From contig NZ_JAUKPO010000029.1 in NCBI RefSeq assembly GCF_030503435.1, positions 27,851 to 91,850 on the forward strand: a stretch of 64,000 nucleotides of DNA, read 5' to 3'. Shown one piece after another: positions 1 to 64,000 of the stretch (positions are counted from its first letter, which is position 1; each line of letters begins with the position of its first letter). The notes under the pieces were generated by a model. That model was not told the DNA's origin. It saw nothing but the letters and a program-made list of their open reading frames with translations, and did not search any database. This DNA comes from Rhodocytophaga aerolata. Lineage in GTDB: Bacteria > Bacteroidota > Bacteroidia > Cytophagales > 172606-1. The translations under genes and the position numbers were made by a program.

Positions 1-584
1 TCACAGGTCATATTAAAGTATTTGTCCCCCGGAAAACCTCTGCCTTCTACATTTCCATGTGCTATACCAATATTGATGGCATCAGTATCTTTTTCGGCTG
101 CAATAATCCAGTCAATAGTGTGTGTAGAGCTATGTTTACTTCTGCAAGGAGCAGGATAAAAAACAACCTTATTTCCTTCTATTTCACACTCTAGTGGCTC
201 ATAATTTTTCAGTACAACAATTTTGTCGTCTGACAATTTACTTATAAACCTTCCCCAGAGGCCATCGGAACTGCTCTCATAGAAATCATGATTGCCAGGC
301 AATACTAGTATGGCTTCTCCTTTGAATTTATTGAGAATAGCCACAGTGGCGTTGATATCCGAAACTTTTACATGCAAACTCTCAAACAAATCACCGGATA
401 CTACAAGAAAGTGGGCCTGCCTTTCATTTCCACTCTCCACTACTCGTTCCAAGGCTTCGAACCTTTCCTGAATTAATCTTTCCTGATGGGAAGGGGAGTA
501 GTATCTTCCGGAAAACTTTTTACCGATGTGGTTATCAGCAGTGTGAATGATTCTAATAGAGGACTTTTCTTTTGAATTAAGCAT
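1..584 (-). CDS. SbcD/Mre11-like metallophosphoesterase (partial, C-terminus outside window)
   Basis: Reading the minus strand from the ATG at 584 gives an open frame of 194 residues that runs off the left edge. It carries calcineurin-type metallophosphoesterase motifs in the SbcD/Mre11 order: D17-N-H19 near the start, GDLFES with D65, GNHD at 97-100, and a later AHGN motif with H176. This matches the catalytic half of DNA repair exonucleases of the SbcD/YhaO type, which cut DNA ends or hairpins with two metal ions. The last GHxH motif and any capping domain lie outside the window. The gene is divergent from the CARF-like sigma-54 activator at 738-2231 and is preceded by a strong -24/-12 promoter, so it is probably that activator's target. 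A single-strand nuclease or a phosphodiesterase of the same fold is an alternative. Confidence 0.8.
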   Translation of the reverse strand, partial: MLNSKEKSSIRIIHTADNHIGKKFSGRYYSPSHQERLIQERFEALERVVESGNERQAHFLVVSGDLFESLHVKVSDINATVAILNKFKGEAILVLPGNHDFYESSSDGLWGRFISKLSDDKIVVLKNYEPLECEIEGNKVVFYPAPCRSKHSSTHTIDWIIAAEKDTDAINIGIAHGNVEGRGFPGDKYFNMTC

Positions 585-622
585 AGGGGTAGAGTTTATT
601 AAAACATAGTTGATTTCTCTTA

Positions 623-639
623 TGCCAAAAACAGGCCAA
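623..639 (-). promoter_or_regulatory. Sigma-54 (-24/-12) promoter of the SbcD-like gene
   Basis: On the minus strand these bases read TTGGCCTGTTTTTGGCA. The -24 GG and the -12 GC have exactly the spacing of the sigma-54 consensus TTGGCACGNNNNTTGCW, and 14 of its 17 positions fit. Transcription would start near 612, giving a leader of about 28 bases before the ATG at 584. The divergent neighbour encodes a sigma-54 activator, which is the expected partner. Confidence 0.75.
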
Positions 640-677
640 TAAGAAAAAGGCTCTATATTTGAAAATTTGATAGTTTG

Positions 678-718
678 ATATAGTAAAATATTCTATGATA
701 TAGTGGTTTTTACTATAT
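678..718. promoter_or_regulatory. Inverted repeat, probable activator enhancer site
   Basis: ATATAGTAAAA at 678-688 is matched by its exact reverse complement TTTTACTATAT at 708-718, with a 19-base spacer that contains a further ATATAGT half-site at 698-704. The site lies about 65-105 bases upstream of the predicted sigma-54 start, the usual place for an activator's upstream binding site, and directly before the activator's own ATG. Binding by the 738-2231 product is inferred. AT-rich DNA makes a chance palindrome possible. Confidence 0.5.
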
Positions 719-737
719 TGGCTGTAAATCTACAGAC

Positions 738-2231
738 ATGGCAAAGCTTCTTCTATCCTGGATGGGATATATAAATGATTTTGTTAAAGACGAAAAAGGC
801 AATAGCTTAAAAGAGGTATCAGAATTAGGGCCTAACTATACATTTCATCAATATTTTTATTCTAATGAGAATTATGATGAGCATATAATTTTATATACTG
901 CTCAGAAAGATGAAAACTGGGCGGTGTTGTTACTGAACAAGTTGCTCACAACTTTTCCTAATAGGAGTATTGAGAGTTGTTGCTTAAATATTAATGATCC
1001 CATAAATCTGCATGAGGTAAAAGGCAAGATAGAATCTTATCTGTTAAGCAAGAAAGATAGGGATATTGATATATTCTTCTCTCCCGGAGCTTCTATGATT
1101 CAGGTTAGCTGGTTTCTATGCCATCAGTCTCTGAATCTTAAAACCAGGCTTCTTCAGACCCGACCCGGCCGTTTCTCCAGTAAAAAAGATAATATGCCTG
1201 AATTGTTGGAAATTCAGGTGGATAGATCTGCTACACCTGTTAGTGCAGTGATAAAAGAAGATACGATACTGCAAAGAGAGAAAGGAAAGTCAGATTATGA
1301 TGGAGACTATGTTTTAGCGCCCAGCATTAAGCCAGTCTATAGAAATGCCTTACTTATTTCTCAAACTGACCATGTAACTACCCTCATCAGAGGGGCTACT
1401 GGTACCGGCAAGGAGCATTTGGCTGAGTTTATACATAAGCATTCTCCACGGAAGAATAATATTTACTTGTCTGTTAACTGTGCGGCTTATTCTGATGAAC
1501 TACTGGGTTCTGAATTGTTTGGCCATGAAAAAGGCAGCTTTACTGGGGCTGTTGCCAAGCATGCCGGCATTTTTGAGCAAGCTAGTGGTGGCACCGTATT
1601 CTTGGATGAAATAGGAGATATCTCTTCCTTCATGCAACAATCATTATTACGCGTACTGCAAAACAAAACCATTACACCTATTGGAGGTACACCAAAAAAG
1701 GTGAACGTGCGGGTGATAGCTGCCACCAACTGTAATCTCGAAAAAATGTGTACAGAAGGTGATTTCCGGTGGGACCTGTTCTACCGTTTGGCTGTAGCAG
1801 AACTGGAATTGCCCTCTTTGCAGGAAAGAGGCCCACAAGAAGTAGAGCAATTATTAGATCATTTTATCAGCGTAAAAAGAAGTCTGTATGGCCGGGCGCA
1901 TACGCTTAAGCTAAGCAAAAAGGCTAAAGAGCATATACTGTCGTACCCATTTCCCGGTAATGTTCGTGAGCTGGAAAATTTAGTAGATACATTGTATGTA
2001 TTCAATGAGCGCGAAGTGGAGTATGTAGATTTGCCCCACAGGATTCGTCAGCCTAAAAGTGAGTACTCATTAAAATTAGAAGATGTAGAAAAAGAGCATA
2101 TTATAAAAGTGCTTCACCTGAAAAAAGGAAACAAGCGGCAGACAGCCTTTGCTCTAGATTGCACAGAAAAAACCTTAAGTAATCTATTGAAAAAATATAA
2201 ATTATTGGAAAGCACTGTATTTGATAGCTGA
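738..2231 (+). CDS. Sigma-54-dependent activator with RtcR/CARF-like sensor domain
   Basis: The 497-residue protein has three parts. Residues 1 to about 165 form an alpha/beta domain with the SPGASMIQVSW segment (115-125) followed by LKTRLLQTRPGR, which resembles the CARF-type sensor domain of the RNA-repair regulator RtcR. Residues 190-430 form the AAA+ sigma-54 interaction domain, with Walker A GATGTGKE (219-226), GSFTGA (266-271, a serine variant of GAFTGA), Walker B VFLDE and an arginine-finger region FRWDLFYRL. A Fis-type helix-turn-helix lies at about 465-490. Known RtcR senses damaged RNA ends through this domain, so the ligand here is probably a nucleotide or RNA end. The activator is predicted to remodel sigma-54 RNA polymerase at the divergent promoter 623-639. 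No rtcA, rtcB or Cas gene is visible within the window. Confidence 0.88.
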   Translation: MAKLLLSWMGYINDFVKDEKGNSLKEVSELGPNYTFHQYFYSNENYDEHIILYTAQKDENWAVLLLNKLLTTFPNRSIESCCLNINDPINLHEVKGKIESYLLSKKDRDIDIFFSPGASMIQVSWFLCHQSLNLKTRLLQTRPGRFSSKKDNMPELLEIQVDRSATPVSAVIKEDTILQREKGKSDYDGDYVLAPSIKPVYRNALLISQTDHVTTLIRGATGTGKEHLAEFIHKHSPRKNNIYLSVNCAAYSDELLGSELFGHEKGSFTGAVAKHAGIFEQASGGTVFLDEIGDISSFMQQSLLRVLQNKTITPIGGTPKKVNVRVIAATNCNLEKMCTEGDFRWDLFYRLAVAELELPSLQERGPQEVEQLLDHFISVKRSLYGRAHTLKLSKKAKEHILSYPFPGNVRELENLVDTLYVFNEREVEYVDLPHRIRQPKSEYSLKLEDVEKEHIIKVLHLKKGNKRQTAFALDCTEKTLSNLLKKYKLLESTVFDS

Positions 2232-2363
2232 TTGTTATAATTTTTTAAAATTGAATAGTATAATTAAATTAGAATGAAATAAGATAGCTAATGATTTTAT
2301 ACTCAAGGGTGCTCCTGATACGTAAAAAAATTCTTTTTTACCTCAAATAACACATACTATCAT

Positions 2364-2546
2364 ATGATGAACGAAGCGAAAATATTTGAACTTATTGCTG
2401 AAATATCCAAAAAGCAGGATCATAACATCCAAATTATGAATGATATTATGCTACAAATCAGACAGGATACGGAGATAGTAAAAGAAAATAGCAAAATATT
2501 ATTGAATGCAACTAGGAGCTTAGATGATCATGAGAGTTATAGCTAA
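2364..2546 (+). CDS. Small hypothetical protein (60 aa)
   Basis: This 60-residue frame starts with two methionines and is mostly predicted helix, with a hydrophilic and acidic composition and no signal peptide or membrane segment. The pattern of I/L residues in the first 45 positions would suit a short coiled coil. It follows the sigma-54 activator by about 130 bases in the same direction, but the stretch between is AT-rich, so cotranscription is uncertain. I recognise no family. It may be a chance frame in AT-rich DNA. Confidence 0.35.
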   Translation: MMNEAKIFELIAEISKKQDHNIQIMNDIMLQIRQDTEIVKENSKILLNATRSLDDHESYS

Positions 2547-3388
2547 TATGAAAGGTATTTAAGCTGCACAAAGTGGTCTGAAGTTAGAAAATAATGCTAC
2601 TTGAAAAGAACTTACCTGTTAAAAGTTGTTTGAGTGTGCTTAGATTTATTTATATAGAGTACTAATAACTTAACCAATATAGGTTAATTGTTAAATGCTG
2701 ATATACTAATTATTAGGATAAATAATAATTGTGCTTTATCTGTAATATTTAGCAGCAAATAATTGGTTTAATTATTTGCTTATTCTATTTATAATTTTTT
2801 CACGCATAAAAATGTACACTCCTGCCGTGAATATTTTCACTCCTGTAGTGAGTCTAATAGACTGGTAGAGCTTTTAGTAAAAAGATTATCAATTACTTAT
2901 AAGAAAAGTATTTGCTAATACTATCCCTATTGTGGCTCTTCCCTCTCCTTCGGTTTTTTCCTTCCTTACCGATACTGTTCGGGTAGAGTATAATGAGAAT
3001 CATATATGTAAGGAATAAACCTCAGGATAGTGTAAGAGCTTTCTTAGTAGAAAAAAATTTTTATATCTCCCAAAAAATTTTTTATATGCTATAGAGAAAA
3101 GGGAATAGGAAGCTATACCCCCCTATGCTAAGTATAGGAAAACCGGTCATGTTTTCTGTCTGTCGTACGAGTCCAAAAAATAAAAAATCTGCTTCTTCTT
3201 TTATAAATCGATTCGAAATGTTGGACATTCTTTTACCAGGATCATAGTAAAAATTTTGTAACAGATTAAGAGAAAGAGAGAGGCTTAAAACGTTGTTTCT
3301 TACCTAAATCAGATAGGCTGAAACCTTAATTTTTTAAGTAATTATGATCAGTTGTATTTTGTGTATTAAATAACTTTGATCAGTAATT
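2547..3388. other. AT-rich region without recognisable gene
   Basis: No convincing reading frame is present in these 840 bases. The stretch is strongly AT-rich and contains a tandem operator-like repeat at 2817-2851 and poly-T and poly-A tracts near 3040-3080. Just upstream of the next gene, GTAATTATG (3338-3346 and 3383-3391) and TGATCAGT each occur twice. It may be eroded accessory DNA. Confidence 0.5.
2817..2851. repeat. Tandem 14-bp operator-like repeats
   Basis: CACTCCTGCCGTGA (2817-2830) and CACTCCTGTAGTGA (2838-2851) are direct copies spaced by 21 bases, two helical turns. Each is also a weak dyad of the form CAC...GTG. Two sites on the same face of the helix would suit a dimeric regulator, but no regulated gene can be named. 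Confidence 0.4.
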
Positions 3389-3859
3389 ATGTATGTCAAT
3401 TATCAGGAACTTATTTCCCAATCCGTAGAGGAACTCAGGCAACTGGAGCAAAAGCAGAAAGAGGTAGTGCTGCTTAAGCGTCTGCAAGTACTGCGACTGC
3501 TAAAAAGCGGACAGGCGAAAAACATGGAAGAAGCCGCCACCCTCGTTGGCATCAGTGCAGTCCAGGCTAGGCGCCTGTGGAGAGAGTATAAACGTTTTGG
3601 TCTGGATATAGCCCTTATTTGCCTCAAACCGGGGAAAAATAGCCGCCTGAAGTTGACAAGTGCTGCATTACATATTGAAGCAAGAGTAACAAGTGGCTAT
3701 TTCCGTAGCCTCAAGCAGGTACAGGAGTTCTTGCTAAAAAAGTATCAGGTAGGATATACACAGGCAGGTGTATGGCACCTGCTTAAAACACTCAATCTTG
3801 AGCTGATGCCCAAAAAAGCCAGGCGAGGTTATAAGGCTAAAGGCAAACAGCTAAAGTAG
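3389..3859 (+). CDS. Orphan IS630-type transposase N-terminal (OrfA-like) protein
   Basis: The 156-residue protein begins with a charged helical segment, then a helix-turn-helix (about 40-75, AATLVGISAVQARRLWREY) and a second winged-helix segment (about 90-140, ending VWHLLKTLNLEL). This is the DNA-binding half of IS630/Tc1-type transposases. The frame stops after a basic tail where the DDE catalytic domain normally begins. I read the two other frames past 3859 and found early stops, so there is no OrfB reachable by frameshift. It is either a remnant or a stand-alone DNA-binding protein. No terminal inverted repeats or TA duplication were identified. Confidence 0.65.
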   Translation: MYVNYQELISQSVEELRQLEQKQKEVVLLKRLQVLRLLKSGQAKNMEEAATLVGISAVQARRLWREYKRFGLDIALICLKPGKNSRLKLTSAALHIEARVTSGYFRSLKQVQEFLLKKYQVGYTQAGVWHLLKTLNLELMPKKARRGYKAKGKQLK

Positions 3860-4406
3860 TAACTCCTTCATTGGATCCTTTTCATCCGATCATTATCTCT
3901 TAATTTCATCTTTTTGGTCTTCCCTCCTTAAGCTGGGAAAGAGTGGCTTTTTAGGGCAAATTTGCACACTTCCTATTTGCACTATCAGGGTATTCTTTTG
4001 CACTTTAAGCAGTGAGATAGATTTGCTTGGTAAATCCCTCTAAATCGCTTGTCATTGCAGAGATGGTTCTTTTTGCCCCTCAACCACACGCATTTCTCTT
4101 TTGATAATACTGCCCTGTCTGAGCAGATTACTGATGCATTTCTGCTCTTTTGCAGGTATAAAATAGCTATACCTGCATCAACAGGCCCATATCGCCCATG
4201 TAAGCTACTATAGCTGCCATGTGTATAGTATAAATTTGCTACATCAATCGATAGATAGCATTACTAAAATATACCCACTAAAACAGAACAACTACCATAC
4301 TGCCAATGTGCCTGAAAAGCTTTTTTAAAATCAGGCAGCAGGCTTTCTATGGCATATTTCATTTATCTCTTCATTAATTCTAAAGCTCTATCCTCTATTT
4401 ACTACA
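3860..4406. other. Non-coding region upstream of the antirepressor gene
   Basis: No gene is seen in these 547 bases. They hold a cluster of TTTGCAC heptamers (3961-3967, 3976-3982, 3997-4003), the first overlapping the palindrome GCAAATTTGC (3956-3965). A hairpin with perfect 10-base arms lies at 4151-4177. These could be regulatory sites of the phage-type gene that follows. Confidence 0.45.
4151..4177. repeat. Perfect 10-bp inverted repeat (hairpin)
   Basis: TGCAGGTATA (4151-4160) and TATACCTGCA (4168-4177) are exact complements around a 7-base loop. There is no following T-run, so it is more like an operator or RNA hairpin than a terminator. It lies about 230 bases before the ORF6N-domain gene. 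Confidence 0.45.
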
Positions 4407-5108
4407 ATGACAGACAATCGTATTTCTCATCACAGGCAGGCTGTGATCACGACAGAGTTACTGGCCGAAAAGCTTGGCATTAACATCAATAACCTGATGC
4501 AGAATTTTAACAACAATGCAGAACGTTACCTGGAAGGGGTGCATTACTACAAGCTGACGGGTGATGCCCTGAAAGATTTCAGAAACCAGTACCCCGAATT
4601 GAAGATTTCCGGCAGAATCCGAAATTTGTTTCTTTGGACGGAAAAAGGCTGCTTCAACCATGTCAAGAGCCTGGGCACCGAAGAAGCATGGGATTCTTAT
4701 CAACTCCTGGTAGAGACCTATTTCCGGCAGCGCACCCAGCTAGCAAAGAAATCAGCTTCCCTAAACCTGCCTTCTACACAGGAAGAACTCTTGCTGGAGG
4801 CCGTAAAACTGATGGTAGAGCAGAAAAAAGAGCTGACCAAACATTCACAGGAGATAGGTTCGCTGCAGAAAGATGTGCGGGAGATTATGGCTAAGGTAGA
4901 CATCACAGAAAAAGAATACTACACGGTGAATGGCTACCATAAACTCCATAGCCGTTATATCCGCACAGATCAGGCACAGGCCTTGGGTAGAAAATGTGGT
5001 AAACTCAGCCGCAGCAAAAATATTCCTATTGTTAAAGTTTATGATGCTAGATATGGAACGGTTAATACCTACCATGTCCAAGTACTGAAAGAAGTACTTG
5101 GGTTTTAA
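4407..5108 (+). CDS. Phage-type antirepressor with ORF6N and ORF6C domains
   Basis: The 233-residue protein has an N-terminal ORF6N-type DNA-binding domain (about 12-110), recognisable by the TTELLAEKLG start, the NNLMQNFNNN segment, the EGVHYYKL strand and the LFLWTEKGCFNHVKSL motif. A helical linker (about 118-165) leads to an ORF6C-type C-terminal domain with YYTVNGY and then ALGRKCGKLSR and KVYDARYGTVNTY. Such proteins act as phage or satellite regulators that counter a repressor. No integrase, capsid or replication genes lie nearby, so this appears to be an isolated survivor of a mobile element next to the tRNA-Arg gene. Both domains look intact and could still act on another prophage. 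Confidence 0.8.
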   Translation: MTDNRISHHRQAVITTELLAEKLGININNLMQNFNNNAERYLEGVHYYKLTGDALKDFRNQYPELKISGRIRNLFLWTEKGCFNHVKSLGTEEAWDSYQLLVETYFRQRTQLAKKSASLNLPSTQEELLLEAVKLMVEQKKELTKHSQEIGSLQKDVREIMAKVDITEKEYYTVNGYHKLHSRYIRTDQAQALGRKCGKLSRSKNIPIVKVYDARYGTVNTYHVQVLKEVLGF

Positions 5109-5267
5109 ATTAAACTTTATGTATAGGAGATAGTATATCTATAGAGTTAGCATCATTTAAACGCTTTGAATATGCTAATACCATCTTAAGATTTCTATAT
5201 TAGCTTACCTTTATTTGATGCTAGTTTGATTCCACTTTACGGAACCTATAACGGAACCTAATAATAA

Positions 5268-5300
5268 AAAAGCCCTTAATTACTAAAATTAAGGGCTTTT
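5268..5300. terminator. Bidirectional terminator between antirepressor gene and tRNA
   Basis: AAAAGCCCTTAAT (5268-5280) pairs exactly with ATTAAGGGCTTTT (5288-5300) around a 7-base loop, with A and T tracts on both sides. It sits directly downstream of the minus-strand tRNA and also downstream of the plus-strand antirepressor gene. Confidence 0.8.
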
Positions 5301-5303
5301 AAG

Positions 5304-5377
5304 TGGACGCGTAGGGAGTCGAACCCCAAACCTTCTGATCCGTAGTCAGATGCTCTATCCAATTGAGCTACGTGTCC
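5304..5377 (-). tRNA. tRNA-Arg (anticodon ACG)
   Basis: The minus strand folds as a 74-base cloverleaf: acceptor arm GGACACG/CGCGTCC (one A-C mismatch), D arm AGCTCAATTGGATAGAGC, anticodon arm CTGACTACGGATCAG with loop CTACGGA, and T arm with GGTTCGACTCC. The anticodon ACG reads CGU and, with A34 modified to inosine, other CGN arginine codons. The discriminator base is A and CCA is not encoded. A phage-type gene lies beside it, but no second copy of its 3' end was found in the window. Confidence 0.93.
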
Positions 5378-5640
5378 AATGCGGAAGCAAAAGTACAGGA
5401 TTCTTTTTACTAACAAAAATATTTCCAATGAAATTGTGTTTAATTCTTATTACGGTCTACTATACGTGAAAAGCAGTAACCTACAGCTGCATTGCTTTTT
5501 TGCCACAAAGTTGCAATTGCAACTTATAGCAAACATCCCCGTTGAGAATTTCATTGTGCTTCTATAAGCATCGGAAGCCAAAGTTAATTCAATCACCTTT
5601 TAAACCAGAGGAGTCGTTCCACTCCTTAGTCAAACCATCT

Positions 5641-6798
5641 ATGAAAGCACTTGTATTTCACAAACCCAAAGACGTCCGGGTAGAGACTGTAGAAGACCCA
5701 CGGATCGAAGAGTCCAGGGATGCCATTATCCGGGTAACTTCTACAGCTATTTGCGGCTCAGATCTGCACATTTACAATGGTATGTTTCCACAACCCAGAA
5801 ATATGATATTAGGTCATGAGTTTATGGGTATAGTGGAGGAAGTAGGTAAAGGCGTGGGAAATCTTAAAAAAGGAGACCGGGTAGTGGTGCCTTTTCCTAT
5901 TGCCTGTGGCAAATGTAACTTTTGTGCCATGGAGTTGCCCACCCATTGCGAAAACTCAAATATTGAAAATTATGGTCCGGAGGGCGATTTAATGTCAGGC
6001 AAGGGAGCAGCCTTATTCGGCTATACCGATTTATATGGCGGATATTCCGGGGGACAGGCAGAATACGTCCGGGTTCCTTATGCCGATTATGGACCACGGA
6101 AAGTGCCGGATAACCTAACCGATGAACAAGTTTTATTTTTGACTGATATTTTTCCTACAGGCTGGGCTGCTATAGACTGGGCCGGTTTGAAGGGAGGGGA
6201 AACAGTAGCTGTGTTTGGCTGTGGCCCGGTAGGTATTATGGCCATGAAGTCTGCCTGGCTGCAAGGAGCAAAACGGGTCATTGGTATCGACATTCAGCCC
6301 TACAGATTAGAGATGGCCCGCAAATCTGCTAAGGTGGAAACCATTAATGCAAAGGAGGTAAATGCTGTAGAGGTAATCCGGGATATGACTGGGGGCTATG
6401 GCGCCGATGTATGTGTAGATGCGGTAGGCATGGAAGCAGACAGAAGTTTTGCCGAAAAAGCATTAAACGTTGTTCAGTTAGAAAAAGGAACTATGAAAAT
6501 TCTGGAGCACTGCCTGGAAGCCGTTAGAAGGGGAGGGGCTGTAACAGTCGTGGGGGTGTATGGAACACCCTATGATAATTTTCCGCTGCACCGGTGGTTC
6601 GATAAAGGTATCCGGATGATGGGTGGCCAGGCTTGGGTACAACGCTACATCGACCACTTGATTGGCCTGGTACGAGATGGTAAGGTTGTATTAGATGACA
6701 TTATTACCCATACCGTACCCCTGGCACAAGCATCAAAAATGTATGATATTTTTAACAAGAAGCAAGATAACTGTGTTAAGGTTGTATTGAAGCCTTAA
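5641..6798 (+). CDS. Zinc-dependent alcohol dehydrogenase, glutathione-independent formaldehyde dehydrogenase-like
   Basis: This is a 385-residue medium-chain dehydrogenase. I chose the ATG at 5641 (MKALVFHKPKDV) because the open frame upstream to 5542 is unlike the family and family members start at this motif. Catalytic zinc ligands are visible in CGSDLH and GHEFMG, structural zinc cysteines in CGKCNFCAMELPTHC, and the Rossmann NAD site in VAVFGCGPVG with a following acidic IDIQ, which favours NAD over NADP. The long insertion after the structural zinc loop (SGKGAALFGYTDLYGGYSGG) is typical of the formaldehyde dehydrogenase-like branch. The substrate cannot be decided from sequence; a general alcohol or polyol dehydrogenase is the alternative. 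It stands alone and is followed by its own terminator. Confidence 0.88.
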   Translation: MKALVFHKPKDVRVETVEDPRIEESRDAIIRVTSTAICGSDLHIYNGMFPQPRNMILGHEFMGIVEEVGKGVGNLKKGDRVVVPFPIACGKCNFCAMELPTHCENSNIENYGPEGDLMSGKGAALFGYTDLYGGYSGGQAEYVRVPYADYGPRKVPDNLTDEQVLFLTDIFPTGWAAIDWAGLKGGETVAVFGCGPVGIMAMKSAWLQGAKRVIGIDIQPYRLEMARKSAKVETINAKEVNAVEVIRDMTGGYGADVCVDAVGMEADRSFAEKALNVVQLEKGTMKILEHCLEAVRRGGAVTVVGVYGTPYDNFPLHRWFDKGIRMMGGQAWVQRYIDHLIGLVRDGKVVLDDIITHTVPLAQASKMYDIFNKKQDNCVKVVLKP

Positions 6799-6817
6799 TA
6801 ATTCAATAGCTTGAACA

Positions 6818-6847
6818 AAAAAAGGCAGGTATTTTCCTGCCTTTTTT
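6818..6847. terminator. Bidirectional intrinsic terminator
   Basis: AAAAAAGGCAGG (6818-6829) pairs exactly with CCTGCCTTTTTT (6836-6847) around a 6-base loop. It lies between the convergent dehydrogenase gene and the minus-strand gene ending at 6868 and can serve both. Confidence 0.88.
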
Positions 6848-6867
6848 AGTAATGTATGTAGGTTAAA

Positions 6868-8055
6868 TTAGTTCAGACTTATATCATCTGGTGTTCCAAC
6901 CTGGACAGGGTCACTTGAAAGCCAATTTTCAGCTTGTACTCTGTCTTTGAAATACCGGAGCCTTACCGAGTTTACTGATATAGAATCCTGACCATGTACC
7001 AGTGTATCGCAAGTGTAAGGAACCAGTTCGGCAACTTTTGCAAGACCTGCATTGAACAGCAGATTTTTGTTAGCAATCGCCGGAGACATAAGTGTCCCAT
7101 CGGCATCTGGGGTAAGTGACGATAAGTCAATAAGCATTGTAAAACCTTCCGACATCAACGGAGCAATTCTGGAAATATGTTCTCCAAGTGTGCTGTTCCC
7201 GCGCAGGTTATACCATTCTTGTTTCACAACCAAGTCGACTCTGTTTAGTAGCCGATGCGCCTGCAATTGGTACAGCTCATTCTCTGCCACCAGGTAAGCT
7301 GAGGTAGAAGTAGTAAATTGATGTACAAAATCATCAGAATCTGTATGATAGACTTTCGTAGGTTGATCTGCATTTGCCTCCGTTACAGGGGATGTTGACT
7401 GCTCATCGGGCGTATCAATAATTACTGCTTGATGTGTGGGTGTATGGGTAGAGGGTTCTGTCATCCCCAGTAGCGTATCTTCTGCTACTTCCGGTTGATG
7501 TAACCTACTGGTACTTTCTATAGGTTCTGCCGGAAGAGTGGTCTCTGGACGTATAGATTCTACCGAGCCATGCCCAGAGGTATCAATCAGCCCATTGTCA
7601 ACACTATAAATACCTGTTTTACCAATGTCGCCTATATTTCCTTTGAAGGAATTATCGTGTGTGTCTTGTTTTATGTCTGTATTGGCTATAGCCTGATCAT
7701 ACGTAGATGTTTGGTCGTGTGGCGGCTGGCCATCTACCGGTGAGATGTAGTCTGCATCTGCAGGCATTCTGTCTTGTTCCAGTATCTCGGTATGTACTGG
7801 TCCGCCACCTACTAGTTTGCCGTTCAGGCTGAGAATGCTGTTTAATGGGATTATCCGGTTTTCCAGACGTGCATATTCAACTCCGCTTTCTGTAAACAAA
7901 TCCTTGATGGGACTGATTATCTTTTGTTCACTGCCGTCCTGGTCGCGGAAGGTTATCTCACAATTCTGACCGAGCGTAGCTGCAGCCTCAAGTTCATCAT
8001 AAAAATCGCCGCTGATGGATTTATATTGCCTATTAGGGTTTTGTTGATTTGACAT
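6868..8055 (-). CDS. Rof-like N-terminal domain protein with STAS-like C-terminal domain
   Basis: The 395-residue protein has no signal peptide. Residues about 12-82 (ISGDFYDELEAAATLG... ARLENRIIPLNSILSLNG) resemble the Rho-binding antiterminator Rof/YaeO, a small SH3-like fold. Residues about 85-235 are low-complexity, rich in T, S, D, P and Q, and look disordered. Residues about 240-390 (beginning VYHTDSDDFV, with GFTMLIDLSSL and a closing RLRYFKDRVQAENWL) resemble SpoIIAA/STAS-like domains. This suggests a cytoplasmic regulatory adaptor that links a signalling domain to a Rho- or RNA-binding module. Both domain calls rest on motif resemblance only. It shares strand with the GAF sensor genes upstream but is separated from them by 162 bases and a possible promoter. 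Confidence 0.55.
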   Translation of the reverse strand: MSNQQNPNRQYKSISGDFYDELEAAATLGQNCEITFRDQDGSEQKIISPIKDLFTESGVEYARLENRIIPLNSILSLNGKLVGGGPVHTEILEQDRMPADADYISPVDGQPPHDQTSTYDQAIANTDIKQDTHDNSFKGNIGDIGKTGIYSVDNGLIDTSGHGSVESIRPETTLPAEPIESTSRLHQPEVAEDTLLGMTEPSTHTPTHQAVIIDTPDEQSTSPVTEANADQPTKVYHTDSDDFVHQFTTSTSAYLVAENELYQLQAHRLLNRVDLVVKQEWYNLRGNSTLGEHISRIAPLMSEGFTMLIDLSSLTPDADGTLMSPAIANKNLLFNAGLAKVAELVPYTCDTLVHGQDSISVNSVRLRYFKDRVQAENWLSSDPVQVGTPDDISLN

Positions 8056-8099
8056 AATTTTACAGGTTTTTAGGGTGTTATTCTATTGTACGGGTTTCT

Positions 8100-8107
8100 C
8101 AAATATA
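8100..8107 (-). promoter_or_regulatory. Bacteroidota -7 promoter element
   Basis: On the minus strand these bases read TATATTTG, a match to TAnnTTTG. A TTTTC resembling a degenerate -33 element lies about 22 bases upstream. It would start transcription about 50 bases before the gene that starts at 8055. Confidence 0.45.
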
Positions 8108-8217
8108 CAGTTGTATTGCTTACCTACCCGAAAAGGTATATAATACAAATGGCTGCTCTTTATGAGCAGCCATTGAAAAAGTTTTATGCAGAAAATAGGG
8201 GATATAGCCTATTGTTG

Positions 8218-10131
8218 TTAGCTCGCTATTTCCATTCCATCCAGAATCATCAGGTAACGTCCATCGGTGATATTATCGGAGGCTACTACCCCTGCTGACG
8301 CTTTCACCTGCAAATGCTCTCCTTTTCTGTTTTTAACAGTTATTACATCAGACCAGAGATTATTTAAGTTCAGCTTGGTCTTTATTTGATCCATCTTGTT
8401 ATGCAGCTTGAATACATTTTCTATGGAGTTGCCTATCACTTCTTTTGTATCAAATTGAAGATAGGACTGCACCATATGATTTGCATAGGTAATTTTATAC
8501 CGGTTATCAAATTCAATGATAAATTGTGTGCGGTCAAAAATGTTTTCCCTGGCTTTTGCATCTTTTTGTGCCCGTTGCATCTCCTCTTGTGTGGCCTGCA
8601 GTTCCTCCATATTCTGACGCATTTCTTCCTCCTGAGCCCGCATTTGCTCGGTAAGTATTGTAGAATCTTCTAACAACCTCTGGGTACGTTCATTGATCTT
8701 CACTGAGGAAACGGTGGAGGCAATGCTTTCGGCAATTTTTTCGATAAATTCTATTTCATACGTAGCAAACTCATTGAAAGAAGCCATTTCAATAACCCCG
8801 TATATTTCATCATTCACTTTTAAAGGTACAATCAGAATGCTCTTTGGATTGGCTTCTCCTAGTCCGGATGTAATAGTAATATAGTTCTGGGGTACTTCTG
8901 TGAGGTAAATGGTTTCTTTTTCCTGCCATACCTGGCCAGTGAGCCCTTCGCCTTCATAAATATGCTGCTCTATGTATTTCTTTTTGTCCCAGGCATAACA
9001 TGAGGTTAACTCCAGGTAGGGCTCACTTTCCGTATCATTCACAATAAAGAAGCCTCCCTGATTGGCCTTCATGTATTTTACCAGATTGGAAATAAGCTCG
9101 TCGCCTAGTTTATTAATGTTATCATTGTTCCGTCTGAGGATTTCGCTGAATTTAGCTACTCCTTCAGTAGCCCAGTTTCTGCGTTTATCGTCTTCAGCTA
9201 CTTTCTCCAGGTTATTCCGCATATTGATCAGTGCATTTCCTAACACATCATGTTCACTTAAGGGAGTAAAGGATGCCTGGTAATTCCCGTTTCCGATATT
9301 TTCGGCAAATAATGAAGTAGAACGCAAACCTACCACTAACTTGTCCACGGCTTGTGCCATATCGCCAATTTCATCGGTAGCAAAACTTTTATTCGTGCTT
9401 TCCGGAAGTTCTCCGTTACTAAGCTTCTGAATGATGTTGCGGATATAATTGATCGGCGACACAATCGTTTTTGTCAGGACAAAGGCGGCAATTAAGCCAA
9501 TGACCACAGATAAAATACCGGCAGTTAAGCTTACCATACGCAAGTTTGAGAATGAGCTTAATAAAGCTATTTTTGTCTGGCTTTTTTCTTCATTCTTACT
9601 TACAATAATTTTGTTCAGCATAGATGATATTTGCCTGGTTCTGGGTAAAATATCATCGTCGATCATCATTTGGTTGCTGAATTTTTTTGCTTCATCTTCG
9701 TAATCGTCGAAAGAATTCAGATCAGCCATAATGCCACTTTCTATGTTAAGTAGCAGATCAAAGTTTGCGAATACAGAATCTATCTGTCTTTGTTGTTCGG
9801 CGGTCCAGTGGGGTTTTAACTCCTGAATCTTTTCTTTCAATTCCGGATAGTCCGTTTTGTGTAGTTTCGTTAAGGCTTCTTTGTCTTCAGTGTTGGCACG
9901 CAGATATACCCAGTTAGTTATATACATTCTGGACTTGGAAACCAACAGGTTAAACTCATTCAACGCGTCTTTGGATGGGTCTACAATATCGGAGGTTTCG
10001 CGGATGATATTTGCACTTTTATTTAACGTGAGTAAACCTAGAGTGGCATTTATCATAAAAATAAAGATAAGAGCCAGAAAACCTCCCATTATTTTTTGAC
10101 TGATACGGAATTGATAATTCGTAATACGCAT
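8218..10131 (-). CDS. Membrane sensor with HAMP, GAF and PAS domains, no output domain
   Basis: The 637-residue protein has a transmembrane helix at about 12-36, a periplasmic four-helix region (40-190) like the MCP ligand-binding bundle, a second transmembrane helix (about 195-220), a HAMP domain (to about 272) and a second HAMP-like segment (DELEV-type helices, to about 315). A GAF domain follows (about 330-480, KANQGGFFIV... GLGEANPKSILIVPL), then a coiled coil with EEEMRQNMEELQATQEE and a C-terminal PAS domain (about 525-637). There is no histidine kinase, cyclase or methyl-accepting tail. It is related to the gene at 10531-11976 through the GAF and coiled-coil segment. Signalling probably occurs through a partner kinase or by oligomerisation. 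Confidence 0.85.
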   Translation of the reverse strand: MRITNYQFRISQKIMGGFLALIFIFMINATLGLLTLNKSANIIRETSDIVDPSKDALNEFNLLVSKSRMYITNWVYLRANTEDKEALTKLHKTDYPELKEKIQELKPHWTAEQQRQIDSVFANFDLLLNIESGIMADLNSFDDYEDEAKKFSNQMMIDDDILPRTRQISSMLNKIIVSKNEEKSQTKIALLSSFSNLRMVSLTAGILSVVIGLIAAFVLTKTIVSPINYIRNIIQKLSNGELPESTNKSFATDEIGDMAQAVDKLVVGLRSTSLFAENIGNGNYQASFTPLSEHDVLGNALINMRNNLEKVAEDDKRRNWATEGVAKFSEILRRNNDNINKLGDELISNLVKYMKANQGGFFIVNDTESEPYLELTSCYAWDKKKYIEQHIYEGEGLTGQVWQEKETIYLTEVPQNYITITSGLGEANPKSILIVPLKVNDEIYGVIEMASFNEFATYEIEFIEKIAESIASTVSSVKINERTQRLLEDSTILTEQMRAQEEEMRQNMEELQATQEEMQRAQKDAKARENIFDRTQFIIEFDNRYKITYANHMVQSYLQFDTKEVIGNSIENVFKLHNKMDQIKTKLNLNNLWSDVITVKNRKGEHLQVKASAGVVASDNITDGRYLMILDGMEIAS

Positions 10132-10530
10132 ATTTTTTCTGTAAAATGTAAAGTTGACAGGGTATAAAATCAGGTAAAAAAACTCCTTTACAGGAAATAC
10201 GCTTCAATATACTAGTTCTTCCTAGAACACCATCCGCCACCTGAGTCAGTGGGTTCAAAGCCTGTTTTAATCTTTTAGTATTTCAACCGTAAACACATAA
10301 ATCGGATTGAAAACTGACATTGTACCACCTAAAAACTTTCCTTAGCCATATCCGCTTGCTCTATAAATCAAGTAAACTTAACTGGTTAGAATACGGCCTA
10401 CTTACCAGAATTGATGGTTTTTGAGGTAGTAAACGTCAACCAGACAGGGCAGAAGCAATCAGTGCCGGAAACAGGAAGCGGGTAAGGAAACATACCTTTA
10501 ATATTTCTTACACTTGTATCAAAACAGCGT
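10132..10530. other. Intergenic region between two GAF sensor genes
   Basis: No gene was found in these 399 bases. The region presumably holds the promoter of the sensor gene starting at 10131, but I saw no clean TAnnTTTG element or terminator hairpin. Confidence 0.4.
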
Positions 10531-11976
10531 CTATCTGTTCTCCTGACCAGGAAACTGCGTTAGCCTGGATTCCAGATTCCGGATGAGTTCATCTTTATCC
10601 TGAAGTTTATTTTCGTAGGCGGATACTTTACGTTCCAGTTCTTCTTGCGTGGATTGCAGTTCTTCCATATTCTGACGCATCTCCTCTTCCTGGGATCTCA
10701 TTTGCTCATTAATTAACTGAACTTCTACCAGCAATGAAGCTGTTTGCTGATTGTTCCTGGCAGTAGATAAGGCAGCTGCTATGGTTTCCCCAATCTTTTC
10801 CATAAAGTTTCTTTTATAAGCAGGTATGTCTTCAAACGAGGCCAGTTCTATGGCTCCAATCAACTGTTCATTATTCTTTAAAGCAACAATCAGCAGACAG
10901 GTAGGATTTGCTTTACCCAGGCCGGAGGTAATCTGAATATAGTTCTGTGGTAAATCGGTAAGGTATAAACTATCTTTCTCCAGCAATACTTGCCCAAGGA
11001 GTCCTTCCCCTATTTTGAATGATTTTTGCTGATGCTTAATCCGGTCGAAGGCATAGCAGCCTTTTAGTACCAATTGAGGATCTTCATCCCCTTCTACTAC
11101 AAACAACCCACCTTGGTTTACCTGCAAGTATTTTACAATATTCTTGATCAGTTGTATGGAAAGTTCTTCCAGCGGTTGGTTAGCTATCCGGAGCAGCTGG
11201 CCGATTTCAGCCATTCCTATATTAATAAATTTGTCTTCTTCCTCTTTTACCCGGGCAGCCAGTAAACTGTTTCTCATTTTCTGCAAAGAAGTGCCCAGTT
11301 CATCGGATGTGGAAAAATGATACTCTGTATCCAGATTGCCTAAGCTTATGGTTTCGGCAAAAGCAATGCTTCGATGCGTATTTTCCACCTGTTCCTGAAG
11401 CAATAACATATTCTTTGCATTGTTTACCGTTTGTATGCGTAACTGGTAAGCCCAAAGTCCGCATACAAAGACAATGGCCGAAGCTAACAGAGCATGAAAA
11501 ATAAAAGCTTGCATACTCATATAATCCATTTGTGTAAAATAGATCTCTTTGTATCCCAGGTATTGCAAGTAGGCAAAACTACTATGATGCAGTATTACTA
11601 ATAGAATGAGCGGGAGTTGTAGCTTCCAGTTCTGATACACGACCAACAGAATGGCACCCAGAAAAGCAAAAAAGTGCATTTCAAACAGGCCATGCATCTG
11701 GTATATGAATTGTGCCATAAATACGGCCAGCACGGCACTGGCAACATATCTATGTAAATAGGAGTCTGGTAAGAGTGTTTTTGTTGCCAGATAGATGAAT
11801 AGGCAGATGCTGCCGGAAGCCGCAGCTATGAGCCAGGTATCGTAAAAGAAAGCAAGGATAAAACCAAAAACATAATAACCTGCCATAAAGTACTGGATGG
11901 TCCGGTCTGCGTTAATGTCAATTTCCTGAATAAACGAGTTGATAGAAGTTGTTTTATTTGTACGAGTGTTGTTCAT
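10531..11976 (-). CDS. Multi-pass membrane GAF sensor protein
   Basis: The 481-residue protein begins with about six hydrophobic segments (30-185), including a histidine-rich ILHHSSF stretch, then a short HAMP-like helix pair (about 195-235) and a GAF domain (about 250-405). It ends in a coiled coil carrying EEEMRQNMEELQSTQEE, almost the same motif as in the 8218-10131 protein. The GAF domains share NQGG, TDLPQNYIQITSGLGKANP and similar blocks, so the two genes are paralogues in their cytoplasmic parts with different membrane sensors. There is no catalytic output domain. The thioredoxin-like gene ends 40 bases upstream, so the two are probably cotranscribed. Confidence 0.82.
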   Translation of the reverse strand: MNNTRTNKTTSINSFIQEIDINADRTIQYFMAGYYVFGFILAFFYDTWLIAAASGSICLFIYLATKTLLPDSYLHRYVASAVLAVFMAQFIYQMHGLFEMHFFAFLGAILLVVYQNWKLQLPLILLVILHHSSFAYLQYLGYKEIYFTQMDYMSMQAFIFHALLASAIVFVCGLWAYQLRIQTVNNAKNMLLLQEQVENTHRSIAFAETISLGNLDTEYHFSTSDELGTSLQKMRNSLLAARVKEEEDKFINIGMAEIGQLLRIANQPLEELSIQLIKNIVKYLQVNQGGLFVVEGDEDPQLVLKGCYAFDRIKHQQKSFKIGEGLLGQVLLEKDSLYLTDLPQNYIQITSGLGKANPTCLLIVALKNNEQLIGAIELASFEDIPAYKRNFMEKIGETIAAALSTARNNQQTASLLVEVQLINEQMRSQEEEMRQNMEELQSTQEELERKVSAYENKLQDKDELIRNLESRLTQFPGQENR

Positions 11977-12016
11977 GAGATTTGTATGAGTCTATAAAGT
12001 AGATTTTTCTCAAAAA

Positions 12017-12643
12017 TTATTTCTGTAAAACAAGTTTAGCCGGCAACTCACAGCCATAAGATCTGGTAGCTAGTTCCATAAACACCGGAGAGGGTTTTCG
12101 GGCTAGTAAGGAGTCGATAGCCATTTGGGCAAAGTTGGAATTGGCAGCTGTGCAATACCGCGATCTATTATAGTTTCCACGGTAGTATAGCTTTCCTTTT
12201 GTATCAATCAGGGCTGCCTGAGGCGTAGAATAAACTCCGCAGGCATTAGCCAGGGTATGATCTCTGTCTACAATTACAGGTACTGGCAAGTCATAGTGAT
12301 CCTGAAAAGAACTAGCAGCAGTGGTGATATCCTCATCCTCGGTATGAATAACCGCATAAACTTGAAGCTGATCTTGGTACTGGCTAATTAACCTCCGGAC
12401 ATGTTCCATGTTGAATCTGGAGCATGGACAGTCAGGATTGAAGAAATGCAGAAGAATGGGTTTCCCTGGTATCATACCTGGCAATGAAATTAACTCCACT
12501 GCTTGTCCTGTATTTACTGCATGGTAATCGTTTGGAACGGGTGTAGGAAGCAAGTACTGGCTTTCCTGATACCAGAAGATTGCCAGCAGACCACCGAAGG
12601 ACAAAACAAGAAGGAAACTCACAAGGAAAATTTTGCCTTTCAT
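12017..12643 (-). CDS. Membrane-anchored thioredoxin-like protein with CPC active site
   Basis: The 208-residue protein has an N-terminal hydrophobic anchor or signal (about 5-25) followed by a thioredoxin-fold domain facing the periplasm. The active-site region reads FFNPDCPCSRF with C72 and C74, so the cysteines are separated by one residue rather than the usual CxxC. The cis-proline loop is visible as STPQAAL, and further cysteines occur near CGVYSTP, SRYCTA and YGCELP. This resembles redoxin/TlpA-like proteins of the DUF6436 type. A role in periplasmic thiol or peroxide chemistry is inferred. It is the first gene of a probable two-gene unit with the GAF sensor at 10531-11976. Confidence 0.7.
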   Translation of the reverse strand: MKGKIFLVSFLLVLSFGGLLAIFWYQESQYLLPTPVPNDYHAVNTGQAVELISLPGMIPGKPILLHFFNPDCPCSRFNMEHVRRLISQYQDQLQVYAVIHTEDEDITTAASSFQDHYDLPVPVIVDRDHTLANACGVYSTPQAALIDTKGKLYYRGNYNRSRYCTAANSNFAQMAIDSLLARKPSPVFMELATRSYGCELPAKLVLQK

Positions 12644-13430
12644 GAAAATAGATTAGAATAGTGGAAATAGGCTTCAGGAAAGGCTGGTTAGCCTCCATTT
12701 TTTCATGGCTGAATAGTCGTAGTCTTGTTTGAATCAATCAGAGTTTATGAGTAGTGGTCTAACTATCAATTGTGTATAAACTCCTGTAAGCTGGCTTTAA
12801 GGTAATGCAATCTATAGCTAGCTATCTAAATCCTACTTCTAAAGAATTTATCAAGCTATTTTGTGATGCTTCCTTATTATGCAAAATATTAGCTATTTGT
12901 AGATATAGTTTAACAAAAGATGGCTGAATATTACAAATTACCGGATTTTGTAAAACATGCAGAAAGTAATGCCTGTCTAAGTACATAGCAGGAAGGTGTA
13001 TTAAACAAAAGAGCTGCAAAGTTTGCAGCCCATTTAGTGATATAAGGATTCTACTAAGTCTTGTATTTACCTATATGAATGATTGCTCCAGACGAGCATA
13101 AAAGCACAGTAACCACATATTTGCTTTAAATATATAAAAATTAAGCAATTTTATTTTTATAAAATACAATTTTGCCAAATTTTTTTCAGCAAGGGTGGAG
13201 AAATTTTGAAGTCAGATAAATTCTCTAAGGTAAGCATATTCTGGTGCGGGGTATTTTTCTTTCATAGCCATGAAACAAAGATCAGACAATTTCATAGATT
13301 TGATATTATTGCTTATATTTTATAGCAGTTTGGGTTCCATGCTGCATGGTTTTATGTTCAACTTGCAGCTTTTTGCACCAATCAAGAGACAGAAGCGGAT
13401 AGGCCTGCTGTCTAAGTTAAGATCCGGAAT
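12644..13430. other. Intergenic region between divergent transcription units
   Basis: No supported gene is present in these 787 bases. A 59-codon frame at 13270-13449 with one hydrophobic segment overlaps the next gene's start in another frame and shows no family signature. The region should hold promoters for the thioredoxin gene and for the TonB-receptor operon; none could be assigned with confidence. Confidence 0.4.
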
Positions 13431-14168
13431 ATGTATAAATTTTGTTTAGTCAGCGCATGGTTTTGCCTCATTGCTGTAATCCGAACAGTGGCTCAACCAA
13501 GTCAAGCAGATAGTACCAGTTTACCACAGGCAATATCTAGCGCCAAGCAGTTTTATCTACAAAAAACTCAAAACCAACTGCATTTATACAACGGGGTGGA
13601 ATATATTACAGGCACTGAAGGCTATGTAAAAGGGCACCCCTATTTTAACTCAGATGTAGCAGAAGAAGGCACTATTTCTTACGACAACATTGTATATGCT
13701 CAGGTGCCCCTCCAGTACGATATTTTCAAAGATGAAGTAGTGGTGGAACACATGGATAACGGGCATAAAATTAAACTGCATAGCCAGAAAATACAGCATT
13801 TCTCATTGGGTGGCCATACCTTTGTCCGGATTCAACCTAACAACACAGCAACTTCCACTATCCGGCCCGGTTTTTACGACAGACTTTACGCAGGCCACGT
13901 TACCTTGTATGCCAGGCGAGTGAAGATAGCGCAGCAGGCCACCAGGGGCGTAAGCAAAGAATATCTTCAAAAAAACAGTTATTTCATAGAAAAAGACAAC
14001 CAGTTTTATCCGGTAAAGAATAAGTCATCCGTACTGCGGGTGTTCAACGATCAAAAAAAAGCCCTGCAACAATATTTAAGAGAAACCCACATGAAGTTCA
14101 AGCAAGATCCGGAGTATGCCATGGCCAAGCTTGCCGAACAGTATAGCCAATTAGTAAAACCTTTATGA
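13431..14168 (+). CDS. Exported protein of unknown function, first gene of TonB-receptor operon
   Basis: The 245-residue protein has a signal peptide (about 1-22, ending VAQ) and a mature part of mixed strands and helices without a family I recognise. The first 150 residues are strand-rich (HLYNGVEYITG, GHTFVRI), and the last 60 are helical and charged, ending AEQYSQLVKPL. Its stop overlaps the next start in the sequence ATGA, so it is translationally coupled to the TonB-dependent receptor. A periplasmic or surface accessory role in the same transport unit is inferred from position only. Confidence 0.7.
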   Translation: MYKFCLVSAWFCLIAVIRTVAQPSQADSTSLPQAISSAKQFYLQKTQNQLHLYNGVEYITGTEGYVKGHPYFNSDVAEEGTISYDNIVYAQVPLQYDIFKDEVVVEHMDNGHKIKLHSQKIQHFSLGGHTFVRIQPNNTATSTIRPGFYDRLYAGHVTLYARRVKIAQQATRGVSKEYLQKNSYFIEKDNQFYPVKNKSSVLRVFNDQKKALQQYLRETHMKFKQDPEYAMAKLAEQYSQLVKPL

Positions 14169-16945
14169 ATTATTTCAACCGCCTAGTTCTGTTGCTGGTT
14201 AGTTTATTTCTTTTCTGTAACGCTGCCTTGTGTCAAACTACCAATACTCCGCTCATCAGCGGCGATTTTGTTGATGTATCCTTCAGGCAATTTGTAGACG
14301 AAGTAGAATCCAAAACACCTTACTTTTTTTATTACGACTCTGCACATACCGACACCTTGCGCGTAACTATCCGCGTGCAGGAAAAACCGCTGAATACCGT
14401 ACTCAGGCAGTTATTTAACGGAAAAGAGCTGTATTTTGCGATAGATGCTCAAAACCGGGTATACATTAGCAAAGGCAATGTTATCCGGACAGAATTACCC
14501 ATTGGCTTTTTTGAAAATACGGAACCAGCTTCGACTACCTATGATGTAGCAGCCCTGGATTACCTGGAAGATAAAGAAAAATCAAAGGTACAGGCTTCTC
14601 TGGCAAACAAGTTATATGAAATTGGTAAAAAAACAGCCTCCATTCAGGAAGGGAGAGCTACTATTTCAGGGCAGATACGGAGTGCAGAATCCGGAGAGCC
14701 AGTTATTGGGGCTTTGCTTTTTATTGAGCAGCCACGTATTGGTGTGGCTACTGATCAACTGGGAAATTATTCTATTACTTTGCCTAAAGGACGCCATGAA
14801 CTGAAAATAAAGAATGTGGGAATGAAAGATACCCGCCGGCAAATAATGCTCTATGCTGACGGAAAACTGGATATTGAACTACAAAATGAGGTGGTTGCCC
14901 TGAATGAAGTTGTGGTGCAGGCAGAGAAAGATAGAAATGTAACGAGCGTACAGATGGGCGTAGAACGGCTGGATATTAAAACGATTAAACAAGTACCCAC
15001 CGTTTTTGGGGAAGCCGATGTTTTGAAGGTGGTTCTTACATTACCTGGCGTAAAAACAGTGGGAGAGGGCAGCAATGGATTCAATGTACGTGGTGGGGCT
15101 ACCGACCAGAATTTGATTTTGTTTAATGAAGCTACCATTTATAACCCCTCTCATCTATTTGGCTTTTTTTCTGCCTTCAACCCCGATATTATTAAAAATG
15201 TAGAATTATATAAAAGTGGCATTCCGGCAAAGTATGGAGGCCGCTTATCGTCTGTTTTAGAAATAAACAGCCGGGATGGAGACAAGAAAAAATTTGCCGG
15301 TTCAGGAGGTATTGGATTGATTACGGGCCGGCTAACTTTAGAAGGGCCTATTATTAAAGATAAAACTTCTTTTATAGTTGGGGCACGCTCAACGTATTCT
15401 GACTGGTTGCTAAAACAGCTGCAAAATGCCAGTTTCAACAGAGGGTCAGCTTCTTTTTATGATGTAAACCTGCACATCAGTCATGAAGTAAATAAGAATA
15501 ATAACTTGCATTTTACCGGGTATTTGAGCCGCGACCGGTTTCAGCTTGGCAATGATACCTTATATGGGTACCGGAATCAGAATGCTACTCTTCGATGGGC
15601 GCATATTTTCAATAACCGATTAAGCAGTGAATTTACAGGTGGATTCAGCCGGTATCAGTATGATGTATCGAGTGACAAAAATCCTGTAAATGCGTACGAT
15701 CTCTCTTTTGAAGTAAATCAATCCAGTCTGAAAGCTGATTTTAGTTATTTCCTGGCCGAAAGGCATAATATTGATTTTGGCGTAAGTACCCTGTATTACA
15801 AACTGTTCCCAGGAAGTTATTTACCCAAAGGCAGTGAATCGTTTATTTCCCCAAATATCGTAGAGCCGGAACAAGCCCTGGAAAGTGCCCTCTATGTTAG
15901 CGATGAATTTGAAGTTTCTCCTAAACTCTCGGTAAATATTGGTTTGCGGTATTCGTTGTTTAATTACCTGGGTCCGAAAAATGTGGCGTATTATCCCATA
16001 GGTATACCTAAGGAAGAAGGAAACAGCATAGATACCATTGCCTATACCCGCGGAGATTTCATTAAAACCTATCATGGGCCAGAATACCGGCTTTCTGCCA
16101 GGTATGCATTAAACCAGAGTACTTCGCTTAAAGCCAGCTATAATAAAATGCGCCAGTATATGCATATGCTCTCCAATACGACGGCTATTTCACCCACCGA
16201 TATATGGAAATTGAGTGATGTACATGTCAAGCCTCAGATTGGCGACCAAGTGTCAGTAGGCTTATATAAGAACTTTTTCTCTGGAGCCATTGAAACATCT
16301 GTAGAAACGTACTATAAAACCATGGCTAATTTCCTGGATTATAAAAGTGGGGCACTCCTGATATTAAATCATCATATAGAAACGGATATTATCAATGCGG
16401 AAGGCAAAGCCTATGGAGTGGAAGTAATGGTTAAAAAGCCGGCTGGAAAACTGAATGGGTGGATGAGCTATACATACTCACGGTCTTTGTTGCGGGCAAA
16501 TGATCCAGTAAATGCAGAGGTAATTAACCAGGGCGAATATTACCCTAGCAATTTCGACAAGCCCCACGATTTTACCTTCATTGGCAATTATAAATTCAAC
16601 AGGCGCATCAATGTATCCCTGAATTTTACCTATAGCACCGGAAGGCCTATTACATTGCCTCTTGCCAAATATAGTCAGGGAGGTGCACAACGTATTTATT
16701 ACTCTGATCGGAACCAGTATCGCATACCGGATTATTACCGGGCAGATGTAGCTATGAATATTGAAGGAAGTCACAAAATAAAAAAACTGGCTCACAGTTC
16801 CTGGACAATCTCAATCTATAATGTAACTGGTCGCAGAAATGCCTACTCTGTATACTTTACCTCAGAAAGGGGATCTATTAAAGGATACAAGCTTTCGATT
16901 TTCGGCATGCCTATTCCAACAGTTACCTACAACTTTAGATTTTAG
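14165..16945 (+). CDS. TonB-dependent outer-membrane receptor with STN-like and carboxypeptidase-regulatory domains
   Basis: The 926-residue protein has a signal peptide (about 1-24), an STN-like domain (about 32-108, VSFRQFVDEVESKTPYFFYYD... LFNGKELYFAI), a linker, a carboxypeptidase-regulatory-like beta-sandwich (about 165-250), a plug domain (about 255-370, VRGGATDQNLILFNEA and PAKYGGRLSSVLEI), and a 22-strand barrel ending in the aromatic FNFRF-type terminus. STN domains often talk to FecR-type anti-sigma factors, but no sigma/anti-sigma pair is nearby. It overlaps the gene before it by four bases and is followed after 7 bases by the first DUF4249 gene. The transported ligand is unknown. 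Confidence 0.88.
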   Translation: MNYFNRLVLLLVSLFLFCNAALCQTTNTPLISGDFVDVSFRQFVDEVESKTPYFFYYDSAHTDTLRVTIRVQEKPLNTVLRQLFNGKELYFAIDAQNRVYISKGNVIRTELPIGFFENTEPASTTYDVAALDYLEDKEKSKVQASLANKLYEIGKKTASIQEGRATISGQIRSAESGEPVIGALLFIEQPRIGVATDQLGNYSITLPKGRHELKIKNVGMKDTRRQIMLYADGKLDIELQNEVVALNEVVVQAEKDRNVTSVQMGVERLDIKTIKQVPTVFGEADVLKVVLTLPGVKTVGEGSNGFNVRGGATDQNLILFNEATIYNPSHLFGFFSAFNPDIIKNVELYKSGIPAKYGGRLSSVLEINSRDGDKKKFAGSGGIGLITGRLTLEGPIIKDKTSFIVGARSTYSDWLLKQLQNASFNRGSASFYDVNLHISHEVNKNNNLHFTGYLSRDRFQLGNDTLYGYRNQNATLRWAHIFNNRLSSEFTGGFSRYQYDVSSDKNPVNAYDLSFEVNQSSLKADFSYFLAERHNIDFGVSTLYYKLFPGSYLPKGSESFISPNIVEPEQALESALYVSDEFEVSPKLSVNIGLRYSLFNYLGPKNVAYYPIGIPKEEGNSIDTIAYTRGDFIKTYHGPEYRLSARYALNQSTSLKASYNKMRQYMHMLSNTTAISPTDIWKLSDVHVKPQIGDQVSVGLYKNFFSGAIETSVETYYKTMANFLDYKSGALLILNHHIETDIINAEGKAYGVEVMVKKPAGKLNGWMSYTYSRSLLRANDPVNAEVINQGEYYPSNFDKPHDFTFIGNYKFNRRINVSLNFTYSTGRPITLPLAKYSQGGAQRIYYSDRNQYRIPDYYRADVAMNIEGSHKIKKLAHSSWTISIYNVTGRRNAYSVYFTSERGSIKGYKLSIFGMPIPTVTYNFRF

Positions 16946-16952
16946 TTAGCAC

Positions 16953-18131
16953 ATGCAAAAACCGCTATTCAGCTATATATGTGGATTAGTACTAGTCTGG
17001 CTTACGGGAAGTTGTGTAGAGCCGTATCTGCCGCCACCTATTGAAGCGCCTGAAGGATTATTGGTGATAGATGGTTACCTGAACAGTGGAATAGGTGAAA
17101 GCCAGATCCGGCTGAGCCGTACCCAGAACCTGGCAGATACCAGCGTTGTAAAGGCAGAAGTATCAGCAAGTGTCTTTTTTGAGGGAGATAAAGGAAGTAA
17201 ATATCCACTGACGGAGAAAGGGAACGGACTATATACCCTCGAAAGTATACAACTAGAGAATAGTGAAAAATACAGACTGAAAATTAACACGAGTAATGGT
17301 CAGGAATATGAATCGGAGTATGTAGCAGTCAAAGCTACCCCACCAATAGATTCGGTCAGCTGGAAAGTAGAGAATGGCGGTTTACAGCTGTATGCCAATA
17401 CCCATGATGAGCAAAACAACACCTGGTACTACCGCTGGCGCTTTGAGGAAACCTGGCAATATACTTCAGCTTTTGAATCTACCATGGACTTTGTCAACCG
17501 GCAACTAGTGCCCAGAAGTGAAGACATCTACCGGTGCTGGCGCACAGAACCTTCCACCAACATTATCATTGGGTCATCTACCCGCCTCACCCGGGATGTG
17601 ATCCAAGAGTTTCCTTTGCAGTTTCTGCCTTCCGATTCAGAAAAGCTAGGCATCCGCTACAGCATCTTGGTCCGGCAATATGCGTTGAGCAAAGAGTCCT
17701 ATGAGTATTTGCAGAAGTTAGAGAAGAACACAGAGAACTTAGGTACCTTATTTGACCCGCAGCCTTCCCAGCTGACAGGCAACCTGCGTTGTGTGAGTGA
17801 TCCTGCCGAGATAGTCATCGGCTACTTTGATGTGTTAGCTGAGCAGCAGCAGCGCATCTTCATTGGCAAAGAACAACTGCCTGCCTGGGCGGTTACTACC
17901 GGCTATGAAGCCTGCCGAAATGATACGGTAGATATTGAAAGTCCTCCCCGTCCTGGAGAAGCTCAAATACCAAATGGGTATATGTTTATAGAAAGAAGAT
18001 TGTATATAAAAGTATTTGATGATATGGGCAACATTATTAACCGGCCAACCATTGGTGCCGTTATTTCTACAACTAACTGTGTAGACTGCCGCACCAGAGG
18101 CACGAATATAAAACCCGATTTCTGGCAATAG
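16953..18131 (+). CDS. DUF4249 lipoprotein, copy 1
   Basis: This is a 392-residue lipoprotein: a signal sequence ends in a lipobox near LTGSC, followed by VEPYLPPPIEAPEGLLVIDGYL, a start typical of DUF4249 proteins, which are found next to TonB-dependent receptors in Bacteroidota. The N-terminal part (about 30-130) is a beta-sandwich; the rest is strand-rich with paired cysteines (CRCVSDP-like and CVDCRTRGTN). Bases 17356-17926 are identical to 18564-19134 in the next gene, while both ends differ, so a piece was copied between the paralogues. It lies 7 bases after the receptor gene and probably forms a surface or periplasmic partner of it. Confidence 0.88.
   Translation: MQKPLFSYICGLVLVWLTGSCVEPYLPPPIEAPEGLLVIDGYLNSGIGESQIRLSRTQNLADTSVVKAEVSASVFFEGDKGSKYPLTEKGNGLYTLESIQLENSEKYRLKINTSNGQEYESEYVAVKATPPIDSVSWKVENGGLQLYANTHDEQNNTWYYRWRFEETWQYTSAFESTMDFVNRQLVPRSEDIYRCWRTEPSTNIIIGSSTRLTRDVIQEFPLQFLPSDSEKLGIRYSILVRQYALSKESYEYLQKLEKNTENLGTLFDPQPSQLTGNLRCVSDPAEIVIGYFDVLAEQQQRIFIGKEQLPAWAVTTGYEACRNDTVDIESPPRPGEAQIPNGYMFIERRLYIKVFDDMGNIINRPTIGAVISTTNCVDCRTRGTNIKPDFWQ
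17356..17926 (+). repeat. Perfect 571-bp direct repeat, copy 1 (inside DUF4249 gene)
   Basis: Base-by-base comparison shows no difference to 18564-19134, an offset of 1208. The identity starts inside a codon at TCAGCTGG and stops at GATAC, well within both genes. Flanking parts of the two genes differ at many positions. Confidence 0.93.
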
Positions 18132-18166
18132 AAATTCGGGAAAATACACTATTTAAATATATTAGG

Positions 18167-19336
18167 ATGCTACCTAAAAATTATGTTTGGCTATACATAC
18201 TGCTGCTCTTTATTAGCAGCTGTGTAGAGGAGTATCTGCCACCACCCATTGAAGCGCCTGAAGGGTTATTGGTGATAGATGGTTACCTGAACAGCGGGCA
18301 GGAAGCCAGTACAATTGTTCTTTCCCGTACGCAGAATCTGGCAGATACTGTTAATCCCATAGCTGAAACAGGAGCCAGGGTTATTGTACAAAGTGAACAA
18401 CAGGAGTCATACCAGTTTATGGAAACCGGCAATGGGGTGTATACACTGCCGGCTATAAATGTAGTTAGCGGACAAAAATACCGGCTTCAGATACTAACTG
18501 CCTCTGGCCAGGAGTATGAATCGGAGTATGTAGCAGTGAAAGCTACGCCTGCCATCGATTCGATCAGCTGGAAAGTAGAGAATGGCGGTTTACAGCTGTA
18601 TGCCAATACCCATGATGAGCAAAACAACACCTGGTACTACCGCTGGCGCTTTGAGGAAACCTGGCAATATACTTCAGCTTTTGAATCTACCATGGACTTT
18701 GTCAACCGGCAACTAGTGCCCAGAAGTGAAGACATCTACCGGTGCTGGCGCACAGAACCTTCCACCAACATTATCATTGGGTCATCTACCCGCCTCACCC
18801 GGGATGTGATCCAAGAGTTTCCTTTGCAGTTTCTGCCTTCCGATTCAGAAAAGCTAGGCATCCGCTACAGCATCTTGGTCCGGCAATATGCGTTGAGCAA
18901 AGAGTCCTATGAGTATTTGCAGAAGTTAGAGAAGAACACAGAGAACTTAGGTACCTTATTTGACCCGCAGCCTTCCCAGCTGACAGGCAACCTGCGTTGT
19001 GTGAGTGATCCTGCCGAGATAGTCATCGGCTACTTTGATGTGTTAGCTGAGCAGCAGCAGCGCATCTTCATTGGCAAAGAACAACTGCCTGCCTGGGCGG
19101 TTACTACCGGCTATGAAGCCTGCCGAAATGATACCGTAGATGTTATGGACATACCTCCTTTGCCATCTGGCTATATGTTTATTGAGAAGCAGTGGTTTTA
19201 TAAACCCATTACAGGACCAGTAAGAGATCCTTCAGCACCTTTGTTTGTCTATACAGAAGGAGCCGTTATTTCACCCATTAGTTGTGTAGACTGCCGCACC
19301 AGGGGCACGAATATAAAACCTGATTTCTGGCAGTAA
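18167..19336 (+). CDS. DUF4249 lipoprotein, copy 2
   Basis: This 389-residue paralogue of the preceding gene has its own lipobox (FISSC) and the same YLPPPIEAPEGLLVIDGYLNSG start of the mature protein. Residues about 35-120 have clearly diverged from copy 1, the middle (about 133-322) is identical even at the DNA level, and residues 325-375 diverge again before the shared CVDCRTRGTNIKPDFWQ end. The variable N-terminal and late segments may contact different ligands on a shared scaffold. It starts 35 bases after copy 1 and is followed after 19 bases by the MG2-domain gene. Confidence 0.88.
   Translation: MLPKNYVWLYILLLFISSCVEEYLPPPIEAPEGLLVIDGYLNSGQEASTIVLSRTQNLADTVNPIAETGARVIVQSEQQESYQFMETGNGVYTLPAINVVSGQKYRLQILTASGQEYESEYVAVKATPAIDSISWKVENGGLQLYANTHDEQNNTWYYRWRFEETWQYTSAFESTMDFVNRQLVPRSEDIYRCWRTEPSTNIIIGSSTRLTRDVIQEFPLQFLPSDSEKLGIRYSILVRQYALSKESYEYLQKLEKNTENLGTLFDPQPSQLTGNLRCVSDPAEIVIGYFDVLAEQQQRIFIGKEQLPAWAVTTGYEACRNDTVDVMDIPPLPSGYMFIEKQWFYKPITGPVRDPSAPLFVYTEGAVISPISCVDCRTRGTNIKPDFWQ
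18564..19134 (+). repeat. Perfect 571-bp direct repeat, copy 2 (inside DUF4249 gene)
   Basis: This is the second copy of the block at 17356-17926. Recombination between the two copies would delete exactly 1208 bases and leave one in-frame chimaeric DUF4249 gene. Confidence 0.93.
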
Positions 19337-19355
19337 GTTGCCTTTAATAAAGTAT

Positions 19356-21764
19356 ATGAACCAGACCATCCTTACCCGCATACATTTAATCTTCTTTCTC
19401 ATGGTCAGCTGCGCTGCAAACCTGTTTAGCCAGACGGATGCATCAGAGGAGGTAGTTCAGAAATTTAATAACTATAGCCGGCAAGCTTTACAAGAGAAAT
19501 TATATATTCATACAGATCAATCGGTTTACCTCACCGGCGAATTGCTCTGGTTTAAAGTTTACTATGTAGATGGCACCCTACATCAACCGCTAGACCTAAG
19601 CAAAGTAGCTTATCTGGAAGTACTTGACCAGGATCAGCGGCCAGTATTGCAAGCCAAAGTGGCTTTATCTGACGGGAGTGGGAATGGTTCTTTTTTTCTG
19701 CCTGCTTCCCTAAACTCCGGGAATTATCTGATCCGGGGATATACCAACTGGATGAAAAACTTTGACAAGGCATATTTCTTTGAAAAACCAGTAACTATTA
19801 TTAATACTTTCCGGCAGATAGGTGCCTTGCCAGTAAAAGATACGTTGCATTATGAGGTGCAATTCTTTCCGGAAGGAGGGAACCTTGTTGAAAATATAGC
19901 CAGCAAAGTGGCCTTCCGGGTAACTGATCATTATGGAAAAGGAGTGGGCTTTAAAGGTGTAGTGCTTACTGCCGAAAACGACACGGTTGCCAGGTTTCAG
20001 CCACAAAAATTCGGCATAGGTCATTTTTTATTTACTCCACTACCTGGCAATCAATACAAAGCTATACTCCGGCTTGCCAACGGAAAAGAGCTTATCCAAA
20101 AACTGCCTGAGATACATTCTCTGGGTTATACTATGCAACTGGAAGAATCAGCTGCAGGAGAGATAAACGTAACTGTGCAGGTTGCATCCACCACTCCGTT
20201 GCCGCATGTCTATTTACTTGCACATACCAGGCAGCAAATAAAGATCGCACAGAAGCAAGCATTACAACAAAACACTGCAACCTTCACTTTTTCAAAACAA
20301 GTATTGGGAGACGGTATTTCACACATCACTATTTTCAATGCAAGCAACCAGCCTGTTTGTGAACGTTTGTATTTCAAAAGGCCGGAACAAAAACTGGTAA
20401 TTAGTGCTAAAGCTGATCAGGAAATACATAGCTCCCGTAAAAAAGTGGTGTTGGATATTTCTACCCAGCATACATCTGGCAATCCGCTTGCTGCCCAATT
20501 ATCGGTAGCCGTATACAAAACAGATACTCTGCTGACCGGGGATAATCTAACATTGCCGAGTTATCTCTGGCTCAGCTCTGATTTAGCAGGAAAGGTTGAG
20601 TCGCCTGACTACTATTTTACCGAAAATGGTCCACACGTTCAGCAGGAATTAGATAACCTGATGCTGACACATGGCTGGCGGAGATTTAGCTGGCAACAAA
20701 TGATGAAAGGAGATCGCCTGTCTTTAAAATATATTCCTGAATATGAAGGCCATCTGGTTCAAGGCCGTATAATTCATACAACCCAAAATACACCTGCCGC
20801 CAATATATCTGCATATTTGTCTGTTCCGGGAAGATATCCTCAATTATATATAGCTCAAAGTGATTCGGCAGGGGAATTATTGTTTGCTGTCAAAGAGGTA
20901 TATGGTGCACGGCAGCTTATTGCCCAGACAAACTCCCAACGGGATAGTCTATACCGGATAGAATTGAAGTTACCTTATTTTGAAACAAGTTCTTCGTGGC
21001 AACTACCTTATTTTTCATTAGCAGCGCAGACAACAGATGCCTTGCTTACCCGAAGCTTGAGCATGCAGACCCAGAATACATATTTTGCTGGGAAAAGAAA
21101 TCATTTTACTGCTTTTCGTCCGGATACAGCCACTTTTTACGGGTCACCAGATGCCAGATACCATCTGGATGAGTACACCCGGTTTCCGCTGATTGAAGAT
21201 GTATTGAAAGAATATGTGCCAGGTGTGCAAGCCAGAAAGCGGAGAGGCAACTATTATCTGGAAGTGTTAGACTTGCCTCATAAAATTAATTTTACGGATA
21301 ATCCCCTGGTTGTAGTAGATGGAGTACCTGTATTTGATATGAACCGGCTTATGTCATACAATCCCTTTAAAGTAAAGCGGCTGGATGTTGTTACCAGGAA
21401 GTATTACCTGGGGCCAGAATCGTTTAGTGGCGTGTTGGGTTTTGCTACGTTTACAGGAGAAGTGGCCGGTTTGCCTTTAGACCCAGGAGCAGTTATTCTA
21501 GATTTTGAGGGCTTACAACAACAACGGGAATTTTACGCACCCTTGTATGATACTCCCCAGCAGCAGGAAAACCGCTTGCCCGACTTTAGACATTTATTGT
21601 TCTGGTCGCCTACAGTAAAAACCAATAAAGATGGTAAGACTCAACTGGCGTTTTACACATCTGATATGGAAGGGGAGTATACTGGTGTATTGGAAGGTAT
21701 AACGCCGGATGGTAAGATAGGGCATTCAACCTTTACAATTACCGTGCAGCATCCTCCTAAATAA
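19356..21764 (+). CDS. Exported MG2-domain protein with TonB plug-like segment
   Basis: I chose the ATG at 19356 over the in-frame TTG at 19338, because the signal peptide (MNQTILTRIHLIFFLMVSC...) then starts normally; this gives 802 residues. After the signal comes a macroglobulin MG2-type domain (about 45-150, LYIHTDQSVYLTGELLWFKVY and SGNYLIRGYTNW), further beta-sandwich regions, and near residues 615-710 a plug-like segment (IEDVLKEYVPGV, NPLVVVDGVPVF, RLDVVTRKYYLG) without any barrel after it. Such proteins are common beside TonB-receptors in Bacteroidota and are thought to work in the periplasm or at the outer membrane. It is the last gene of the operon and is followed by a terminator at 21933-21962. 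Confidence 0.8.
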   Translation: MNQTILTRIHLIFFLMVSCAANLFSQTDASEEVVQKFNNYSRQALQEKLYIHTDQSVYLTGELLWFKVYYVDGTLHQPLDLSKVAYLEVLDQDQRPVLQAKVALSDGSGNGSFFLPASLNSGNYLIRGYTNWMKNFDKAYFFEKPVTIINTFRQIGALPVKDTLHYEVQFFPEGGNLVENIASKVAFRVTDHYGKGVGFKGVVLTAENDTVARFQPQKFGIGHFLFTPLPGNQYKAILRLANGKELIQKLPEIHSLGYTMQLEESAAGEINVTVQVASTTPLPHVYLLAHTRQQIKIAQKQALQQNTATFTFSKQVLGDGISHITIFNASNQPVCERLYFKRPEQKLVISAKADQEIHSSRKKVVLDISTQHTSGNPLAAQLSVAVYKTDTLLTGDNLTLPSYLWLSSDLAGKVESPDYYFTENGPHVQQELDNLMLTHGWRRFSWQQMMKGDRLSLKYIPEYEGHLVQGRIIHTTQNTPAANISAYLSVPGRYPQLYIAQSDSAGELLFAVKEVYGARQLIAQTNSQRDSLYRIELKLPYFETSSSWQLPYFSLAAQTTDALLTRSLSMQTQNTYFAGKRNHFTAFRPDTATFYGSPDARYHLDEYTRFPLIEDVLKEYVPGVQARKRRGNYYLEVLDLPHKINFTDNPLVVVDGVPVFDMNRLMSYNPFKVKRLDVVTRKYYLGPESFSGVLGFATFTGEVAGLPLDPGAVILDFEGLQQQREFYAPLYDTPQQQENRLPDFRHLLFWSPTVKTNKDGKTQLAFYTSDMEGEYTGVLEGITPDGKIGHSTFTITVQHPPK

Positions 21765-21932
21765 AACGGCGAATATAAGAGTTAACGAGCCATTTATCCT
21801 CGGCTTTATATTTATTAATCATTGTTTAATTGAATTACCATCATCATACTTATTATTCTCATAAATACATTTACTGGAATATAAAAGGTTTGCGTTTGAG
21901 TAAGTATCTATGAATGATGCTTAAACATATAC

Positions 21933-21962
21933 AAAAAGGCTGCTTAGTTAAGCAGCCTTTTT
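21933..21962. terminator. Bidirectional intrinsic terminator
   Basis: AAAAAGGCTGCTTA (21933-21946) and TAAGCAGCCTTTTT (21949-21962) are exact complements; the practical loop is about four bases. It separates the plus-strand receptor operon from the convergent SusCD operon that ends at 21984. Confidence 0.88.
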
Positions 21963-21983
21963 CTTATAAATGTGGCCGATGTA

Positions 21984-23411
21984 TTACCTTACATCCCACC
22001 AAAGTTTATTAGTAAGCACGTCTTGGCCAATAGCTGAAACAGCTTGTGCATAGTTGGTTGGGTTCAGCGTTTGTTCTAATACTGGATAGGTAAACCGAAC
22101 AGGTACCGATGCTACAAATGCGTCGGCCGGGGCTTGTAATTGCGGAGAGTCTAATCTTCTCCACTCTGTCCAAGCATCCCAACCCCGGTTATAGAGGGCA
22201 ATCCATTTCTGTTGGCCAATTTTCTCCCGGAAAGTAGCGCCAGATGTCAGGTAGTTTACTTCAGGTTTTAATAGATAGGTAGCCGCATCAATTGCTGTTC
22301 CCCCCCAATCTAAGATAGAAGCTGTTACAGCTGCATTATAATGTTCAATAGCTGTACCACCTACATTGAAACCTCTTTCTGTTGCTTCTGCTAACAAAAA
22401 TTCAACTTCTGCATAGTCTAACAATACGCCTCTGAACTCAGGATCAATGATTTCTTCGGCAGGTTTAGAGAACAGCGTATAGTTGTTACTTGTACCATAT
22501 GTACCTCCTACATAAGCACCATTGATTGGTGTAAAGTAGAAAGGTAAACGTGGGTCGCCAAGAGCATTCATTCTATTTACCAGTGTATTAGCCACTATAA
22601 AATCCTGACGTCCGCTCTGTACCAAGTCAACCCAGATTGGGTTTGTATTGGGTGGTGCAGGAAGATATTGGAAAATGGCATTGTCATCATTAGAAGTAAA
22701 TACATTGGGTGCGGCTTGTTCAGCTAACGTTTGTGCTTTCGCAGCATCTACATCGGCAATCACCATGGCCATCTTTAGTTTTAAAGAATTGGCAAATTTT
22801 ACCCAGCTAGCTATATCGCCACCATAAATCAAATCGCCGGTGCCAAAACTGTTGGCAGACTCATCCAATAAGGCAATAGCTGCATCCAGTCTGGTTAACA
22901 AATCATTGTATACAGTAGAAGCATCATCGTACTTTGGTGATGGAATGGTGTAGTCTAGGGCCTCTGTATAGGGGATATCACCAAATGTATTTACCAGCAC
23001 TTGCCAGGCATACACTTCCATAATTTCGATCTGAGCCAACTGGTTTTGTTTCAAAGCTTCGTCTACAACAGATTCGTCTGCTTCCAAAATAGTGCGGGCC
23101 TCTTTCAGGTCTCTCAGGACTGATACATACAATGTATTCCAGAATGTCTGCGGAATATTCCGGGTATTCAGGTCATATCTGGGTTCATCGGTGTAAGTAG
23201 TAGTTGTCCAGTGTTGAGCAAGTAAACGAAACACATTATCGTTTACACTAGTGCTGGTCATAATATCCGTCAGGTTTTTCTGTGCATTAGAAAACAGTGT
23301 AACTGCCGGAACTTCCGTGGCACTTTTAGGATCTGTGTTGAGCTCTGTCAGATCATCCTGGCAGGCTAACGTAGAAAATAAAAATATAAATACTATACTA
23401 AGTTTTTTCAT
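21984..23411 (-). CDS. SusD/RagB-family outer-membrane lipoprotein
   Basis: The 475-residue lipoprotein has a signal sequence with lipobox STLAC (Cys 17) followed by QDDLTELNTDPKSAT, the usual start of SusD/RagB proteins of the second SusD type. TPR-like helices form the body (LAQIEIMEVYAWQVLVNTFGDIPYTEAL; EVEFLLAEATERGF), with the C-terminal WIALYNRGWDAWTEWRRL segment also characteristic. SusD proteins cap the SusC barrel and bind the nutrient at the cell surface. It follows the SusC gene by 9 bases. No glycoside hydrolase, peptidase or regulator accompanies the pair here, so the substrate cannot be inferred. Confidence 0.93.
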   Translation of the reverse strand: MKKLSIVFIFLFSTLACQDDLTELNTDPKSATEVPAVTLFSNAQKNLTDIMTSTSVNDNVFRLLAQHWTTTTYTDEPRYDLNTRNIPQTFWNTLYVSVLRDLKEARTILEADESVVDEALKQNQLAQIEIMEVYAWQVLVNTFGDIPYTEALDYTIPSPKYDDASTVYNDLLTRLDAAIALLDESANSFGTGDLIYGGDIASWVKFANSLKLKMAMVIADVDAAKAQTLAEQAAPNVFTSNDDNAIFQYLPAPPNTNPIWVDLVQSGRQDFIVANTLVNRMNALGDPRLPFYFTPINGAYVGGTYGTSNNYTLFSKPAEEIIDPEFRGVLLDYAEVEFLLAEATERGFNVGGTAIEHYNAAVTASILDWGGTAIDAATYLLKPEVNYLTSGATFREKIGQQKWIALYNRGWDAWTEWRRLDSPQLQAPADAFVASVPVRFTYPVLEQTLNPTNYAQAVSAIGQDVLTNKLWWDVR

Positions 23412-23420
23412 GGCAAATAA

Positions 23421-26400
23421 TTAGAATCTTAATTGAACATTAAATCCAAGGTTGCGGGTAGTAGGATAGCTACCTACCTGATAGCCTTGCAGGTTACCAG
23501 AGCTTAAGCCATCTTCAGGATCAGCATAAGGCAGTTTTTTATGGAAGATGAACAGGTTTCTTCCGATAACTGATACATCAATACCACGGAAAGGCTGAAT
23601 TCTGTCTACCCAAGCTTGTGGTACAGAGAAGGTTAAGTTAGCTTCTCTCAGTTTAATGTAGCTGGCATCATACACAAATCCGGCTGCAGGATTTCTGGCA
23701 TATCCGAAAAGGCCATAGTTGGTAGCACTTACTCTTCTCTCGTTTGGTGTGCCATCTTCTAGTACGCCAGGTACAATATATCCGCCACCGTTGGCAATGC
23801 TATTTCTTAAGGGATTGCCCAGGTCGTTTAAGCCGGCTGTTTCAGGATAACCACCGGTAGCCAGGCCATAATACATATCCAGTGAGAAAACATCGCCGCC
23901 TTGTCTGGTGTCAATTAAGAAACTCAACGATACATTTTTGTATCTCAACGTATTTTGAATACCGCCAATCCAGTCAGGGTTGATATTTCCGATGATTTCA
24001 TTGGAAGTAGCAGAGCGGGCATAGTATCCGGTTGGTAACACTATTTTCTCCCCGTTCTCATGATAGACAAAGTTCTGTCCTCTGATTGTTCCATAAGGTT
24101 CGCCTAAAGCAGCATTGATAGATACACCACCCTGGAAGTTACCCAATGGAAGGTTAGTAATACCTGGATATAATGCTTTTACTTCGTTTCTGTTGCGGGT
24201 CCAGTTCACATTTACAGTCCAGGTGAAAGATGGTGTTTTGATAGGGGATACAAAAGCAGTAACCTCCCAGCCTCTGTTTTCAACATCACCAGCATTGATA
24301 TATCTGGACGTATACCCGGTAGCTCTTGAAATACCTACAGGGATGATCTGGTCAACTGTATTTTGCTTATAATAAGTAACGTCAAATCCTAAACGGTTAT
24401 CCAGGAAAGCCATTTCTACACCAGCCTCATAACTTTTAGTACGTTCGGGCTTTAACTCAGGGTTATTTTTTATGTTAGGTACGGAGAAAAGAGGTGTAGA
24501 GCCAAAACCTGTTGGTTTATCAAAAACATCCAGAATACTTTGAACAGGAGCCGTATTACCCACTTCAGCATAGTTCAAACGTACCTTTCCGGCAGTTAAC
24601 CATGGCGTGTTTTTCATCAATTCAGAGAAAACGAAGCTGGTAGATATAGAAGGGTAATAATATACATTTGCGCCAGCAGGTAAAGAAGATGCTTCATCTC
24701 TTCTGGCTGCCAGATCCAGGAATATGAAATCTCTGAAACCTATGGTAGCACTGGCAAAAATACCATTTACCTGAAGGTCGGAATAAACTTCTTCAGGCGC
24801 TTCAATTGGATTCAACGAGTTTGATAAAGAATATAAATTAGGTACAACCAGACCACCATTGGTTTCTGCGTAAATAGATTCAATCGTTGTTCTCCGGATG
24901 TTGGTACCAATTACACCTTTCAAATTAAAGCTTTCAGAAAGGTCTTTATTCATGTTCACTAACAGATCGTAGTTGTATTCGCTGAAGGTACGGTTGAATC
25001 TGGAATACTCAGAAGGAGAGAGGCTACCCACAGCATATCTTTCTTCAGCCATAAAATCGTTTCTGTCCAAAGATATACGTCCCAATACATCAATCCAGTC
25101 GGCAATTTTGTAGGTTAAACTCACATTACCAAAATATCTGGAACGTACGTCATTCTGATAATTTTCATAACGAGTCCAGTAAGGGTTATCCCAGTATATC
25201 GGCACTGGATTATCAGACAGTGGATTTGCCCAGTTCCAGGTTACGTTTTTGCCTGACCGGAAATACGCATCTTTCTGCTCTAGAATGTCTACGTTTGTTT
25301 GCCACCACTGACGCATATTGGTAGCAATGTTTTTATCATCATAGCCAGTACCATATCTACCCAGACCCTCAGTCAGGGTGAAGTTGATGGAGGCGGAAGC
25401 GGTTAATTTATCCGTTACATTGTAGCCAGCGCCGAAGTTGATAAAGTTTTTCTTTAGTTCACTGTTTGGTAAAATGCCTTGTTCGGTATTTCTGCCATAA
25501 CCTAATTTGAAATATCCTTTGTCGCTACCACCATCAACCATAATGCTGTGAGAAGAGGTTATAGAGTTTTTAAAGAATTTGATAGGATCATTCGCAGGAG
25601 CAACCCAAGGAGTAGGGGTTCTGTAGAAAGGAGAAGTAGGATCAAAGGCATTCCACTGGTATACTGACAAGTTTGGATCGAAAGGACCACCATAAGAAGC
25701 ATCTTCAGTGGTAGGTACAATTAAATCTGTGATTCCATCTCCATTTACGTCTGCTTCATTAAAGTAGGCATCTTCATTTGGTCCGTAGTAAGCACCGTAG
25801 CCGCCTCCATATTGTCTCTGGAAGGTAGGAAAAGTATTTTTGTTAAGCATACCTACGGTCATACCTGAATTAACAGTTACACCCAAGCCTTTTCTACCTT
25901 TTTTGGTGGTAATCAAAATCACACCATTGGCGGCCCGTGAACCGTACAACGCAGTAGCTGCAGCACCTTTCAACACGTTGATAGATGCAATGTCGTCCGG
26001 ATTGATATCTGCTGCTGCGTTACCATAATCGTACCCGCCGCGGCCCGTTACCTGGCTACCTCTCTGAGAAACAGCATTATTACTGTTTACGTTAGAGTTA
26101 TCTATTGGCACGCCATCTACAATAAACAGTGCCTGGTTATTACCAGTCAGTGATTTGTTACCACGGATAACCACGTTGGTAGATCCACCCATGTTATTGT
26201 TTCTGGTAATCTGCAGACCAGCTACTTTGCCTGATAAAGCATTCACAAAGTTGTTTTCCCGGACTTTAGCAATAGATTCGCCACTTACTTGCTGGGCAGC
26301 ATAAGGTAATTCGTTTTTGGTTCTTTCGATACCCTGCGCAGTTACGACTACTTCACTGAGTGCTTGCACATCAGAAGCCAATTGAACATCCACCACGGAA

Positions 26401-26666
26401 CGGGTGCCAACAGGTACTTCCTGTGTTTGTAGACCAATAAAACTAAAAATCAGCGTAGCATTGGTCGGTACGCTGATACTGTAGCCTCCATCAGCACCGG
26501 TTGTAGTACCCGAGGTGGAGCCTTTTACTAAAACGTTTACACCAGGTAAAGCTGATCCATCCTCCGTGGATGTTACTTTCCCTGTAACTGTTCGATCTTG
26601 CGCCTTTAGGTGGTTGGTTAAGCAGGCTAACAAGATGAAACTAATCAGTAGAATCCTTTTCATCAT
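23421..26666 (-). CDS. SusC/RagA-family TonB-linked outer-membrane transporter
   Basis: The 1081-residue protein has a signal peptide (about 1-22), a carboxypeptidase-regulatory-like domain (about 26-100, VTGKVTSTEDGSALPGVNV), a plug domain (about 112-225) with the SusC motif DDIASINVLKGAAATALYGS followed by GVILITTKKG, and a large barrel ending in an aromatic FNVQLRF terminus. It imports a nutrient through the outer membrane using TonB energy, together with the SusD lipoprotein encoded 9 bases downstream. Length and domain order are normal for the family. A probable -7 promoter element lies at 26709-26716. Confidence 0.95.
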   Translation of the reverse strand: MMKRILLISFILLACLTNHLKAQDRTVTGKVTSTEDGSALPGVNVLVKGSTSGTTTGADGGYSISVPTNATLIFSFIGLQTQEVPVGTRSVVDVQLASDVQALSEVVVTAQGIERTKNELPYAAQQVSGESIAKVRENNFVNALSGKVAGLQITRNNNMGGSTNVVIRGNKSLTGNNQALFIVDGVPIDNSNVNSNNAVSQRGSQVTGRGGYDYGNAAADINPDDIASINVLKGAAATALYGSRAANGVILITTKKGRKGLGVTVNSGMTVGMLNKNTFPTFQRQYGGGYGAYYGPNEDAYFNEADVNGDGITDLIVPTTEDASYGGPFDPNLSVYQWNAFDPTSPFYRTPTPWVAPANDPIKFFKNSITSSHSIMVDGGSDKGYFKLGYGRNTEQGILPNSELKKNFINFGAGYNVTDKLTASASINFTLTEGLGRYGTGYDDKNIATNMRQWWQTNVDILEQKDAYFRSGKNVTWNWANPLSDNPVPIYWDNPYWTRYENYQNDVRSRYFGNVSLTYKIADWIDVLGRISLDRNDFMAEERYAVGSLSPSEYSRFNRTFSEYNYDLLVNMNKDLSESFNLKGVIGTNIRRTTIESIYAETNGGLVVPNLYSLSNSLNPIEAPEEVYSDLQVNGIFASATIGFRDFIFLDLAARRDEASSLPAGANVYYYPSISTSFVFSELMKNTPWLTAGKVRLNYAEVGNTAPVQSILDVFDKPTGFGSTPLFSVPNIKNNPELKPERTKSYEAGVEMAFLDNRLGFDVTYYKQNTVDQIIPVGISRATGYTSRYINAGDVENRGWEVTAFVSPIKTPSFTWTVNVNWTRNRNEVKALYPGITNLPLGNFQGGVSINAALGEPYGTIRGQNFVYHENGEKIVLPTGYYARSATSNEIIGNINPDWIGGIQNTLRYKNVSLSFLIDTRQGGDVFSLDMYYGLATGGYPETAGLNDLGNPLRNSIANGGGYIVPGVLEDGTPNERRVSATNYGLFGYARNPAAGFVYDASYIKLREANLTFSVPQAWVDRIQPFRGIDVSVIGRNLFIFHKKLPYADPEDGLSSGNLQGYQVGSYPTTRNLGFNVQLRF

Positions 26667-26708
26667 GGTTTTTGGTTTTGTTTAATAAAATAAATTTATT
26701 CTAAACTT

Positions 26709-26716
26709 CAAACATA
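26709..26716 (-). promoter_or_regulatory. Bacteroidota -7 promoter element of the SusCD operon
   Basis: On the minus strand the bases read TATGTTTG, a full TAnnTTTG match, about 43 bases before the SusC start codon. A TTTT tract 19 bases further upstream could act as a degenerate -33 element. Confidence 0.5.
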
Positions 26717-27119
26717 ATTTATTTTTATTACATGGAAAAGTGCTGAATAAAATTTCTGTTAATTAATTATTTGCAGAATATTTTTAGTCCCTGACTGTTT
26801 TTATACTTTTTTGGTGTTTTGTCTATTTCAAAGAATGTTTTCTTGTATTTTTTGATTATTAAGCAGATAGAGAAAAAAATATAGGAAAATATATTCTTTG
26901 GCAGGTTTTACCATGTAGAAATAAATTGTATGCTTATTTATAGTGTAAAAAATACACTTTTGTGAGTAAATATTACTTATATCATAGCCGATAAAGTGCC
27001 TTGAGAAATGGAAGGATGGTTACTTGATAACCAAATAGAGGGCAAAACCGCCCTACGTGTGGGAAATACCTGGCAAAAAGGCGAAAAGTAGATCTTGAAG
27101 TGTTTCAATTGGCTTATAC

Positions 27120-27161
27120 CCAAAGCCCTCCGTTCATATAATTTTGAACGGAGGGCTTTGG
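27120..27161. terminator. Strong hairpin terminator after the giant surface-protein gene
   Basis: CCAAAGCCCTCCGTTCA (27120-27136) pairs perfectly with TGAACGGAGGGCTTTGG (27145-27161) around an 8-base loop. This 17-bp stem stands 23 bases past the stop codon of the gene ending at 27185. The T-run is short, so an mRNA-stabilising role is also possible. Confidence 0.8.
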
Positions 27162-27184
27162 TTTACTAAATCAGCTTTATGTGA

Positions 27185-30100
27185 CTATTTATTGTGAAGA
27201 ATGAGTAATTTCTTATACCAGGAGCTTTTGTTCCGGCTGGAAAGGTGTACCACATAGCTGCCTTCAGCATAGGATGCAACGTCTATCAGAACTTCCTTCT
27301 GTCCTTTGGCCAATACGCCTTGCGCTATTTTTCTACCAACAACATCGTAGATAGTCCATGTATATTCCTGGGTAACAGGTTGGTTAAATGAAATAGATGT
27401 TTTCTGCGTTGCCGGATTTGGATAGAGGGTAAATGTATTGGTTTCAGCCATTGCAGGTTCCATACCAGTAATAATGGTAGGAATAACAGATGGCTGTTTA
27501 AATATAGCCTGGTAAATTTCTTTGGTCCGATCATTCTGAATAAATACTACTACTGCCAACTGAGAGGCATCTTTAATATTTACCGGCTGCCACGAAACTT
27601 CCATGGAATGCGTGTCGCCTGGTTGCCATGTTCTGGTAAACTTAGTTCCGGCAGCATTAGGAAGCATTTTTCTTAAAACATTATGAAAGACAGGGGCGCC
27701 ATCATATAAATTCGTTAATTGCTTTTCAACCACAGCTACGTGTACAGTAAGCGTATCGGAAACATTAAGTAAAGCAGTCAGGTCAGTTTTAATAGTTAAG
27801 TACTGGTCTGCAGTAACTGGAAACGCTACATCAATTTTGAAAGCTGTTTCAGTGAGTTTTCTTCTGGAAAGTATGGGTAAACCCCAGCCGGAAAACTTTT
27901 GATTTACAGTATACCCATCAATGGCAGTTCTAGGACTTTGCGGAATACCATAAAATAAGGCTCTGGCACTTGGATCAGCCGGATTTACTTCATTTAACGG
28001 ATCGGCACCAGGAAAATTGGTATGGTATTGAATACTTACCACTTCATCTGTATCAACTGACAACCGGTTAATAAATGCATTTTCTTCAAGAGCTTCCGTG
28101 CTGGATGAATTCGTGAAATGTTCCAGAAGCACCGTACGGTCCCTTTCACCAATGTATACATCGTCAAAGGCAAAGCCATCCAGAATCTGATTTGGCGGGT
28201 TATCGTTGTTACTGCCAAAGGCAATCCGGAAACGTACAGAGGTGTATCCTTTTAAGTTATCTAGAGCAAATTTGGCGCTTTGCCACTGGTCGTCCATACC
28301 AGACCATCCATTCTGCCCGATCACCTGGTTGCCAGGGTTACCAATAATGGCCGATTGATTATACCAATTGATGCCTTCACCAATAGTTCCTACATTGAAC
28401 CAGGTTAATCCACCATCTACAGATGACTGAAGTACAGCTCCGTCAAAACCTTGCTGAGTATGATTCCAAATATTTAAGGAGATCATAGGCTTTGTTAACT
28501 TGCTGAAATCGAAACAAGGCGAGTAGACATATGATTTCTCATTGATATTGTACGAGGTAGCTAAGCCAGTGATCCAGGCATTTGTACCTGATGCTGCATA
28601 GGCGATGGTACTGCCGGCTGGTTTGCCATGTTCCCAACTGGATTGAATACCATCCTGAATCCATCCACCATTTGTTGTTTCAAAATTTTCAAAATAGGGG
28701 TACGTGTTGACTGAAGGTAAAACGTAGATTTCTTTTGCTATTGAATTGGTGCAACCCAGGTTTGTTTTTACAGTAAGGGTAACTATGTATCTTCCCGGGC
28801 TAGCGTAAGGATGTGCTACTTGCTCTGTACTACTGAATACCTTATTGCTTGTACCATCACCAAAATTCCAATCCCATTCGGTAATAGTGCTGAACGATAC
28901 AGTAGACTGATGAGTAAATTGCACGGATTCACCAAGACAGATGCCGGACCATGAAAAATCTGGTTTCGGAATACTACCGATTGTTACAGCCATTGTTTTG
29001 GTATTTTCGCATCCGTACGCAGATACTACTTTTAAAGTCACCGAATATGTTCCGGGCCCCGTGAAAAGGTGGAAGGGATTCTGCTCATTGGAGGTATTCA
29101 AACTCCCGGAAACTGGGTCACCAAAATTCCACTCCCAGGCAGTAATAGCTCCCGATCCGGTAGTAGGAGTCAAATCTGAAAAAGATACTTCATCGTTATC
29201 GCAAACTTTTTCAAAACGGAAGTTGGCAACAGGCATCGGATAGATGGTTACTTGCTGTTGTTGAGTGCTAGTGCAGCCATTTGAATTCGTATATGTGTAC
29301 GTTATGGTATGAATACCAGGGCCTGCAAGAGAAGGAATAAAACTGTTGCCGCTAATACCTGTGCCGCTGAAATTACCACCCGATGGAAAACCTACCAGCT
29401 TAGCAGATGGAGCTTCTACACAATACAAACTTTCCAGGCCGCTAAATGTAACCAAGGGTAGATCATATACGATTACCTGCTTAGAAGTTGAGTCCGTACA
29501 ACCATTTTCATTAGTAAATACATAGGTAATCCGATGTGTTCCAGTGCCTGCTGCCCTTGGATTAAAAAGATAACTTCCTTCAACTGCACCTGGATACACG
29601 CCCGGACCTTTGAAAACACCAAGCACACCACCTGGGCCATCATTATCTGCCGGGAATCCATTCAACTCCGCATGCGCTCCATCGACACAATAGGAAGCAT
29701 TCAGTCCACTAAAGGTAACATCTGGGACCTTATACAAGATGATTGTTTTCTCAATAAAATTTGTTCCCCCGCTAACAGGATCTTTATAGGTATATCTTAT
29801 GGTGTTAGCGCCAATAAATGCATTTGATGGACGGAATACAGTGGTGCCACCAATTACACCCGGTCCTGAGAATGTTCCTCCGGCAGGAGTACCTGTCATC
29901 AGATAGTCAGGATCTTTTGAACAAAACTGATCTGGCATGGTTCCAATGCCAACTTCAGGCAGCGGAAGCACCGTAACGGTTTGGTCCTGAAAATTTACAC
30001 AGCCATTTTCATCATTGTAGGTATACCTGATAACATGCGTGCCCGGGCCTGCAGCTCCAGCATTGAATACATTAGCAGATAACCCTTTTCCGGTGAAAAA

Positions 30101-33100
30101 GCCTCCTGCAGGTGAGCCTGTTAAGACAATGGATGGCGCATCCTGGGGATATTGTGCAGTACCTCCGGGTCCGGTAGAATTGAAACCGGTAAAACTTACT
30201 GAAGGTAATGGATGTACGACTACAGAACGTTCGAAATAATTTGTACATGCATTAGCATCTGTATAAGTATACCGGATGATATGAGTTCCAACACCTGCCA
30301 AAGAAGGTATGAAAAAATTCTTTCCGGCAATACTGTTATCTATGCCCTTTCCGGAAAAAACACCGCCAGCAGGGAATCCGGTCAATTCACTTGAAGCAGC
30401 GTCTATACAATAGGCTGTACCTAATCCAGTAAAAATCACAGTTGGTAAGGCATTAATCTGAACCCTCACCTGATCGGCTACTTCTGAACAAGGACCAGCT
30501 CCATCTGGGTCTACTGTTGTCAAGGTGAGTACCACCGTTTTGCCTATTTCGCTTGGAGCTGGTGTATAGGTTGCACTTGGCAAATGGATATCATTAAAAA
30601 TACCTAAGCCTCCACTCCAAGTTACAGTAACTGGATTTCCTTCTAAAGAAGAAGTACCTGTTAACACTATTGGTTCCCCTTCACAAACAACCATATCTGC
30701 ACCGGCATTTACAGTAACCACCGGATTAACCTGAAAATTAATCGGATTACTAGTTGCCTGGCAGGAAGCAGCTGTGGTTACTAGCACCCGAATACTTTGG
30801 CCATTGACGAGAGAAGAAGTTGTATACTTGTTAGAAGGTGAATTTTGCACGGGTGCACCATCTACAAAAAACTCATACCTTACAGCAGTAGACGAATTTG
30901 CCGTAAACGTCACGGTCTCTCCCTGACAGATGATGTTATCTGCATCTGAACTAGTGAGTACGACGGTAGGAAGGGGATTGACCGTAGTGGTGATGCCAGA
31001 GCTAAGGGTGCTACAGCCACTGGCTGTGGTAGCTCTGACCGTAACGGTTTGGCCGTTGGTTAAGCCAGAGGTCAGATACGTTGGAAAAGCTCCTTCCTGT
31101 ACCAGTGTGCCGTTTATATAGAATTTATAGTTGCTGGCACTAGCCGAGTTAGCTGTAAAAGTTACCGTTTCTTCCTGACAAATGATGTTATCCGCATCCG
31201 AGCTTGTCAGGGTGATTACTGGTAACGGATTGACGGTAGTCGTGATGCCAGAGCTAAGAATGAAGCACCCACTTGCTGTAGTGGCTCTGACCTTAACAGT
31301 TTGGCCATTGGTTAAAGCAGAGCTGATGTATAAGTTGGTGGCAGAGTTTTGCACCGATACCCCATCCACAAAAAACTCATAGGTGGTGGCAGTGGCTGAA
31401 TTAGCTTTGAAGGTTACCGTTTCTCCCTGACAGATAATGTTATCCGCATCCGAACTGGTTAAAGTTACTGATGGCAAGTCGTTAACAGCAGTGGTAATGC
31501 CAGCACTCAGGATAGAACAAGCATTAGCTGTAGAAACCCGCACAGTCACTGTTTGGCCATTGGTTAAAGCAGAGCTGATGTATAAGTTGGTGGCAGAGTT
31601 TTGCACCGATAATCCATCCACAAAAAACTCATAGGTGGTTGCAGTAGCTGAATTAGCTTTGAAGGTTACAGTCTCTCCCTGACAAATAATGTTGTCTACA
31701 TCCGAACTAGTGAGTACGACGGTAGGAAGGGGATTGACCGTAGTGGTGATGCCAGAGCTAAGGGTGCTACAGCCACTGGCTGTGGTAGCTCTGACCGTAA
31801 CGGTTTGGCCGTTGGTTAAGCCAGAGGTCAGATACGTAGGAAAAGCTCCGTCCTGCACCAGAGTGCCGTTTACATAGAATTTATAGTTGCTTACTGGTAT
31901 CGAAGAACTGGCTGTAAAGGTCACGGTTTCGCCCTGACAAATGATGTTATCCGCATCCGAACTGGTGAGAGTAAGCACCGGGACCGCATTGACGGTAGTG
32001 GTGATGCCAGAGCTAAGGGTGCTACAGCCACTAGCGGTGGTAGCTCTGACCGTGACGGTTTGGCCGTTGGTTAAGCCGGTAGTGGTAAAGGTATTCGCCG
32101 TTCCACTTTGCACCACACTGCCATTGATGAGAAAATCAAAGCTGGCGGCTACTGTTGAACTGGCTGTAAAAGTTACGGTTTCGCCCTGGCAAATGGCATT
32201 GTCGGCATCCGAACTAACCAAGGTAACAACGGGCATAGAATTCACCGTAATGGTAATACCCGAGCTAAGTGCGGCACAACTGTTGGTAGTGGTAGCTCTG
32301 ACCATAACGGTTTGGCCGTTGGTTAAGCCGGTAGTGGTAAAGGTGTTCGCCGCCCCACTTTGCACCACACTGCCATTGATGAGAAAATCAAAGCTGGCGG
32401 CTACTGTTGAACTGGCTGTAAAAGTTACGGTTTCGCCCTGACAAATAATGTTATCAGCATCCGAACTGGTGAGAGTAAGCACCGGGACCGCATTGACGGT
32501 AGTGGTAATACCTGTACTAAGCACAGAACAATCATTAGCTGTAGAAACCCGCACAGTTACTGTTTGGCCATTGGTTAAACTAGAGCTGATGTATAAGTTG
32601 GTGGCAGAGTTTTGCACCGATAATCCATCCACAAAAAACTCATAGGTGGTTGCAGTAGCTGAATTAGCTTTGAAGGTTACAGTCTCTCCCTGACAAATAA
32701 TGTTGTCTACATCCGAACTAGTGAGTACGACGGTAGGAAGGGGATTGACCGTAGTGGTGATGCCAGAGCTAAGGGTGCTACAGCCACTGGCTGTGGTAGC
32801 TCTGACCGTAACGGTTTGGCCGTTGGTTAAGCCAGAGGTCAGATACGTTGGAAAAGCTCCTTCCTGTACCAGTGTGCCGTTGACATAGAATTTATAATTG
32901 CTAGCGCTAGCTGAGTTAGCTGTAAATGTTACGGTTTCGCCCTGACAAATAGCATTGTCGGCATCTGAACTAACCAAGCTAACAACGGGCATAGGATTCA
33001 CCGTAATGGTAATACCAGAGCTAAGTGCAGCACAACTGTTGGTAGTGGTAGCTCTGACCGTAACAGTTTGGCCGTTGGTTAAGCCGGTAGTGGTAAAGGT

Positions 33101-36100
33101 GTTCGCCGCCCCACTTTGCACCACACTGCCATTGATGAGAAAATCAAAGCTGGCGGCTACTGTTGAACTGGCTGTAAAAGTTACGGTTTCGCCCTGACAA
33201 ATGATGTTGTCGGCATCCGAGCTTGTCAGAGTAAGCACCGGGACCGCATTGACAGCAGTCGTGATGCCTGAGCTTACGATAGTACATCCATAGGCAGTAG
33301 TCGCCTTCACCGTTAGTACCTGGCCGTTGGTAAGCGATGAGGTAGTATAAAGGTTAGTGGCAGAGTTTTGCACCGATACCCCATTGACGAAGAATTCATA
33401 ATTGACAGCGGTGGCTGAGTTGGCGGTAAATGTTACCATTTCTCCCTGGCAAATCTTATTGTCACTAGCTGAGCTGGTAAGACTAATAGCTATTTCATCA
33501 ATTGCTGTATTTATAGAATTACTGGTAGCTGTACATCCGCTGATTGTTCTCGCAACAACCCAAATATTTTCCCCATTCGTTAAGGCTGAAGTTGTATAAG
33601 TCTTAGCTGTCCCGGCTTGAACAGTAACACCATCCAGGAAAAACTCAAAATAGGTAGCAGTGGAGGGTGCTGTTGCCGTAAATACTACAGCTTGGTTCAA
33701 ACATATTTTATTATCACTATCACTGCTAGCTAAAGAAACCGTCAATGATTCAATAGTGGTTTTGATTGTTTGGCTATTTAGAGAACAAGCACTAGTGTTT
33801 GCTTTTACATATACCAGCTGCCCATCAGTTAACGAGCTCGTTGTAAAAGTATTAGAGGTACCAGATTGTACAGATAATCCATTGACAAAAAACTCAAAAC
33901 TGGTGGCAGCTGAAGAAACAGCTGTAAATGTAACTGCTTCTCCCGGGCAAATAGTGTTATCCGCATCGGAACTTGTCAAAGTCAGGGTAAAGTCTATAAC
34001 TGTGGTTGTAATGCCTGTACTGGTGGAAGAACATCCGTCAGCTGAAGTTACCAGAACTTTTAAAGTTTGCCCATCCGAAAGAGTAGAAGTAGTGTAAACA
34101 TTGCTAGGTGAGTTTTGTACAGACACGCCGTCTACAAAAAATATATAGTTTGTTCCTGTTGGAGAATAAGCTGAAAAAGTTACTGTCTCACCTGGGCAAA
34201 TGGTGTTGTCTAGATCACTGCTGGATAAAACAATTAACGGTAAGTTTTTTACTACTGTACTTATGGCACTGCTCATGGTTGAGCAACCCTGTGCTGTAGT
34301 TACCAGCACAGCGATAGATTGTCCGGAAGTTAAGGAATTGGTAATAAACTGATGAGAGGTGCCATTCTGCTTAGAGATACCATCCACAAAAAACTCATAA
34401 TTAACCGCTGTGGCCGAATTAGCTGTAAAGGTCACCTGTTCTCCCTGACAAATGGTGTTATCCGCATCTGAGCTTGACAGGCTGACAGCAGGCAGCGGAT
34501 TGACCGTTGTAGTAATGCCTGAGCTGGTCGCTGAACAGCCGGTAGCCGTCGTAGCTTTCACTGTTACGGTTTGGCCGTTAGTCAGCAATGAAGTGGTATA
34601 CAGGTTAGTGGCAGAGTTTTGTACCGATAGTCCATTGACAAAAAACTCATAGGTGGTAGCCGTTGGGGCATTAGCTGTAAAGGTGATGCTTTCTCCCTGA
34701 CAGATCTTGTTATCACTATCTGTGCTGCTTAATGTGGCAGTAAGTATGTTTACAAATGTTGTCACCCCTGAGCTGGTGGCTGAGCAGCCGGTGGTTGTAG
34801 TGGCTTTCACCGTTACGGTCTGGCCGTTGGTCAGCAATGAAGTGGTGAAAGTATTAGCCGGGCCATTCTGCTGAGAAAGACCATTAACGAAGAACTCATA
34901 ACTGCTGACTGTAGCTACACTGGCACTGGCTGTAAAGGTTACCGCTTCTCCCGGACAAATAGTGTTATCGGCATCTAGGCTAGTAAGTATGATTACCGGA
35001 ATAGGAGATACGGTAAAAGGGATCAAATTGCTGGTTGAAGAACAGCCATTATTATCCTTCACTGTAACGGAAATAACCTGTCCGGAAGTTAAGGAATTGG
35101 TAATAAACTGATGAGAGGTGCCATTCTGCTTAGAGATACCATCCACAAAAAACTCATAATTAACCGCTGTGGCCGAATTAGCTGTAAAGGTCACCTGTTC
35201 TCCCTGACAAATGGTGTTATCCGCATCTGAGCTTGACAGGCTGACAGCAGGCAGCGGATTGACCGTTGTAGTAATGCCTGAGCTGGTCGCTGAACAGCCG
35301 GTAGCCGTCGTAGCTTTCACTGTTACGGTTTGGCCGTTAGTCAGCAATGAAGTGGTATACAGGTTAGTGGCAGAGTTTTGTACCGATAGTCCATTGACAA
35401 AAAACTCATAGGTGGTAGCCGTTGGGGCATTAGCTGTAAAGGTGATGCTTTCTCCCTGACAGATCTTGTTATCACTATCTGTGCTGCTTAATGTGGCAGT
35501 AAGTATGTTTACAAATGTTGTCACCCCTGAGCTGGTGGCTGAGCAGCCGGTGGTTGTAGTGGCTTTCACCGTTACGGTCTGGCCGTTGGTCAGCAATGAA
35601 GTGGTGAAAGTATTAGCCGGGCCATTCTGCTGAGAAAGACCATTAACGAAGAACTCATAATTGCTGACTGTGGCTATGCTGGCACTGGCTGTAAAGGTTA
35701 CCGGTTCTCCTGCACAGATATTATTGTTGGGATCTGAACTGCTTACAGTAACAAGTAACGGATTGACATCTATTAAAAGGCTATTGCTTTGTTTTTTGCA
35801 GTTTTCCGCCGAAGTTACCTCTACATTAACCGTCTGATTGTTTGTTAGAATAGACGTTGTAAACTGATGTGAAGGCCCATTCTGCTTAGAAAGGCCATCC
35901 ACAAAGAACTCATAATTGACTGCTGTGGCAGAATTAGCTGTAAAAGTTACTGATTCACCAGGACATATTGAATTACCTCCATTTGAACTGGATAAAGAAA
36001 CTGATGGAGCTGTATTGATAGTCACTGAAGCAGTGTTAGCAAGTTCAATACTACACCCTGTTACCGGATTTGTTGCTTTAACGATTAGGGTATATGCACC

Positions 36101-38869
36101 CGGAGAAAGTACGCCGGTAGATAAAGTAATGGTATTTCCTGTGCCTCCTACCGGGCCGGAGATCAACGTAGTATTATGATATAGTTCATAATTTATACCA
36201 GTCTGAGAACCAGAGACAGATACATTTGCAGATGTTCCTTCACAAACTCCGGCATTGACAGAGACAGGCAAATTGGCTACAGGCAATGAGTGAACAGTGA
36301 CCGTTAGCGGATTGGATAAGAGACTTTTACAATAATTAGAATTGGTAACCTGAACTGCATATTTTCCACTATGTGCTACTTCAATTAAGGTGATCGTCTG
36401 ATTGGTTTCACCTGGCAAAAGTATCCCATCTTTTAACCATTGGTTTCCGGATGATTCTGAAGACTGTAAAGTAACATGGTTCGTACCTTGCTGACAAAAT
36501 ACAGCTGTGCCGGCAGTTACACTTACCGTTGGTTTGACTGGCAAAGGATTCACTGTAAAAGTAATGGCTGAGCTTAAATCTGTACAACCGCTTGGTGTAG
36601 CTACCCTGACTGCTATACTTTGGCCATGAATAAGGGTAGAGGTAGAATAACTATTGGAAGCAGAATTCTGTACCACTGTCCCATTAATCAAAAACTCATA
36701 CCGGGTAGCTATATCTGAAATGGCGGTGAAAGTAACAGATTCTCCCTCGCAAATAGTATTATCCGCATCAGAGCTGCTTAGTGTAAGTGAAGGTATTGAA
36801 TTTACCCTAGTACGAATAGTGTTGCTAACACCTGTACAATTATTTGCTGAAGTGACCCGCACAGTAATTTCATCTCCATCCGTAAGCAGATTCGTGGTAT
36901 ATACGCGTTGAGGTCCAGCAAGCACAACTGAGCCATTGCGTATAAACTCATAGGTTGCCGATGTAATTTCGGTGGCCGTAAAGGAAACAGATTCCCCTAA
37001 GCAAATCTGATTATCTGTGTCAGAACTGGTAAGTGTAATGGTAGGCACAGAAAACACAGTTGTTTTTATAGCTGTACTACTTACTGTACATCCCTCAGCA
37101 CTGGTTACCTTTACAAAAATAGTCTGGCCATCGGTTAATGAAGTGGTGGCATATGTATTTAAGTTTCCGTTCTGAACGCTAACACCCGCTAGTATAAACT
37201 CGTAGTTTATCCCAATATCTGAGGCTGCTGTAAAAGTTACCGGTTCTCCTGCACAAATAGTGTTGTCTGTATCTGAACTGCTTAAGGTAACAGCAGGCAG
37301 TTTTTGTACAGCAGTTGTAATTACATTGCTCGAAGTAGAACAGCTGGACGCATTGCCTGCTTTAACAAATACCGTTGCACCATTCGTTAGCAAGGAAGTA
37401 GTATAGGTGCTCGATGCCAAATTTTGTACAGAAATGCCGTTAACGAAAAATTCAAATGTAGTGGCTCCGGTAGCAAGAGCTGTAAATGTAACACTCTGTC
37501 CTGTACAAATGCTATTATCAATGTCTGAACTAGATACTGTTACGGACGGAACCGGATAAACAGTAAAAGGAGAAAGAGTTTGTGTAGCCGAACAGCCCAG
37601 ATTATTTCTTGCCACTACTGAAACTATATCTCCATCAGCAAGAGAAGTGCTAGTGTAAGTAGGTAAGGTACTATGCTGCTTAGAAACAGTATTGACAAAA
37701 AATTCAAAGCTTGTAGCGGTCACAGATTCGGCGGTAAACGTTACTGATTGGCCAGCACAGATGGTGTTATCGGCATCGTTACTGGTAAGTGTTACAGACG
37801 GTTTGCTGTAAACTTGGGTGATAATTCCTGTACTGGTTGCTACACAGTTGTTCAACGAAGTGGTTTTAACAGTTACCGTTTGTCCATTTGTTAGAGAAGA
37901 GGTAGAAAATGTATTTGATGGGCCACTTTGCTTGGAAATTCCATTAATAAAGAATTCATAATTACTTATACTTACATCGGGTGTAGCAGTGAAGATAACA
38001 GATTCTCCAGAGCAAATAGCATTGTCTAAATCACTACTGGAGATATTTGCAATAGGCAAGGGCACCACCGTAGTTGTAATAGCATTACTTAAAGCGGAAG
38101 TACATCCACTAGAAGTTATTCCCTTAGCAGTAACAGTTTGCCCACTGATTAGATTGTATGTTGAAAAGGTATTAGATGTACTTAAAGAAGCAGAAACTCC
38201 ATTGATAAAAAATTCATAATAACTAACCCCTGGAATAGGGCTTGCTGTAAAAGTTACTAATTCTCCTGTGCAAATTTTATTATCCGGATCGCTACTAGTT
38301 ATTGTTGTTACGCTTGAAGTAGGAGAAACACTAATCAGCCATCCGTGGTTTACTGCATCGCCCGCCCGGTTTTTTCTAAGATCTGTATCATTGGTTTGTG
38401 CCGGATTTTGAACAAGAATTTGCCCTGAAGCGGCAGTACCCACAGCTCTAACCTGAATACCAGAGATAATGAAACCATCAAAAACATTTTTAACGCCTAC
38501 CAGATCAAAATTAATAGTGATAGACGAAGAAGTGACTACAATAGGATTGAGTAGAGATAAAATAGATCCGCTACCTGAAATTAGTTGCACACTGCCTGTG
38601 CCCGGAAGAAACTCAAAGTTTGCTGAAGGTACAACTAACTTGAAATTCTTAAATGTCTGTTCATTAAAATCATCATGGACTTGCTCCTTTACGGTTATAT
38701 CCCCTAGCAAAACATATCCACTTCCTACACACAAATTATTACCTCCTGTAGCAGGAATTACGATAGTATCGGCAAAGGCAGAATGTATAATCGCATTCAG
38801 AAGAAAGACGACTCCAACAGTTGCTTTCCATAAAAAACGAAACTTGTAAAAGAAGTGAGGGACAATCAT
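27185..38869 (-). CDS. Giant T9SS-exported surface protein with about 28 Ig-like repeats
   Basis: The 3,894-residue protein has a signal peptide (about 1-34), an N-terminal domain (35-190), then about 28 Ig-like repeats of roughly 84 residues (about 193-2715). A typical repeat reads SSDADNTICQGETVTF, then YEFFVDG, LTNGQTVTV and SGC, with two conserved cysteines per repeat. A different pair of domains interrupts them after repeat 7. Next come about six repeats with an FSGxGI and GTHxIxYTYT pattern (2800-3210), two PKD domains with WNFGD (3210-3385), a MAM/jelly-roll-like domain (3386-3573), an Omp28-like domain starting VLLEHFTNSSST (3576-3790) and a type A T9SS sorting tail (3810-3894, LYPNPA... 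KLLILHNK). It should be exported across the outer membrane and anchored or released; adhesion or gliding are likely roles. The start abuts the stop of the upstream lipoprotein gene. Confidence 0.92.
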   Translation of the reverse strand: MIVPHFFYKFRFLWKATVGVVFLLNAIIHSAFADTIVIPATGGNNLCVGSGYVLLGDITVKEQVHDDFNEQTFKNFKLVVPSANFEFLPGTGSVQLISGSGSILSLLNPIVVTSSSITINFDLVGVKNVFDGFIISGIQVRAVGTAASGQILVQNPAQTNDTDLRKNRAGDAVNHGWLISVSPTSSVTTITSSDPDNKICTGELVTFTASPIPGVSYYEFFINGVSASLSTSNTFSTYNLISGQTVTAKGITSSGCTSALSNAITTTVVPLPIANISSSDLDNAICSGESVIFTATPDVSISNYEFFINGISKQSGPSNTFSTSSLTNGQTVTVKTTSLNNCVATSTGIITQVYSKPSVTLTSNDADNTICAGQSVTFTAESVTATSFEFFVNTVSKQHSTLPTYTSTSLADGDIVSVVARNNLGCSATQTLSPFTVYPVPSVTVSSSDIDNSICTGQSVTFTALATGATTFEFFVNGISVQNLASSTYTTSLLTNGATVFVKAGNASSCSTSSNVITTAVQKLPAVTLSSSDTDNTICAGEPVTFTAASDIGINYEFILAGVSVQNGNLNTYATTSLTDGQTIFVKVTSAEGCTVSSTAIKTTVFSVPTITLTSSDTDNQICLGESVSFTATEITSATYEFIRNGSVVLAGPQRVYTTNLLTDGDEITVRVTSANNCTGVSNTIRTRVNSIPSLTLSSSDADNTICEGESVTFTAISDIATRYEFLINGTVVQNSASNSYSTSTLIHGQSIAVRVATPSGCTDLSSAITFTVNPLPVKPTVSVTAGTAVFCQQGTNHVTLQSSESSGNQWLKDGILLPGETNQTITLIEVAHSGKYAVQVTNSNYCKSLLSNPLTVTVHSLPVANLPVSVNAGVCEGTSANVSVSGSQTGINYELYHNTTLISGPVGGTGNTITLSTGVLSPGAYTLIVKATNPVTGCSIELANTASVTINTAPSVSLSSSNGGNSICPGESVTFTANSATAVNYEFFVDGLSKQNGPSHQFTTSILTNNQTVNVEVTSAENCKKQSNSLLIDVNPLLVTVSSSDPNNNICAGEPVTFTASASIATVSNYEFFVNGLSQQNGPANTFTTSLLTNGQTVTVKATTTTGCSATSSGVTTFVNILTATLSSTDSDNKICQGESITFTANAPTATTYEFFVNGLSVQNSATNLYTTSLLTNGQTVTVKATTATGCSATSSGITTTVNPLPAVSLSSSDADNTICQGEQVTFTANSATAVNYEFFVDGISKQNGTSHQFITNSLTSGQVISVTVKDNNGCSSTSNLIPFTVSPIPVIILTSLDADNTICPGEAVTFTASASVATVSSYEFFVNGLSQQNGPANTFTTSLLTNGQTVTVKATTTTGCSATSSGVTTFVNILTATLSSTDSDNKICQGESITFTANAPTATTYEFFVNGLSVQNSATNLYTTSLLTNGQTVTVKATTATGCSATSSGITTTVNPLPAVSLSSSDADNTICQGEQVTFTANSATAVNYEFFVDGISKQNGTSHQFITNSLTSGQSIAVLVTTAQGCSTMSSAISTVVKNLPLIVLSSSDLDNTICPGETVTFSAYSPTGTNYIFFVDGVSVQNSPSNVYTTSTLSDGQTLKVLVTSADGCSSTSTGITTTVIDFTLTLTSSDADNTICPGEAVTFTAVSSAATSFEFFVNGLSVQSGTSNTFTTSSLTDGQLVYVKANTSACSLNSQTIKTTIESLTVSLASSDSDNKICLNQAVVFTATAPSTATYFEFFLDGVTVQAGTAKTYTTSALTNGENIWVVARTISGCTATSNSINTAIDEIAISLTSSASDNKICQGEMVTFTANSATAVNYEFFVNGVSVQNSATNLYTTSSLTNGQVLTVKATTAYGCTIVSSGITTAVNAVPVLTLTSSDADNIICQGETVTFTASSTVAASFDFLINGSVVQSGAANTFTTTGLTNGQTVTVRATTTNSCAALSSGITITVNPMPVVSLVSSDADNAICQGETVTFTANSASASNYKFYVNGTLVQEGAFPTYLTSGLTNGQTVTVRATTASGCSTLSSGITTTVNPLPTVVLTSSDVDNIICQGETVTFKANSATATTYEFFVDGLSVQNSATNLYISSSLTNGQTVTVRVSTANDCSVLSTGITTTVNAVPVLTLTSSDADNIICQGETVTFTASSTVAASFDFLINGSVVQSGAANTFTTTGLTNGQTVMVRATTTNSCAALSSGITITVNSMPVVTLVSSDADNAICQGETVTFTASSTVAASFDFLINGSVVQSGTANTFTTTGLTNGQTVTVRATTASGCSTLSSGITTTVNAVPVLTLTSSDADNIICQGETVTFTASSSIPVSNYKFYVNGTLVQDGAFPTYLTSGLTNGQTVTVRATTASGCSTLSSGITTTVNPLPTVVLTSSDVDNIICQGETVTFKANSATATTYEFFVDGLSVQNSATNLYISSALTNGQTVTVRVSTANACSILSAGITTAVNDLPSVTLTSSDADNIICQGETVTFKANSATATTYEFFVDGVSVQNSATNLYISSALTNGQTVKVRATTASGCFILSSGITTTVNPLPVITLTSSDADNIICQEETVTFTANSASASNYKFYINGTLVQEGAFPTYLTSGLTNGQTVTVRATTASGCSTLSSGITTTVNPLPTVVLTSSDADNIICQGETVTFTANSSTAVRYEFFVDGAPVQNSPSNKYTTSSLVNGQSIRVLVTTAASCQATSNPINFQVNPVVTVNAGADMVVCEGEPIVLTGTSSLEGNPVTVTWSGGLGIFNDIHLPSATYTPAPSEIGKTVVLTLTTVDPDGAGPCSEVADQVRVQINALPTVIFTGLGTAYCIDAASSELTGFPAGGVFSGKGIDNSIAGKNFFIPSLAGVGTHIIRYTYTDANACTNYFERSVVVHPLPSVSFTGFNSTGPGGTAQYPQDAPSIVLTGSPAGGFFTGKGLSANVFNAGAAGPGTHVIRYTYNDENGCVNFQDQTVTVLPLPEVGIGTMPDQFCSKDPDYLMTGTPAGGTFSGPGVIGGTTVFRPSNAFIGANTIRYTYKDPVSGGTNFIEKTIILYKVPDVTFSGLNASYCVDGAHAELNGFPADNDGPGGVLGVFKGPGVYPGAVEGSYLFNPRAAGTGTHRITYVFTNENGCTDSTSKQVIVYDLPLVTFSGLESLYCVEAPSAKLVGFPSGGNFSGTGISGNSFIPSLAGPGIHTITYTYTNSNGCTSTQQQQVTIYPMPVANFRFEKVCDNDEVSFSDLTPTTGSGAITAWEWNFGDPVSGSLNTSNEQNPFHLFTGPGTYSVTLKVVSAYGCENTKTMAVTIGSIPKPDFSWSGICLGESVQFTHQSTVSFSTITEWDWNFGDGTSNKVFSSTEQVAHPYASPGRYIVTLTVKTNLGCTNSIAKEIYVLPSVNTYPYFENFETTNGGWIQDGIQSSWEHGKPAGSTIAYAASGTNAWITGLATSYNINEKSYVYSPCFDFSKLTKPMISLNIWNHTQQGFDGAVLQSSVDGGLTWFNVGTIGEGINWYNQSAIIGNPGNQVIGQNGWSGMDDQWQSAKFALDNLKGYTSVRFRIAFGSNNDNPPNQILDGFAFDDVYIGERDRTVLLEHFTNSSSTEALEENAFINRLSVDTDEVVSIQYHTNFPGADPLNEVNPADPSARALFYGIPQSPRTAIDGYTVNQKFSGWGLPILSRRKLTETAFKIDVAFPVTADQYLTIKTDLTALLNVSDTLTVHVAVVEKQLTNLYDGAPVFHNVLRKMLPNAAGTKFTRTWQPGDTHSMEVSWQPVNIKDASQLAVVVFIQNDRTKEIYQAIFKQPSVIPTIITGMEPAMAETNTFTLYPNPATQKTSISFNQPVTQEYTWTIYDVVGRKIAQGVLAKGQKEVLIDVASYAEGSYVVHLSSRNKSSWYKKLLILHNK
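31571..31837 (-). repeat. 267-bp perfect repeat inside the giant gene, copy 1
   Basis: This block is identical to 32582-32848 at an offset of 1011 bases (337 residues, about four Ig-like repeats). A related 167-bp block, 30948-31114, is identical to 32715-32881 at offset 1767, about seven repeats. Confidence 0.88.
32582..32848 (-). repeat. 267-bp perfect repeat inside the giant gene, copy 2
   Basis: This is the second copy of 31571-31837. The shared offset of whole domains keeps the reading frame, so duplication or deletion by recombination would lengthen or shorten the protein by four repeats. Confidence 0.88.
34320..34901 (-). repeat. 582-bp perfect repeat inside the giant gene, copy 1
   Basis: The block is identical to 35079-35660 at an offset of 759 bases, that is 253 residues or three Ig-like repeats. 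The copies are separated by only 177 bases, so they form an almost direct tandem duplication of a three-domain unit. Confidence 0.92.
35079..35660 (-). repeat. 582-bp perfect repeat inside the giant gene, copy 2
   Basis: This is the second copy of 34320-34901. The lack of any base difference points to a recent duplication or continuing gene conversion within the array. Confidence 0.92.
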
Positions 38870-40072
38870 TTACTTTCTATCCAGCTCTCCTTGAGCAGTA
38901 GTTTTAATGAGGCAAAGCATAGCGTTGGTTTCAAAATAGATGGTTCCAAAAATGATATAGCCACCATCAGCGGTTTGTTTCACCTGATTGCCAGTATCTG
39001 GCAGCAAACCGCCAAAACTTTTTGACCATAGTTCGTTTCCCCGCCCATCTACTTTCAGTAAAAGAATGTCTTCGTTACCTGTGCCGGGAAGGGAAGTACT
39101 TCCGGTAATAATATATCCACCATCCTTTGTTGGGGCAATTGACCTGGCTTCTTCATTGGTTTTAGGTTTGAGCACAGCCTTTTCCCATCTGGTATTGCCG
39201 CTTTCAAATAAACTGATTAGAAAAATATCTGCATCGGCCTCCTGTGCATGAAAAGTGGTACCTAAACCAATAAAGCCTGTATCTTTTAGTAGTACATCTG
39301 CTCCTTTATCTAGATTTTCCCTGCCCACATTTTTATCCCAGATTACATCGCCGGTAGCATTTGTCAGGATCATCCGCATATCGGAAGAAATCTTTCCGGT
39401 TCGTTCCCTAAACTCAGTGCCGCACCACAGCAGATTTCCTTCTGACGTTTCTCTCACAGCAGCAATCTCATCCTGAAGGCCGGTAAGGCCATAGTCTTTC
39501 TGCCAGAGCAACGTTCCGTTAGCATCTGTTTTTACCAGATACATATCGGTAGTTCCAGCAGTGGCCAACGTATTTCCTATTAATAATAGATCTCCGGTAG
39601 CAGTTATTTTTAAGTCAAAGGCTTTTTCATTCCGGCCGGGCTGCCCAAATGTTTTTGTCCATACTATTTCACCAGCACTGCTTAGTTTTACCAGATACAG
39701 ATCAGTAAAGCCGCCTTCGTGGGTGAAATCTCCCAGGCATAAAATACTTCCGTCGGCTAGTATATGTATAGCTTTTCCTTCATCATCCAATGTTTCACCA
39801 ATGGTTTTTTCCCATTCAATGTTTCCACCTTTGTCTGTTTTAATAAGGTACATGTCCATACCTCCCTTTCCGGAGGAGTTAGTAGATCCGATCCCCACAT
39901 ACCCACCATCAGCAGTTTGCTCCACGGCATAGGCTTTCTCCGTATTAAATCCTCCAAAAAGTTTGATGAATGTAGTACTCTGGGATGGGCTCACAGACCT
40001 ATCCTGTTGGCATGCCAACAAACTAAGCCCCAGTAAAAAGGAGACTGATTGTATGAGTACCCTGGTGTACAT
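38870..40072 (-). CDS. Beta-propeller lipoprotein
   Basis: The 400-residue protein has a signal sequence with lipobox LSLLAC (Cys 21) and a mature part made of about seven repeats of roughly 50 residues, each with a pattern like TADGGYVGIGST, DMYLIKTDKGGNIEWEKTIG. This is a beta-propeller related to the delta-60/kelch-like repeats of Bacteroidota lipoproteins. It should sit on the periplasmic or outer face of the outer membrane. Its stop codon directly abuts the start of the giant surface-protein gene and the beta-barrel gene ends 7 bases upstream, so a shared complex with both products is likely. Confidence 0.85.
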   Translation of the reverse strand: MYTRVLIQSVSFLLGLSLLACQQDRSVSPSQSTTFIKLFGGFNTEKAYAVEQTADGGYVGIGSTNSSGKGGMDMYLIKTDKGGNIEWEKTIGETLDDEGKAIHILADGSILCLGDFTHEGGFTDLYLVKLSSAGEIVWTKTFGQPGRNEKAFDLKITATGDLLLIGNTLATAGTTDMYLVKTDANGTLLWQKDYGLTGLQDEIAAVRETSEGNLLWCGTEFRERTGKISSDMRMILTNATGDVIWDKNVGRENLDKGADVLLKDTGFIGLGTTFHAQEADADIFLISLFESGNTRWEKAVLKPKTNEEARSIAPTKDGGYIITGSTSLPGTGNEDILLLKVDGRGNELWSKSFGGLLPDTGNQVKQTADGGYIIFGTIYFETNAMLCLIKTTAQGELDRK

Positions 40073-40079
40073 ATAGTAA

Positions 40080-41171
40080 CTACTGAATAAATGCTCCGGA
40101 TTCTTTGTCTTTTTTTGTTATTAACTTCCGGGGCTTGTATACTGGAATCAGGTATCCTACTGATAGTGCAAAACTGTTAAGGGCAATGTCATTATCAATA
40201 AACCCATAGGTGTACAATAACTCGCTGTTTGTGTACCGTTTATCTTTCCTTACCAGATTAGTCAAACCCATGTTATACCGGCCTTCCACAATAAAAATGT
40301 TGCGGGCACGTGTATATTTAACTCCCAAGTTAATTGTTCCAGAAAAAGTAAATAATCTGCGCTGAGAGCTAAGCGTAATGTTCGGACCGGTAGTTTCCCG
40401 CTGCACATCATTGACAGGCATATTATCTACTCTTCTTACCTGTGCCTGCGATTTTATGAGCATACTATTGGTAATTCCGGCTCCCAGGTAGGGAGTTATT
40501 TTTTTTCCCTGGATGGTGTAGTTTACCAAGAGAGGAATGTCTAATCTATTCTGTGATTCTGCCAGTTGCAGCTTCAGATACCCGAAAAAATCATTCGTGT
40601 AGGTGTATTTCCTGCCAGACAAGTATAATTCTGCCATGGCAGAAAATCCTTTTTTAATAGGTACTTCCAGGCTTGCTCCGGTTTGATAGCTAAAAGCTGA
40701 GGTATAGAGTGCCTGCGTTGTATGGATGTTATCTAAACTGTACGGTTGTAAGATATTAACAGAACTTGAATTAACCCCTGCTTTTACCCCAGTCAAATAT
40801 ATTGGCCAGGTTCTGAATTGTTTATATAAATTGATAAACTCAGCTGGGTCTACTGCTTCGTTAATGGAGTAGGTTGGATTCAGATGAAGAAAGGAAAGCA
40901 TTACCCGTTCGGCGTTTCCCAACTCATTCAAATATAAATAGCTGAGTGTAAGCAATCGATAAGCCTGAAGTTTTTCCTCCGTTGTAAAGCCATCTTTCAG
41001 GCATTCTTCCAGCATAGGGGATACCTCTTCTGCCCGACCTTCATAATAAGCAAATTGAGCTTTTACCAGCGTCTGGCTGCAAGTGTTTTGTGCCTTCACC
41101 TTTAATGAGAACAATACGAGGGTAATAAGCATCCATAACGGATATTGAAAAAAGATACGAAATACGTTCAT
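40080..41171 (-). CDS. Outer-membrane beta-barrel protein with N-terminal helical repeat domain
   Basis: The 363-residue protein has a signal peptide (about 1-27, ending VKAQ), a TPR-like helical segment (about 30-120, containing YYEGRAEEVSPMLEECLKDGF and LLTLSYLYLNE) and a C-terminal strand-rich part (about 125-350) with alternating patterns and TPYLGAGITNSM, like PorT/OmpA-type eight-stranded barrels. The helical domain likely lies in the periplasm. The gene lies 24 bases after the nSTAND1 gene and 7 bases before the propeller lipoprotein gene. It could form the outer-membrane component linking the inner-membrane NTPase to the surface protein; that link is inferred from gene order. Confidence 0.82.
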   Translation of the reverse strand: MNVFRIFFQYPLWMLITLVLFSLKVKAQNTCSQTLVKAQFAYYEGRAEEVSPMLEECLKDGFTTEEKLQAYRLLTLSYLYLNELGNAERVMLSFLHLNPTYSINEAVDPAEFINLYKQFRTWPIYLTGVKAGVNSSSVNILQPYSLDNIHTTQALYTSAFSYQTGASLEVPIKKGFSAMAELYLSGRKYTYTNDFFGYLKLQLAESQNRLDIPLLVNYTIQGKKITPYLGAGITNSMLIKSQAQVRRVDNMPVNDVQRETTGPNITLSSQRRLFTFSGTINLGVKYTRARNIFIVEGRYNMGLTNLVRKDKRYTNSELLYTYGFIDNDIALNSFALSVGYLIPVYKPRKLITKKDKESGAFIQ

Positions 41172-41195
41172 AGCGGTAATGCGTGTGAAGGAAGG

Positions 41196-44100
41196 TTACT
41201 TACTCTGCATGCCCTCTCCTGAAGACAACTCCGGACAGGTTTTTTCATAAGAAATGTCATCTACAGGTGCCACAAACTGCTCCCATTCTTGTTTAGACAT
41301 ATTTCTTTTCGTTTTGTCGCACAAGATATCAGCCATGGTTTTGGCATTGGTAGGCCACACCCTGACAAAACTATCACGGCATCCAGCCAGAATTGCTTCC
41401 CCATCTGATCTGAAAGAGATAGACCATACCCAGTCTGTATGATCTTTTAGCACAATAGGAAGATTATTCCAGGCTGCTGTATTCCAGAGCCGGACAGTTT
41501 TATCCCAGCTGCCTGAGGCAATTTTCTTGTCGTCCCAGCTGAACTTGATATTTATAATACGGGCACTGTGGCCGGTTAATACAACTTCAAAATCCTTGGT
41601 TTTTAAATTCCATATCCGCATCATACCTTTGGCATCACCTACTGCTAACAGAGAGCCCTTATTGCTGAAACTAAGAGCCGTTACCGGATCTTTTATTTGC
41701 AAAACCTGGGAAGCTGTATTACTTAAATTTAGTAATCTAATTTCGCCTGCTTCATTTCCAATGGCCAGCTGATTATCCAGTGGATTAACCGCTATCGCAT
41801 TGATTTTGGAAGTGGTGGTATATACTTTAGAAAATGACTGAAGATTATAAAAGTAAACATTGGCTGAGTCAGCAAAGACGATTCCCTGGTTGTTATTGAT
41901 GTACGACAAAAACCAGACAGCCTGCACAGGCACTTTTACTTTTTGAACAGGATATCCGTTTTTCTGAAGGTCAAACAGATGAATGAACGGATAATCGCCG
42001 CCTGCTGCCAGGGTCTGGTTGGTACTACTTAGCGCAAGCGTATGATGAATTAATCCTTTCTGATCTGCAAGTACAACATGGCTTTTTTCTTTTTCTAACG
42101 TGTTCCAGCGGATAATTTTTCCGTCACTTCCGGCAGAATAGACAGCTTTATCTGATTTGGTTGAGGCAAGCGCCCGCACATTGTCGCTGTGGCCTTTCAA
42201 ATTATTATATGATTCTTCCCGCGATTTTTTCAGGGCAAAATACAAACCCTCATATATATATGGATCATCTTCCTTTCCACCATATGTCTGGTTAAACTGA
42301 TAGGCTTGTCCTGCAGTCAGCAATTTTAAATCCTTATCTAGTACCTGTAAAGATTTAACAGACATAGCTTGCGCAATTGAAAGCAATCTGGCATTATAGG
42401 CATTATTTTTTTCTCTGATTGCAATGTTACTTTGCTCCTTAGCTAACTTTTCGTTTGCTTCAGCTCTAAATTGCTGCTCATAGGCGATCATCTGCTGTTT
42501 GCGGGCTTCCTTTTCGCTGGCTTCCGCTTTTAATCTTTCTTGTTGAGCCAGTTTCTCATTTTCTTTGGCTATGGCTTCCTGTCTATGGGCTTCTGCTCTT
42601 TGTTGTTCTGCTATTTCTTTCTGTTCCCGGGCATTCCGCTCACTGGAGAGTGCCAGAGCAGTCTTTTCCTTTGCTTGTTTTTCATTGAAGCGGGCAATTT
42701 CTGCCTGTTCCCGGGCTTTTATCTGCTGGGTTACAGCAAATATCAAAAAGCCAACGGTAATAACGGCGAAAAGGCCCAGAATTAACGCAACCAGGCGGGC
42801 TCTGCGTAACGCTTTCTTCTGCAGAATTTCTTTGGTCCGTTGCTCTGTTTCATAAGCGACCTTACTGTAATCCAGGTAAGCAATTACCCGTTCAAAAGCC
42901 GGATTATACCGCTGCGCCCAGGCCAGGGTTGGTTTTTGTTTCTGTTGCCAATTGAGAGCCAGCTGAAGGTCTGGTGGGCGAAGTAAAGCAGCCTGGCCAA
43001 TCTGGTATTTGGCAGACGCTTCAGCTAAGCGTAAATACATCTGTACCGCTTCTTCTTCCTCTTCTACCCATTTCTTCAATCTGAGCCAGATACGCATCAA
43101 ACTTTCATGCGAAATATCTACAATGGTATCACTTACTAATGGGGTGCCGGCCAGTGGTGTAAGTAGTGCCCTTCCAGGCTGCCGGAATTTATCTATGACA
43201 GCAAAGATTTCCGCTTCTGTAGAATCTGTAATAGTAGCAATTTCTGCAAGTTTAGTTGGGCGCCTAATTCCACTGATGTCTCCGCCTTTATCTGTAAGTG
43301 CTTTAAATAAGTTCTCACATATTTTTTTCTGTCCATCGGTTAACTCATCAAAAGCTTCATCCGCATGCTGGGATAAAGCTTCATCCATCCGCCCAATTGC
43401 TTCATAATGCTTAAAATCCAGAGGTTCACCGTTTTCCCGGCTTGCTATCCAATAGTTCCAGGTACGCATTAACGCATGCTGCAAAATTGGTAGCTGGTCA
43501 GGATTGTTTCCCAGATCGTTCAGCAGCCGCTCTACCAGCCGCGGAGCCATTTGTCCGCCACCTACGGAAACAGGACCCAAAATGGCTTTACGCTTTTGCT
43601 CCAGCGTCATCTGAGGAATCAGGTAATGGCTTTCATTGATCTTTCTGGTCAAATCAGGAAAATGGGCGCATTCTCCAATAAAATCTGACCGCATTGATAG
43701 TACTACATAAATAGAGGGAGTAGATTTTAACGCCTGTATCAGCAGCGCAATAAGTATTTCTGAAGGTAAAACCAGGTCAGAATTTTCTGCTTCTGAGGGC
43801 AGAAGATGAAACTGATGACGGAACAACTCCTCAAACTGATCGAGAAGTACTAATATATTTTTTCCTGCATAGGCTTGGCGGGAAAAAAAATCTCCCAGAG
43901 CCGAAGGCTGTGTTTGTAAAGAAGTAAGAATGGACTGAAAACGCAAGGCAGGATTTTCTGAATCTGACAGGCCTGCTTCTGCTTTAAGCAGAGCAGCAGC
44001 CAGATTTTCTAGAGGTGCATTTCCAGGACGTGCGATAATAAATTCCCAGGGAGAGTCCAGGTCGTTATAATGGCTGTTTTGTAAGCCAGGTAATAACCCA

Positions 44101-44303
44101 GAATAAATAAATGAAGATTTACCACTACCAGATGGACCCACAATTGCCACAAAACGGCTTTGCAGCAGTTTAAGCAATACTTCTCTGGTCTGTTCTTCCC
44201 GCCCAAAGAACAAATGACTTTCGTGGATACCAAAAGGTCTTAACCCTGGAAAAGGATTATATATCTTCTGTCCGGTAGCAACTGGCTGGTTTTCAATATT
44301 CAT
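41196..44303 (-). CDS. nSTAND1-type NTPase with transmembrane helix, coiled coil and WD40 propeller
   Basis: The 1035-residue protein starts with NPFPGLRPFGIHESHLFFGRE, the hallmark of the nSTAND1 family, then Walker A GPSGSGKS (56-63), a Walker B-like LVLLDQFEELF near 150, and SMRSDFIGEC. The helical STAND region runs to about 490. A single hydrophobic helix (about 503-527) is followed by a long coiled coil of EKEAREQ-type heptads (528-640) and WD40 repeats (about 700-1000) with GHSARIINIKF and SGSWDKTVRLW. The end has KRNMSKQEWEQFV and YEKTCP, common in bacterial WD40-STAND proteins. If the NTPase is cytoplasmic the propeller must be periplasmic. STAND proteins are signal-driven switches in regulation and defence. 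The neighbours here are envelope proteins. Confidence 0.88.
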   Translation of the reverse strand: MNIENQPVATGQKIYNPFPGLRPFGIHESHLFFGREEQTREVLLKLLQSRFVAIVGPSGSGKSSFIYSGLLPGLQNSHYNDLDSPWEFIIARPGNAPLENLAAALLKAEAGLSDSENPALRFQSILTSLQTQPSALGDFFSRQAYAGKNILVLLDQFEELFRHQFHLLPSEAENSDLVLPSEILIALLIQALKSTPSIYVVLSMRSDFIGECAHFPDLTRKINESHYLIPQMTLEQKRKAILGPVSVGGGQMAPRLVERLLNDLGNNPDQLPILQHALMRTWNYWIASRENGEPLDFKHYEAIGRMDEALSQHADEAFDELTDGQKKICENLFKALTDKGGDISGIRRPTKLAEIATITDSTEAEIFAVIDKFRQPGRALLTPLAGTPLVSDTIVDISHESLMRIWLRLKKWVEEEEEAVQMYLRLAEASAKYQIGQAALLRPPDLQLALNWQQKQKPTLAWAQRYNPAFERVIAYLDYSKVAYETEQRTKEILQKKALRRARLVALILGLFAVITVGFLIFAVTQQIKAREQAEIARFNEKQAKEKTALALSSERNAREQKEIAEQQRAEAHRQEAIAKENEKLAQQERLKAEASEKEARKQQMIAYEQQFRAEANEKLAKEQSNIAIREKNNAYNARLLSIAQAMSVKSLQVLDKDLKLLTAGQAYQFNQTYGGKEDDPYIYEGLYFALKKSREESYNNLKGHSDNVRALASTKSDKAVYSAGSDGKIIRWNTLEKEKSHVVLADQKGLIHHTLALSSTNQTLAAGGDYPFIHLFDLQKNGYPVQKVKVPVQAVWFLSYINNNQGIVFADSANVYFYNLQSFSKVYTTTSKINAIAVNPLDNQLAIGNEAGEIRLLNLSNTASQVLQIKDPVTALSFSNKGSLLAVGDAKGMMRIWNLKTKDFEVVLTGHSARIINIKFSWDDKKIASGSWDKTVRLWNTAAWNNLPIVLKDHTDWVWSISFRSDGEAILAGCRDSFVRVWPTNAKTMADILCDKTKRNMSKQEWEQFVAPVDDISYEKTCPELSSGEGMQSK

Positions 44304-44363
44304 TCCGGTAGAGATATATTTTGGATGCTTTGTGGTAATTATATTTCATGGGCTATAGGTTTT

Positions 44364-47300
44364 TTAGGAAAATACAAGTGAGCTATCTTCAATAGGGAGT
44401 TGCTCGGAAGCGGTTAGTCTGCTGGCTAGTAAGGCATAGCTGTTTCCTGTTTCCGGATAATATGAAATCAGCCGGTAAAATATTTCTTTTTCAATGGCAT
44501 AGGCATATACCTCTTCCGATGCGATAATATCAAATGAGTTGATGTCGTTTTCCAGGATCATTATCTCTCCAATTAAATCATGTACCTTGAAAACCGTCTC
44601 CTGATAAGATTCTTCATTTATGCTTCTGGCCGTACCGCTGAAAATAATATATAAAGGGGTGTTGGTCTTCTGTCCGGCATTAATTATGACTTCACCTTTG
44701 CGGAAGTAAAAAATCCGTATATTTTCAGCGATATCTGCCAAAATATGGTTTGGCATATGAGCTAGCAAAGGATTTTTTTTGAGAAAAAGCACTCTGTGCA
44801 TCAGCATTCCACTTATTTCCAGTTTACCTGAAAGTACAGGCTTGTTGAGCAATACCATATCTAGCTCAATCTTAGAGGAGGCTTTAATGCGCATTCCCAA
44901 GGCGGTATACAGCGATTGGTCACGGCAATAAATTGCCCAAGCAGCGGTTTCACGGAGCAAGGGATCAGGATTAAAAATATGGGCAATGAGTTCATTACTT
45001 AGGGGAGCCTGCGGTGTATGGGCAAGCGAATAGATAGCACAGGCTTTTGTCCATCGGTTAATTGCATTAAATTCCCGGTTTAAAATATGCAGCAAAACCT
45101 CTGTGGAATTTAAGGTTTCCCTGGGGAAATAGGCCTGATAAATACTTACCTCTTCAGCTGCAGGTATATCATCTAGCAGTGGGAATAAAATGGTTTTTAA
45201 GTGTTTATCTATAAAGACATCCAGCAACTCCAGGGCATATACTTTACTTTCGCTTGATCCGCTTTCTATATTTTCTTTTACCAGCTGGATAGATCTGGGG
45301 TCGTAAATCAGTGAAAGGAGCAGGAATATTCTTTCAAAATTATATTGCATTTCCTCTTCCAGCGCCCGTTGCAGGTGGCGGTTGTAGGAGGCCTCTGCTA
45401 TTTCAAGCAAAGCCGCTTGGTTCCAGGCTGCTTTTCCTATTTCCTGCTCTACCAGTAATTGTACAAAAGCAACCTTGCTTCCGCTTTGCAAATGGCATTC
45501 ATTCAATGCTAACAGAACTTCTGTAGCTACTTTTGCATCCGGATATTCAATTTTTTCCCAGAGTAATTCTGCAGCTTCAGGTGTGCCTATTTGTCCATAG
45601 ATATTAATTATTTTCTGAAGAAGAGGGGTACTCTGGCCAGTTTTATGAAAAGCAATTTCTAATACCGGTAACACCAAGTTTCCCGATTCAATGAGGGCTC
45701 TGGCTGCTGCGTGTGTGCAGGAAGAGACAGAAAGCAGTTCTATCAGAATTGGCCATGTTTCAGGCCGCTTCACTTGCATAGCTACTGCAATAGCTTCTTT
45801 TTTTACACCAGTATCTGTATCGCGGAGGAGTTCTGTTAAAAGGAAAACATTATCAGCATTAACAATTTTGCTGAGCAGTTGTAAACTAATTATTCGTTCG
45901 GATGGGTTTTCTGAACGAGCAAGTTTTTGTACGGACGATAACCCAAAAGAATTGAATTTTACCTTACTGCCAGCACTGGTAATTTCCATATACGCCCCTT
46001 CCTGATCAGACTTCTTGTTTGAGAAAATATTAACGCCTACCGAAAGATTTCTCTGCCTCTTTTGAATATATGCCTGCAACGGTGCTGAATCAACTTCTTG
46101 TATGGTTGCAAGTGCCTGAGTAAGCAAACTAGGTTCCACTCGTTCAATAAGTTTCAAACAAACAATCGGGTATAATGGATGGGAGAGGTACTCTGTGTTT
46201 TTGAAGAGTATATCCAGTAAGTATGTTTTTTTGTTTTTCGAATAAATTTCTTTTTTAGATTTCTCCAGACTTCGTTCCAGTGTAGACCGGTAATGGCTGT
46301 AGAGCCTTGTTACGGCCAGCAACCAGCAAATAACAATAGGCACTAGCGCATAGGTAAACCATATCAGATCCAAAAAAGCAAAGTATTTCAACAACCAAAG
46401 TAAGCACCCTGCAATACATACCGCCAGCATGGTCACTACTCCTTCTATTCTTGCCTGTACATTAAAACGGGCAGAGGTATCTAGCGGAAGCAGGTAAAGC
46501 TTAAAGGTGGGATTATCGAGGGCATCTTTCAGGGAAACGGCAAACAGCTTGCTCAACGCTACAGACAGAAAGAATAGAATAAATGACTCCGAAATACGTG
46601 TATGGCCAATATACGAGCCAATGATGCTGGAGAGGATGGTAAAGAAACAAAATAAGACAGGGTTAATCAGCAGTGCTACTTTCAACCCATACATATTAAC
46701 GATTCTATCTGTTACAAAATTTTGTATGATAAAATTGAAAATAACTACAGTTCCTGTGAAAATACTGATGAAGTTGGCCAGGTGCCTGGTATTGGGAAAT
46801 TGTTCGGCAGTAACGGATAGAAAGGAATAGTTTAACAGATAGATAGCAATGGTGGAAATAATTACCAAAATGGCCATTTGAATTACATACCTGTTTTTTA
46901 TCAGATTTTTAACACTTACTGACTCTTCCGGCTGGTTATCGTCAGGGAGGTCTATATGCGTATCATTTAATTTGTACTTCCACTTCAGAATTAGTAAGGT
47001 TATTAAAATTAAGGTAACGCTGGTGGCACTTATCCAAAGCAAATCTACGGTGTGTGGTAGGAAGGTCAGTACAACGGGAATAGTAAACAATGCCACAATG
47101 GAGGCAAGCAGTTGGCCGCTGTCAATGCGGCTGATCATTTTCTTTGATTCCCGTAAACTGAATATACGCCCAAAAAGTCCCCAGAAGATTAAGAAGGATA
47201 CTGTTGTAAAGGGGCCGATACAGGCAAAGGCACAAAAAATTACCAAATCGTGACTCTCTTCATAATCCACACCAAGCCGGATACCGGTAGTTAGAACAAT

Positions 47301-47558
47301 GATGAGCAGAATAAAAAAAACAGAGAGTGAGGTAAAATTTACCTTGGTCTGTAGATATGCAAACAGATAGGTGAAAACAATACCTAATAGCCCGGAGGTA
47401 ACAATGGCTTTTGGCAAATAAGCCTGCTCGTCGAAACGATCCAGAAATAGCGTACTGGCACCAACGTCCAGGGTAGCTACAAAAATACCTGTAAAGAAGC
47501 CAATAGTCAGCATCAATAATATCCTGCCGGACTCAGCTGTTTTCTCTTTGACTTTCAT
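44364..47558 (-). CDS. NTT-type nucleotide transporter fused to HEAT repeats and cyclic-nucleotide-binding-like domain
   Basis: The 1064-residue protein has about 12 membrane helices (15-430) arranged as in the ATP/ADP translocase (NTT) branch of the major facilitator fold, including KDALDNPTFKLYLLPLD, similar to the NTT signature region. A HEAT-repeat solenoid follows (about 440-920), and a cyclic-nucleotide-binding-like domain ends the protein (about 930-1050, FYFRKGEVIINAGQ... HDLIGEIMILEND). The phosphate-binding cassette has the GE but lacks the arginine of CRP-type domains, so cAMP binding is doubtful. NTT-HEAT proteins are known in free-living Bacteroidota, where the role is unclear. 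It is the first gene of the five-gene operon, 60 bases before the nSTAND1 gene. Confidence 0.82.
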   Translation of the reverse strand: MKVKEKTAESGRILLMLTIGFFTGIFVATLDVGASTLFLDRFDEQAYLPKAIVTSGLLGIVFTYLFAYLQTKVNFTSLSVFFILLIIVLTTGIRLGVDYEESHDLVIFCAFACIGPFTTVSFLIFWGLFGRIFSLRESKKMISRIDSGQLLASIVALFTIPVVLTFLPHTVDLLWISATSVTLILITLLILKWKYKLNDTHIDLPDDNQPEESVSVKNLIKNRYVIQMAILVIISTIAIYLLNYSFLSVTAEQFPNTRHLANFISIFTGTVVIFNFIIQNFVTDRIVNMYGLKVALLINPVLFCFFTILSSIIGSYIGHTRISESFILFFLSVALSKLFAVSLKDALDNPTFKLYLLPLDTSARFNVQARIEGVVTMLAVCIAGCLLWLLKYFAFLDLIWFTYALVPIVICWLLAVTRLYSHYRSTLERSLEKSKKEIYSKNKKTYLLDILFKNTEYLSHPLYPIVCLKLIERVEPSLLTQALATIQEVDSAPLQAYIQKRQRNLSVGVNIFSNKKSDQEGAYMEITSAGSKVKFNSFGLSSVQKLARSENPSERIISLQLLSKIVNADNVFLLTELLRDTDTGVKKEAIAVAMQVKRPETWPILIELLSVSSCTHAAARALIESGNLVLPVLEIAFHKTGQSTPLLQKIINIYGQIGTPEAAELLWEKIEYPDAKVATEVLLALNECHLQSGSKVAFVQLLVEQEIGKAAWNQAALLEIAEASYNRHLQRALEEEMQYNFERIFLLLSLIYDPRSIQLVKENIESGSSESKVYALELLDVFIDKHLKTILFPLLDDIPAAEEVSIYQAYFPRETLNSTEVLLHILNREFNAINRWTKACAIYSLAHTPQAPLSNELIAHIFNPDPLLRETAAWAIYCRDQSLYTALGMRIKASSKIELDMVLLNKPVLSGKLEISGMLMHRVLFLKKNPLLAHMPNHILADIAENIRIFYFRKGEVIINAGQKTNTPLYIIFSGTARSINEESYQETVFKVHDLIGEIMILENDINSFDIIASEEVYAYAIEKEIFYRLISYYPETGNSYALLASRLTASEQLPIEDSSLVFS

Positions 47559-48234
47559 GAATATTCAGGTATGTATGCGTGTGTTAGTTATTGCTCCGTC
47601 AATTTAATAAGCTCCAAATAATAGTAACAACCTGAGGCCTACAGGCAGCCATAGCCGGATGTAAGATAAATTCTCAGATCGTTGTATTCTTTGCCAGACT
47701 TTGAAATTTGGACAACAAACACTGCTAAATGATAGTGAAAATGACTATTTCCTGTACTGATAAATTCCGGTTTCATGCGCTAAATCATCGTATGAAGTTG
47801 GACAGAGTTCTGACTCCTAAGCTGCTTGTTTCTCTAAATACCCTGAGACGCGCCAGGCACAGATTAGCTACAGGGGCATGCATACTTACTAACCGTACGA
47901 AAGTTCAGCTGACTGCCAAGGTATATTCTTTCTGGATCAATGAGACTGCTGAAAGTAGTCCACCTTATATTCAGCTTACTGCCAGCTACGATAAGGCGAA
48001 AGGATGCTAATAACTTTAAGCCACTGGGTTAGGGCGGTATTTTTGTGTTTTCAACTGAAGGACCTGTATTTCTGTATGTGAACTATTTGTCATGTTGATT
48101 GATCGAAAATTCAAAATACTATAGATTTTATTAAATATTTAGTCTTACTTTAGTTTAGTAGATCATCTGTAGAAAAGCCTATAGCTTATGATGATATTTG
48201 GACAAACAACACTTACCCTAAAACTGAATATCCT
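47559..48234. other. Intergenic region between divergent units
   Basis: These 676 bases should contain the promoter of the five-gene operon on the minus strand and of the FG-GAP gene on the plus strand. A 93-codon frame at 47729-48010 has no family signature. Two similar 18-base sequences beginning ATTTGGACAA occur at 47706-47723 and 48196-48213. No clear TAnnTTTG element was found. Confidence 0.4.
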
Positions 48235-49404
48235 ATGTTTCTGAAAAAATATTTGTTCATACTGCTGCTAAGTTCTCCTGCTTGGGGGCAGCAAAGTCCA
48301 CAATTTGAAGCTCAACTACTAGATAGTAATGTACAAATCGGGTATGGATTAGCCATCGGAGATGTAGATGGCGACAAAAAACCTGATATACTTTTAGCAG
48401 ACAAAAAACAGTTTGTTTGGTACCGAAACGGCGATTGGAAAAGGTTTGTACTTGCTGAAAATCTTACCGAACAGGATAATGTATGTATTGCCGCACGTGA
48501 TATTGATGGGGATGGCAAAGTAGAAATAGCCGTAGGCGCGCAATGGAACCCTGGCGAAACATCTGATACAACAAAGTCTGGTTCTGTACATTATCTGGTT
48601 CGGCCAGGCGATATTACCCAACCTTGGAAGCCGGTAAAACTTCATCATGAACCTACCATTCACCGGATGCGGTGGATACGGACCGGAAGTAACACCTATC
48701 AACTAATTGTGCTTCCTTTGCATGGCAGAGGCAACAAAGACGGGCAGGGAGAAGGAGTAAAAGTGCTGGCGTTTGATGTACCAAAAAATAAATCTGCCGC
48801 ATGGAAGTATCAGGTGATTGATCAATCTATGCACATGACACATAATTTCGATGTATGGGATGCGCAGGGAACTACGCCTGCAACCTTGCTTATCGGTGGG
48901 AAAGAAGGAATTAAAAGAATCGTTTTTGAAAAAGGGAAGTGGACTGCTGCCCAAAAACCATGGGCCGTGCAGAATTATTCACTCGGCGAAGTGCGTACCG
49001 GATACCTGCAAAATAAACAGCCATTCATCGCAGGTATTGAACCGATGCATGGAAATCTGCTGGCTGTGTACCCGGTGAATAATCCGGAGGCTAGAAAAGT
49101 TTTGTATGAGGAAATGAATCAGGGGCACGGACTGGCGTTTGCAGATCTGTTACAACTAGGCTATGGACAAATTCTTGTAGGATGGCGTAATCCCGATAAA
49201 AATAACAAAGTAGGCCTTAAGCTATTTGTGCCTTCCGATGCCCAGGGTACTTCCTGGAAAGACTTTTGGATAGACAATAATGGAATGGCTTGTGAGGACC
49301 TGCAAGTGGCTGATTTAGATGGCGATGGTAAACTGGATATTATTGCAGCCGGCAGAGCTACTAACAACCTGAAAATTTACTGGAATAAGAATACATCTAA
49401 ATAA
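48235..49404 (+). CDS. Exported FG-GAP/VCBS repeat protein
   Basis: The 389-residue protein has a signal peptide (about 1-19, ending WGQ) and a seven-bladed propeller of FG-GAP type. Calcium-binding loops are visible at the first blade (IGDVDGDKKPDILLAD), the second (ARDIDGDGKVEIAVG) and the last (ADLDGDGKLDIIAAG). It is exported, probably to the periplasm or surface; there is no T9SS sorting tail, as the frame ends shortly after the last blade (KIYWNKNTSK). The ligand or enzyme activity is unknown; some relatives act with polysaccharide or lyase systems. It is a single-gene unit with its own terminator. Confidence 0.85.
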   Translation: MFLKKYLFILLLSSPAWGQQSPQFEAQLLDSNVQIGYGLAIGDVDGDKKPDILLADKKQFVWYRNGDWKRFVLAENLTEQDNVCIAARDIDGDGKVEIAVGAQWNPGETSDTTKSGSVHYLVRPGDITQPWKPVKLHHEPTIHRMRWIRTGSNTYQLIVLPLHGRGNKDGQGEGVKVLAFDVPKNKSAAWKYQVIDQSMHMTHNFDVWDAQGTTPATLLIGGKEGIKRIVFEKGKWTAAQKPWAVQNYSLGEVRTGYLQNKQPFIAGIEPMHGNLLAVYPVNNPEARKVLYEEMNQGHGLAFADLLQLGYGQILVGWRNPDKNNKVGLKLFVPSDAQGTSWKDFWIDNNGMACEDLQVADLDGDGKLDIIAAGRATNNLKIYWNKNTSK

Positions 49405-49429
49405 TTATACTTAACATAAGTATAATTAT
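49401..49429. terminator. AT-rich terminator hairpin overlapping the FG-GAP stop codon
   Basis: ATAATTATACTTA (49401-49413) pairs perfectly with TAAGTATAATTAT (49417-49429) around the triloop ACA. It lies between two convergent genes. The low GC content makes it a weaker terminator than the others in this window. Confidence 0.55.
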
Positions 49430-50436
49430 TGTAACAAATCTTTTAAGTAATATCTATTAAGCGTATTTTTTATGGCTTTTACTTTTCGCTCCTGAAGGAA
49501 GTATAAGTGTTGAGCCATTTTCAGAGAAATTTCCTGGAAGTACAAGCATACTCCTGGAGAAGCTTGAGCTATTAATGGAAGGTCTACACTGGCTACCTGG
49601 GCAATCCGGGGATAGCCGCCTGTGGTTTGGTGATCGGCCATTAATAAAATAGGGTTTCCTTTTGGAGGAACCTGAATGGTGCCGAAGGTAACTGCCGTAG
49701 AAAGTAATTCCCGCTTGTGCTTTAATATCAGCGGCTGCCCCTCTAACCGGTATCCCATTCTGTCCGACGAGTAGGTTATCCTGAACGGATTTTGCCAGAA
49801 AGTATTTTTACTTTCCTGGGTAAACCATGCGTATTCCGGACCTGGCATCACACGGATCACTGGATTGGATTGGTACAAGTGATAAAATGAAGGTTCCAGG
49901 CTCCACCCAGGATAGGAAAACCCCTCGGCCATTTTTACTGTTTTTGTTCTCTTTAAAAGAAAACCATTTGTTTGATTGAAGGGGATGCAATCGTTTTTTT
50001 GTAAGGCCCGGCCATGCCAGCCCCCCAGTTTGGCACGTAGGTAAGTGGAGTAACTGCCCAAAACAGTAGGTATAGCCAGGCCTCCTGCAACGGAAATATA
50101 GGCGATGCAACCTTGAATGGACTTGCCGAAAGACAAAATACTATTCTTTTCTACGGATACTGGCCGCCACATAGGGACGGGTTGGCTATTAATAGCAGGG
50201 GAGAGGTTAGCGCCAGTAATGGCTAGTACACAGTTTTCCTGAAACAGGATTGTTGGACCTACCTGGATTACTTCTATGCTTGCCTGGTTTTCTTGGTTTC
50301 CTACCAGTAAATTGCCCATCCGTAAAGACAGCCTGTCCATTGCACCGCTTACGATAATGCCATCTTTCTGGAAGCCGTATCTGCCTCCATCCTGCATAGT
50401 GGTAAGCAATCCTGGTTGTAAAATTTTGCTACTCAA
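49426..50436 (-). CDS. pxpC: 5-oxoprolinase subunit C (biotin-dependent carboxyltransferase family)
   Basis: The 336-residue protein opens with KILQPGLLTTMQDGGRYGFQKDGI, followed by SGAMD, GNLLVGN and IEVIQVGPT, the signature of the PxpC/KipA/carboxyltransferase-2 family. PxpC works with PxpA and PxpB to open 5-oxoproline (pyroglutamate) to glutamate at the cost of ATP. Its start overlaps the pxpB stop by 8 bases, so the two are translationally coupled. No PxpA (LamB/YcsF) gene lies next to the pair, since the next gene downstream is on the other strand. Confidence 0.9.
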   Translation of the reverse strand: MSSKILQPGLLTTMQDGGRYGFQKDGIIVSGAMDRLSLRMGNLLVGNQENQASIEVIQVGPTILFQENCVLAITGANLSPAINSQPVPMWRPVSVEKNSILSFGKSIQGCIAYISVAGGLAIPTVLGSYSTYLRAKLGGWHGRALQKNDCIPFNQTNGFLLKRTKTVKMAEGFSYPGWSLEPSFYHLYQSNPVIRVMPGPEYAWFTQESKNTFWQNPFRITYSSDRMGYRLEGQPLILKHKRELLSTAVTFGTIQVPPKGNPILLMADHQTTGGYPRIAQVASVDLPLIAQASPGVCLYFQEISLKMAQHLYFLQERKVKAIKNTLNRYYLKDLLQ

Positions 50437-51166
50437 CGCTAGTTCCTTTCTTTAACGCCAAAAATTCCTTCTCTAAAATGGGAATAAATCTAATACTATC
50501 ACCAGCCTGTAGGTAAGAATATGGCTCTTTTTCCGGATTGAAAAGTGCAAGCGGTGTACGTCCTATCAGTTGCCATCCACCAGGCGTTTCAATGGGGTAA
50601 ATACCTGTTTGTGTGCCAGCTATGCCTACTGATCCGGCAGGTATTACCGGACGGGGTATATTTTTTCTGGGAGAGGCAATCCGGGAATCCATACCACCTA
50701 AATAGGGAAAACCTGGAGCAAAACCAATCATGTATACTTTATAATCTGTTGAAGCATGTATATCTATCACCGCTTGAAGTGATAAGCCTGCCTGATCGGC
50801 AACAAACTGAATGTCTGGACCATAGGCTCCGCCATAACATACCGGAATAGTTAGTTTGCGCGGATTTAGTTTTGAAGATACTTGAACAGTTGAACTCAGT
50901 TGATCAATATATTCTTTTACCAACTCAGAGGCATCTTTGTTTCCTCCATCGCTAACAATCCAGGGGTCATAGTACACGGTAAGGGTGGTGAAGGCGGGTA
51001 TATATTCAACAAACCCCTGGAAAGGCTGCTGTTGAAGTGTTGCCGCAAATGCCATTATACAGTTGTGTATTTCGTCATTAATTGCCTGTCCAAATTCAAT
51101 TACAATCGCTTGTTCGCTTAAAGCAAATAAGGTATAAGTTGGTAATTCAGAATGTTTTGCTGACAT
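50429..51166 (-). CDS. pxpB: 5-oxoprolinase subunit B
   Basis: The 245-residue protein has the PxpB/KipI family motifs LTIPVCYGGAYGPDIQFVADQAGLS, IGFAPGFPYLGGMD and GSVGIAGTQTGIYPIETPGGWQLIGRTP. KipI-type proteins also inhibit sporulation kinases in Bacillus, but the fused neighbour pxpC favours oxoprolinase activity. The N-terminal 90 residues are alpha/beta and contain FVEYIPAFTTLTVYYDP. It is the first gene of a two-gene unit. Confidence 0.9.
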   Translation of the reverse strand: MSAKHSELPTYTLFALSEQAIVIEFGQAINDEIHNCIMAFAATLQQQPFQGFVEYIPAFTTLTVYYDPWIVSDGGNKDASELVKEYIDQLSSTVQVSSKLNPRKLTIPVCYGGAYGPDIQFVADQAGLSLQAVIDIHASTDYKVYMIGFAPGFPYLGGMDSRIASPRKNIPRPVIPAGSVGIAGTQTGIYPIETPGGWQLIGRTPLALFNPEKEPYSYLQAGDSIRFIPILEKEFLALKKGTSVE

Positions 51167-51385
51167 ATACTTCTAACATAGCTTTAGAAAAGAAAACAAG
51201 GCACAACCTTTTATTTTTCTGAGTGTTGTATGTTTATAAAAACCTACGGTTCCCTTGAATGAACCTTATAAATTTAAGTTCTCCTGCTTGTATTTAGCTT
51301 ACCGCTTGTAAAATATAATTTCACTACCTAATTAATTTACTAATATTGAAGTTAATTCCGATTCTCACTACCTATCAAACTTTTT

Positions 51386-51763
51386 ATGAAAGATTACAAA
51401 AAATACTATATCATTCCTGCCACGCCAGAAGAAGTATACATTGCACTTACCAATCCATTCACCCTACAGCTCTGGACTGGTGAAAAGGCTGAGATGTCTA
51501 CCGAACCGGGATCTGAATTTTCATTGTGGGATGGAAGTATTGTCGGGAAGAACCTGGAATTTGAAGAGAGTAAAAAAATAGTGCAGCAATGGTATTTTGG
51601 CGACCAGCCGGAAGATTCAATTGTTACTATTAAACTGCATCCGCACAAGAGTGGTACTTCTGCCGAACTACGCCATACAAATATTCCGGATAATGATTAT
51701 GAGGATATAACCGATGGATGGGACAATACCTACTTTGCTTCCTTAATAGAATTTTATGATTGA
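51386..51763 (+). CDS. SRPBCC/AHSA1-type domain protein
   Basis: The 125-residue protein is a single START/SRPBCC-fold domain like the activator-of-Hsp90-ATPase homologues (AHSA1): AlTNPFTLQLWTGEKAEMS, GSEFSLWDGSIVGKNLEF and the helix DGWDNTYFASLIEFYD. Such proteins bind hydrophobic ligands in a deep pocket; the bacterial members are poorly understood. It stands alone between divergent pxpB and the convergent epimerase gene and ends in a strong terminator. Confidence 0.8.
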   Translation: MKDYKKYYIIPATPEEVYIALTNPFTLQLWTGEKAEMSTEPGSEFSLWDGSIVGKNLEFEESKKIVQQWYFGDQPEDSIVTIKLHPHKSGTSAELRHTNIPDNDYEDITDGWDNTYFASLIEFYD

Positions 51764-51771
51764 TGGACATA

Positions 51772-51807
51772 AAAAAACAGGCTGCCACTTTCTTCAGCCT
51801 GTTTTTT
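51772..51807. terminator. Bidirectional intrinsic terminator
   Basis: AAAAAACAGGCTG (51772-51784) pairs exactly with CAGCCTGTTTTTT (51795-51807) around a 10-base loop. It serves the plus-strand SRPBCC gene and the convergent epimerase gene ending at 51827. Confidence 0.9.
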
Positions 51808-51826
51808 ATAAAATTAGTAAAACAGC

Positions 51827-52687
51827 TTATTCTGCTGCCCACTTCTTCAAAAACTGTAGCCCTTCTTTAGCAAATCCATCCTGACTAGGCACCAATGGCC
51901 GCCAGATACATACGGCGCCAGCCAATTCTTTTATTGCCGGCGTAAAACTTTCTATTGAAACAGCACCAGTATAGTTTATTGCTTCTAGGCCTCTTTTATA
52001 GGCATCCCAGCGGGTTTGTCCGGTTCCGGGTGTGCCGCGGTAGTTTTCCGATACCTGTACATGAATTAATTTATCACCTGCCAGGCGGATGGCCCGTTCA
52101 ATGTCCGGCTCTTCAATATTCATGTGAAAACCATCTAATATCACATTTGCCGCCGGATGATCAATATCCCGGATCAGTTGCATTACATCCTCTGCTGTGT
52201 TAATCAAATCTGTTTCAAACCGGTTTAGGGGTTCCAAGGCTATTTTTAAACCCTTTTCCTGAGCCATTGTACAAACTTTCCGTAAGTTTTTAACTGCCCG
52301 TTCCCATTCAATTTTTTTCTGCTCCGGCGAAACAAGCCTGGCTTTCCCTACGGCCGAATACATAGGCCCAGCCAGAAAACCGGCATTTAATTGCTCGCAA
52401 ATTTCAAAGCATGCCTGTATATAGTCAAAACTGTTTTTATGATAGGAGGGATCGTCGTGGGTGAGATCGCGGCTGGTACCGAAAGCACCACAGATAATGG
52501 GTTTCAGGCCATTTTCAATCAAAGCAGCTTTTACCACTTTGGTATCTAGTAAGGAAGGATCTTCCACAGGAATTTCTACCATATCATAGCCCATCTCTTT
52601 AATTTTTGGGAATAACGATACCGTTTCCGTACTGAAGGGAGAAGTCCATAGCCAGGTGCTTACTCCGAATTTTACTTGTAGACTCAT
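51827..52687 (-). CDS. Sugar epimerase of the D-tagatose/D-psicose 3-epimerase type (TIM barrel)
   Basis: The 286-residue protein belongs to the xylose isomerase-like TIM-barrel family. Metal ligands are visible in order: Glu in LEPLNRFETD, Asp in LDGFHMNIEE, His in HVQVSENYRGTPGTG and Glu in SIESFTP, the pattern of ketose 3-epimerases. The substrate could be a free ketohexose or hydroxypyruvate-like compound. It is cytoplasmic, with no signal peptide. It is divergent from the AraC-type gene at 53012, which may control it through the repeats at 52949-52978. Confidence 0.85.
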   Translation of the reverse strand: MSLQVKFGVSTWLWTSPFSTETVSLFPKIKEMGYDMVEIPVEDPSLLDTKVVKAALIENGLKPIICGAFGTSRDLTHDDPSYHKNSFDYIQACFEICEQLNAGFLAGPMYSAVGKARLVSPEQKKIEWERAVKNLRKVCTMAQEKGLKIALEPLNRFETDLINTAEDVMQLIRDIDHPAANVILDGFHMNIEEPDIERAIRLAGDKLIHVQVSENYRGTPGTGQTRWDAYKRGLEAINYTGAVSIESFTPAIKELAGAVCIWRPLVPSQDGFAKEGLQFLKKWAAE

Positions 52688-52948
52688 GGGTAGTTTTAAA
52701 AGATACTAGGCTGTGTAAAGGTTAAATATCTAAAAAGTATATGTAATTCTATGCTTTACTTTGTTGAATTTTTTGGATTTTCTTCCAAGTAATCATCTAT
52801 TGTTTTGAAGTACGTTATGCTCCAGCAGACCCTACCTCTCTGCCCGGAAATATAGGTGGCACAAAATTTTGAGTCACTACTATATTCTCTTTATAATGCA
52901 ATTATCAGTATTTTCGTATATAAAATCCTAGTATAATTTGTCTATTAT

Positions 52949-52978
52949 TGACAGTATCTTGTCATATATGACAGATAT
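52949..52978. promoter_or_regulatory. Operator-like repeats between epimerase and AraC genes
   Basis: TGACAGTATC (52949-52958) and TGACAGATAT (52969-52978) are direct repeats 20 bases apart, the arrangement AraC-family proteins often bind. Between and overlapping them lies the perfect 14-bp palindrome TGTCATATATGACA (52960-52973). The site is 35-60 bases before the AraC-type start codon, so autoregulation is also possible. Confidence 0.45.
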
Positions 52979-53011
52979 GAAAATCCCATCAGATAAAAAT
53001 AAGGAAGTTGT

Positions 53012-53893
53012 ATGAAAGCAATGGTCCATAAGTCGGCTATTCCAGACACCAAACTTTTTGTAGTAAAAGAGCTTTCGGCTCCGGCATTCGACCCAAACTG
53101 GCATTTCCATTCCGAGCACCAGCTGTTTGTTGTATTGGAAGGCACCGGTACCCGTTTTGTCGGCGACAGTATTAAACCCTTTAAAGAGGGAGATATGGTA
53201 TTTACCGGCCCTAATCTTCCTCATTTGTGGAGAAGCGAGGACGCTTATTTTAATAAAGCCAACCATTTGCGGACTCATGGCATTGTGATTTATTTCAAGG
53301 AAAATTTTTTGGGGGAATCATTGATGAAAAAGGAGGAAATGGAAAAAATCCGTATTCTTCTGCAAAAGTCAGTGTATGGTCTGGAAATTAAAGGTGAAAC
53401 TAACCGGCTGATTACCCAGATGATGAAAGAACTGGTTCATTTGCAAGGCATTCCGAGCCTCATTCAGCTACTGAAAATACTCGATATTCTCACCAATTCT
53501 ACAGAGTGTTACACCATTGCGCATTCTGGGTATATTAATCAGTACAAAGAAGATGAAACCGTACGGATGACCAAAGTATATGAATATGTGATGCAAAATT
53601 TCAGGCAAAAAATAAGTCTGGATGAAGTAGCTGCCTTAGCTAATATGACTCCTTCTTCGTTTAGCCGGTATTTCAAGGCCAGGGCAAACAAATCATTTTC
53701 TAATTTTGTAAGCGAAATACGGGTAGGAAATGCCTGTAAACTCATTCACGAACAAGAAATGAATATTGCCCAGATTAGTTATGAATGTGGCTTCAATACG
53801 CTTTCTAACTTCAATAAACAATTCAAAGAGATAACCGGCAAAAATCCGTTAAAGTATAAAGAAGAATACTTCAAATCCACAATTGACCGCTAG
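53012..53893 (+). CDS. AraC-family transcriptional regulator with cupin sensor domain
   Basis: The 293-residue protein has an N-terminal cupin domain (about 20-100, WHFHSEHQLFVVLEGTGTRFVG... GDMVFTGPNLPHLW), a helical linker, and a C-terminal AraC-type pair of helix-turn-helix motifs (about 190-288, ISLDEVAALANMTPSSFSRYFK and NIAQISYECGFNTLSNFNKQFKEITGKNPLKYK). Such regulators usually sense a sugar and activate catabolic genes. It is divergent from the epimerase gene and convergent with the SusCD-DUF3823 operon; either could be a target. Position favours the epimerase. Confidence 0.92.
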   Translation: MKAMVHKSAIPDTKLFVVKELSAPAFDPNWHFHSEHQLFVVLEGTGTRFVGDSIKPFKEGDMVFTGPNLPHLWRSEDAYFNKANHLRTHGIVIYFKENFLGESLMKKEEMEKIRILLQKSVYGLEIKGETNRLITQMMKELVHLQGIPSLIQLLKILDILTNSTECYTIAHSGYINQYKEDETVRMTKVYEYVMQNFRQKISLDEVAALANMTPSSFSRYFKARANKSFSNFVSEIRVGNACKLIHEQEMNIAQISYECGFNTLSNFNKQFKEITGKNPLKYKEEYFKSTIDR

Positions 53894-53903
53894 TCTTAAA
53901 AAG

Positions 53904-53947
53904 AAGGTGGAACCGAAAAAGTATGGATACTTCTTCAATTCCACTTT
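53904..53947. terminator. Possible bulged hairpin terminator
   Basis: An outer stem of AAGGTGGAA with TTCCACTTT and an inner stem of AAAAAGTAT with ATACTTCTT form a long imperfect hairpin between the convergent AraC and DUF3823 genes. Each stem has one mismatch and a small internal loop separates them. Confidence 0.35.
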
Positions 53948-54002
53948 ACTTAGTTAACCTTGTCGAACTATCTATGATCACGTATTGAAAAAACTTCTTC
54001 TG

Positions 54003-54683
54003 TTATCTGAACTGAATTTTTTGCACTGGCGTGTATAACATTTCGGCTACGCCTACCGTTTTTACGGCTAGTCTTCCAAAGCAGTATCCTTTAGCAAGCA
54101 CAGCTGCCGGAACAGCCGTACTAAATGATAGATTCTGGCTAAGATCAACCAGGTCGGCACCTTCCTTTTCTACTCTGCCTACGTTGTTATTGGAGTCTAC
54201 AAATTGGGTAGCGCCTATATATAATATTACCCGTTCAACAGCTCTATCGCCGGAAATCTTATCTACTCTGCAGCTGGCCGTAATTTCAGTGCCATTATTG
54301 CCAAATGTTTCGTTGGCTATCAGGTAGTAAGGTTGAACAGGCACATCTACTACAGCGGAGCCACGCACTTGTACATTTACTGTATCTGAATTATCTACCC
54401 ATGGGCCGTTTCCTCTTAACAAAACCAGTTTATAGTCGCCATCAAACAAGGAAGCTGAAAAAGTGCCATCCTGGTTAAGAAAGACAGGAATTTTGGAATA
54501 TAACTGAAATCCAGGCTGCCACAATTCCAGTTGTACGCCATTCGACCGTACACCTAGGGCTTGATTCTGGTAGATTACCCGTCCGGTTAAGGTAGATTTG
54601 GGTGGATCAAAATTGTCTTTCTCACAAGCAGATAAAATGCCTGCCAGGATTAGAAAAATATAGGATAACTGATGTAGTTTCAT
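54003..54683 (-). CDS. DUF3823-type lipoprotein, accessory of the SusCD operon
   Basis: The 226-residue lipoprotein has a lipobox ILSAC (Cys 20) and two beta-sandwich domains. The first (about 30-115) starts STLTGRVIYQNQALGVRSNGVQLELWQPGF, the second (120-226) ends TPVQKIQF. This matches DUF3823 proteins, which are encoded as the third gene after susC and susD and serve as extra surface glycan- or ligand-binding lipoproteins. It lies 9 bases after the SusD gene. Confidence 0.85.
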   Translation of the reverse strand: MKLHQLSYIFLILAGILSACEKDNFDPPKSTLTGRVIYQNQALGVRSNGVQLELWQPGFQLYSKIPVFLNQDGTFSASLFDGDYKLVLLRGNGPWVDNSDTVNVQVRGSAVVDVPVQPYYLIANETFGNNGTEITASCRVDKISGDRAVERVILYIGATQFVDSNNNVGRVEKEGADLVDLSQNLSFSTAVPAAVLAKGYCFGRLAVKTVGVAEMLYTPVQKIQFR

Positions 54684-54692
54684 AGCAGTAGA

Positions 54693-56537
54693 TTAATGGA
54701 AGGGGTTTCTTATAATTTTTGGGTTGTTGTTGATTACCGTCTGATCAATAGACGAGTAATAATTTCCTAACTGGAACAGGCGTGGAGCCCGGAATCGGGG
54801 GGCTACCATCTTTACAAATACATATTTGTCGTTGCGGGCGTCACCAGGGCGTACGATGCGGTAAGGATACAAAGCATAGATCATAGCATCGGGATTAGTG
54901 GTGCTGCCATTCCATACTTCATGAGCAATGCGCCAGCGTTTTAAATCCCATACCCGGTGATCTTCAAAGGCTAATTCTACCCGGCGTTCATTTTGTAATT
55001 TTTGAAGTGTCAGCTCAGTAAGGCTGTTTGGACCAAATCCTGCCCGTGCTCTTACCTGATTGATATAGGTTAAAGCGTCTGCTGTCTGGCCAAGTTCCAG
55101 GGCTGCTTCACTAGCATTCAGTAAAATTTCACTCAAACGGAAGCGTACCCACCACATATCACTTCGTACACCCCGGGTGCTGGACATGGGAGCCGGATCT
55201 ATGTATTTACGTAAATAAAAACCAGTGTTGGATACTTCGGTTTGTGAACGCTGAGGCCCTGAACCGCCGGTAAGCAATTTGCCATCGGTATAGGTAGAGC
55301 CCAGTTGATCAGACTCTACAGCCCGGTAACTGCCCCCTTCCCAAACCATTACCCCTGCTTGTATCTGCACTTCCAACCCTTTAAAAGTAGTTCCAGGATA
55401 AATAACAGTTCCATAGAGGCGGGCATCTTTATTAGCGAAAATGTCCTGCAGGTTGTCGTAATAAATATAGTCGCTGTTGTCTGCAGTACGGGTTTTCAAC
55501 TCACCCGAAGTTCCATCCAGGTATTCAAAATCTTCTACCAGGTTCAGCGAAGGAGTAATAGCAGAGGAAGCCAGGTTGTCTTCCCGGATGTTGCGGGCAA
55601 TGTTATCGTAGGAGAAACCATGCCGCTTATCTTTGCTTACCAGAAAATCCATAGCCATAATTACTTCTGGGTTGTTGGCTTTTTTAGTAACGGCCTCAAA
55701 GAAATTCTCCCCCAGGTTTGGATTACCCTGATACAACGAATACTCACCACTGTTAATAATCTCCTGAGAAGCCTCCAGTGATTTGGTGTAGTAGTCTACA
55801 GCTCTGCCTGCCGGAATTCCTACTTCTCCACCTTGTGTGGTAATGGGAGCTCCCATCTGATTATTGTACTTAGCAATAGATCCGGCATACAACATAGCAC
55901 GGCTTTTTAAGGCAAGGGCTGTAAATTTATTGGCTCTGGTGTTGCTGCCATTGTTACCCAAGACATCTTTTATTGCATCCAGCTCACTGGCAATAAAATC
56001 GTACACTTCTTCTTCTTTGTTGCGTGGAAGTTGCAGAGAGGTTGGGTCGCCGCTGAAATCATAAATCAACTGACTGGTAACTAAGGGTACACCGCCCATG
56101 CGTTTTACCAGTTCAAAATACTGATAGGCTCTTAAAAACCGGAACTCGGCCGCAAACTGTGTTTTCTGGTCAGGGGTAAGCTTGGTGCCGTATTTTTCCA
56201 TATTTTCCAAAGCCAGGTTTATATCGCGGATCAGGCCATAATCCCATAACCGCCAGCGGTCGAAGGGATAGGAAATAATGTTGTTCCAAGCGTCTCCATT
56301 GCCAGACCACATAGCTTCGTCATACGCAGCAAACTCCTGCCAGCCGGCATTCAATTGTGTGTGGGAAGGTAGGCGGTTGTAATAATTGGCCAATAAGCTA
56401 GTAATCATCTTGGAGTCATTCCATACCTGTTCTTCCAGAATAATATTAGGTGGCTGCCGTTCTAACCATTCTTTTTCACAAGCACCCAGCGAGAGTAAAG
56501 AAATACTGAGGATTAAATATTTATATAAGCTTTTCAT
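54693..56537 (-). CDS. SusD/RagB-family outer-membrane lipoprotein
   Basis: The 614-residue lipoprotein has a lipobox LSLGAC (Cys 20) and the typical SusD start (ERQPPNIILEEQVWNDSKMI). TPR-type helices occur at FRFLRAYQYFELVKRMGGVPLV, and the C-terminal RLSEILLNASEAALELG, INQVRARAGF and ERRVELAFEDHRVWDLKRW are diagnostic. It caps the SusC barrel encoded 11 bases upstream. At 614 residues it is at the long end of the family. No degradative enzyme is encoded nearby. Confidence 0.95.
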   Translation of the reverse strand: MKSLYKYLILSISLLSLGACEKEWLERQPPNIILEEQVWNDSKMITSLLANYYNRLPSHTQLNAGWQEFAAYDEAMWSGNGDAWNNIISYPFDRWRLWDYGLIRDINLALENMEKYGTKLTPDQKTQFAAEFRFLRAYQYFELVKRMGGVPLVTSQLIYDFSGDPTSLQLPRNKEEEVYDFIASELDAIKDVLGNNGSNTRANKFTALALKSRAMLYAGSIAKYNNQMGAPITTQGGEVGIPAGRAVDYYTKSLEASQEIINSGEYSLYQGNPNLGENFFEAVTKKANNPEVIMAMDFLVSKDKRHGFSYDNIARNIREDNLASSAITPSLNLVEDFEYLDGTSGELKTRTADNSDYIYYDNLQDIFANKDARLYGTVIYPGTTFKGLEVQIQAGVMVWEGGSYRAVESDQLGSTYTDGKLLTGGSGPQRSQTEVSNTGFYLRKYIDPAPMSSTRGVRSDMWWVRFRLSEILLNASEAALELGQTADALTYINQVRARAGFGPNSLTELTLQKLQNERRVELAFEDHRVWDLKRWRIAHEVWNGSTTNPDAMIYALYPYRIVRPGDARNDKYVFVKMVAPRFRAPRLFQLGNYYSSIDQTVINNNPKIIRNPFH

Positions 56538-56548
56538 AGAGATCGGGA

Positions 56549-59500
56549 TTAAAGAGTTACACTGAAACCTGCATTGAGTAACCGTTGCTGGGGATACACC
56601 AGGCCATTTCCAGAAGAAATTTCAGGGTCAATTTCAAATTTCTTCACATTGTCGATGGAAAAGAGGTTGGTACCATTTACATAGACACGCATGGCTTCCA
56701 AGCCAATTTTGCCAATCAGTTTTTGTGGGATGGCATAGCCCAGTTCCAGGTTCCTCAGCCGTACATACCGGACATTGGTAATCCAGAAATCACTACGGCG
56801 GCTCAGGTTCACATGCGAAGCATTGTCTTTGCGGATGGCCGGATAGGTGCCGCCCACCCAGGGGCTATCTGCATTAAATGGATCTTCGCGGTGCCAGCGG
56901 TCTTCCAGCATATAGGCAGGGGAGGTACCATTGTTCTGGTAAGGAATTTTCAATTCCCAGTCACGAAGGAAGCTTTGCATATTGGCACCGGCAAAATCTA
57001 CGAGTAAGGTAAATCCTTTCCAGGCCACACTTCCGTTAATACCAAAGCTCATATACGGATTCGCCCCCAGGGCATAGCCAATTGGCCGCTCGTCCAGGAA
57101 GTTGATCAGGCCATCGCCGTTTACATCTTTAAACTTAAAATCTCCCGGAAGTTGAGTTTTGTTGCCTTGTTCATCATTATTGATGGTGTACTCATCTATC
57201 TCCTGCTGCGACTGGAAGCGGCCCACAACCTGATATCCCCAGTTAATGTTTGCCCACCGGTTTTCAATGGAGTTGCGGTATTCTTCCCAGGAATTTCCAA
57301 ATCTGGGTTTATAGGTTTCTAAATTTCTGAGCCTGGAAATAGTGGCATTAATGCCCAGCGAATAATTAACATCTCCCTGTTTTCCCCGGTAAATTAAGGC
57401 ACCTTCCAGACCCCGGTTTGCATCAGAATTAAGGTTTTCATTGGGTAAGCTATAGCCTACTTCTGTTGGCAACAACACATCGTAGCGGGGAGCCGGCAAA
57501 CCAGTGCGTTTTCTTTCGAAAATATCAAACTGACCTGTTAAGGCATTGTTGAAGAAACCAAAATCAATACCTACGTTAGCTGTCTGGTTGGTAATCCAGG
57601 AAAGGGTCGTGATGGGCAAACCTCTGGGCTGTACGCCAGTAACTAAATTTCCATCAAATACGGCGTTTCCGCTCGGATAGGTATAGCCAGGTAAATAACT
57701 GAACGGATTAATGATAAAGGTAGGGTTATCCGGGAAAAATCCATCATTCCGGATTATATCACTCCCTGTACGGCCATAAGAAGCTCTAAGCTTTAAATCA
57801 CTTAAGAAACCTACATTGTCTTTCAGGAATGGCTCTTCGGAGATACGCCAGCCAATGGAGGCACCAGGGAAAAATCCATACCGTTTGCCAGGAGCAAACA
57901 GGAACGAACCATCGTAGCGGCCAAGTACTTCTACTAAATATTTCTCCCGGTAATTATAGTTGATTCTTCCAATATACCCTGCCCTGGCTTGTACCCGGAT
58001 TTCGTCCAGTAAGAAGTCCTGATTAGCAAATAGCTGAATAGGAATATAATTATTAGGCGGTACTGTGTGTACGATCATATAATTACTATTCTGGTCTGAC
58101 CGCTCATAGGCTGCCACCGCCGATAGGCCATGGTTGCCTATCTGTTTATTATAGGTTAGCTGAAATTGTGCAAACCGGTCGATAATATTCCGTTTCCGCC
58201 TTTCCCGCCAGGGGTTCTGGTTTCCGCCTCCCGGAACTACATTATAGCTGTCTGTAGCTTCGTCATACGTATAGGCATCATAGGTATATTCAAAACCATC
58301 AAAATCGAAGTTGGAGAACCCATACGAATAGGTACCTTTTGCCGACAAGCCAAAGTTAAAATCATACTGGGCAGTGAAATTTCCTTTAACTGTGCGCCAG
58401 ATTTCATCAATATAGCCGGTTACATTTTCCTTATACGTAGCCGGATTTACATTAACATTGTGTGTCTGGTTAATATAGTTCGGATTATCATTCGCATAGG
58501 GGCGCTCTGTCGGCCACATAGTGAAAATACTCAGGAAAGGATTGAAATAGTCGTCTAGCCCGGGTACGCCCACCTGATGGCGGTCTTCAATCCGGCCACT
58601 GATCTGAGATCCTACACTTAAGCCTTTGAGTAGTTTGGCATCAATATTTGCCTGAATGTTGGTCCGGTTAAAGTTATAATCCCGGATTAAGGCATCCTGG
58701 TTTAAATGACCTACTGATACAAAATAATTAATGTTTTCAGAGCCTCCCGAAGCATTAGCATTGAGCGAATATTGAGGCACATTAGGACGCATCACCATAT
58801 CGTAATAGTCGAAGCTACGGAAGTTTCTTTCGGTGCCTGCCTGCCACTTGGCTAACTCATCTGGGGTAATATTGGTTGGTATACCCCGGTTCTGGTCTGA
58901 CTCGGCCAGGCCACGCACATGCTGATAGGCATTGGCCGGTTTAGGATACCGGGTAAAATTCTGTAACCCATAATACCCGTTGATGTTAATGGCTGTTTTT
59001 TGCTTATTCTTTCCTTTTTTGGTAGTTACTAGAATTACGCCATTAGAAGCACGTAACCCATAAATGGCAGCAGACGCATCTTTTAGAATGGAAATATTCT
59101 CTATGTCGTTCTGACCCAGGTTATTAAATTGATTGGCATCTGAAGGAATGCCATCAATCACAAACAAAGGTTCGCCCATATTCCGCACTTGTATATTGGT
59201 AGCTCCCCCTGGCCTGGCATCTGGCTGGCGGGCGGTAATACCTTGTATCTTCCCAACCAATGCGCCAGACGTCGTCACGGCTGGTGTGCGGGTTAAGTCT
59301 TCGGATTGAATAGTACTAATCGCCCCTGTTACTGTTCCTCTGGATTGTGTACCGTAGCCCACTACCACCACTTCTTCCAGAGATTTGATATCCGGAGCCA
59401 TGCTGACATTCAATGAGCTGCGGTTACTGATGGGCACTTCCTGTGAAACGTAGCCAATGTAAGAAAAAATGAGTATGCCATTTCCGTCCGGAACAGTAAT

Positions 59501-59749
59501 GGAATATTTCCCATCCACATCTGTAGTGGCACCGTTGGTAGTGCCTTTCAGCACCACGTTCACACCGGGCAGAGATTGCCCGGCATCATCTGTAACCGTA
59601 CCGGATACCTGAAAATCCGCTATCCTGGAGAATGAATATTTATTGCCTGCGTGGGCAATAAACAACATACCACTGCTACACTGCACCAGCATACCAAATA
59701 CAAGCAATTTGGTGATGCTGACTCCTAGTTTACGTAGACTGCCTCTCAT
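56549..59749 (-). CDS. SusC/RagA-family TonB-linked outer-membrane transporter
   Basis: The 1066-residue protein has a long signal region (about 1-35), a carboxypeptidase-regulatory-like domain (about 48-122, VSGTVTDDAGQSLPGVNVVLKG), a plug domain (about 130-245) with DIENISILKDASAAIYGLRASNGVILVTTKKG, and a barrel. The C-terminus ends AGFSVTL. The YGLRASNG variant, instead of YGSRAANG, occurs in many SusC proteins. It forms an operon with SusD and DUF3823 and shares only general family similarity with the SusC at 23421-26666. Confidence 0.95.
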   Translation of the reverse strand: MRGSLRKLGVSITKLLVFGMLVQCSSGMLFIAHAGNKYSFSRIADFQVSGTVTDDAGQSLPGVNVVLKGTTNGATTDVDGKYSITVPDGNGILIFSYIGYVSQEVPISNRSSLNVSMAPDIKSLEEVVVVGYGTQSRGTVTGAISTIQSEDLTRTPAVTTSGALVGKIQGITARQPDARPGGATNIQVRNMGEPLFVIDGIPSDANQFNNLGQNDIENISILKDASAAIYGLRASNGVILVTTKKGKNKQKTAININGYYGLQNFTRYPKPANAYQHVRGLAESDQNRGIPTNITPDELAKWQAGTERNFRSFDYYDMVMRPNVPQYSLNANASGGSENINYFVSVGHLNQDALIRDYNFNRTNIQANIDAKLLKGLSVGSQISGRIEDRHQVGVPGLDDYFNPFLSIFTMWPTERPYANDNPNYINQTHNVNVNPATYKENVTGYIDEIWRTVKGNFTAQYDFNFGLSAKGTYSYGFSNFDFDGFEYTYDAYTYDEATDSYNVVPGGGNQNPWRERRKRNIIDRFAQFQLTYNKQIGNHGLSAVAAYERSDQNSNYMIVHTVPPNNYIPIQLFANQDFLLDEIRVQARAGYIGRINYNYREKYLVEVLGRYDGSFLFAPGKRYGFFPGASIGWRISEEPFLKDNVGFLSDLKLRASYGRTGSDIIRNDGFFPDNPTFIINPFSYLPGYTYPSGNAVFDGNLVTGVQPRGLPITTLSWITNQTANVGIDFGFFNNALTGQFDIFERKRTGLPAPRYDVLLPTEVGYSLPNENLNSDANRGLEGALIYRGKQGDVNYSLGINATISRLRNLETYKPRFGNSWEEYRNSIENRWANINWGYQVVGRFQSQQEIDEYTINNDEQGNKTQLPGDFKFKDVNGDGLINFLDERPIGYALGANPYMSFGINGSVAWKGFTLLVDFAGANMQSFLRDWELKIPYQNNGTSPAYMLEDRWHREDPFNADSPWVGGTYPAIRKDNASHVNLSRRSDFWITNVRYVRLRNLELGYAIPQKLIGKIGLEAMRVYVNGTNLFSIDNVKKFEIDPEISSGNGLVYPQQRLLNAGFSVTL

Positions 59750-59838
59750 AGTTTGTTGGTTTTATGGATTGATTTAAGCATTTAATTGTATTTGTAAGGT
59801 CTATTTTTTATTAGAAAAATTATATTTTTAAAAGGATG

Positions 59839-59846
59839 CAAATGTA
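59839..59846 (-). promoter_or_regulatory. Bacteroidota -7 promoter element of the second SusCD operon
   Basis: On the minus strand the bases read TACATTTG, a full TAnnTTTG match, about 90 bases before the SusC start codon. No good -33 TTTG is found at the usual distance. Confidence 0.45.
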
Positions 59847-60523
59847 CTCTTCAAGTAATAGTTCACTAGTTAAAAATCGTAAAAGAATAGCCCGGCATTC
59901 ACAGGCAGGAAAAAAGAAGCAATAGTATACCCGCTAGCTATTTTTGCTTACAAATAGGTAGCTATTTTGTTACTGAATGGTTGTTAGAAACTGTACTAAC
60001 TTTATGGAAGATACACCCCGATGCGCCCAAACTTCTTAGGTAGAAGCAATACTTTTACACGATGATAGAAACTATCAACTTGCTTTTAAAGATGATTTCA
60101 TTCAATAGTAAAATTCGCCTTGAATTTTATGTTTTATATAAATGAACCATGTTTTAGTAGTACAATTATCAGAATTTATTTTCCAAAAATCTTTCTGTAT
60201 TTAATCCGATTCTGACTGTATTTTATCATAAATATTGATTTCTGTATAAATTTTAGAAAAAATCAGCTATGGATAGGATGAAATGGTGGCTATACAGCTA
60301 TAAAAACAATGTATAAAAGGCAAACTAATGCAGCTATAGTTGTATGCGCCCAAAATGGCAAAAACGAAGTGAAGAGTATAGGTCAATTTAGTTTACCTAA
60401 GTTAACCTATCCACAAATGTTTAGCCTTGTGAAGCTTCGGGTATAAAAGGACTTTTATGAATTATCAGTCCACGGATAAGAAAAGTAATTCCAGGAATTA
60501 ACAGTTTGCTAACTTCTAACCCT

Positions 60524-60531
60524 TATTTTTG
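60524..60531 (+). promoter_or_regulatory. Bacteroidota -7 promoter element
   Basis: The bases read TATTTTTG, a TAnnTTTG match, about 135 bases before the start codon at 60666. A TTTG at 60505-60508 is closer than the usual -33 spacing, so the assignment is tentative. Confidence 0.35.
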
Positions 60532-60665
60532 TAAAATTTTAGAAGTATGTAGCTATATGCTTTCTATCTGGCACATACCAGGTGTAGGGAACGTAGGGTT
60601 GAGAAATACAATGCAACCTAGAAGTTCATACTTTCATCAGTAACCGGAATTATCAATAGAAATCT

Positions 60666-62396
60666 ATGAAAAGTCATTCGCCACTCGTTCTCACCAGAGC
60701 TCAGGAATCCAGGGCAGCCATTGAGCGGATTTATATTACCATGCGCCATTTATTCAACAGAGGCTATTATAAGCCTTCCCGGGTTTCCGGAGAAGAAATG
60801 CGCCGGGCCATGCTTATTTTGCGGCCGGAAATATATGGTTCGGTAAACGATCCGCAAAAAGTGGAACTCGATGGCCTGGTATATGTGATGGACCGCCTGC
60901 CGAAGGGAATAGAGGGCTGCCGCTTTATAACACTGTCGTCCAGGGAAGGGTATGAGAATTCTAAATTTCAGGTATTGGTGCCTGCTAAACGCCGCCGTAA
61001 TTGCTACCTGATAGACGAGGAGCAAATGGTGATAGAAGTAACCAACGGGCGTTCAGAAATTTATGATATCATGACACACCTCACATTTATGTTTATGGAA
61101 GCAGATAAGATTCGCCAGCATGCCTTTCATGAACGTGGTGGGGTAACGCGGGAATGGGAGAAACTGGAAGAAATAATCCTTTCCGGAGGTACCGTAGAAG
61201 ACGATGAACGGGAACTGGCTATAACCTATGTAAGCACCATCTTAGGCCGCACTTTTGGCGAAACGGAAAAAGCTTTCCACCGCTTCCGCGAAAATGCCGC
61301 GTCTAATAGCGGCTTGTTTGAGATCGTATATAAATTAGGCAAGGTATCCATGTTGGAAAAAGATCAGCAGCTGGACCGTGAGATAAGCTTTACACCTACC
61401 TTGCGTGAACATATCGGCCATCATTTTTATGGCGAACGGTGGGCAAATCATATCAAGCATTACCTGGTAGAAAAACAACTCCACGAACGGCCCATTCATA
61501 TCATCAGTGCTAATCCTCATAGTGTAATTAATTGCTTATATGCCCCGGCTGCCCTTTCTGAAAACCAGGTAGAAGAAGATATTTATGAGATGGCGTTAAA
61601 ACTAAGCCGGCCTGAAAATGATGGATTACGGAAAAAAGTGATGAAGTATGCTTTAGATAACGGGCTGCATCAGCTGGAAGATGTTTCAGGGACCAACATC
61701 CTGGTACAACTGGTAGATACAGCAAAAGTGGATATTAAGAAAGTGCATCCTCAACTGAAATACGATAAAGACTATGTGAAGAAACACAAACCAGTAATTC
61801 TGGTTATGGATTATGCCTTTGGCGAGCAAGCCTTTGAAACGATGGATGAGTTACTAAAGCCATACGACCACCTTACCAGGGGCTTTGATATGAATGTGGC
61901 TTCTATTTCGGTAATGGGCAAAGCAGGTATTCTTACCGGGGAAAAAGGCGATTTAATGATTCCTACCTCCCATATTTTTGAAGGCACGGCTGATAACTAT
62001 CCACTAAATAATGAATTCACCGTGGAAGAGTTTGCCCGGGAAGGCGTAAACGTATATGAGGGAGCCATGATAACAGTATTGGGTACCTCGCTGCAAAACC
62101 GGGATATTCTATCGTATTTCAGAAATTCCTCCTGGAAAGCGGTAGGGCTAGAAATGGAAGGGGCACATTACCAGAAAGCTATACAATCGCAGGCAATGAT
62201 CCGGGGCAGTATCCGCAAAGATGTTAAAGTACGTTATGCCTATTATGCTTCTGATAATCCACTCATTACCGGTGCTACCCTGGCATCTGGAAGCCTGGGT
62301 ACGGTTGGCGTAAAACCAACCTACCTGATCACCCTTAAATGCCTCGGCCGTATCCTGAGTCATGAGGAAACACCGGAAGCGGTTGAAGCTAAATAG
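60666..62396 (+). CDS. DUF6909-like protein with nucleoside-phosphorylase-like C-terminal domain
   Basis: The 576-residue cytoplasmic protein has a helical N-terminal half (1-360) that I do not recognise beyond resemblance to a Bacteroidota-specific family, and an alpha/beta C-terminal part (about 372-570). The latter has KPVILVMDYAFGEQAFE, SISVMGKAGIL, a GDLMIPTSHI stretch, GTSLQNRD and AVGLEMEGAHY, the arrangement of purine nucleoside phosphorylase/MTA nucleosidase folds, with EMEGA as the ribose-binding signature. A role in nucleoside or nucleotide-derivative cleavage is inferred. Its neighbours (Usp, small protein) suggest a housekeeping or stress context. It ends in a terminator at 62437-62471. 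Confidence 0.65.
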   Translation: MKSHSPLVLTRAQESRAAIERIYITMRHLFNRGYYKPSRVSGEEMRRAMLILRPEIYGSVNDPQKVELDGLVYVMDRLPKGIEGCRFITLSSREGYENSKFQVLVPAKRRRNCYLIDEEQMVIEVTNGRSEIYDIMTHLTFMFMEADKIRQHAFHERGGVTREWEKLEEIILSGGTVEDDERELAITYVSTILGRTFGETEKAFHRFRENAASNSGLFEIVYKLGKVSMLEKDQQLDREISFTPTLREHIGHHFYGERWANHIKHYLVEKQLHERPIHIISANPHSVINCLYAPAALSENQVEEDIYEMALKLSRPENDGLRKKVMKYALDNGLHQLEDVSGTNILVQLVDTAKVDIKKVHPQLKYDKDYVKKHKPVILVMDYAFGEQAFETMDELLKPYDHLTRGFDMNVASISVMGKAGILTGEKGDLMIPTSHIFEGTADNYPLNNEFTVEEFAREGVNVYEGAMITVLGTSLQNRDILSYFRNSSWKAVGLEMEGAHYQKAIQSQAMIRGSIRKDVKVRYAYYASDNPLITGATLASGSLGTVGVKPTYLITLKCLGRILSHEETPEAVEAK

Positions 62397-62436
62397 GGAT
62401 AATTATACTACAGTTGTAAGTACTACTTTATCTTCC

Positions 62437-62471
62437 GCAGGCACACTAGTAGGATATGTGCCTGCTTTTTT
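62437..62471 (+). terminator. Intrinsic terminator
   Basis: GCAGGCACA (62437-62445) pairs exactly with TGTGCCTGC (62457-62465) around an 11-base loop, followed by TTTTTT. It lies 40 bases after the stop codon at 62396. Confidence 0.88.
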
Positions 62472-62485
62472 GTGCTAATGGCAGG

Positions 62486-63331
62486 CTATACGGGGTATAA
62501 TTTTTTGGATTCTTCCAGGTGAAAAGCCAGCAAAGGAACTTCACAGTGGTATGCCATTTTTTTGGTTAAGCTTCCATGAAGGATTTTTTCAAAAAAACTT
62601 CTGCGGGCAGTAGCCATACATACCATATCAGCTTCGAGAAATTTGATGGCATGACATAATTCATCGAGTACCTGATCGCCGGTAAAAGATTTAAATGATA
62701 TAAAAGGATAAGCTATGTTCGGCTCTGCAATTTCTTTGAACCAGGCCATCAGTTCTTCATCTTGTTTTTTATGTGTAGAGATGTGGGTGATAATTATCTG
62801 AGCCTGGCTGGGTCTGGCTAGGTCAATTAATTGATTGATATACCTAAAATCATTGAACTGAAAATCGGTAGCATAAATGATTTTTTCAAGTTTCTTTTGC
62901 GATGCACAAGCTGGGATGATGAGTACGGGGCAGTCTACATTTTCCAGAATATAGGCCGAGTGACTACCGATTAGTACTTCCTCCAAACCCTTAGCCCCTA
63001 ACGTTCCTAACACCAGTAAATCTACTTCTTTCTCCTTAACCACCGCCCGAATTCCATCCAGCAGCAAATCTTCCCGGATTATTGTTTCCACAGGTATGTT
63101 TCCGGCTATTTCTTTTACCCGTTTCTCCAGCAGCTGCAATTCATCCAGCGTATTCTGGTCGATGGCGGGTTCAGCCATAAGAATGACCGAATACTCTGAA
63201 ATGGCTACCGGAACATGGTACGAATGAAATAAAATTACTTTGGCATTTAATAAACCAGCCAAGGAGGCTGCATACATTACGGCATTGGTGGCATGACTGG
63301 AAAAATCGGTAGGAACCAAAATAGTTTTCAT
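62486..63331 (-). CDS. Tandem universal stress protein (UspA type)
   Basis: The 281-residue protein contains two Usp domains. The first (1-145) starts MKTILVPTDFSSHATNAVMYAASLA and has the ATP-site-like segment GTLGAKGLEEVLIGSHS followed by CPVLIIP. The second (148-280) starts KKIIYATDF and has a degenerate loop (ATARRSFFEKILHGSLTKKM). Such tandem proteins occur widely in Bacteroidota and respond to energy or stress states; the first domain may bind ATP and the second may not. It is followed upstream by a small unknown gene on the same strand. Confidence 0.9.
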   Translation of the reverse strand: MKTILVPTDFSSHATNAVMYAASLAGLLNAKVILFHSYHVPVAISEYSVILMAEPAIDQNTLDELQLLEKRVKEIAGNIPVETIIREDLLLDGIRAVVKEKEVDLLVLGTLGAKGLEEVLIGSHSAYILENVDCPVLIIPACASQKKLEKIIYATDFQFNDFRYINQLIDLARPSQAQIIITHISTHKKQDEELMAWFKEIAEPNIAYPFISFKSFTGDQVLDELCHAIKFLEADMVCMATARRSFFEKILHGSLTKKMAYHCEVPLLAFHLEESKKLYPV

Positions 63332-63462
63332 AGGAGTAATTGTTTAGGTACAGATCTGTTGCAGCATTTATCTACTTGAATCTACAAATAACTTCTCCTA
63401 TCCGGGATGACTTCTGTCAGTATCACGACTGAATCTGCTCATTAAATAGCGCCTACGAATGG

Positions 63463-63705
63463 CTATGTTTGCATACTTTCCAGAAGCTCGTCCCTGGATG
63501 GCTTATGAGGCGACAGGCTATAACTGATACCTTCCATATCCAGAAAATCCATTACCCGCTGGTATCTTTCTTTTTTCACGTCAAACAGGCAGAAATTGTA
63601 GTAAGGTTCATTAAAGGCTATTACCTCAGTTAGTTCAGCCAGCCTTTGCATAGACTGGTATTGTTTGGTAGTCAGGTCTTGTTGTTTTATTGTAAAGTAC
63701 CACAT
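63463..63705 (-). CDS. Small hypothetical protein (80 aa)
   Basis: The 80-residue frame starts MWYFTIKQQDLTTKQYQSMQRLAEL and shows an alternating strand-helix pattern (YNFCLFDVKKERYQRVMDFLDMEGISYSL), which resembles a small ferredoxin-like fold. I recognise no family. It lies 131 bases before the Usp gene on the same strand and could be cotranscribed. Its composition is protein-like, so I consider it likely real. Confidence 0.55.
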   Translation of the reverse strand: MWYFTIKQQDLTTKQYQSMQRLAELTEVIAFNEPYYNFCLFDVKKERYQRVMDFLDMEGISYSLSPHKPSRDELLESMQT

Positions 63706-64000
63706 GGAATAAGATATTAATTTTAACCTGTGTTAATATGCTGATACAAGGTCATATCACACATACGCGTACTATTTTTTTTATTAGCAATTAGCTAATA
63801 TCACAGCTATAGTGATACGTTGCGTAATAAATAATATAGGTAATCTACAGCTATTTACGTATAGTGAGGATGTATAAGACAAGTTTTGTATAAATTTCTT
63901 CTTCAGTTGATCCGGTATTTTCCTTTGAGTTTTAGTAGATTCGACCTAAGTACATGTCAAAAGTTGAATGTATTTAAGTACAATCTGATCATCGTGCTTG

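Follow-up and report, generated by a model that had tools for sequence, protein, structure and literature searches.

The five genes analysed here, which lie in a 64,000-nucleotide stretch of Rhodocytophaga aerolata DNA (the window), belong to a conserved and ordered unit that leads from the inner membrane to the cell surface. Their clustering is not a matter of chance, and the window carries a reduced form of the operon, in that relatives have a gene for a TIR-like protein between genes 1 and 2. The operon could well be an outside-in, NLR-like signalling chain across the envelope, running from the giant surface protein or a ligand via the propeller lipoprotein and the small barrel to the WD40 domain and finally to the NTPase, although we hold this reading with some reserve. 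All five open reading frames are on the minus strand (27185..47558), and they were re-derived at the positions of the original prediction with the same gaps of 60, 24, 7 and 0 bases, in the order NTT, nSTAND1, barrel, propeller and giant. The features are as follows.

44364..47558, minus strand: gene 1, NTT-HEAT-cNMP-binding protein (1064 aa)
44304..44363, minus strand: 60-bp junction, the site of the TIR-like gene in relatives (gene missing here)
41196..44303, minus strand: gene 2, nSTAND1-WD40 protein (1035 aa)
40080..41171, minus strand: gene 3, outer-membrane barrel protein (363 aa)
38870..40072, minus strand: gene 4, beta-propeller lipoprotein of the SBBP/delta-60 type (400 aa)
27185..38869, minus strand: gene 5, giant T9SS protein (3894 aa)
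27121..27160, minus strand: perfect 16-bp inverted repeat with an 8-nt loop, read directly from the sequence

The inverted repeat, just 3' of the giant gene, may mark where transcription ends; it is not followed by a long run of T and was not among the matches of the terminator scan. Upstream of gene 1 there was no match to the Bacteroidota promoter pattern, and sigma-70-type matches in the promoter scan were at chance level.

Conservation was surveyed in 291 genomes of the order, using the neighbourhoods of loci with the barrel gene, of which there were 90 in 66 genomes. Co-occurrence of the components in other genomes, on which the original prediction depended, was found, 87/90 barrel loci having one or more further components in the examined stretch. 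An NTT-HEAT gene and/or a TIR-like gene lay within 12 kb upstream at 63 loci, and the other 27 comprised 24 with another component nearby and three with no known partner; at ten of these 27, some of them at contig ends, barrel and propeller genes occur and the stretch contains no nSTAND1 gene. When 22 loci in named genomes were found with the barrel protein alone as query, the nSTAND1 gene adjoined the barrel gene at 20, and TIR-like, transporter and propeller genes were present at 18, 16 and 19, respectively, the missing components all falling at contig ends except for the transporter of one locus (L061). The gene order in relatives is NTT-(SpoIIE)-TIR-like-nSTAND1-OMP-propeller, some of them carrying a gene for a HAMP-SpoIIE phosphatase in the operon, and median gaps between neighbouring core genes are 1 to 12.5 bp, or 124 bp between NTT and nSTAND1 where the TIR-like gene is missing. 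The TIR-like gene was detected in 52/291 genomes, all 52 of which also have the barrel gene, compared to 14 of the 239 others (Fisher p 6e-45, kinship ignored), and at 51 of 64 TIR-like places checked the barrel gene was found within 8 kb downstream. The distribution of components across the order is patchy: at the cut-offs used, neither the barrel gene nor a TIR-like or NTT gene was detected in any of six genomes of the same family (G002-G007), and in genome G024 the NTT, TIR-like and barrel genes are on three separate contigs.

Gene 2 specifies an nSTAND1 domain (PF20703, E 4.6e-93, residues 1-490) followed by a WD40 propeller. Its Walker A and B motifs are intact (P-loop GPSGSGKSS, and DQFEE), with core residues invariant in 14/14 aligned sequences. 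A hydrophobic segment begins at residue 504, 17 successive Ala heptads run from residue 523, and there are cysteines at positions 995 and 1023. A strong hydrophobic segment follows the NTPase in all 60 nSTAND1 proteins examined, with the N side more positive in 59; a second segment above threshold occurs in four of the 60, including the window protein, each time inside the NTPase region. Given this conserved segment, the WD40 end is predicted to be periplasmic and the NTPase cytoplasmic, a topology drawn from hydropathy and charge only. STAND receptors, such as plant NLRs, the apoptosome and bacterial Avs, are known as cytoplasmic switches in which a C-terminal sensor acts on an N-terminal NTPase.

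The gene 3 protein consists of a hydrophobic N-terminal helix, a helical domain with two conserved cysteines and a small OmpA/OmpW-like barrel, which matches only OMP_b-brl_2 in Pfam (the single NCBIfam match being far below cut-off), with neither a Plug nor a TonB barrel detected. The predicted structure (model mc1263c63c119, pLDDT 86.7) resembles OmpA, OmpW and OmpX in Foldseek, and the barrel is for this reason taken to be too small for protein export. The helical domain occurs on other proteins as well. Five of six examined proteins of more than 700 aa (L077, L081, L085, L086 and L087) combine it with a Plug and a TonB-receptor barrel; four of these five loci adjoin a full nSTAND1 gene and the fifth a WD40 ORF, and three have an NTT gene nearby. 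The sixth, L083 (742 aa), joins it to PPC, FlgD_ig and a T9SS tail, with no barrel. This domain set, together with the lack of nSTAND1 in the stretch at five of nine helical-domain loci outside the order (L082-L084, L088 and L089, among L081-L089), indicates that the helical domain is not tied to nSTAND1.

Gene 4 encodes an SBBP/delta-60-type propeller, with PQQ_2 and DUF5122 just over cut-off and a lipobox ending at Cys21. The strict lipobox pattern is present in 33/60 propeller proteins, and in most of the others a hydrophobic stretch is followed by a Cys (judged by eye, uncounted). Gene 5 specifies an Ig_7 array, PKD domains and a C-terminal Por_Secre_tail (type A) sorting domain (PF18962, E 5.5e-13; TIGR04183 also over cut-off), from which we infer export by T9SS; the R. 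aerolata genome encodes SprA (SprA_N, E 3.4e-162, in an open frame of 2424 aa). Among complete genes of more than 600 aa directly after a propeller gene, 21/25 have a T9SS sorting domain, five of these 21 being profile seeds. The giants of relatives have variable binding repeats; that of one relative (L057) has SprB repeats.

In gene 1, TLC ATP/ADP transporter (Pfam E 2.2e-10), HEAT_2 and cNMP_binding domains were recognized, with the inner-membrane, NTT-family transporter domain at about residues 1-430. The NTT fold is evident by sequence, the family profile matching the solved carriers 9j3n (E 2.6e-20) and 9j3j (E 6.5e-19), but several stretches common to these carriers are, by eye, not kept in the operon family. 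The cNMP-binding domain appears degenerate. The canonical phosphate-binding cassette, scored with what we take to be its motif, is missing from all 46 transporter proteins whose loci include an nSTAND1 or TIR-like gene, and is kept in four of eight from loci without either. Cyclic-nucleotide sensing by gene 1 was rejected, and the original proposal of a nucleotide-sensing inner-membrane part that controls the adhesin was not supported.

The TIR-like gene is absent from the window operon and has no match in the rest of the R. aerolata genome, whereas Rhodocytophaga rosea retains it in the sister operon, and the tree places its loss on the window lineage. In relatives the partner is TIR/DUF4062-like, and a single protein is predicted to contain three TIR-like units. 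In the DUF4062-like domain, the residue at the presumed catalytic position, deduced from the motif (no DUF4062 structure was found for alignment), is Gln in 31/38, Glu in 6/38 and Ala in 1/38. When the TIR-like model was compared in Foldseek, TIR domains (RPP1, SNC1 and MyD88) appeared only as weak matches (E above 1e-3), with other folds ranked first. DUF4062 NADase defence was rejected as the main role in R. aerolata.

Rates of change on the window branch were compared for eight protein partitions, the giant not among them, with the use of five outgroups. The NTPase domain alone was accelerated (65-69 versus 24-31 unique changes, p 9.5e-6 to 1.4e-4), while the other seven partitions showed no acceleration (p of at least 0.075; the coiled-coil partition has few informative sites). 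Such a change would be expected if the lost TIR-like protein had touched the NTPase, although local recombination could also have produced it. Two lineages without the TIR-like gene share ten NTPase changes (of 46 and 31, p 0.023), but this was not above controls that have the gene, several of which gave lower p values, and the convergence test was therefore dropped. The window NTPase changes cluster in residues 65-200 (28/46, a fraction of 0.61, in a region chosen post hoc from the window histogram); the highest other row among those listed, 0.43, also lacks the TIR-like gene.

In the mechanism proposed, the giant protein, which carries a recognizable sorting domain, would leave the cell via T9SS, and the propeller lipoprotein and the barrel would be informed of contact or of the binding of a ligand. 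The barrel protein would then touch the WD40 propeller with its helical domain, a contact suggested by the fusions of this domain to TonB-dependent receptors beside nSTAND1, with the predicted topology placing WD40 at the end of a coiled coil, about 17-18 nm long, that would hold it away from the inner membrane. The NTPase would switch as in other STAND proteins, and output may pass through the TIR-like partner and/or the NTT-HEAT protein, with the SpoIIE-type phosphatase in some relatives; in R. aerolata, where the TIR-like partner is gone, the NTT-HEAT protein alone would serve. Since most TIR-like proteins have no Glu at the presumed catalytic position, the partner would act as a scaffold. 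A broader proposal, which we advance more tentatively, is that Bacteroidota possess an envelope-spanning NLR with a cytoplasmic NTPase, a WD40 sensor that a coiled coil holds across the periplasm and an exchangeable helical domain that connects to either a small barrel and giant adhesin or a TonB receptor, with a non-catalytic triple-TIR scaffold and the NTT-HEAT protein as outputs.

The original prediction had envisaged a single machine in which an inner-membrane part controls the giant adhesin; the conserved, ordered unit stands, but that direction of control was not supported. An inside-out arrangement, with the NTPase and transporter governing export, anchoring or exposure of the adhesin, is unlikely, even though the giant gene is last in the operon and has a T9SS sorting domain, and barrel and propeller pairs persist without nSTAND1 in the stretch, several beside a large gene. 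T9SS is equipped with a motor and translocon of its own, with SprA present in this genome, the barrel would offer no export pore, no giant T9SS gene was identified among the genes searched in the TonB-receptor loci, and the NTPase is predicted to lie beyond the inner membrane, on its cytoplasmic side. STAND logic, the predicted topology and the helical-domain fusions to TonB receptors beside nSTAND1 together favour the outside-in direction, unproven as it is.

Slightly less likely again is a conflict system, in which a surface or envelope trigger, such as phage adsorption or strain contact, would switch nSTAND1 and lead to death or dormancy via the TIR-like protein. The pairing of nSTAND1 with a TIR/DUF4062-like partner in relatives fits this, as do the patchy distribution (66/291 genomes), the variable repeats of the giants and, in the part of the Swarozyc preprint drawn on here (PMC13174449), the reported activity of DUF4062 as an NADase in phage defence. 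Against it are the predominance of Gln at the presumed catalytic residue, the missing gene in R. aerolata, and PADLOC results that were weak only, the best (E 2.9e-6) falling in the cNMP-binding region of gene 1, with none to two TIR-like proteins. That the NTT protein moves nucleotides across the inner membrane, as signal or supply, while the rest senses demand, is improbable; the fold and the bacterial occurrence of such fusions (PMC5381601, as far as cited here) agree with it, but several stretches common to the two solved carriers (by eye) and the cassette have not been kept. Least credible is a loose neighbourhood of separate envelope genes co-inherited with no common task. Partial sets do occur, as does the scattered set of G024, but the barrel gene accompanies every detected TIR-like gene at the genome level, nSTAND1, the helical domain and NTT come together again in a different gene order, and loss of one partner was followed by a domain-specific rate change.

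If an envelope-spanning NLR of this kind exists, a STAND family that crosses the periplasm and connects to interchangeable outer-membrane receptors would represent a new route for information across two membranes, and the cell would sense surface contact directly via an immune-receptor-type switch. A role for some of the uncharacterised NTT-HEAT-cNBD fusions would also be suggested, and the idea that giant secreted adhesins serve as sensors would become testable.

Each module is already known, and it is the composition and wiring for which no fitting description was found among the matches listed in open-licence PMC literature. TonB-dependent cell-surface signalling of the FecA-FecR-FecI type resembles the proposed chain, in which an outer-membrane barrel would likewise signal to an inner-membrane protein through an additional periplasmic domain, and in five related loci the barrel is a TonB receptor. 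The receiver in the operon is, however, an nSTAND1 NTPase and not an anti-sigma factor, the window barrel is small with no Plug match, and no sigma factor is in the window operon, nor any anti-sigma/sigma pair among its five genes and the 20 other window ORFs scanned. SprB-SprF, which we take to be a gliding adhesin module with a PorP/SprF-family outer-membrane protein and a type B (CHU_C) sorting domain, had been named as the nearest analogy. There too the gene for an outer-membrane protein adjoins that of a giant T9SS cargo, and the L057 giant has SprB repeats, but it is a poor analogue, and a module of this type was rejected: gene 3 has no PorP/SprF-family match in Pfam, its barrel matching OMP_b-brl_2 alone, the giant has a type A and not a type B domain, and the operon adds a propeller lipoprotein and inner-membrane partners. 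Bacterial NTT-HEAT-cNBD fusions, discussed in the portion of Major et al. 2017 (PMC5381601) considered here as transporters of unknown role, have the domain order of gene 1, and that portion names no STAND, outer-membrane or T9SS partner; the operon members differ in lacking the cNMP cassette. Swarozyc (2026 preprint, PMC13174449), where the text cited reports DUF4062 as an NADase in phage defence, shares the DUF4062-type domain with the TIR-like partner of relatives; this partner, not found in the window, differs in its three predicted units, Gln in 31/38 and a barrel gene usually downstream. The nSTAND1 and NLR-like STAND systems (PMC8195603 and PMC10907252, in the parts cited) have the same NTPase and a repeat-type sensor, and likewise a TIR-like partner, which in the window is absent and in the operon relatives usually has another residue in place of the presumed catalytic Glu; in contrast to these systems, the window operon is predicted to span the envelope, beside outer-membrane and secreted proteins.

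The predicted five-gene operon is present on the minus strand of the window (47558–27185), with intergenic gaps of 60, 24, 7 and 0 bases as claimed, and domain searches matched all five of the expected protein types:

Gene 1, minus strand: TLC transporter, HEAT and cNMP_binding domains
Gene 2, minus strand: nSTAND1 and WD40 domains
Gene 3, minus strand: barrel protein, OMP_b-brl_2
Gene 4, minus strand: SBBP/delta-60 propeller, lipobox present
Gene 5, minus strand: giant protein with Ig_7 array, PKD and T9SS sorting domain

The genome (9.07 Mb searched) has a single nSTAND1 match above the Pfam cut-off, and carries a SprA gene. SusC/SusD-type pairs flank the operon, one per side (21984–26666 and 54693–59749), and the plus strand at 14165–21764 specifies a TonB-type receptor, two tandem DUF4249 proteins and an MG2-like protein.

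Comparison with relatives shows that the operon is a conserved unit, and that the window copy is one gene short. Relatives yielded 20 NTT-like loci, of which 14 show nSTAND1 and barrel matches; at 13 the NTT gene is followed by an extra gene (mostly 455–502 codons, 251 in L042), and two of the neighbours tested are HAMP-SpoIIE proteins. The predicted co-occurrence in other genomes was borne out by a barrel-family scan of named genomes, where nSTAND1 adjoined 20 of 22 loci, the propeller gene 19, the extra (TIR-like) gene 18 and NTT 16, all but one of the absences lying at a contig end. It also held across 291 genomes of the order Cytophagales, in which NTT (E up to 1e-60) was detected in 131, barrel (E up to 1e-30) in 66 and the TIR-like gene (E up to 1e-3) in 52, the last a lower bound since G456 (locus L124) carries a labelled TIR-like gene that the survey did not pick up. 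All 52 are among the 66 (Fisher p 6e-45, uncorrected for relatedness). Within 12 kb upstream of 90 barrel loci, NTT occurs at 51, TIR-like at 51 and either at 63, and a barrel gene lies within 8 kb downstream at 51 of 64 TIR-like places and is absent at 13. Of the other 27 barrel loci, all fetched, 10 lie near nSTAND1 or its WD40 part, another 10 near the propeller gene only, 4 have NTT on the opposite side and 3 have no known partner; these partial sets show that the gene set is modular. Its distribution is patchy: six same-family genomes (G002–G007) have none of the set at the survey cut-offs, and full-length barrel matches (E below 1e-75) occur in four of 395 genomes sampled across the phylum, all from this order. 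In family f14, barrel and propeller genes stand together at seven loci (L101, L102, L113–L117) where the stretch shows no nSTAND1 gene; two gene orders are seen, and at several of these loci a large Ig/PKD-type gene adjoins.

The missing gene lies, in relatives, between the NTT and nSTAND1 genes, a junction of only 60 bp in the window. Searches of the window genome yielded no TIR-like or DUF4062 match; one of the profiles used picks up the gene in the 52 other genomes. In a tree of nSTAND1 domains (60 rows), the window row is sister (support 100/99) to that of Rhodocytophaga rosea (G001, congeneric, its barrel protein identical to R. rosea entry P0017), which has the TIR-like gene; both fall inside a 27-row set (99/97) with the gene in 25. 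Another family contributes ten rows, which group apart and lack the gene. In the second group lacking it (L125, L126, L127, L131, L091, L093), the NTT gene is repeatedly preceded by small genes of ~165–245 codons. Relative-rate tests against R. rosea showed the NTPase domain to be faster on the window branch (65–69 vs 24–31 unique changes; p 9.5e-6 to 1.4e-4 over five non-independent outgroups), the only acceleration among the eight partitions tested; p was 0.075 or more for each of the three parts of NTT, for WD40, barrel and propeller, and for the coiled coil, which has few sites. This is as predicted if the lost partner touched the NTPase, local recombination being an alternative.

Six of seven extra-gene proteins searched match TIR_2 and/or DUF4062, five above a curated cut-off, and the seventh (L036) matches neither yet can be aligned with the rest. 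An AlphaFold model of one relative's protein has three five-stranded beta-alpha units (mean pLDDT 78.7, pTM 0.38). No DUF4062 structure was found for aligning catalytic positions; at positions inferred from motifs in 38 proteins, the presumed catalytic residue of the middle unit is Gln in 31, Glu in 6 and Ala in 1, with Lys in 35 in the third unit and Glu in 7 in the first. We infer a scaffold role for most members.

In all 60 nSTAND1 proteins a strong hydrophobic segment follows the NTPase (median start 508), its N side the more positive in 59, and a second segment above threshold lies inside the NTPase region in four, the window's among them. In the window protein, Ala heptads then follow one another 17 times from residue 523, spanning about 119 residues (17–18 nm of helix), before the WD40 repeats and a Cys pair; its WD40 sensor end is predicted to be periplasmic.

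The barrel protein model (pLDDT 86.7) combines an N-terminal helical domain, two Cys of which are conserved in 71 and 70 of 77 proteins, with a small barrel closest to OmpA, OmpW and OmpX. Ten further helical-domain loci were fetched, nine outside the order (L081–L089) and one inside (L077, genome G016). At five (L077, L081, L085, L086, L087) the domain is fused to a Plug and TonB-receptor barrel; a full nSTAND1 gene adjoins four, L087 having a WD40 ORF instead, and at L077, L081 and L085 NTT-HEAT-cNBD is also nearby, in the order nSTAND1, receptor, small gene, NTT. Reg_prop/Y_Y_Y proteins with a SpoIIE or HATPase match are also present at L085 and L087. The other five stretches have no nSTAND1 gene: the domain occurs in small proteins at L082, L084, L088 and L089, and at L083 in both a small protein and one of 742 aa with PPC, FlgD_ig and a T9SS tail. 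The domain can thus be exchanged between proteins, and it also occurs away from nSTAND1; where both occur together, it is likely to be the contact to the periplasmic WD40 end. At L084 (6940–9716) a 207-aa helical-domain protein directly follows the gene of a Ser/Thr protein kinase with PEGA repeats (Pkinase-PEGA), and the domain may serve kinase receivers too.

Gene 1 is an NTT relative (its family profile matches PDB 9j3n and 9j3j) with a putative transport role, of the NTT-HEAT-cNBD type described by Major et al. 2017 (PMC5381601). None of the 46 gene-1-type proteins at loci carrying nSTAND1 or a TIR-like gene has the cNMP cassette, against four of eight NTT-HEAT proteins elsewhere; since those outside the operon at L037, L078, L079 and L080 keep it in canonical form, the family may be split into cNMP-sensing and non-sensing branches.

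Among four relatives' giants the T9SS sorting domain is above cut-off in all and PKD in three, and the front domains differ (SprB repeats, CBM, fn3, Ig); the sorting-domain profile matches 21 of 25 complete genes of >600 codons directly after a propeller gene, five of the matches being its own seeds.

In STAND proteins the sensor lies at the C-terminus and relays its signal to an NTPase at the N-terminus. Taken with the predicted periplasmic position of the sensor, the swapping of outer-membrane partners between loci and the effect of TIR-like loss on the NTPase side, this makes outside-in signalling the best fit, rated tentatively at just under an even chance: a signal would pass from the outer-membrane partner to the WD40 sensor and on to the NTPase. 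That the system is an envelope-spanning NLR, its sensor plugged via the helical domain into different outer-membrane receptors, is possible but more doubtful. The absence of nSTAND1 at half of the helical-domain loci takes weight from both.

The reverse, inside-out control of the giant adhesin by the inner-membrane part, was the original prediction and is unlikely. A conflict system, to which the patchy distribution lends weight, is less likely still. Nucleotide handling is improbable, and a loose neighbourhood of genes very improbable.

No description of this composition was found in the literature searched (open-licence PMC texts, among the matches listed). SprB–SprF, proposed earlier as the nearest analogy, does not hold as such, at least one of its defining features being absent from the window, and the same applies to TonB-dependent signalling and to STAND/TIR defence. 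On these two grounds the system, with a function that is putative and modules that are all known, is rated as categorically new in composition.
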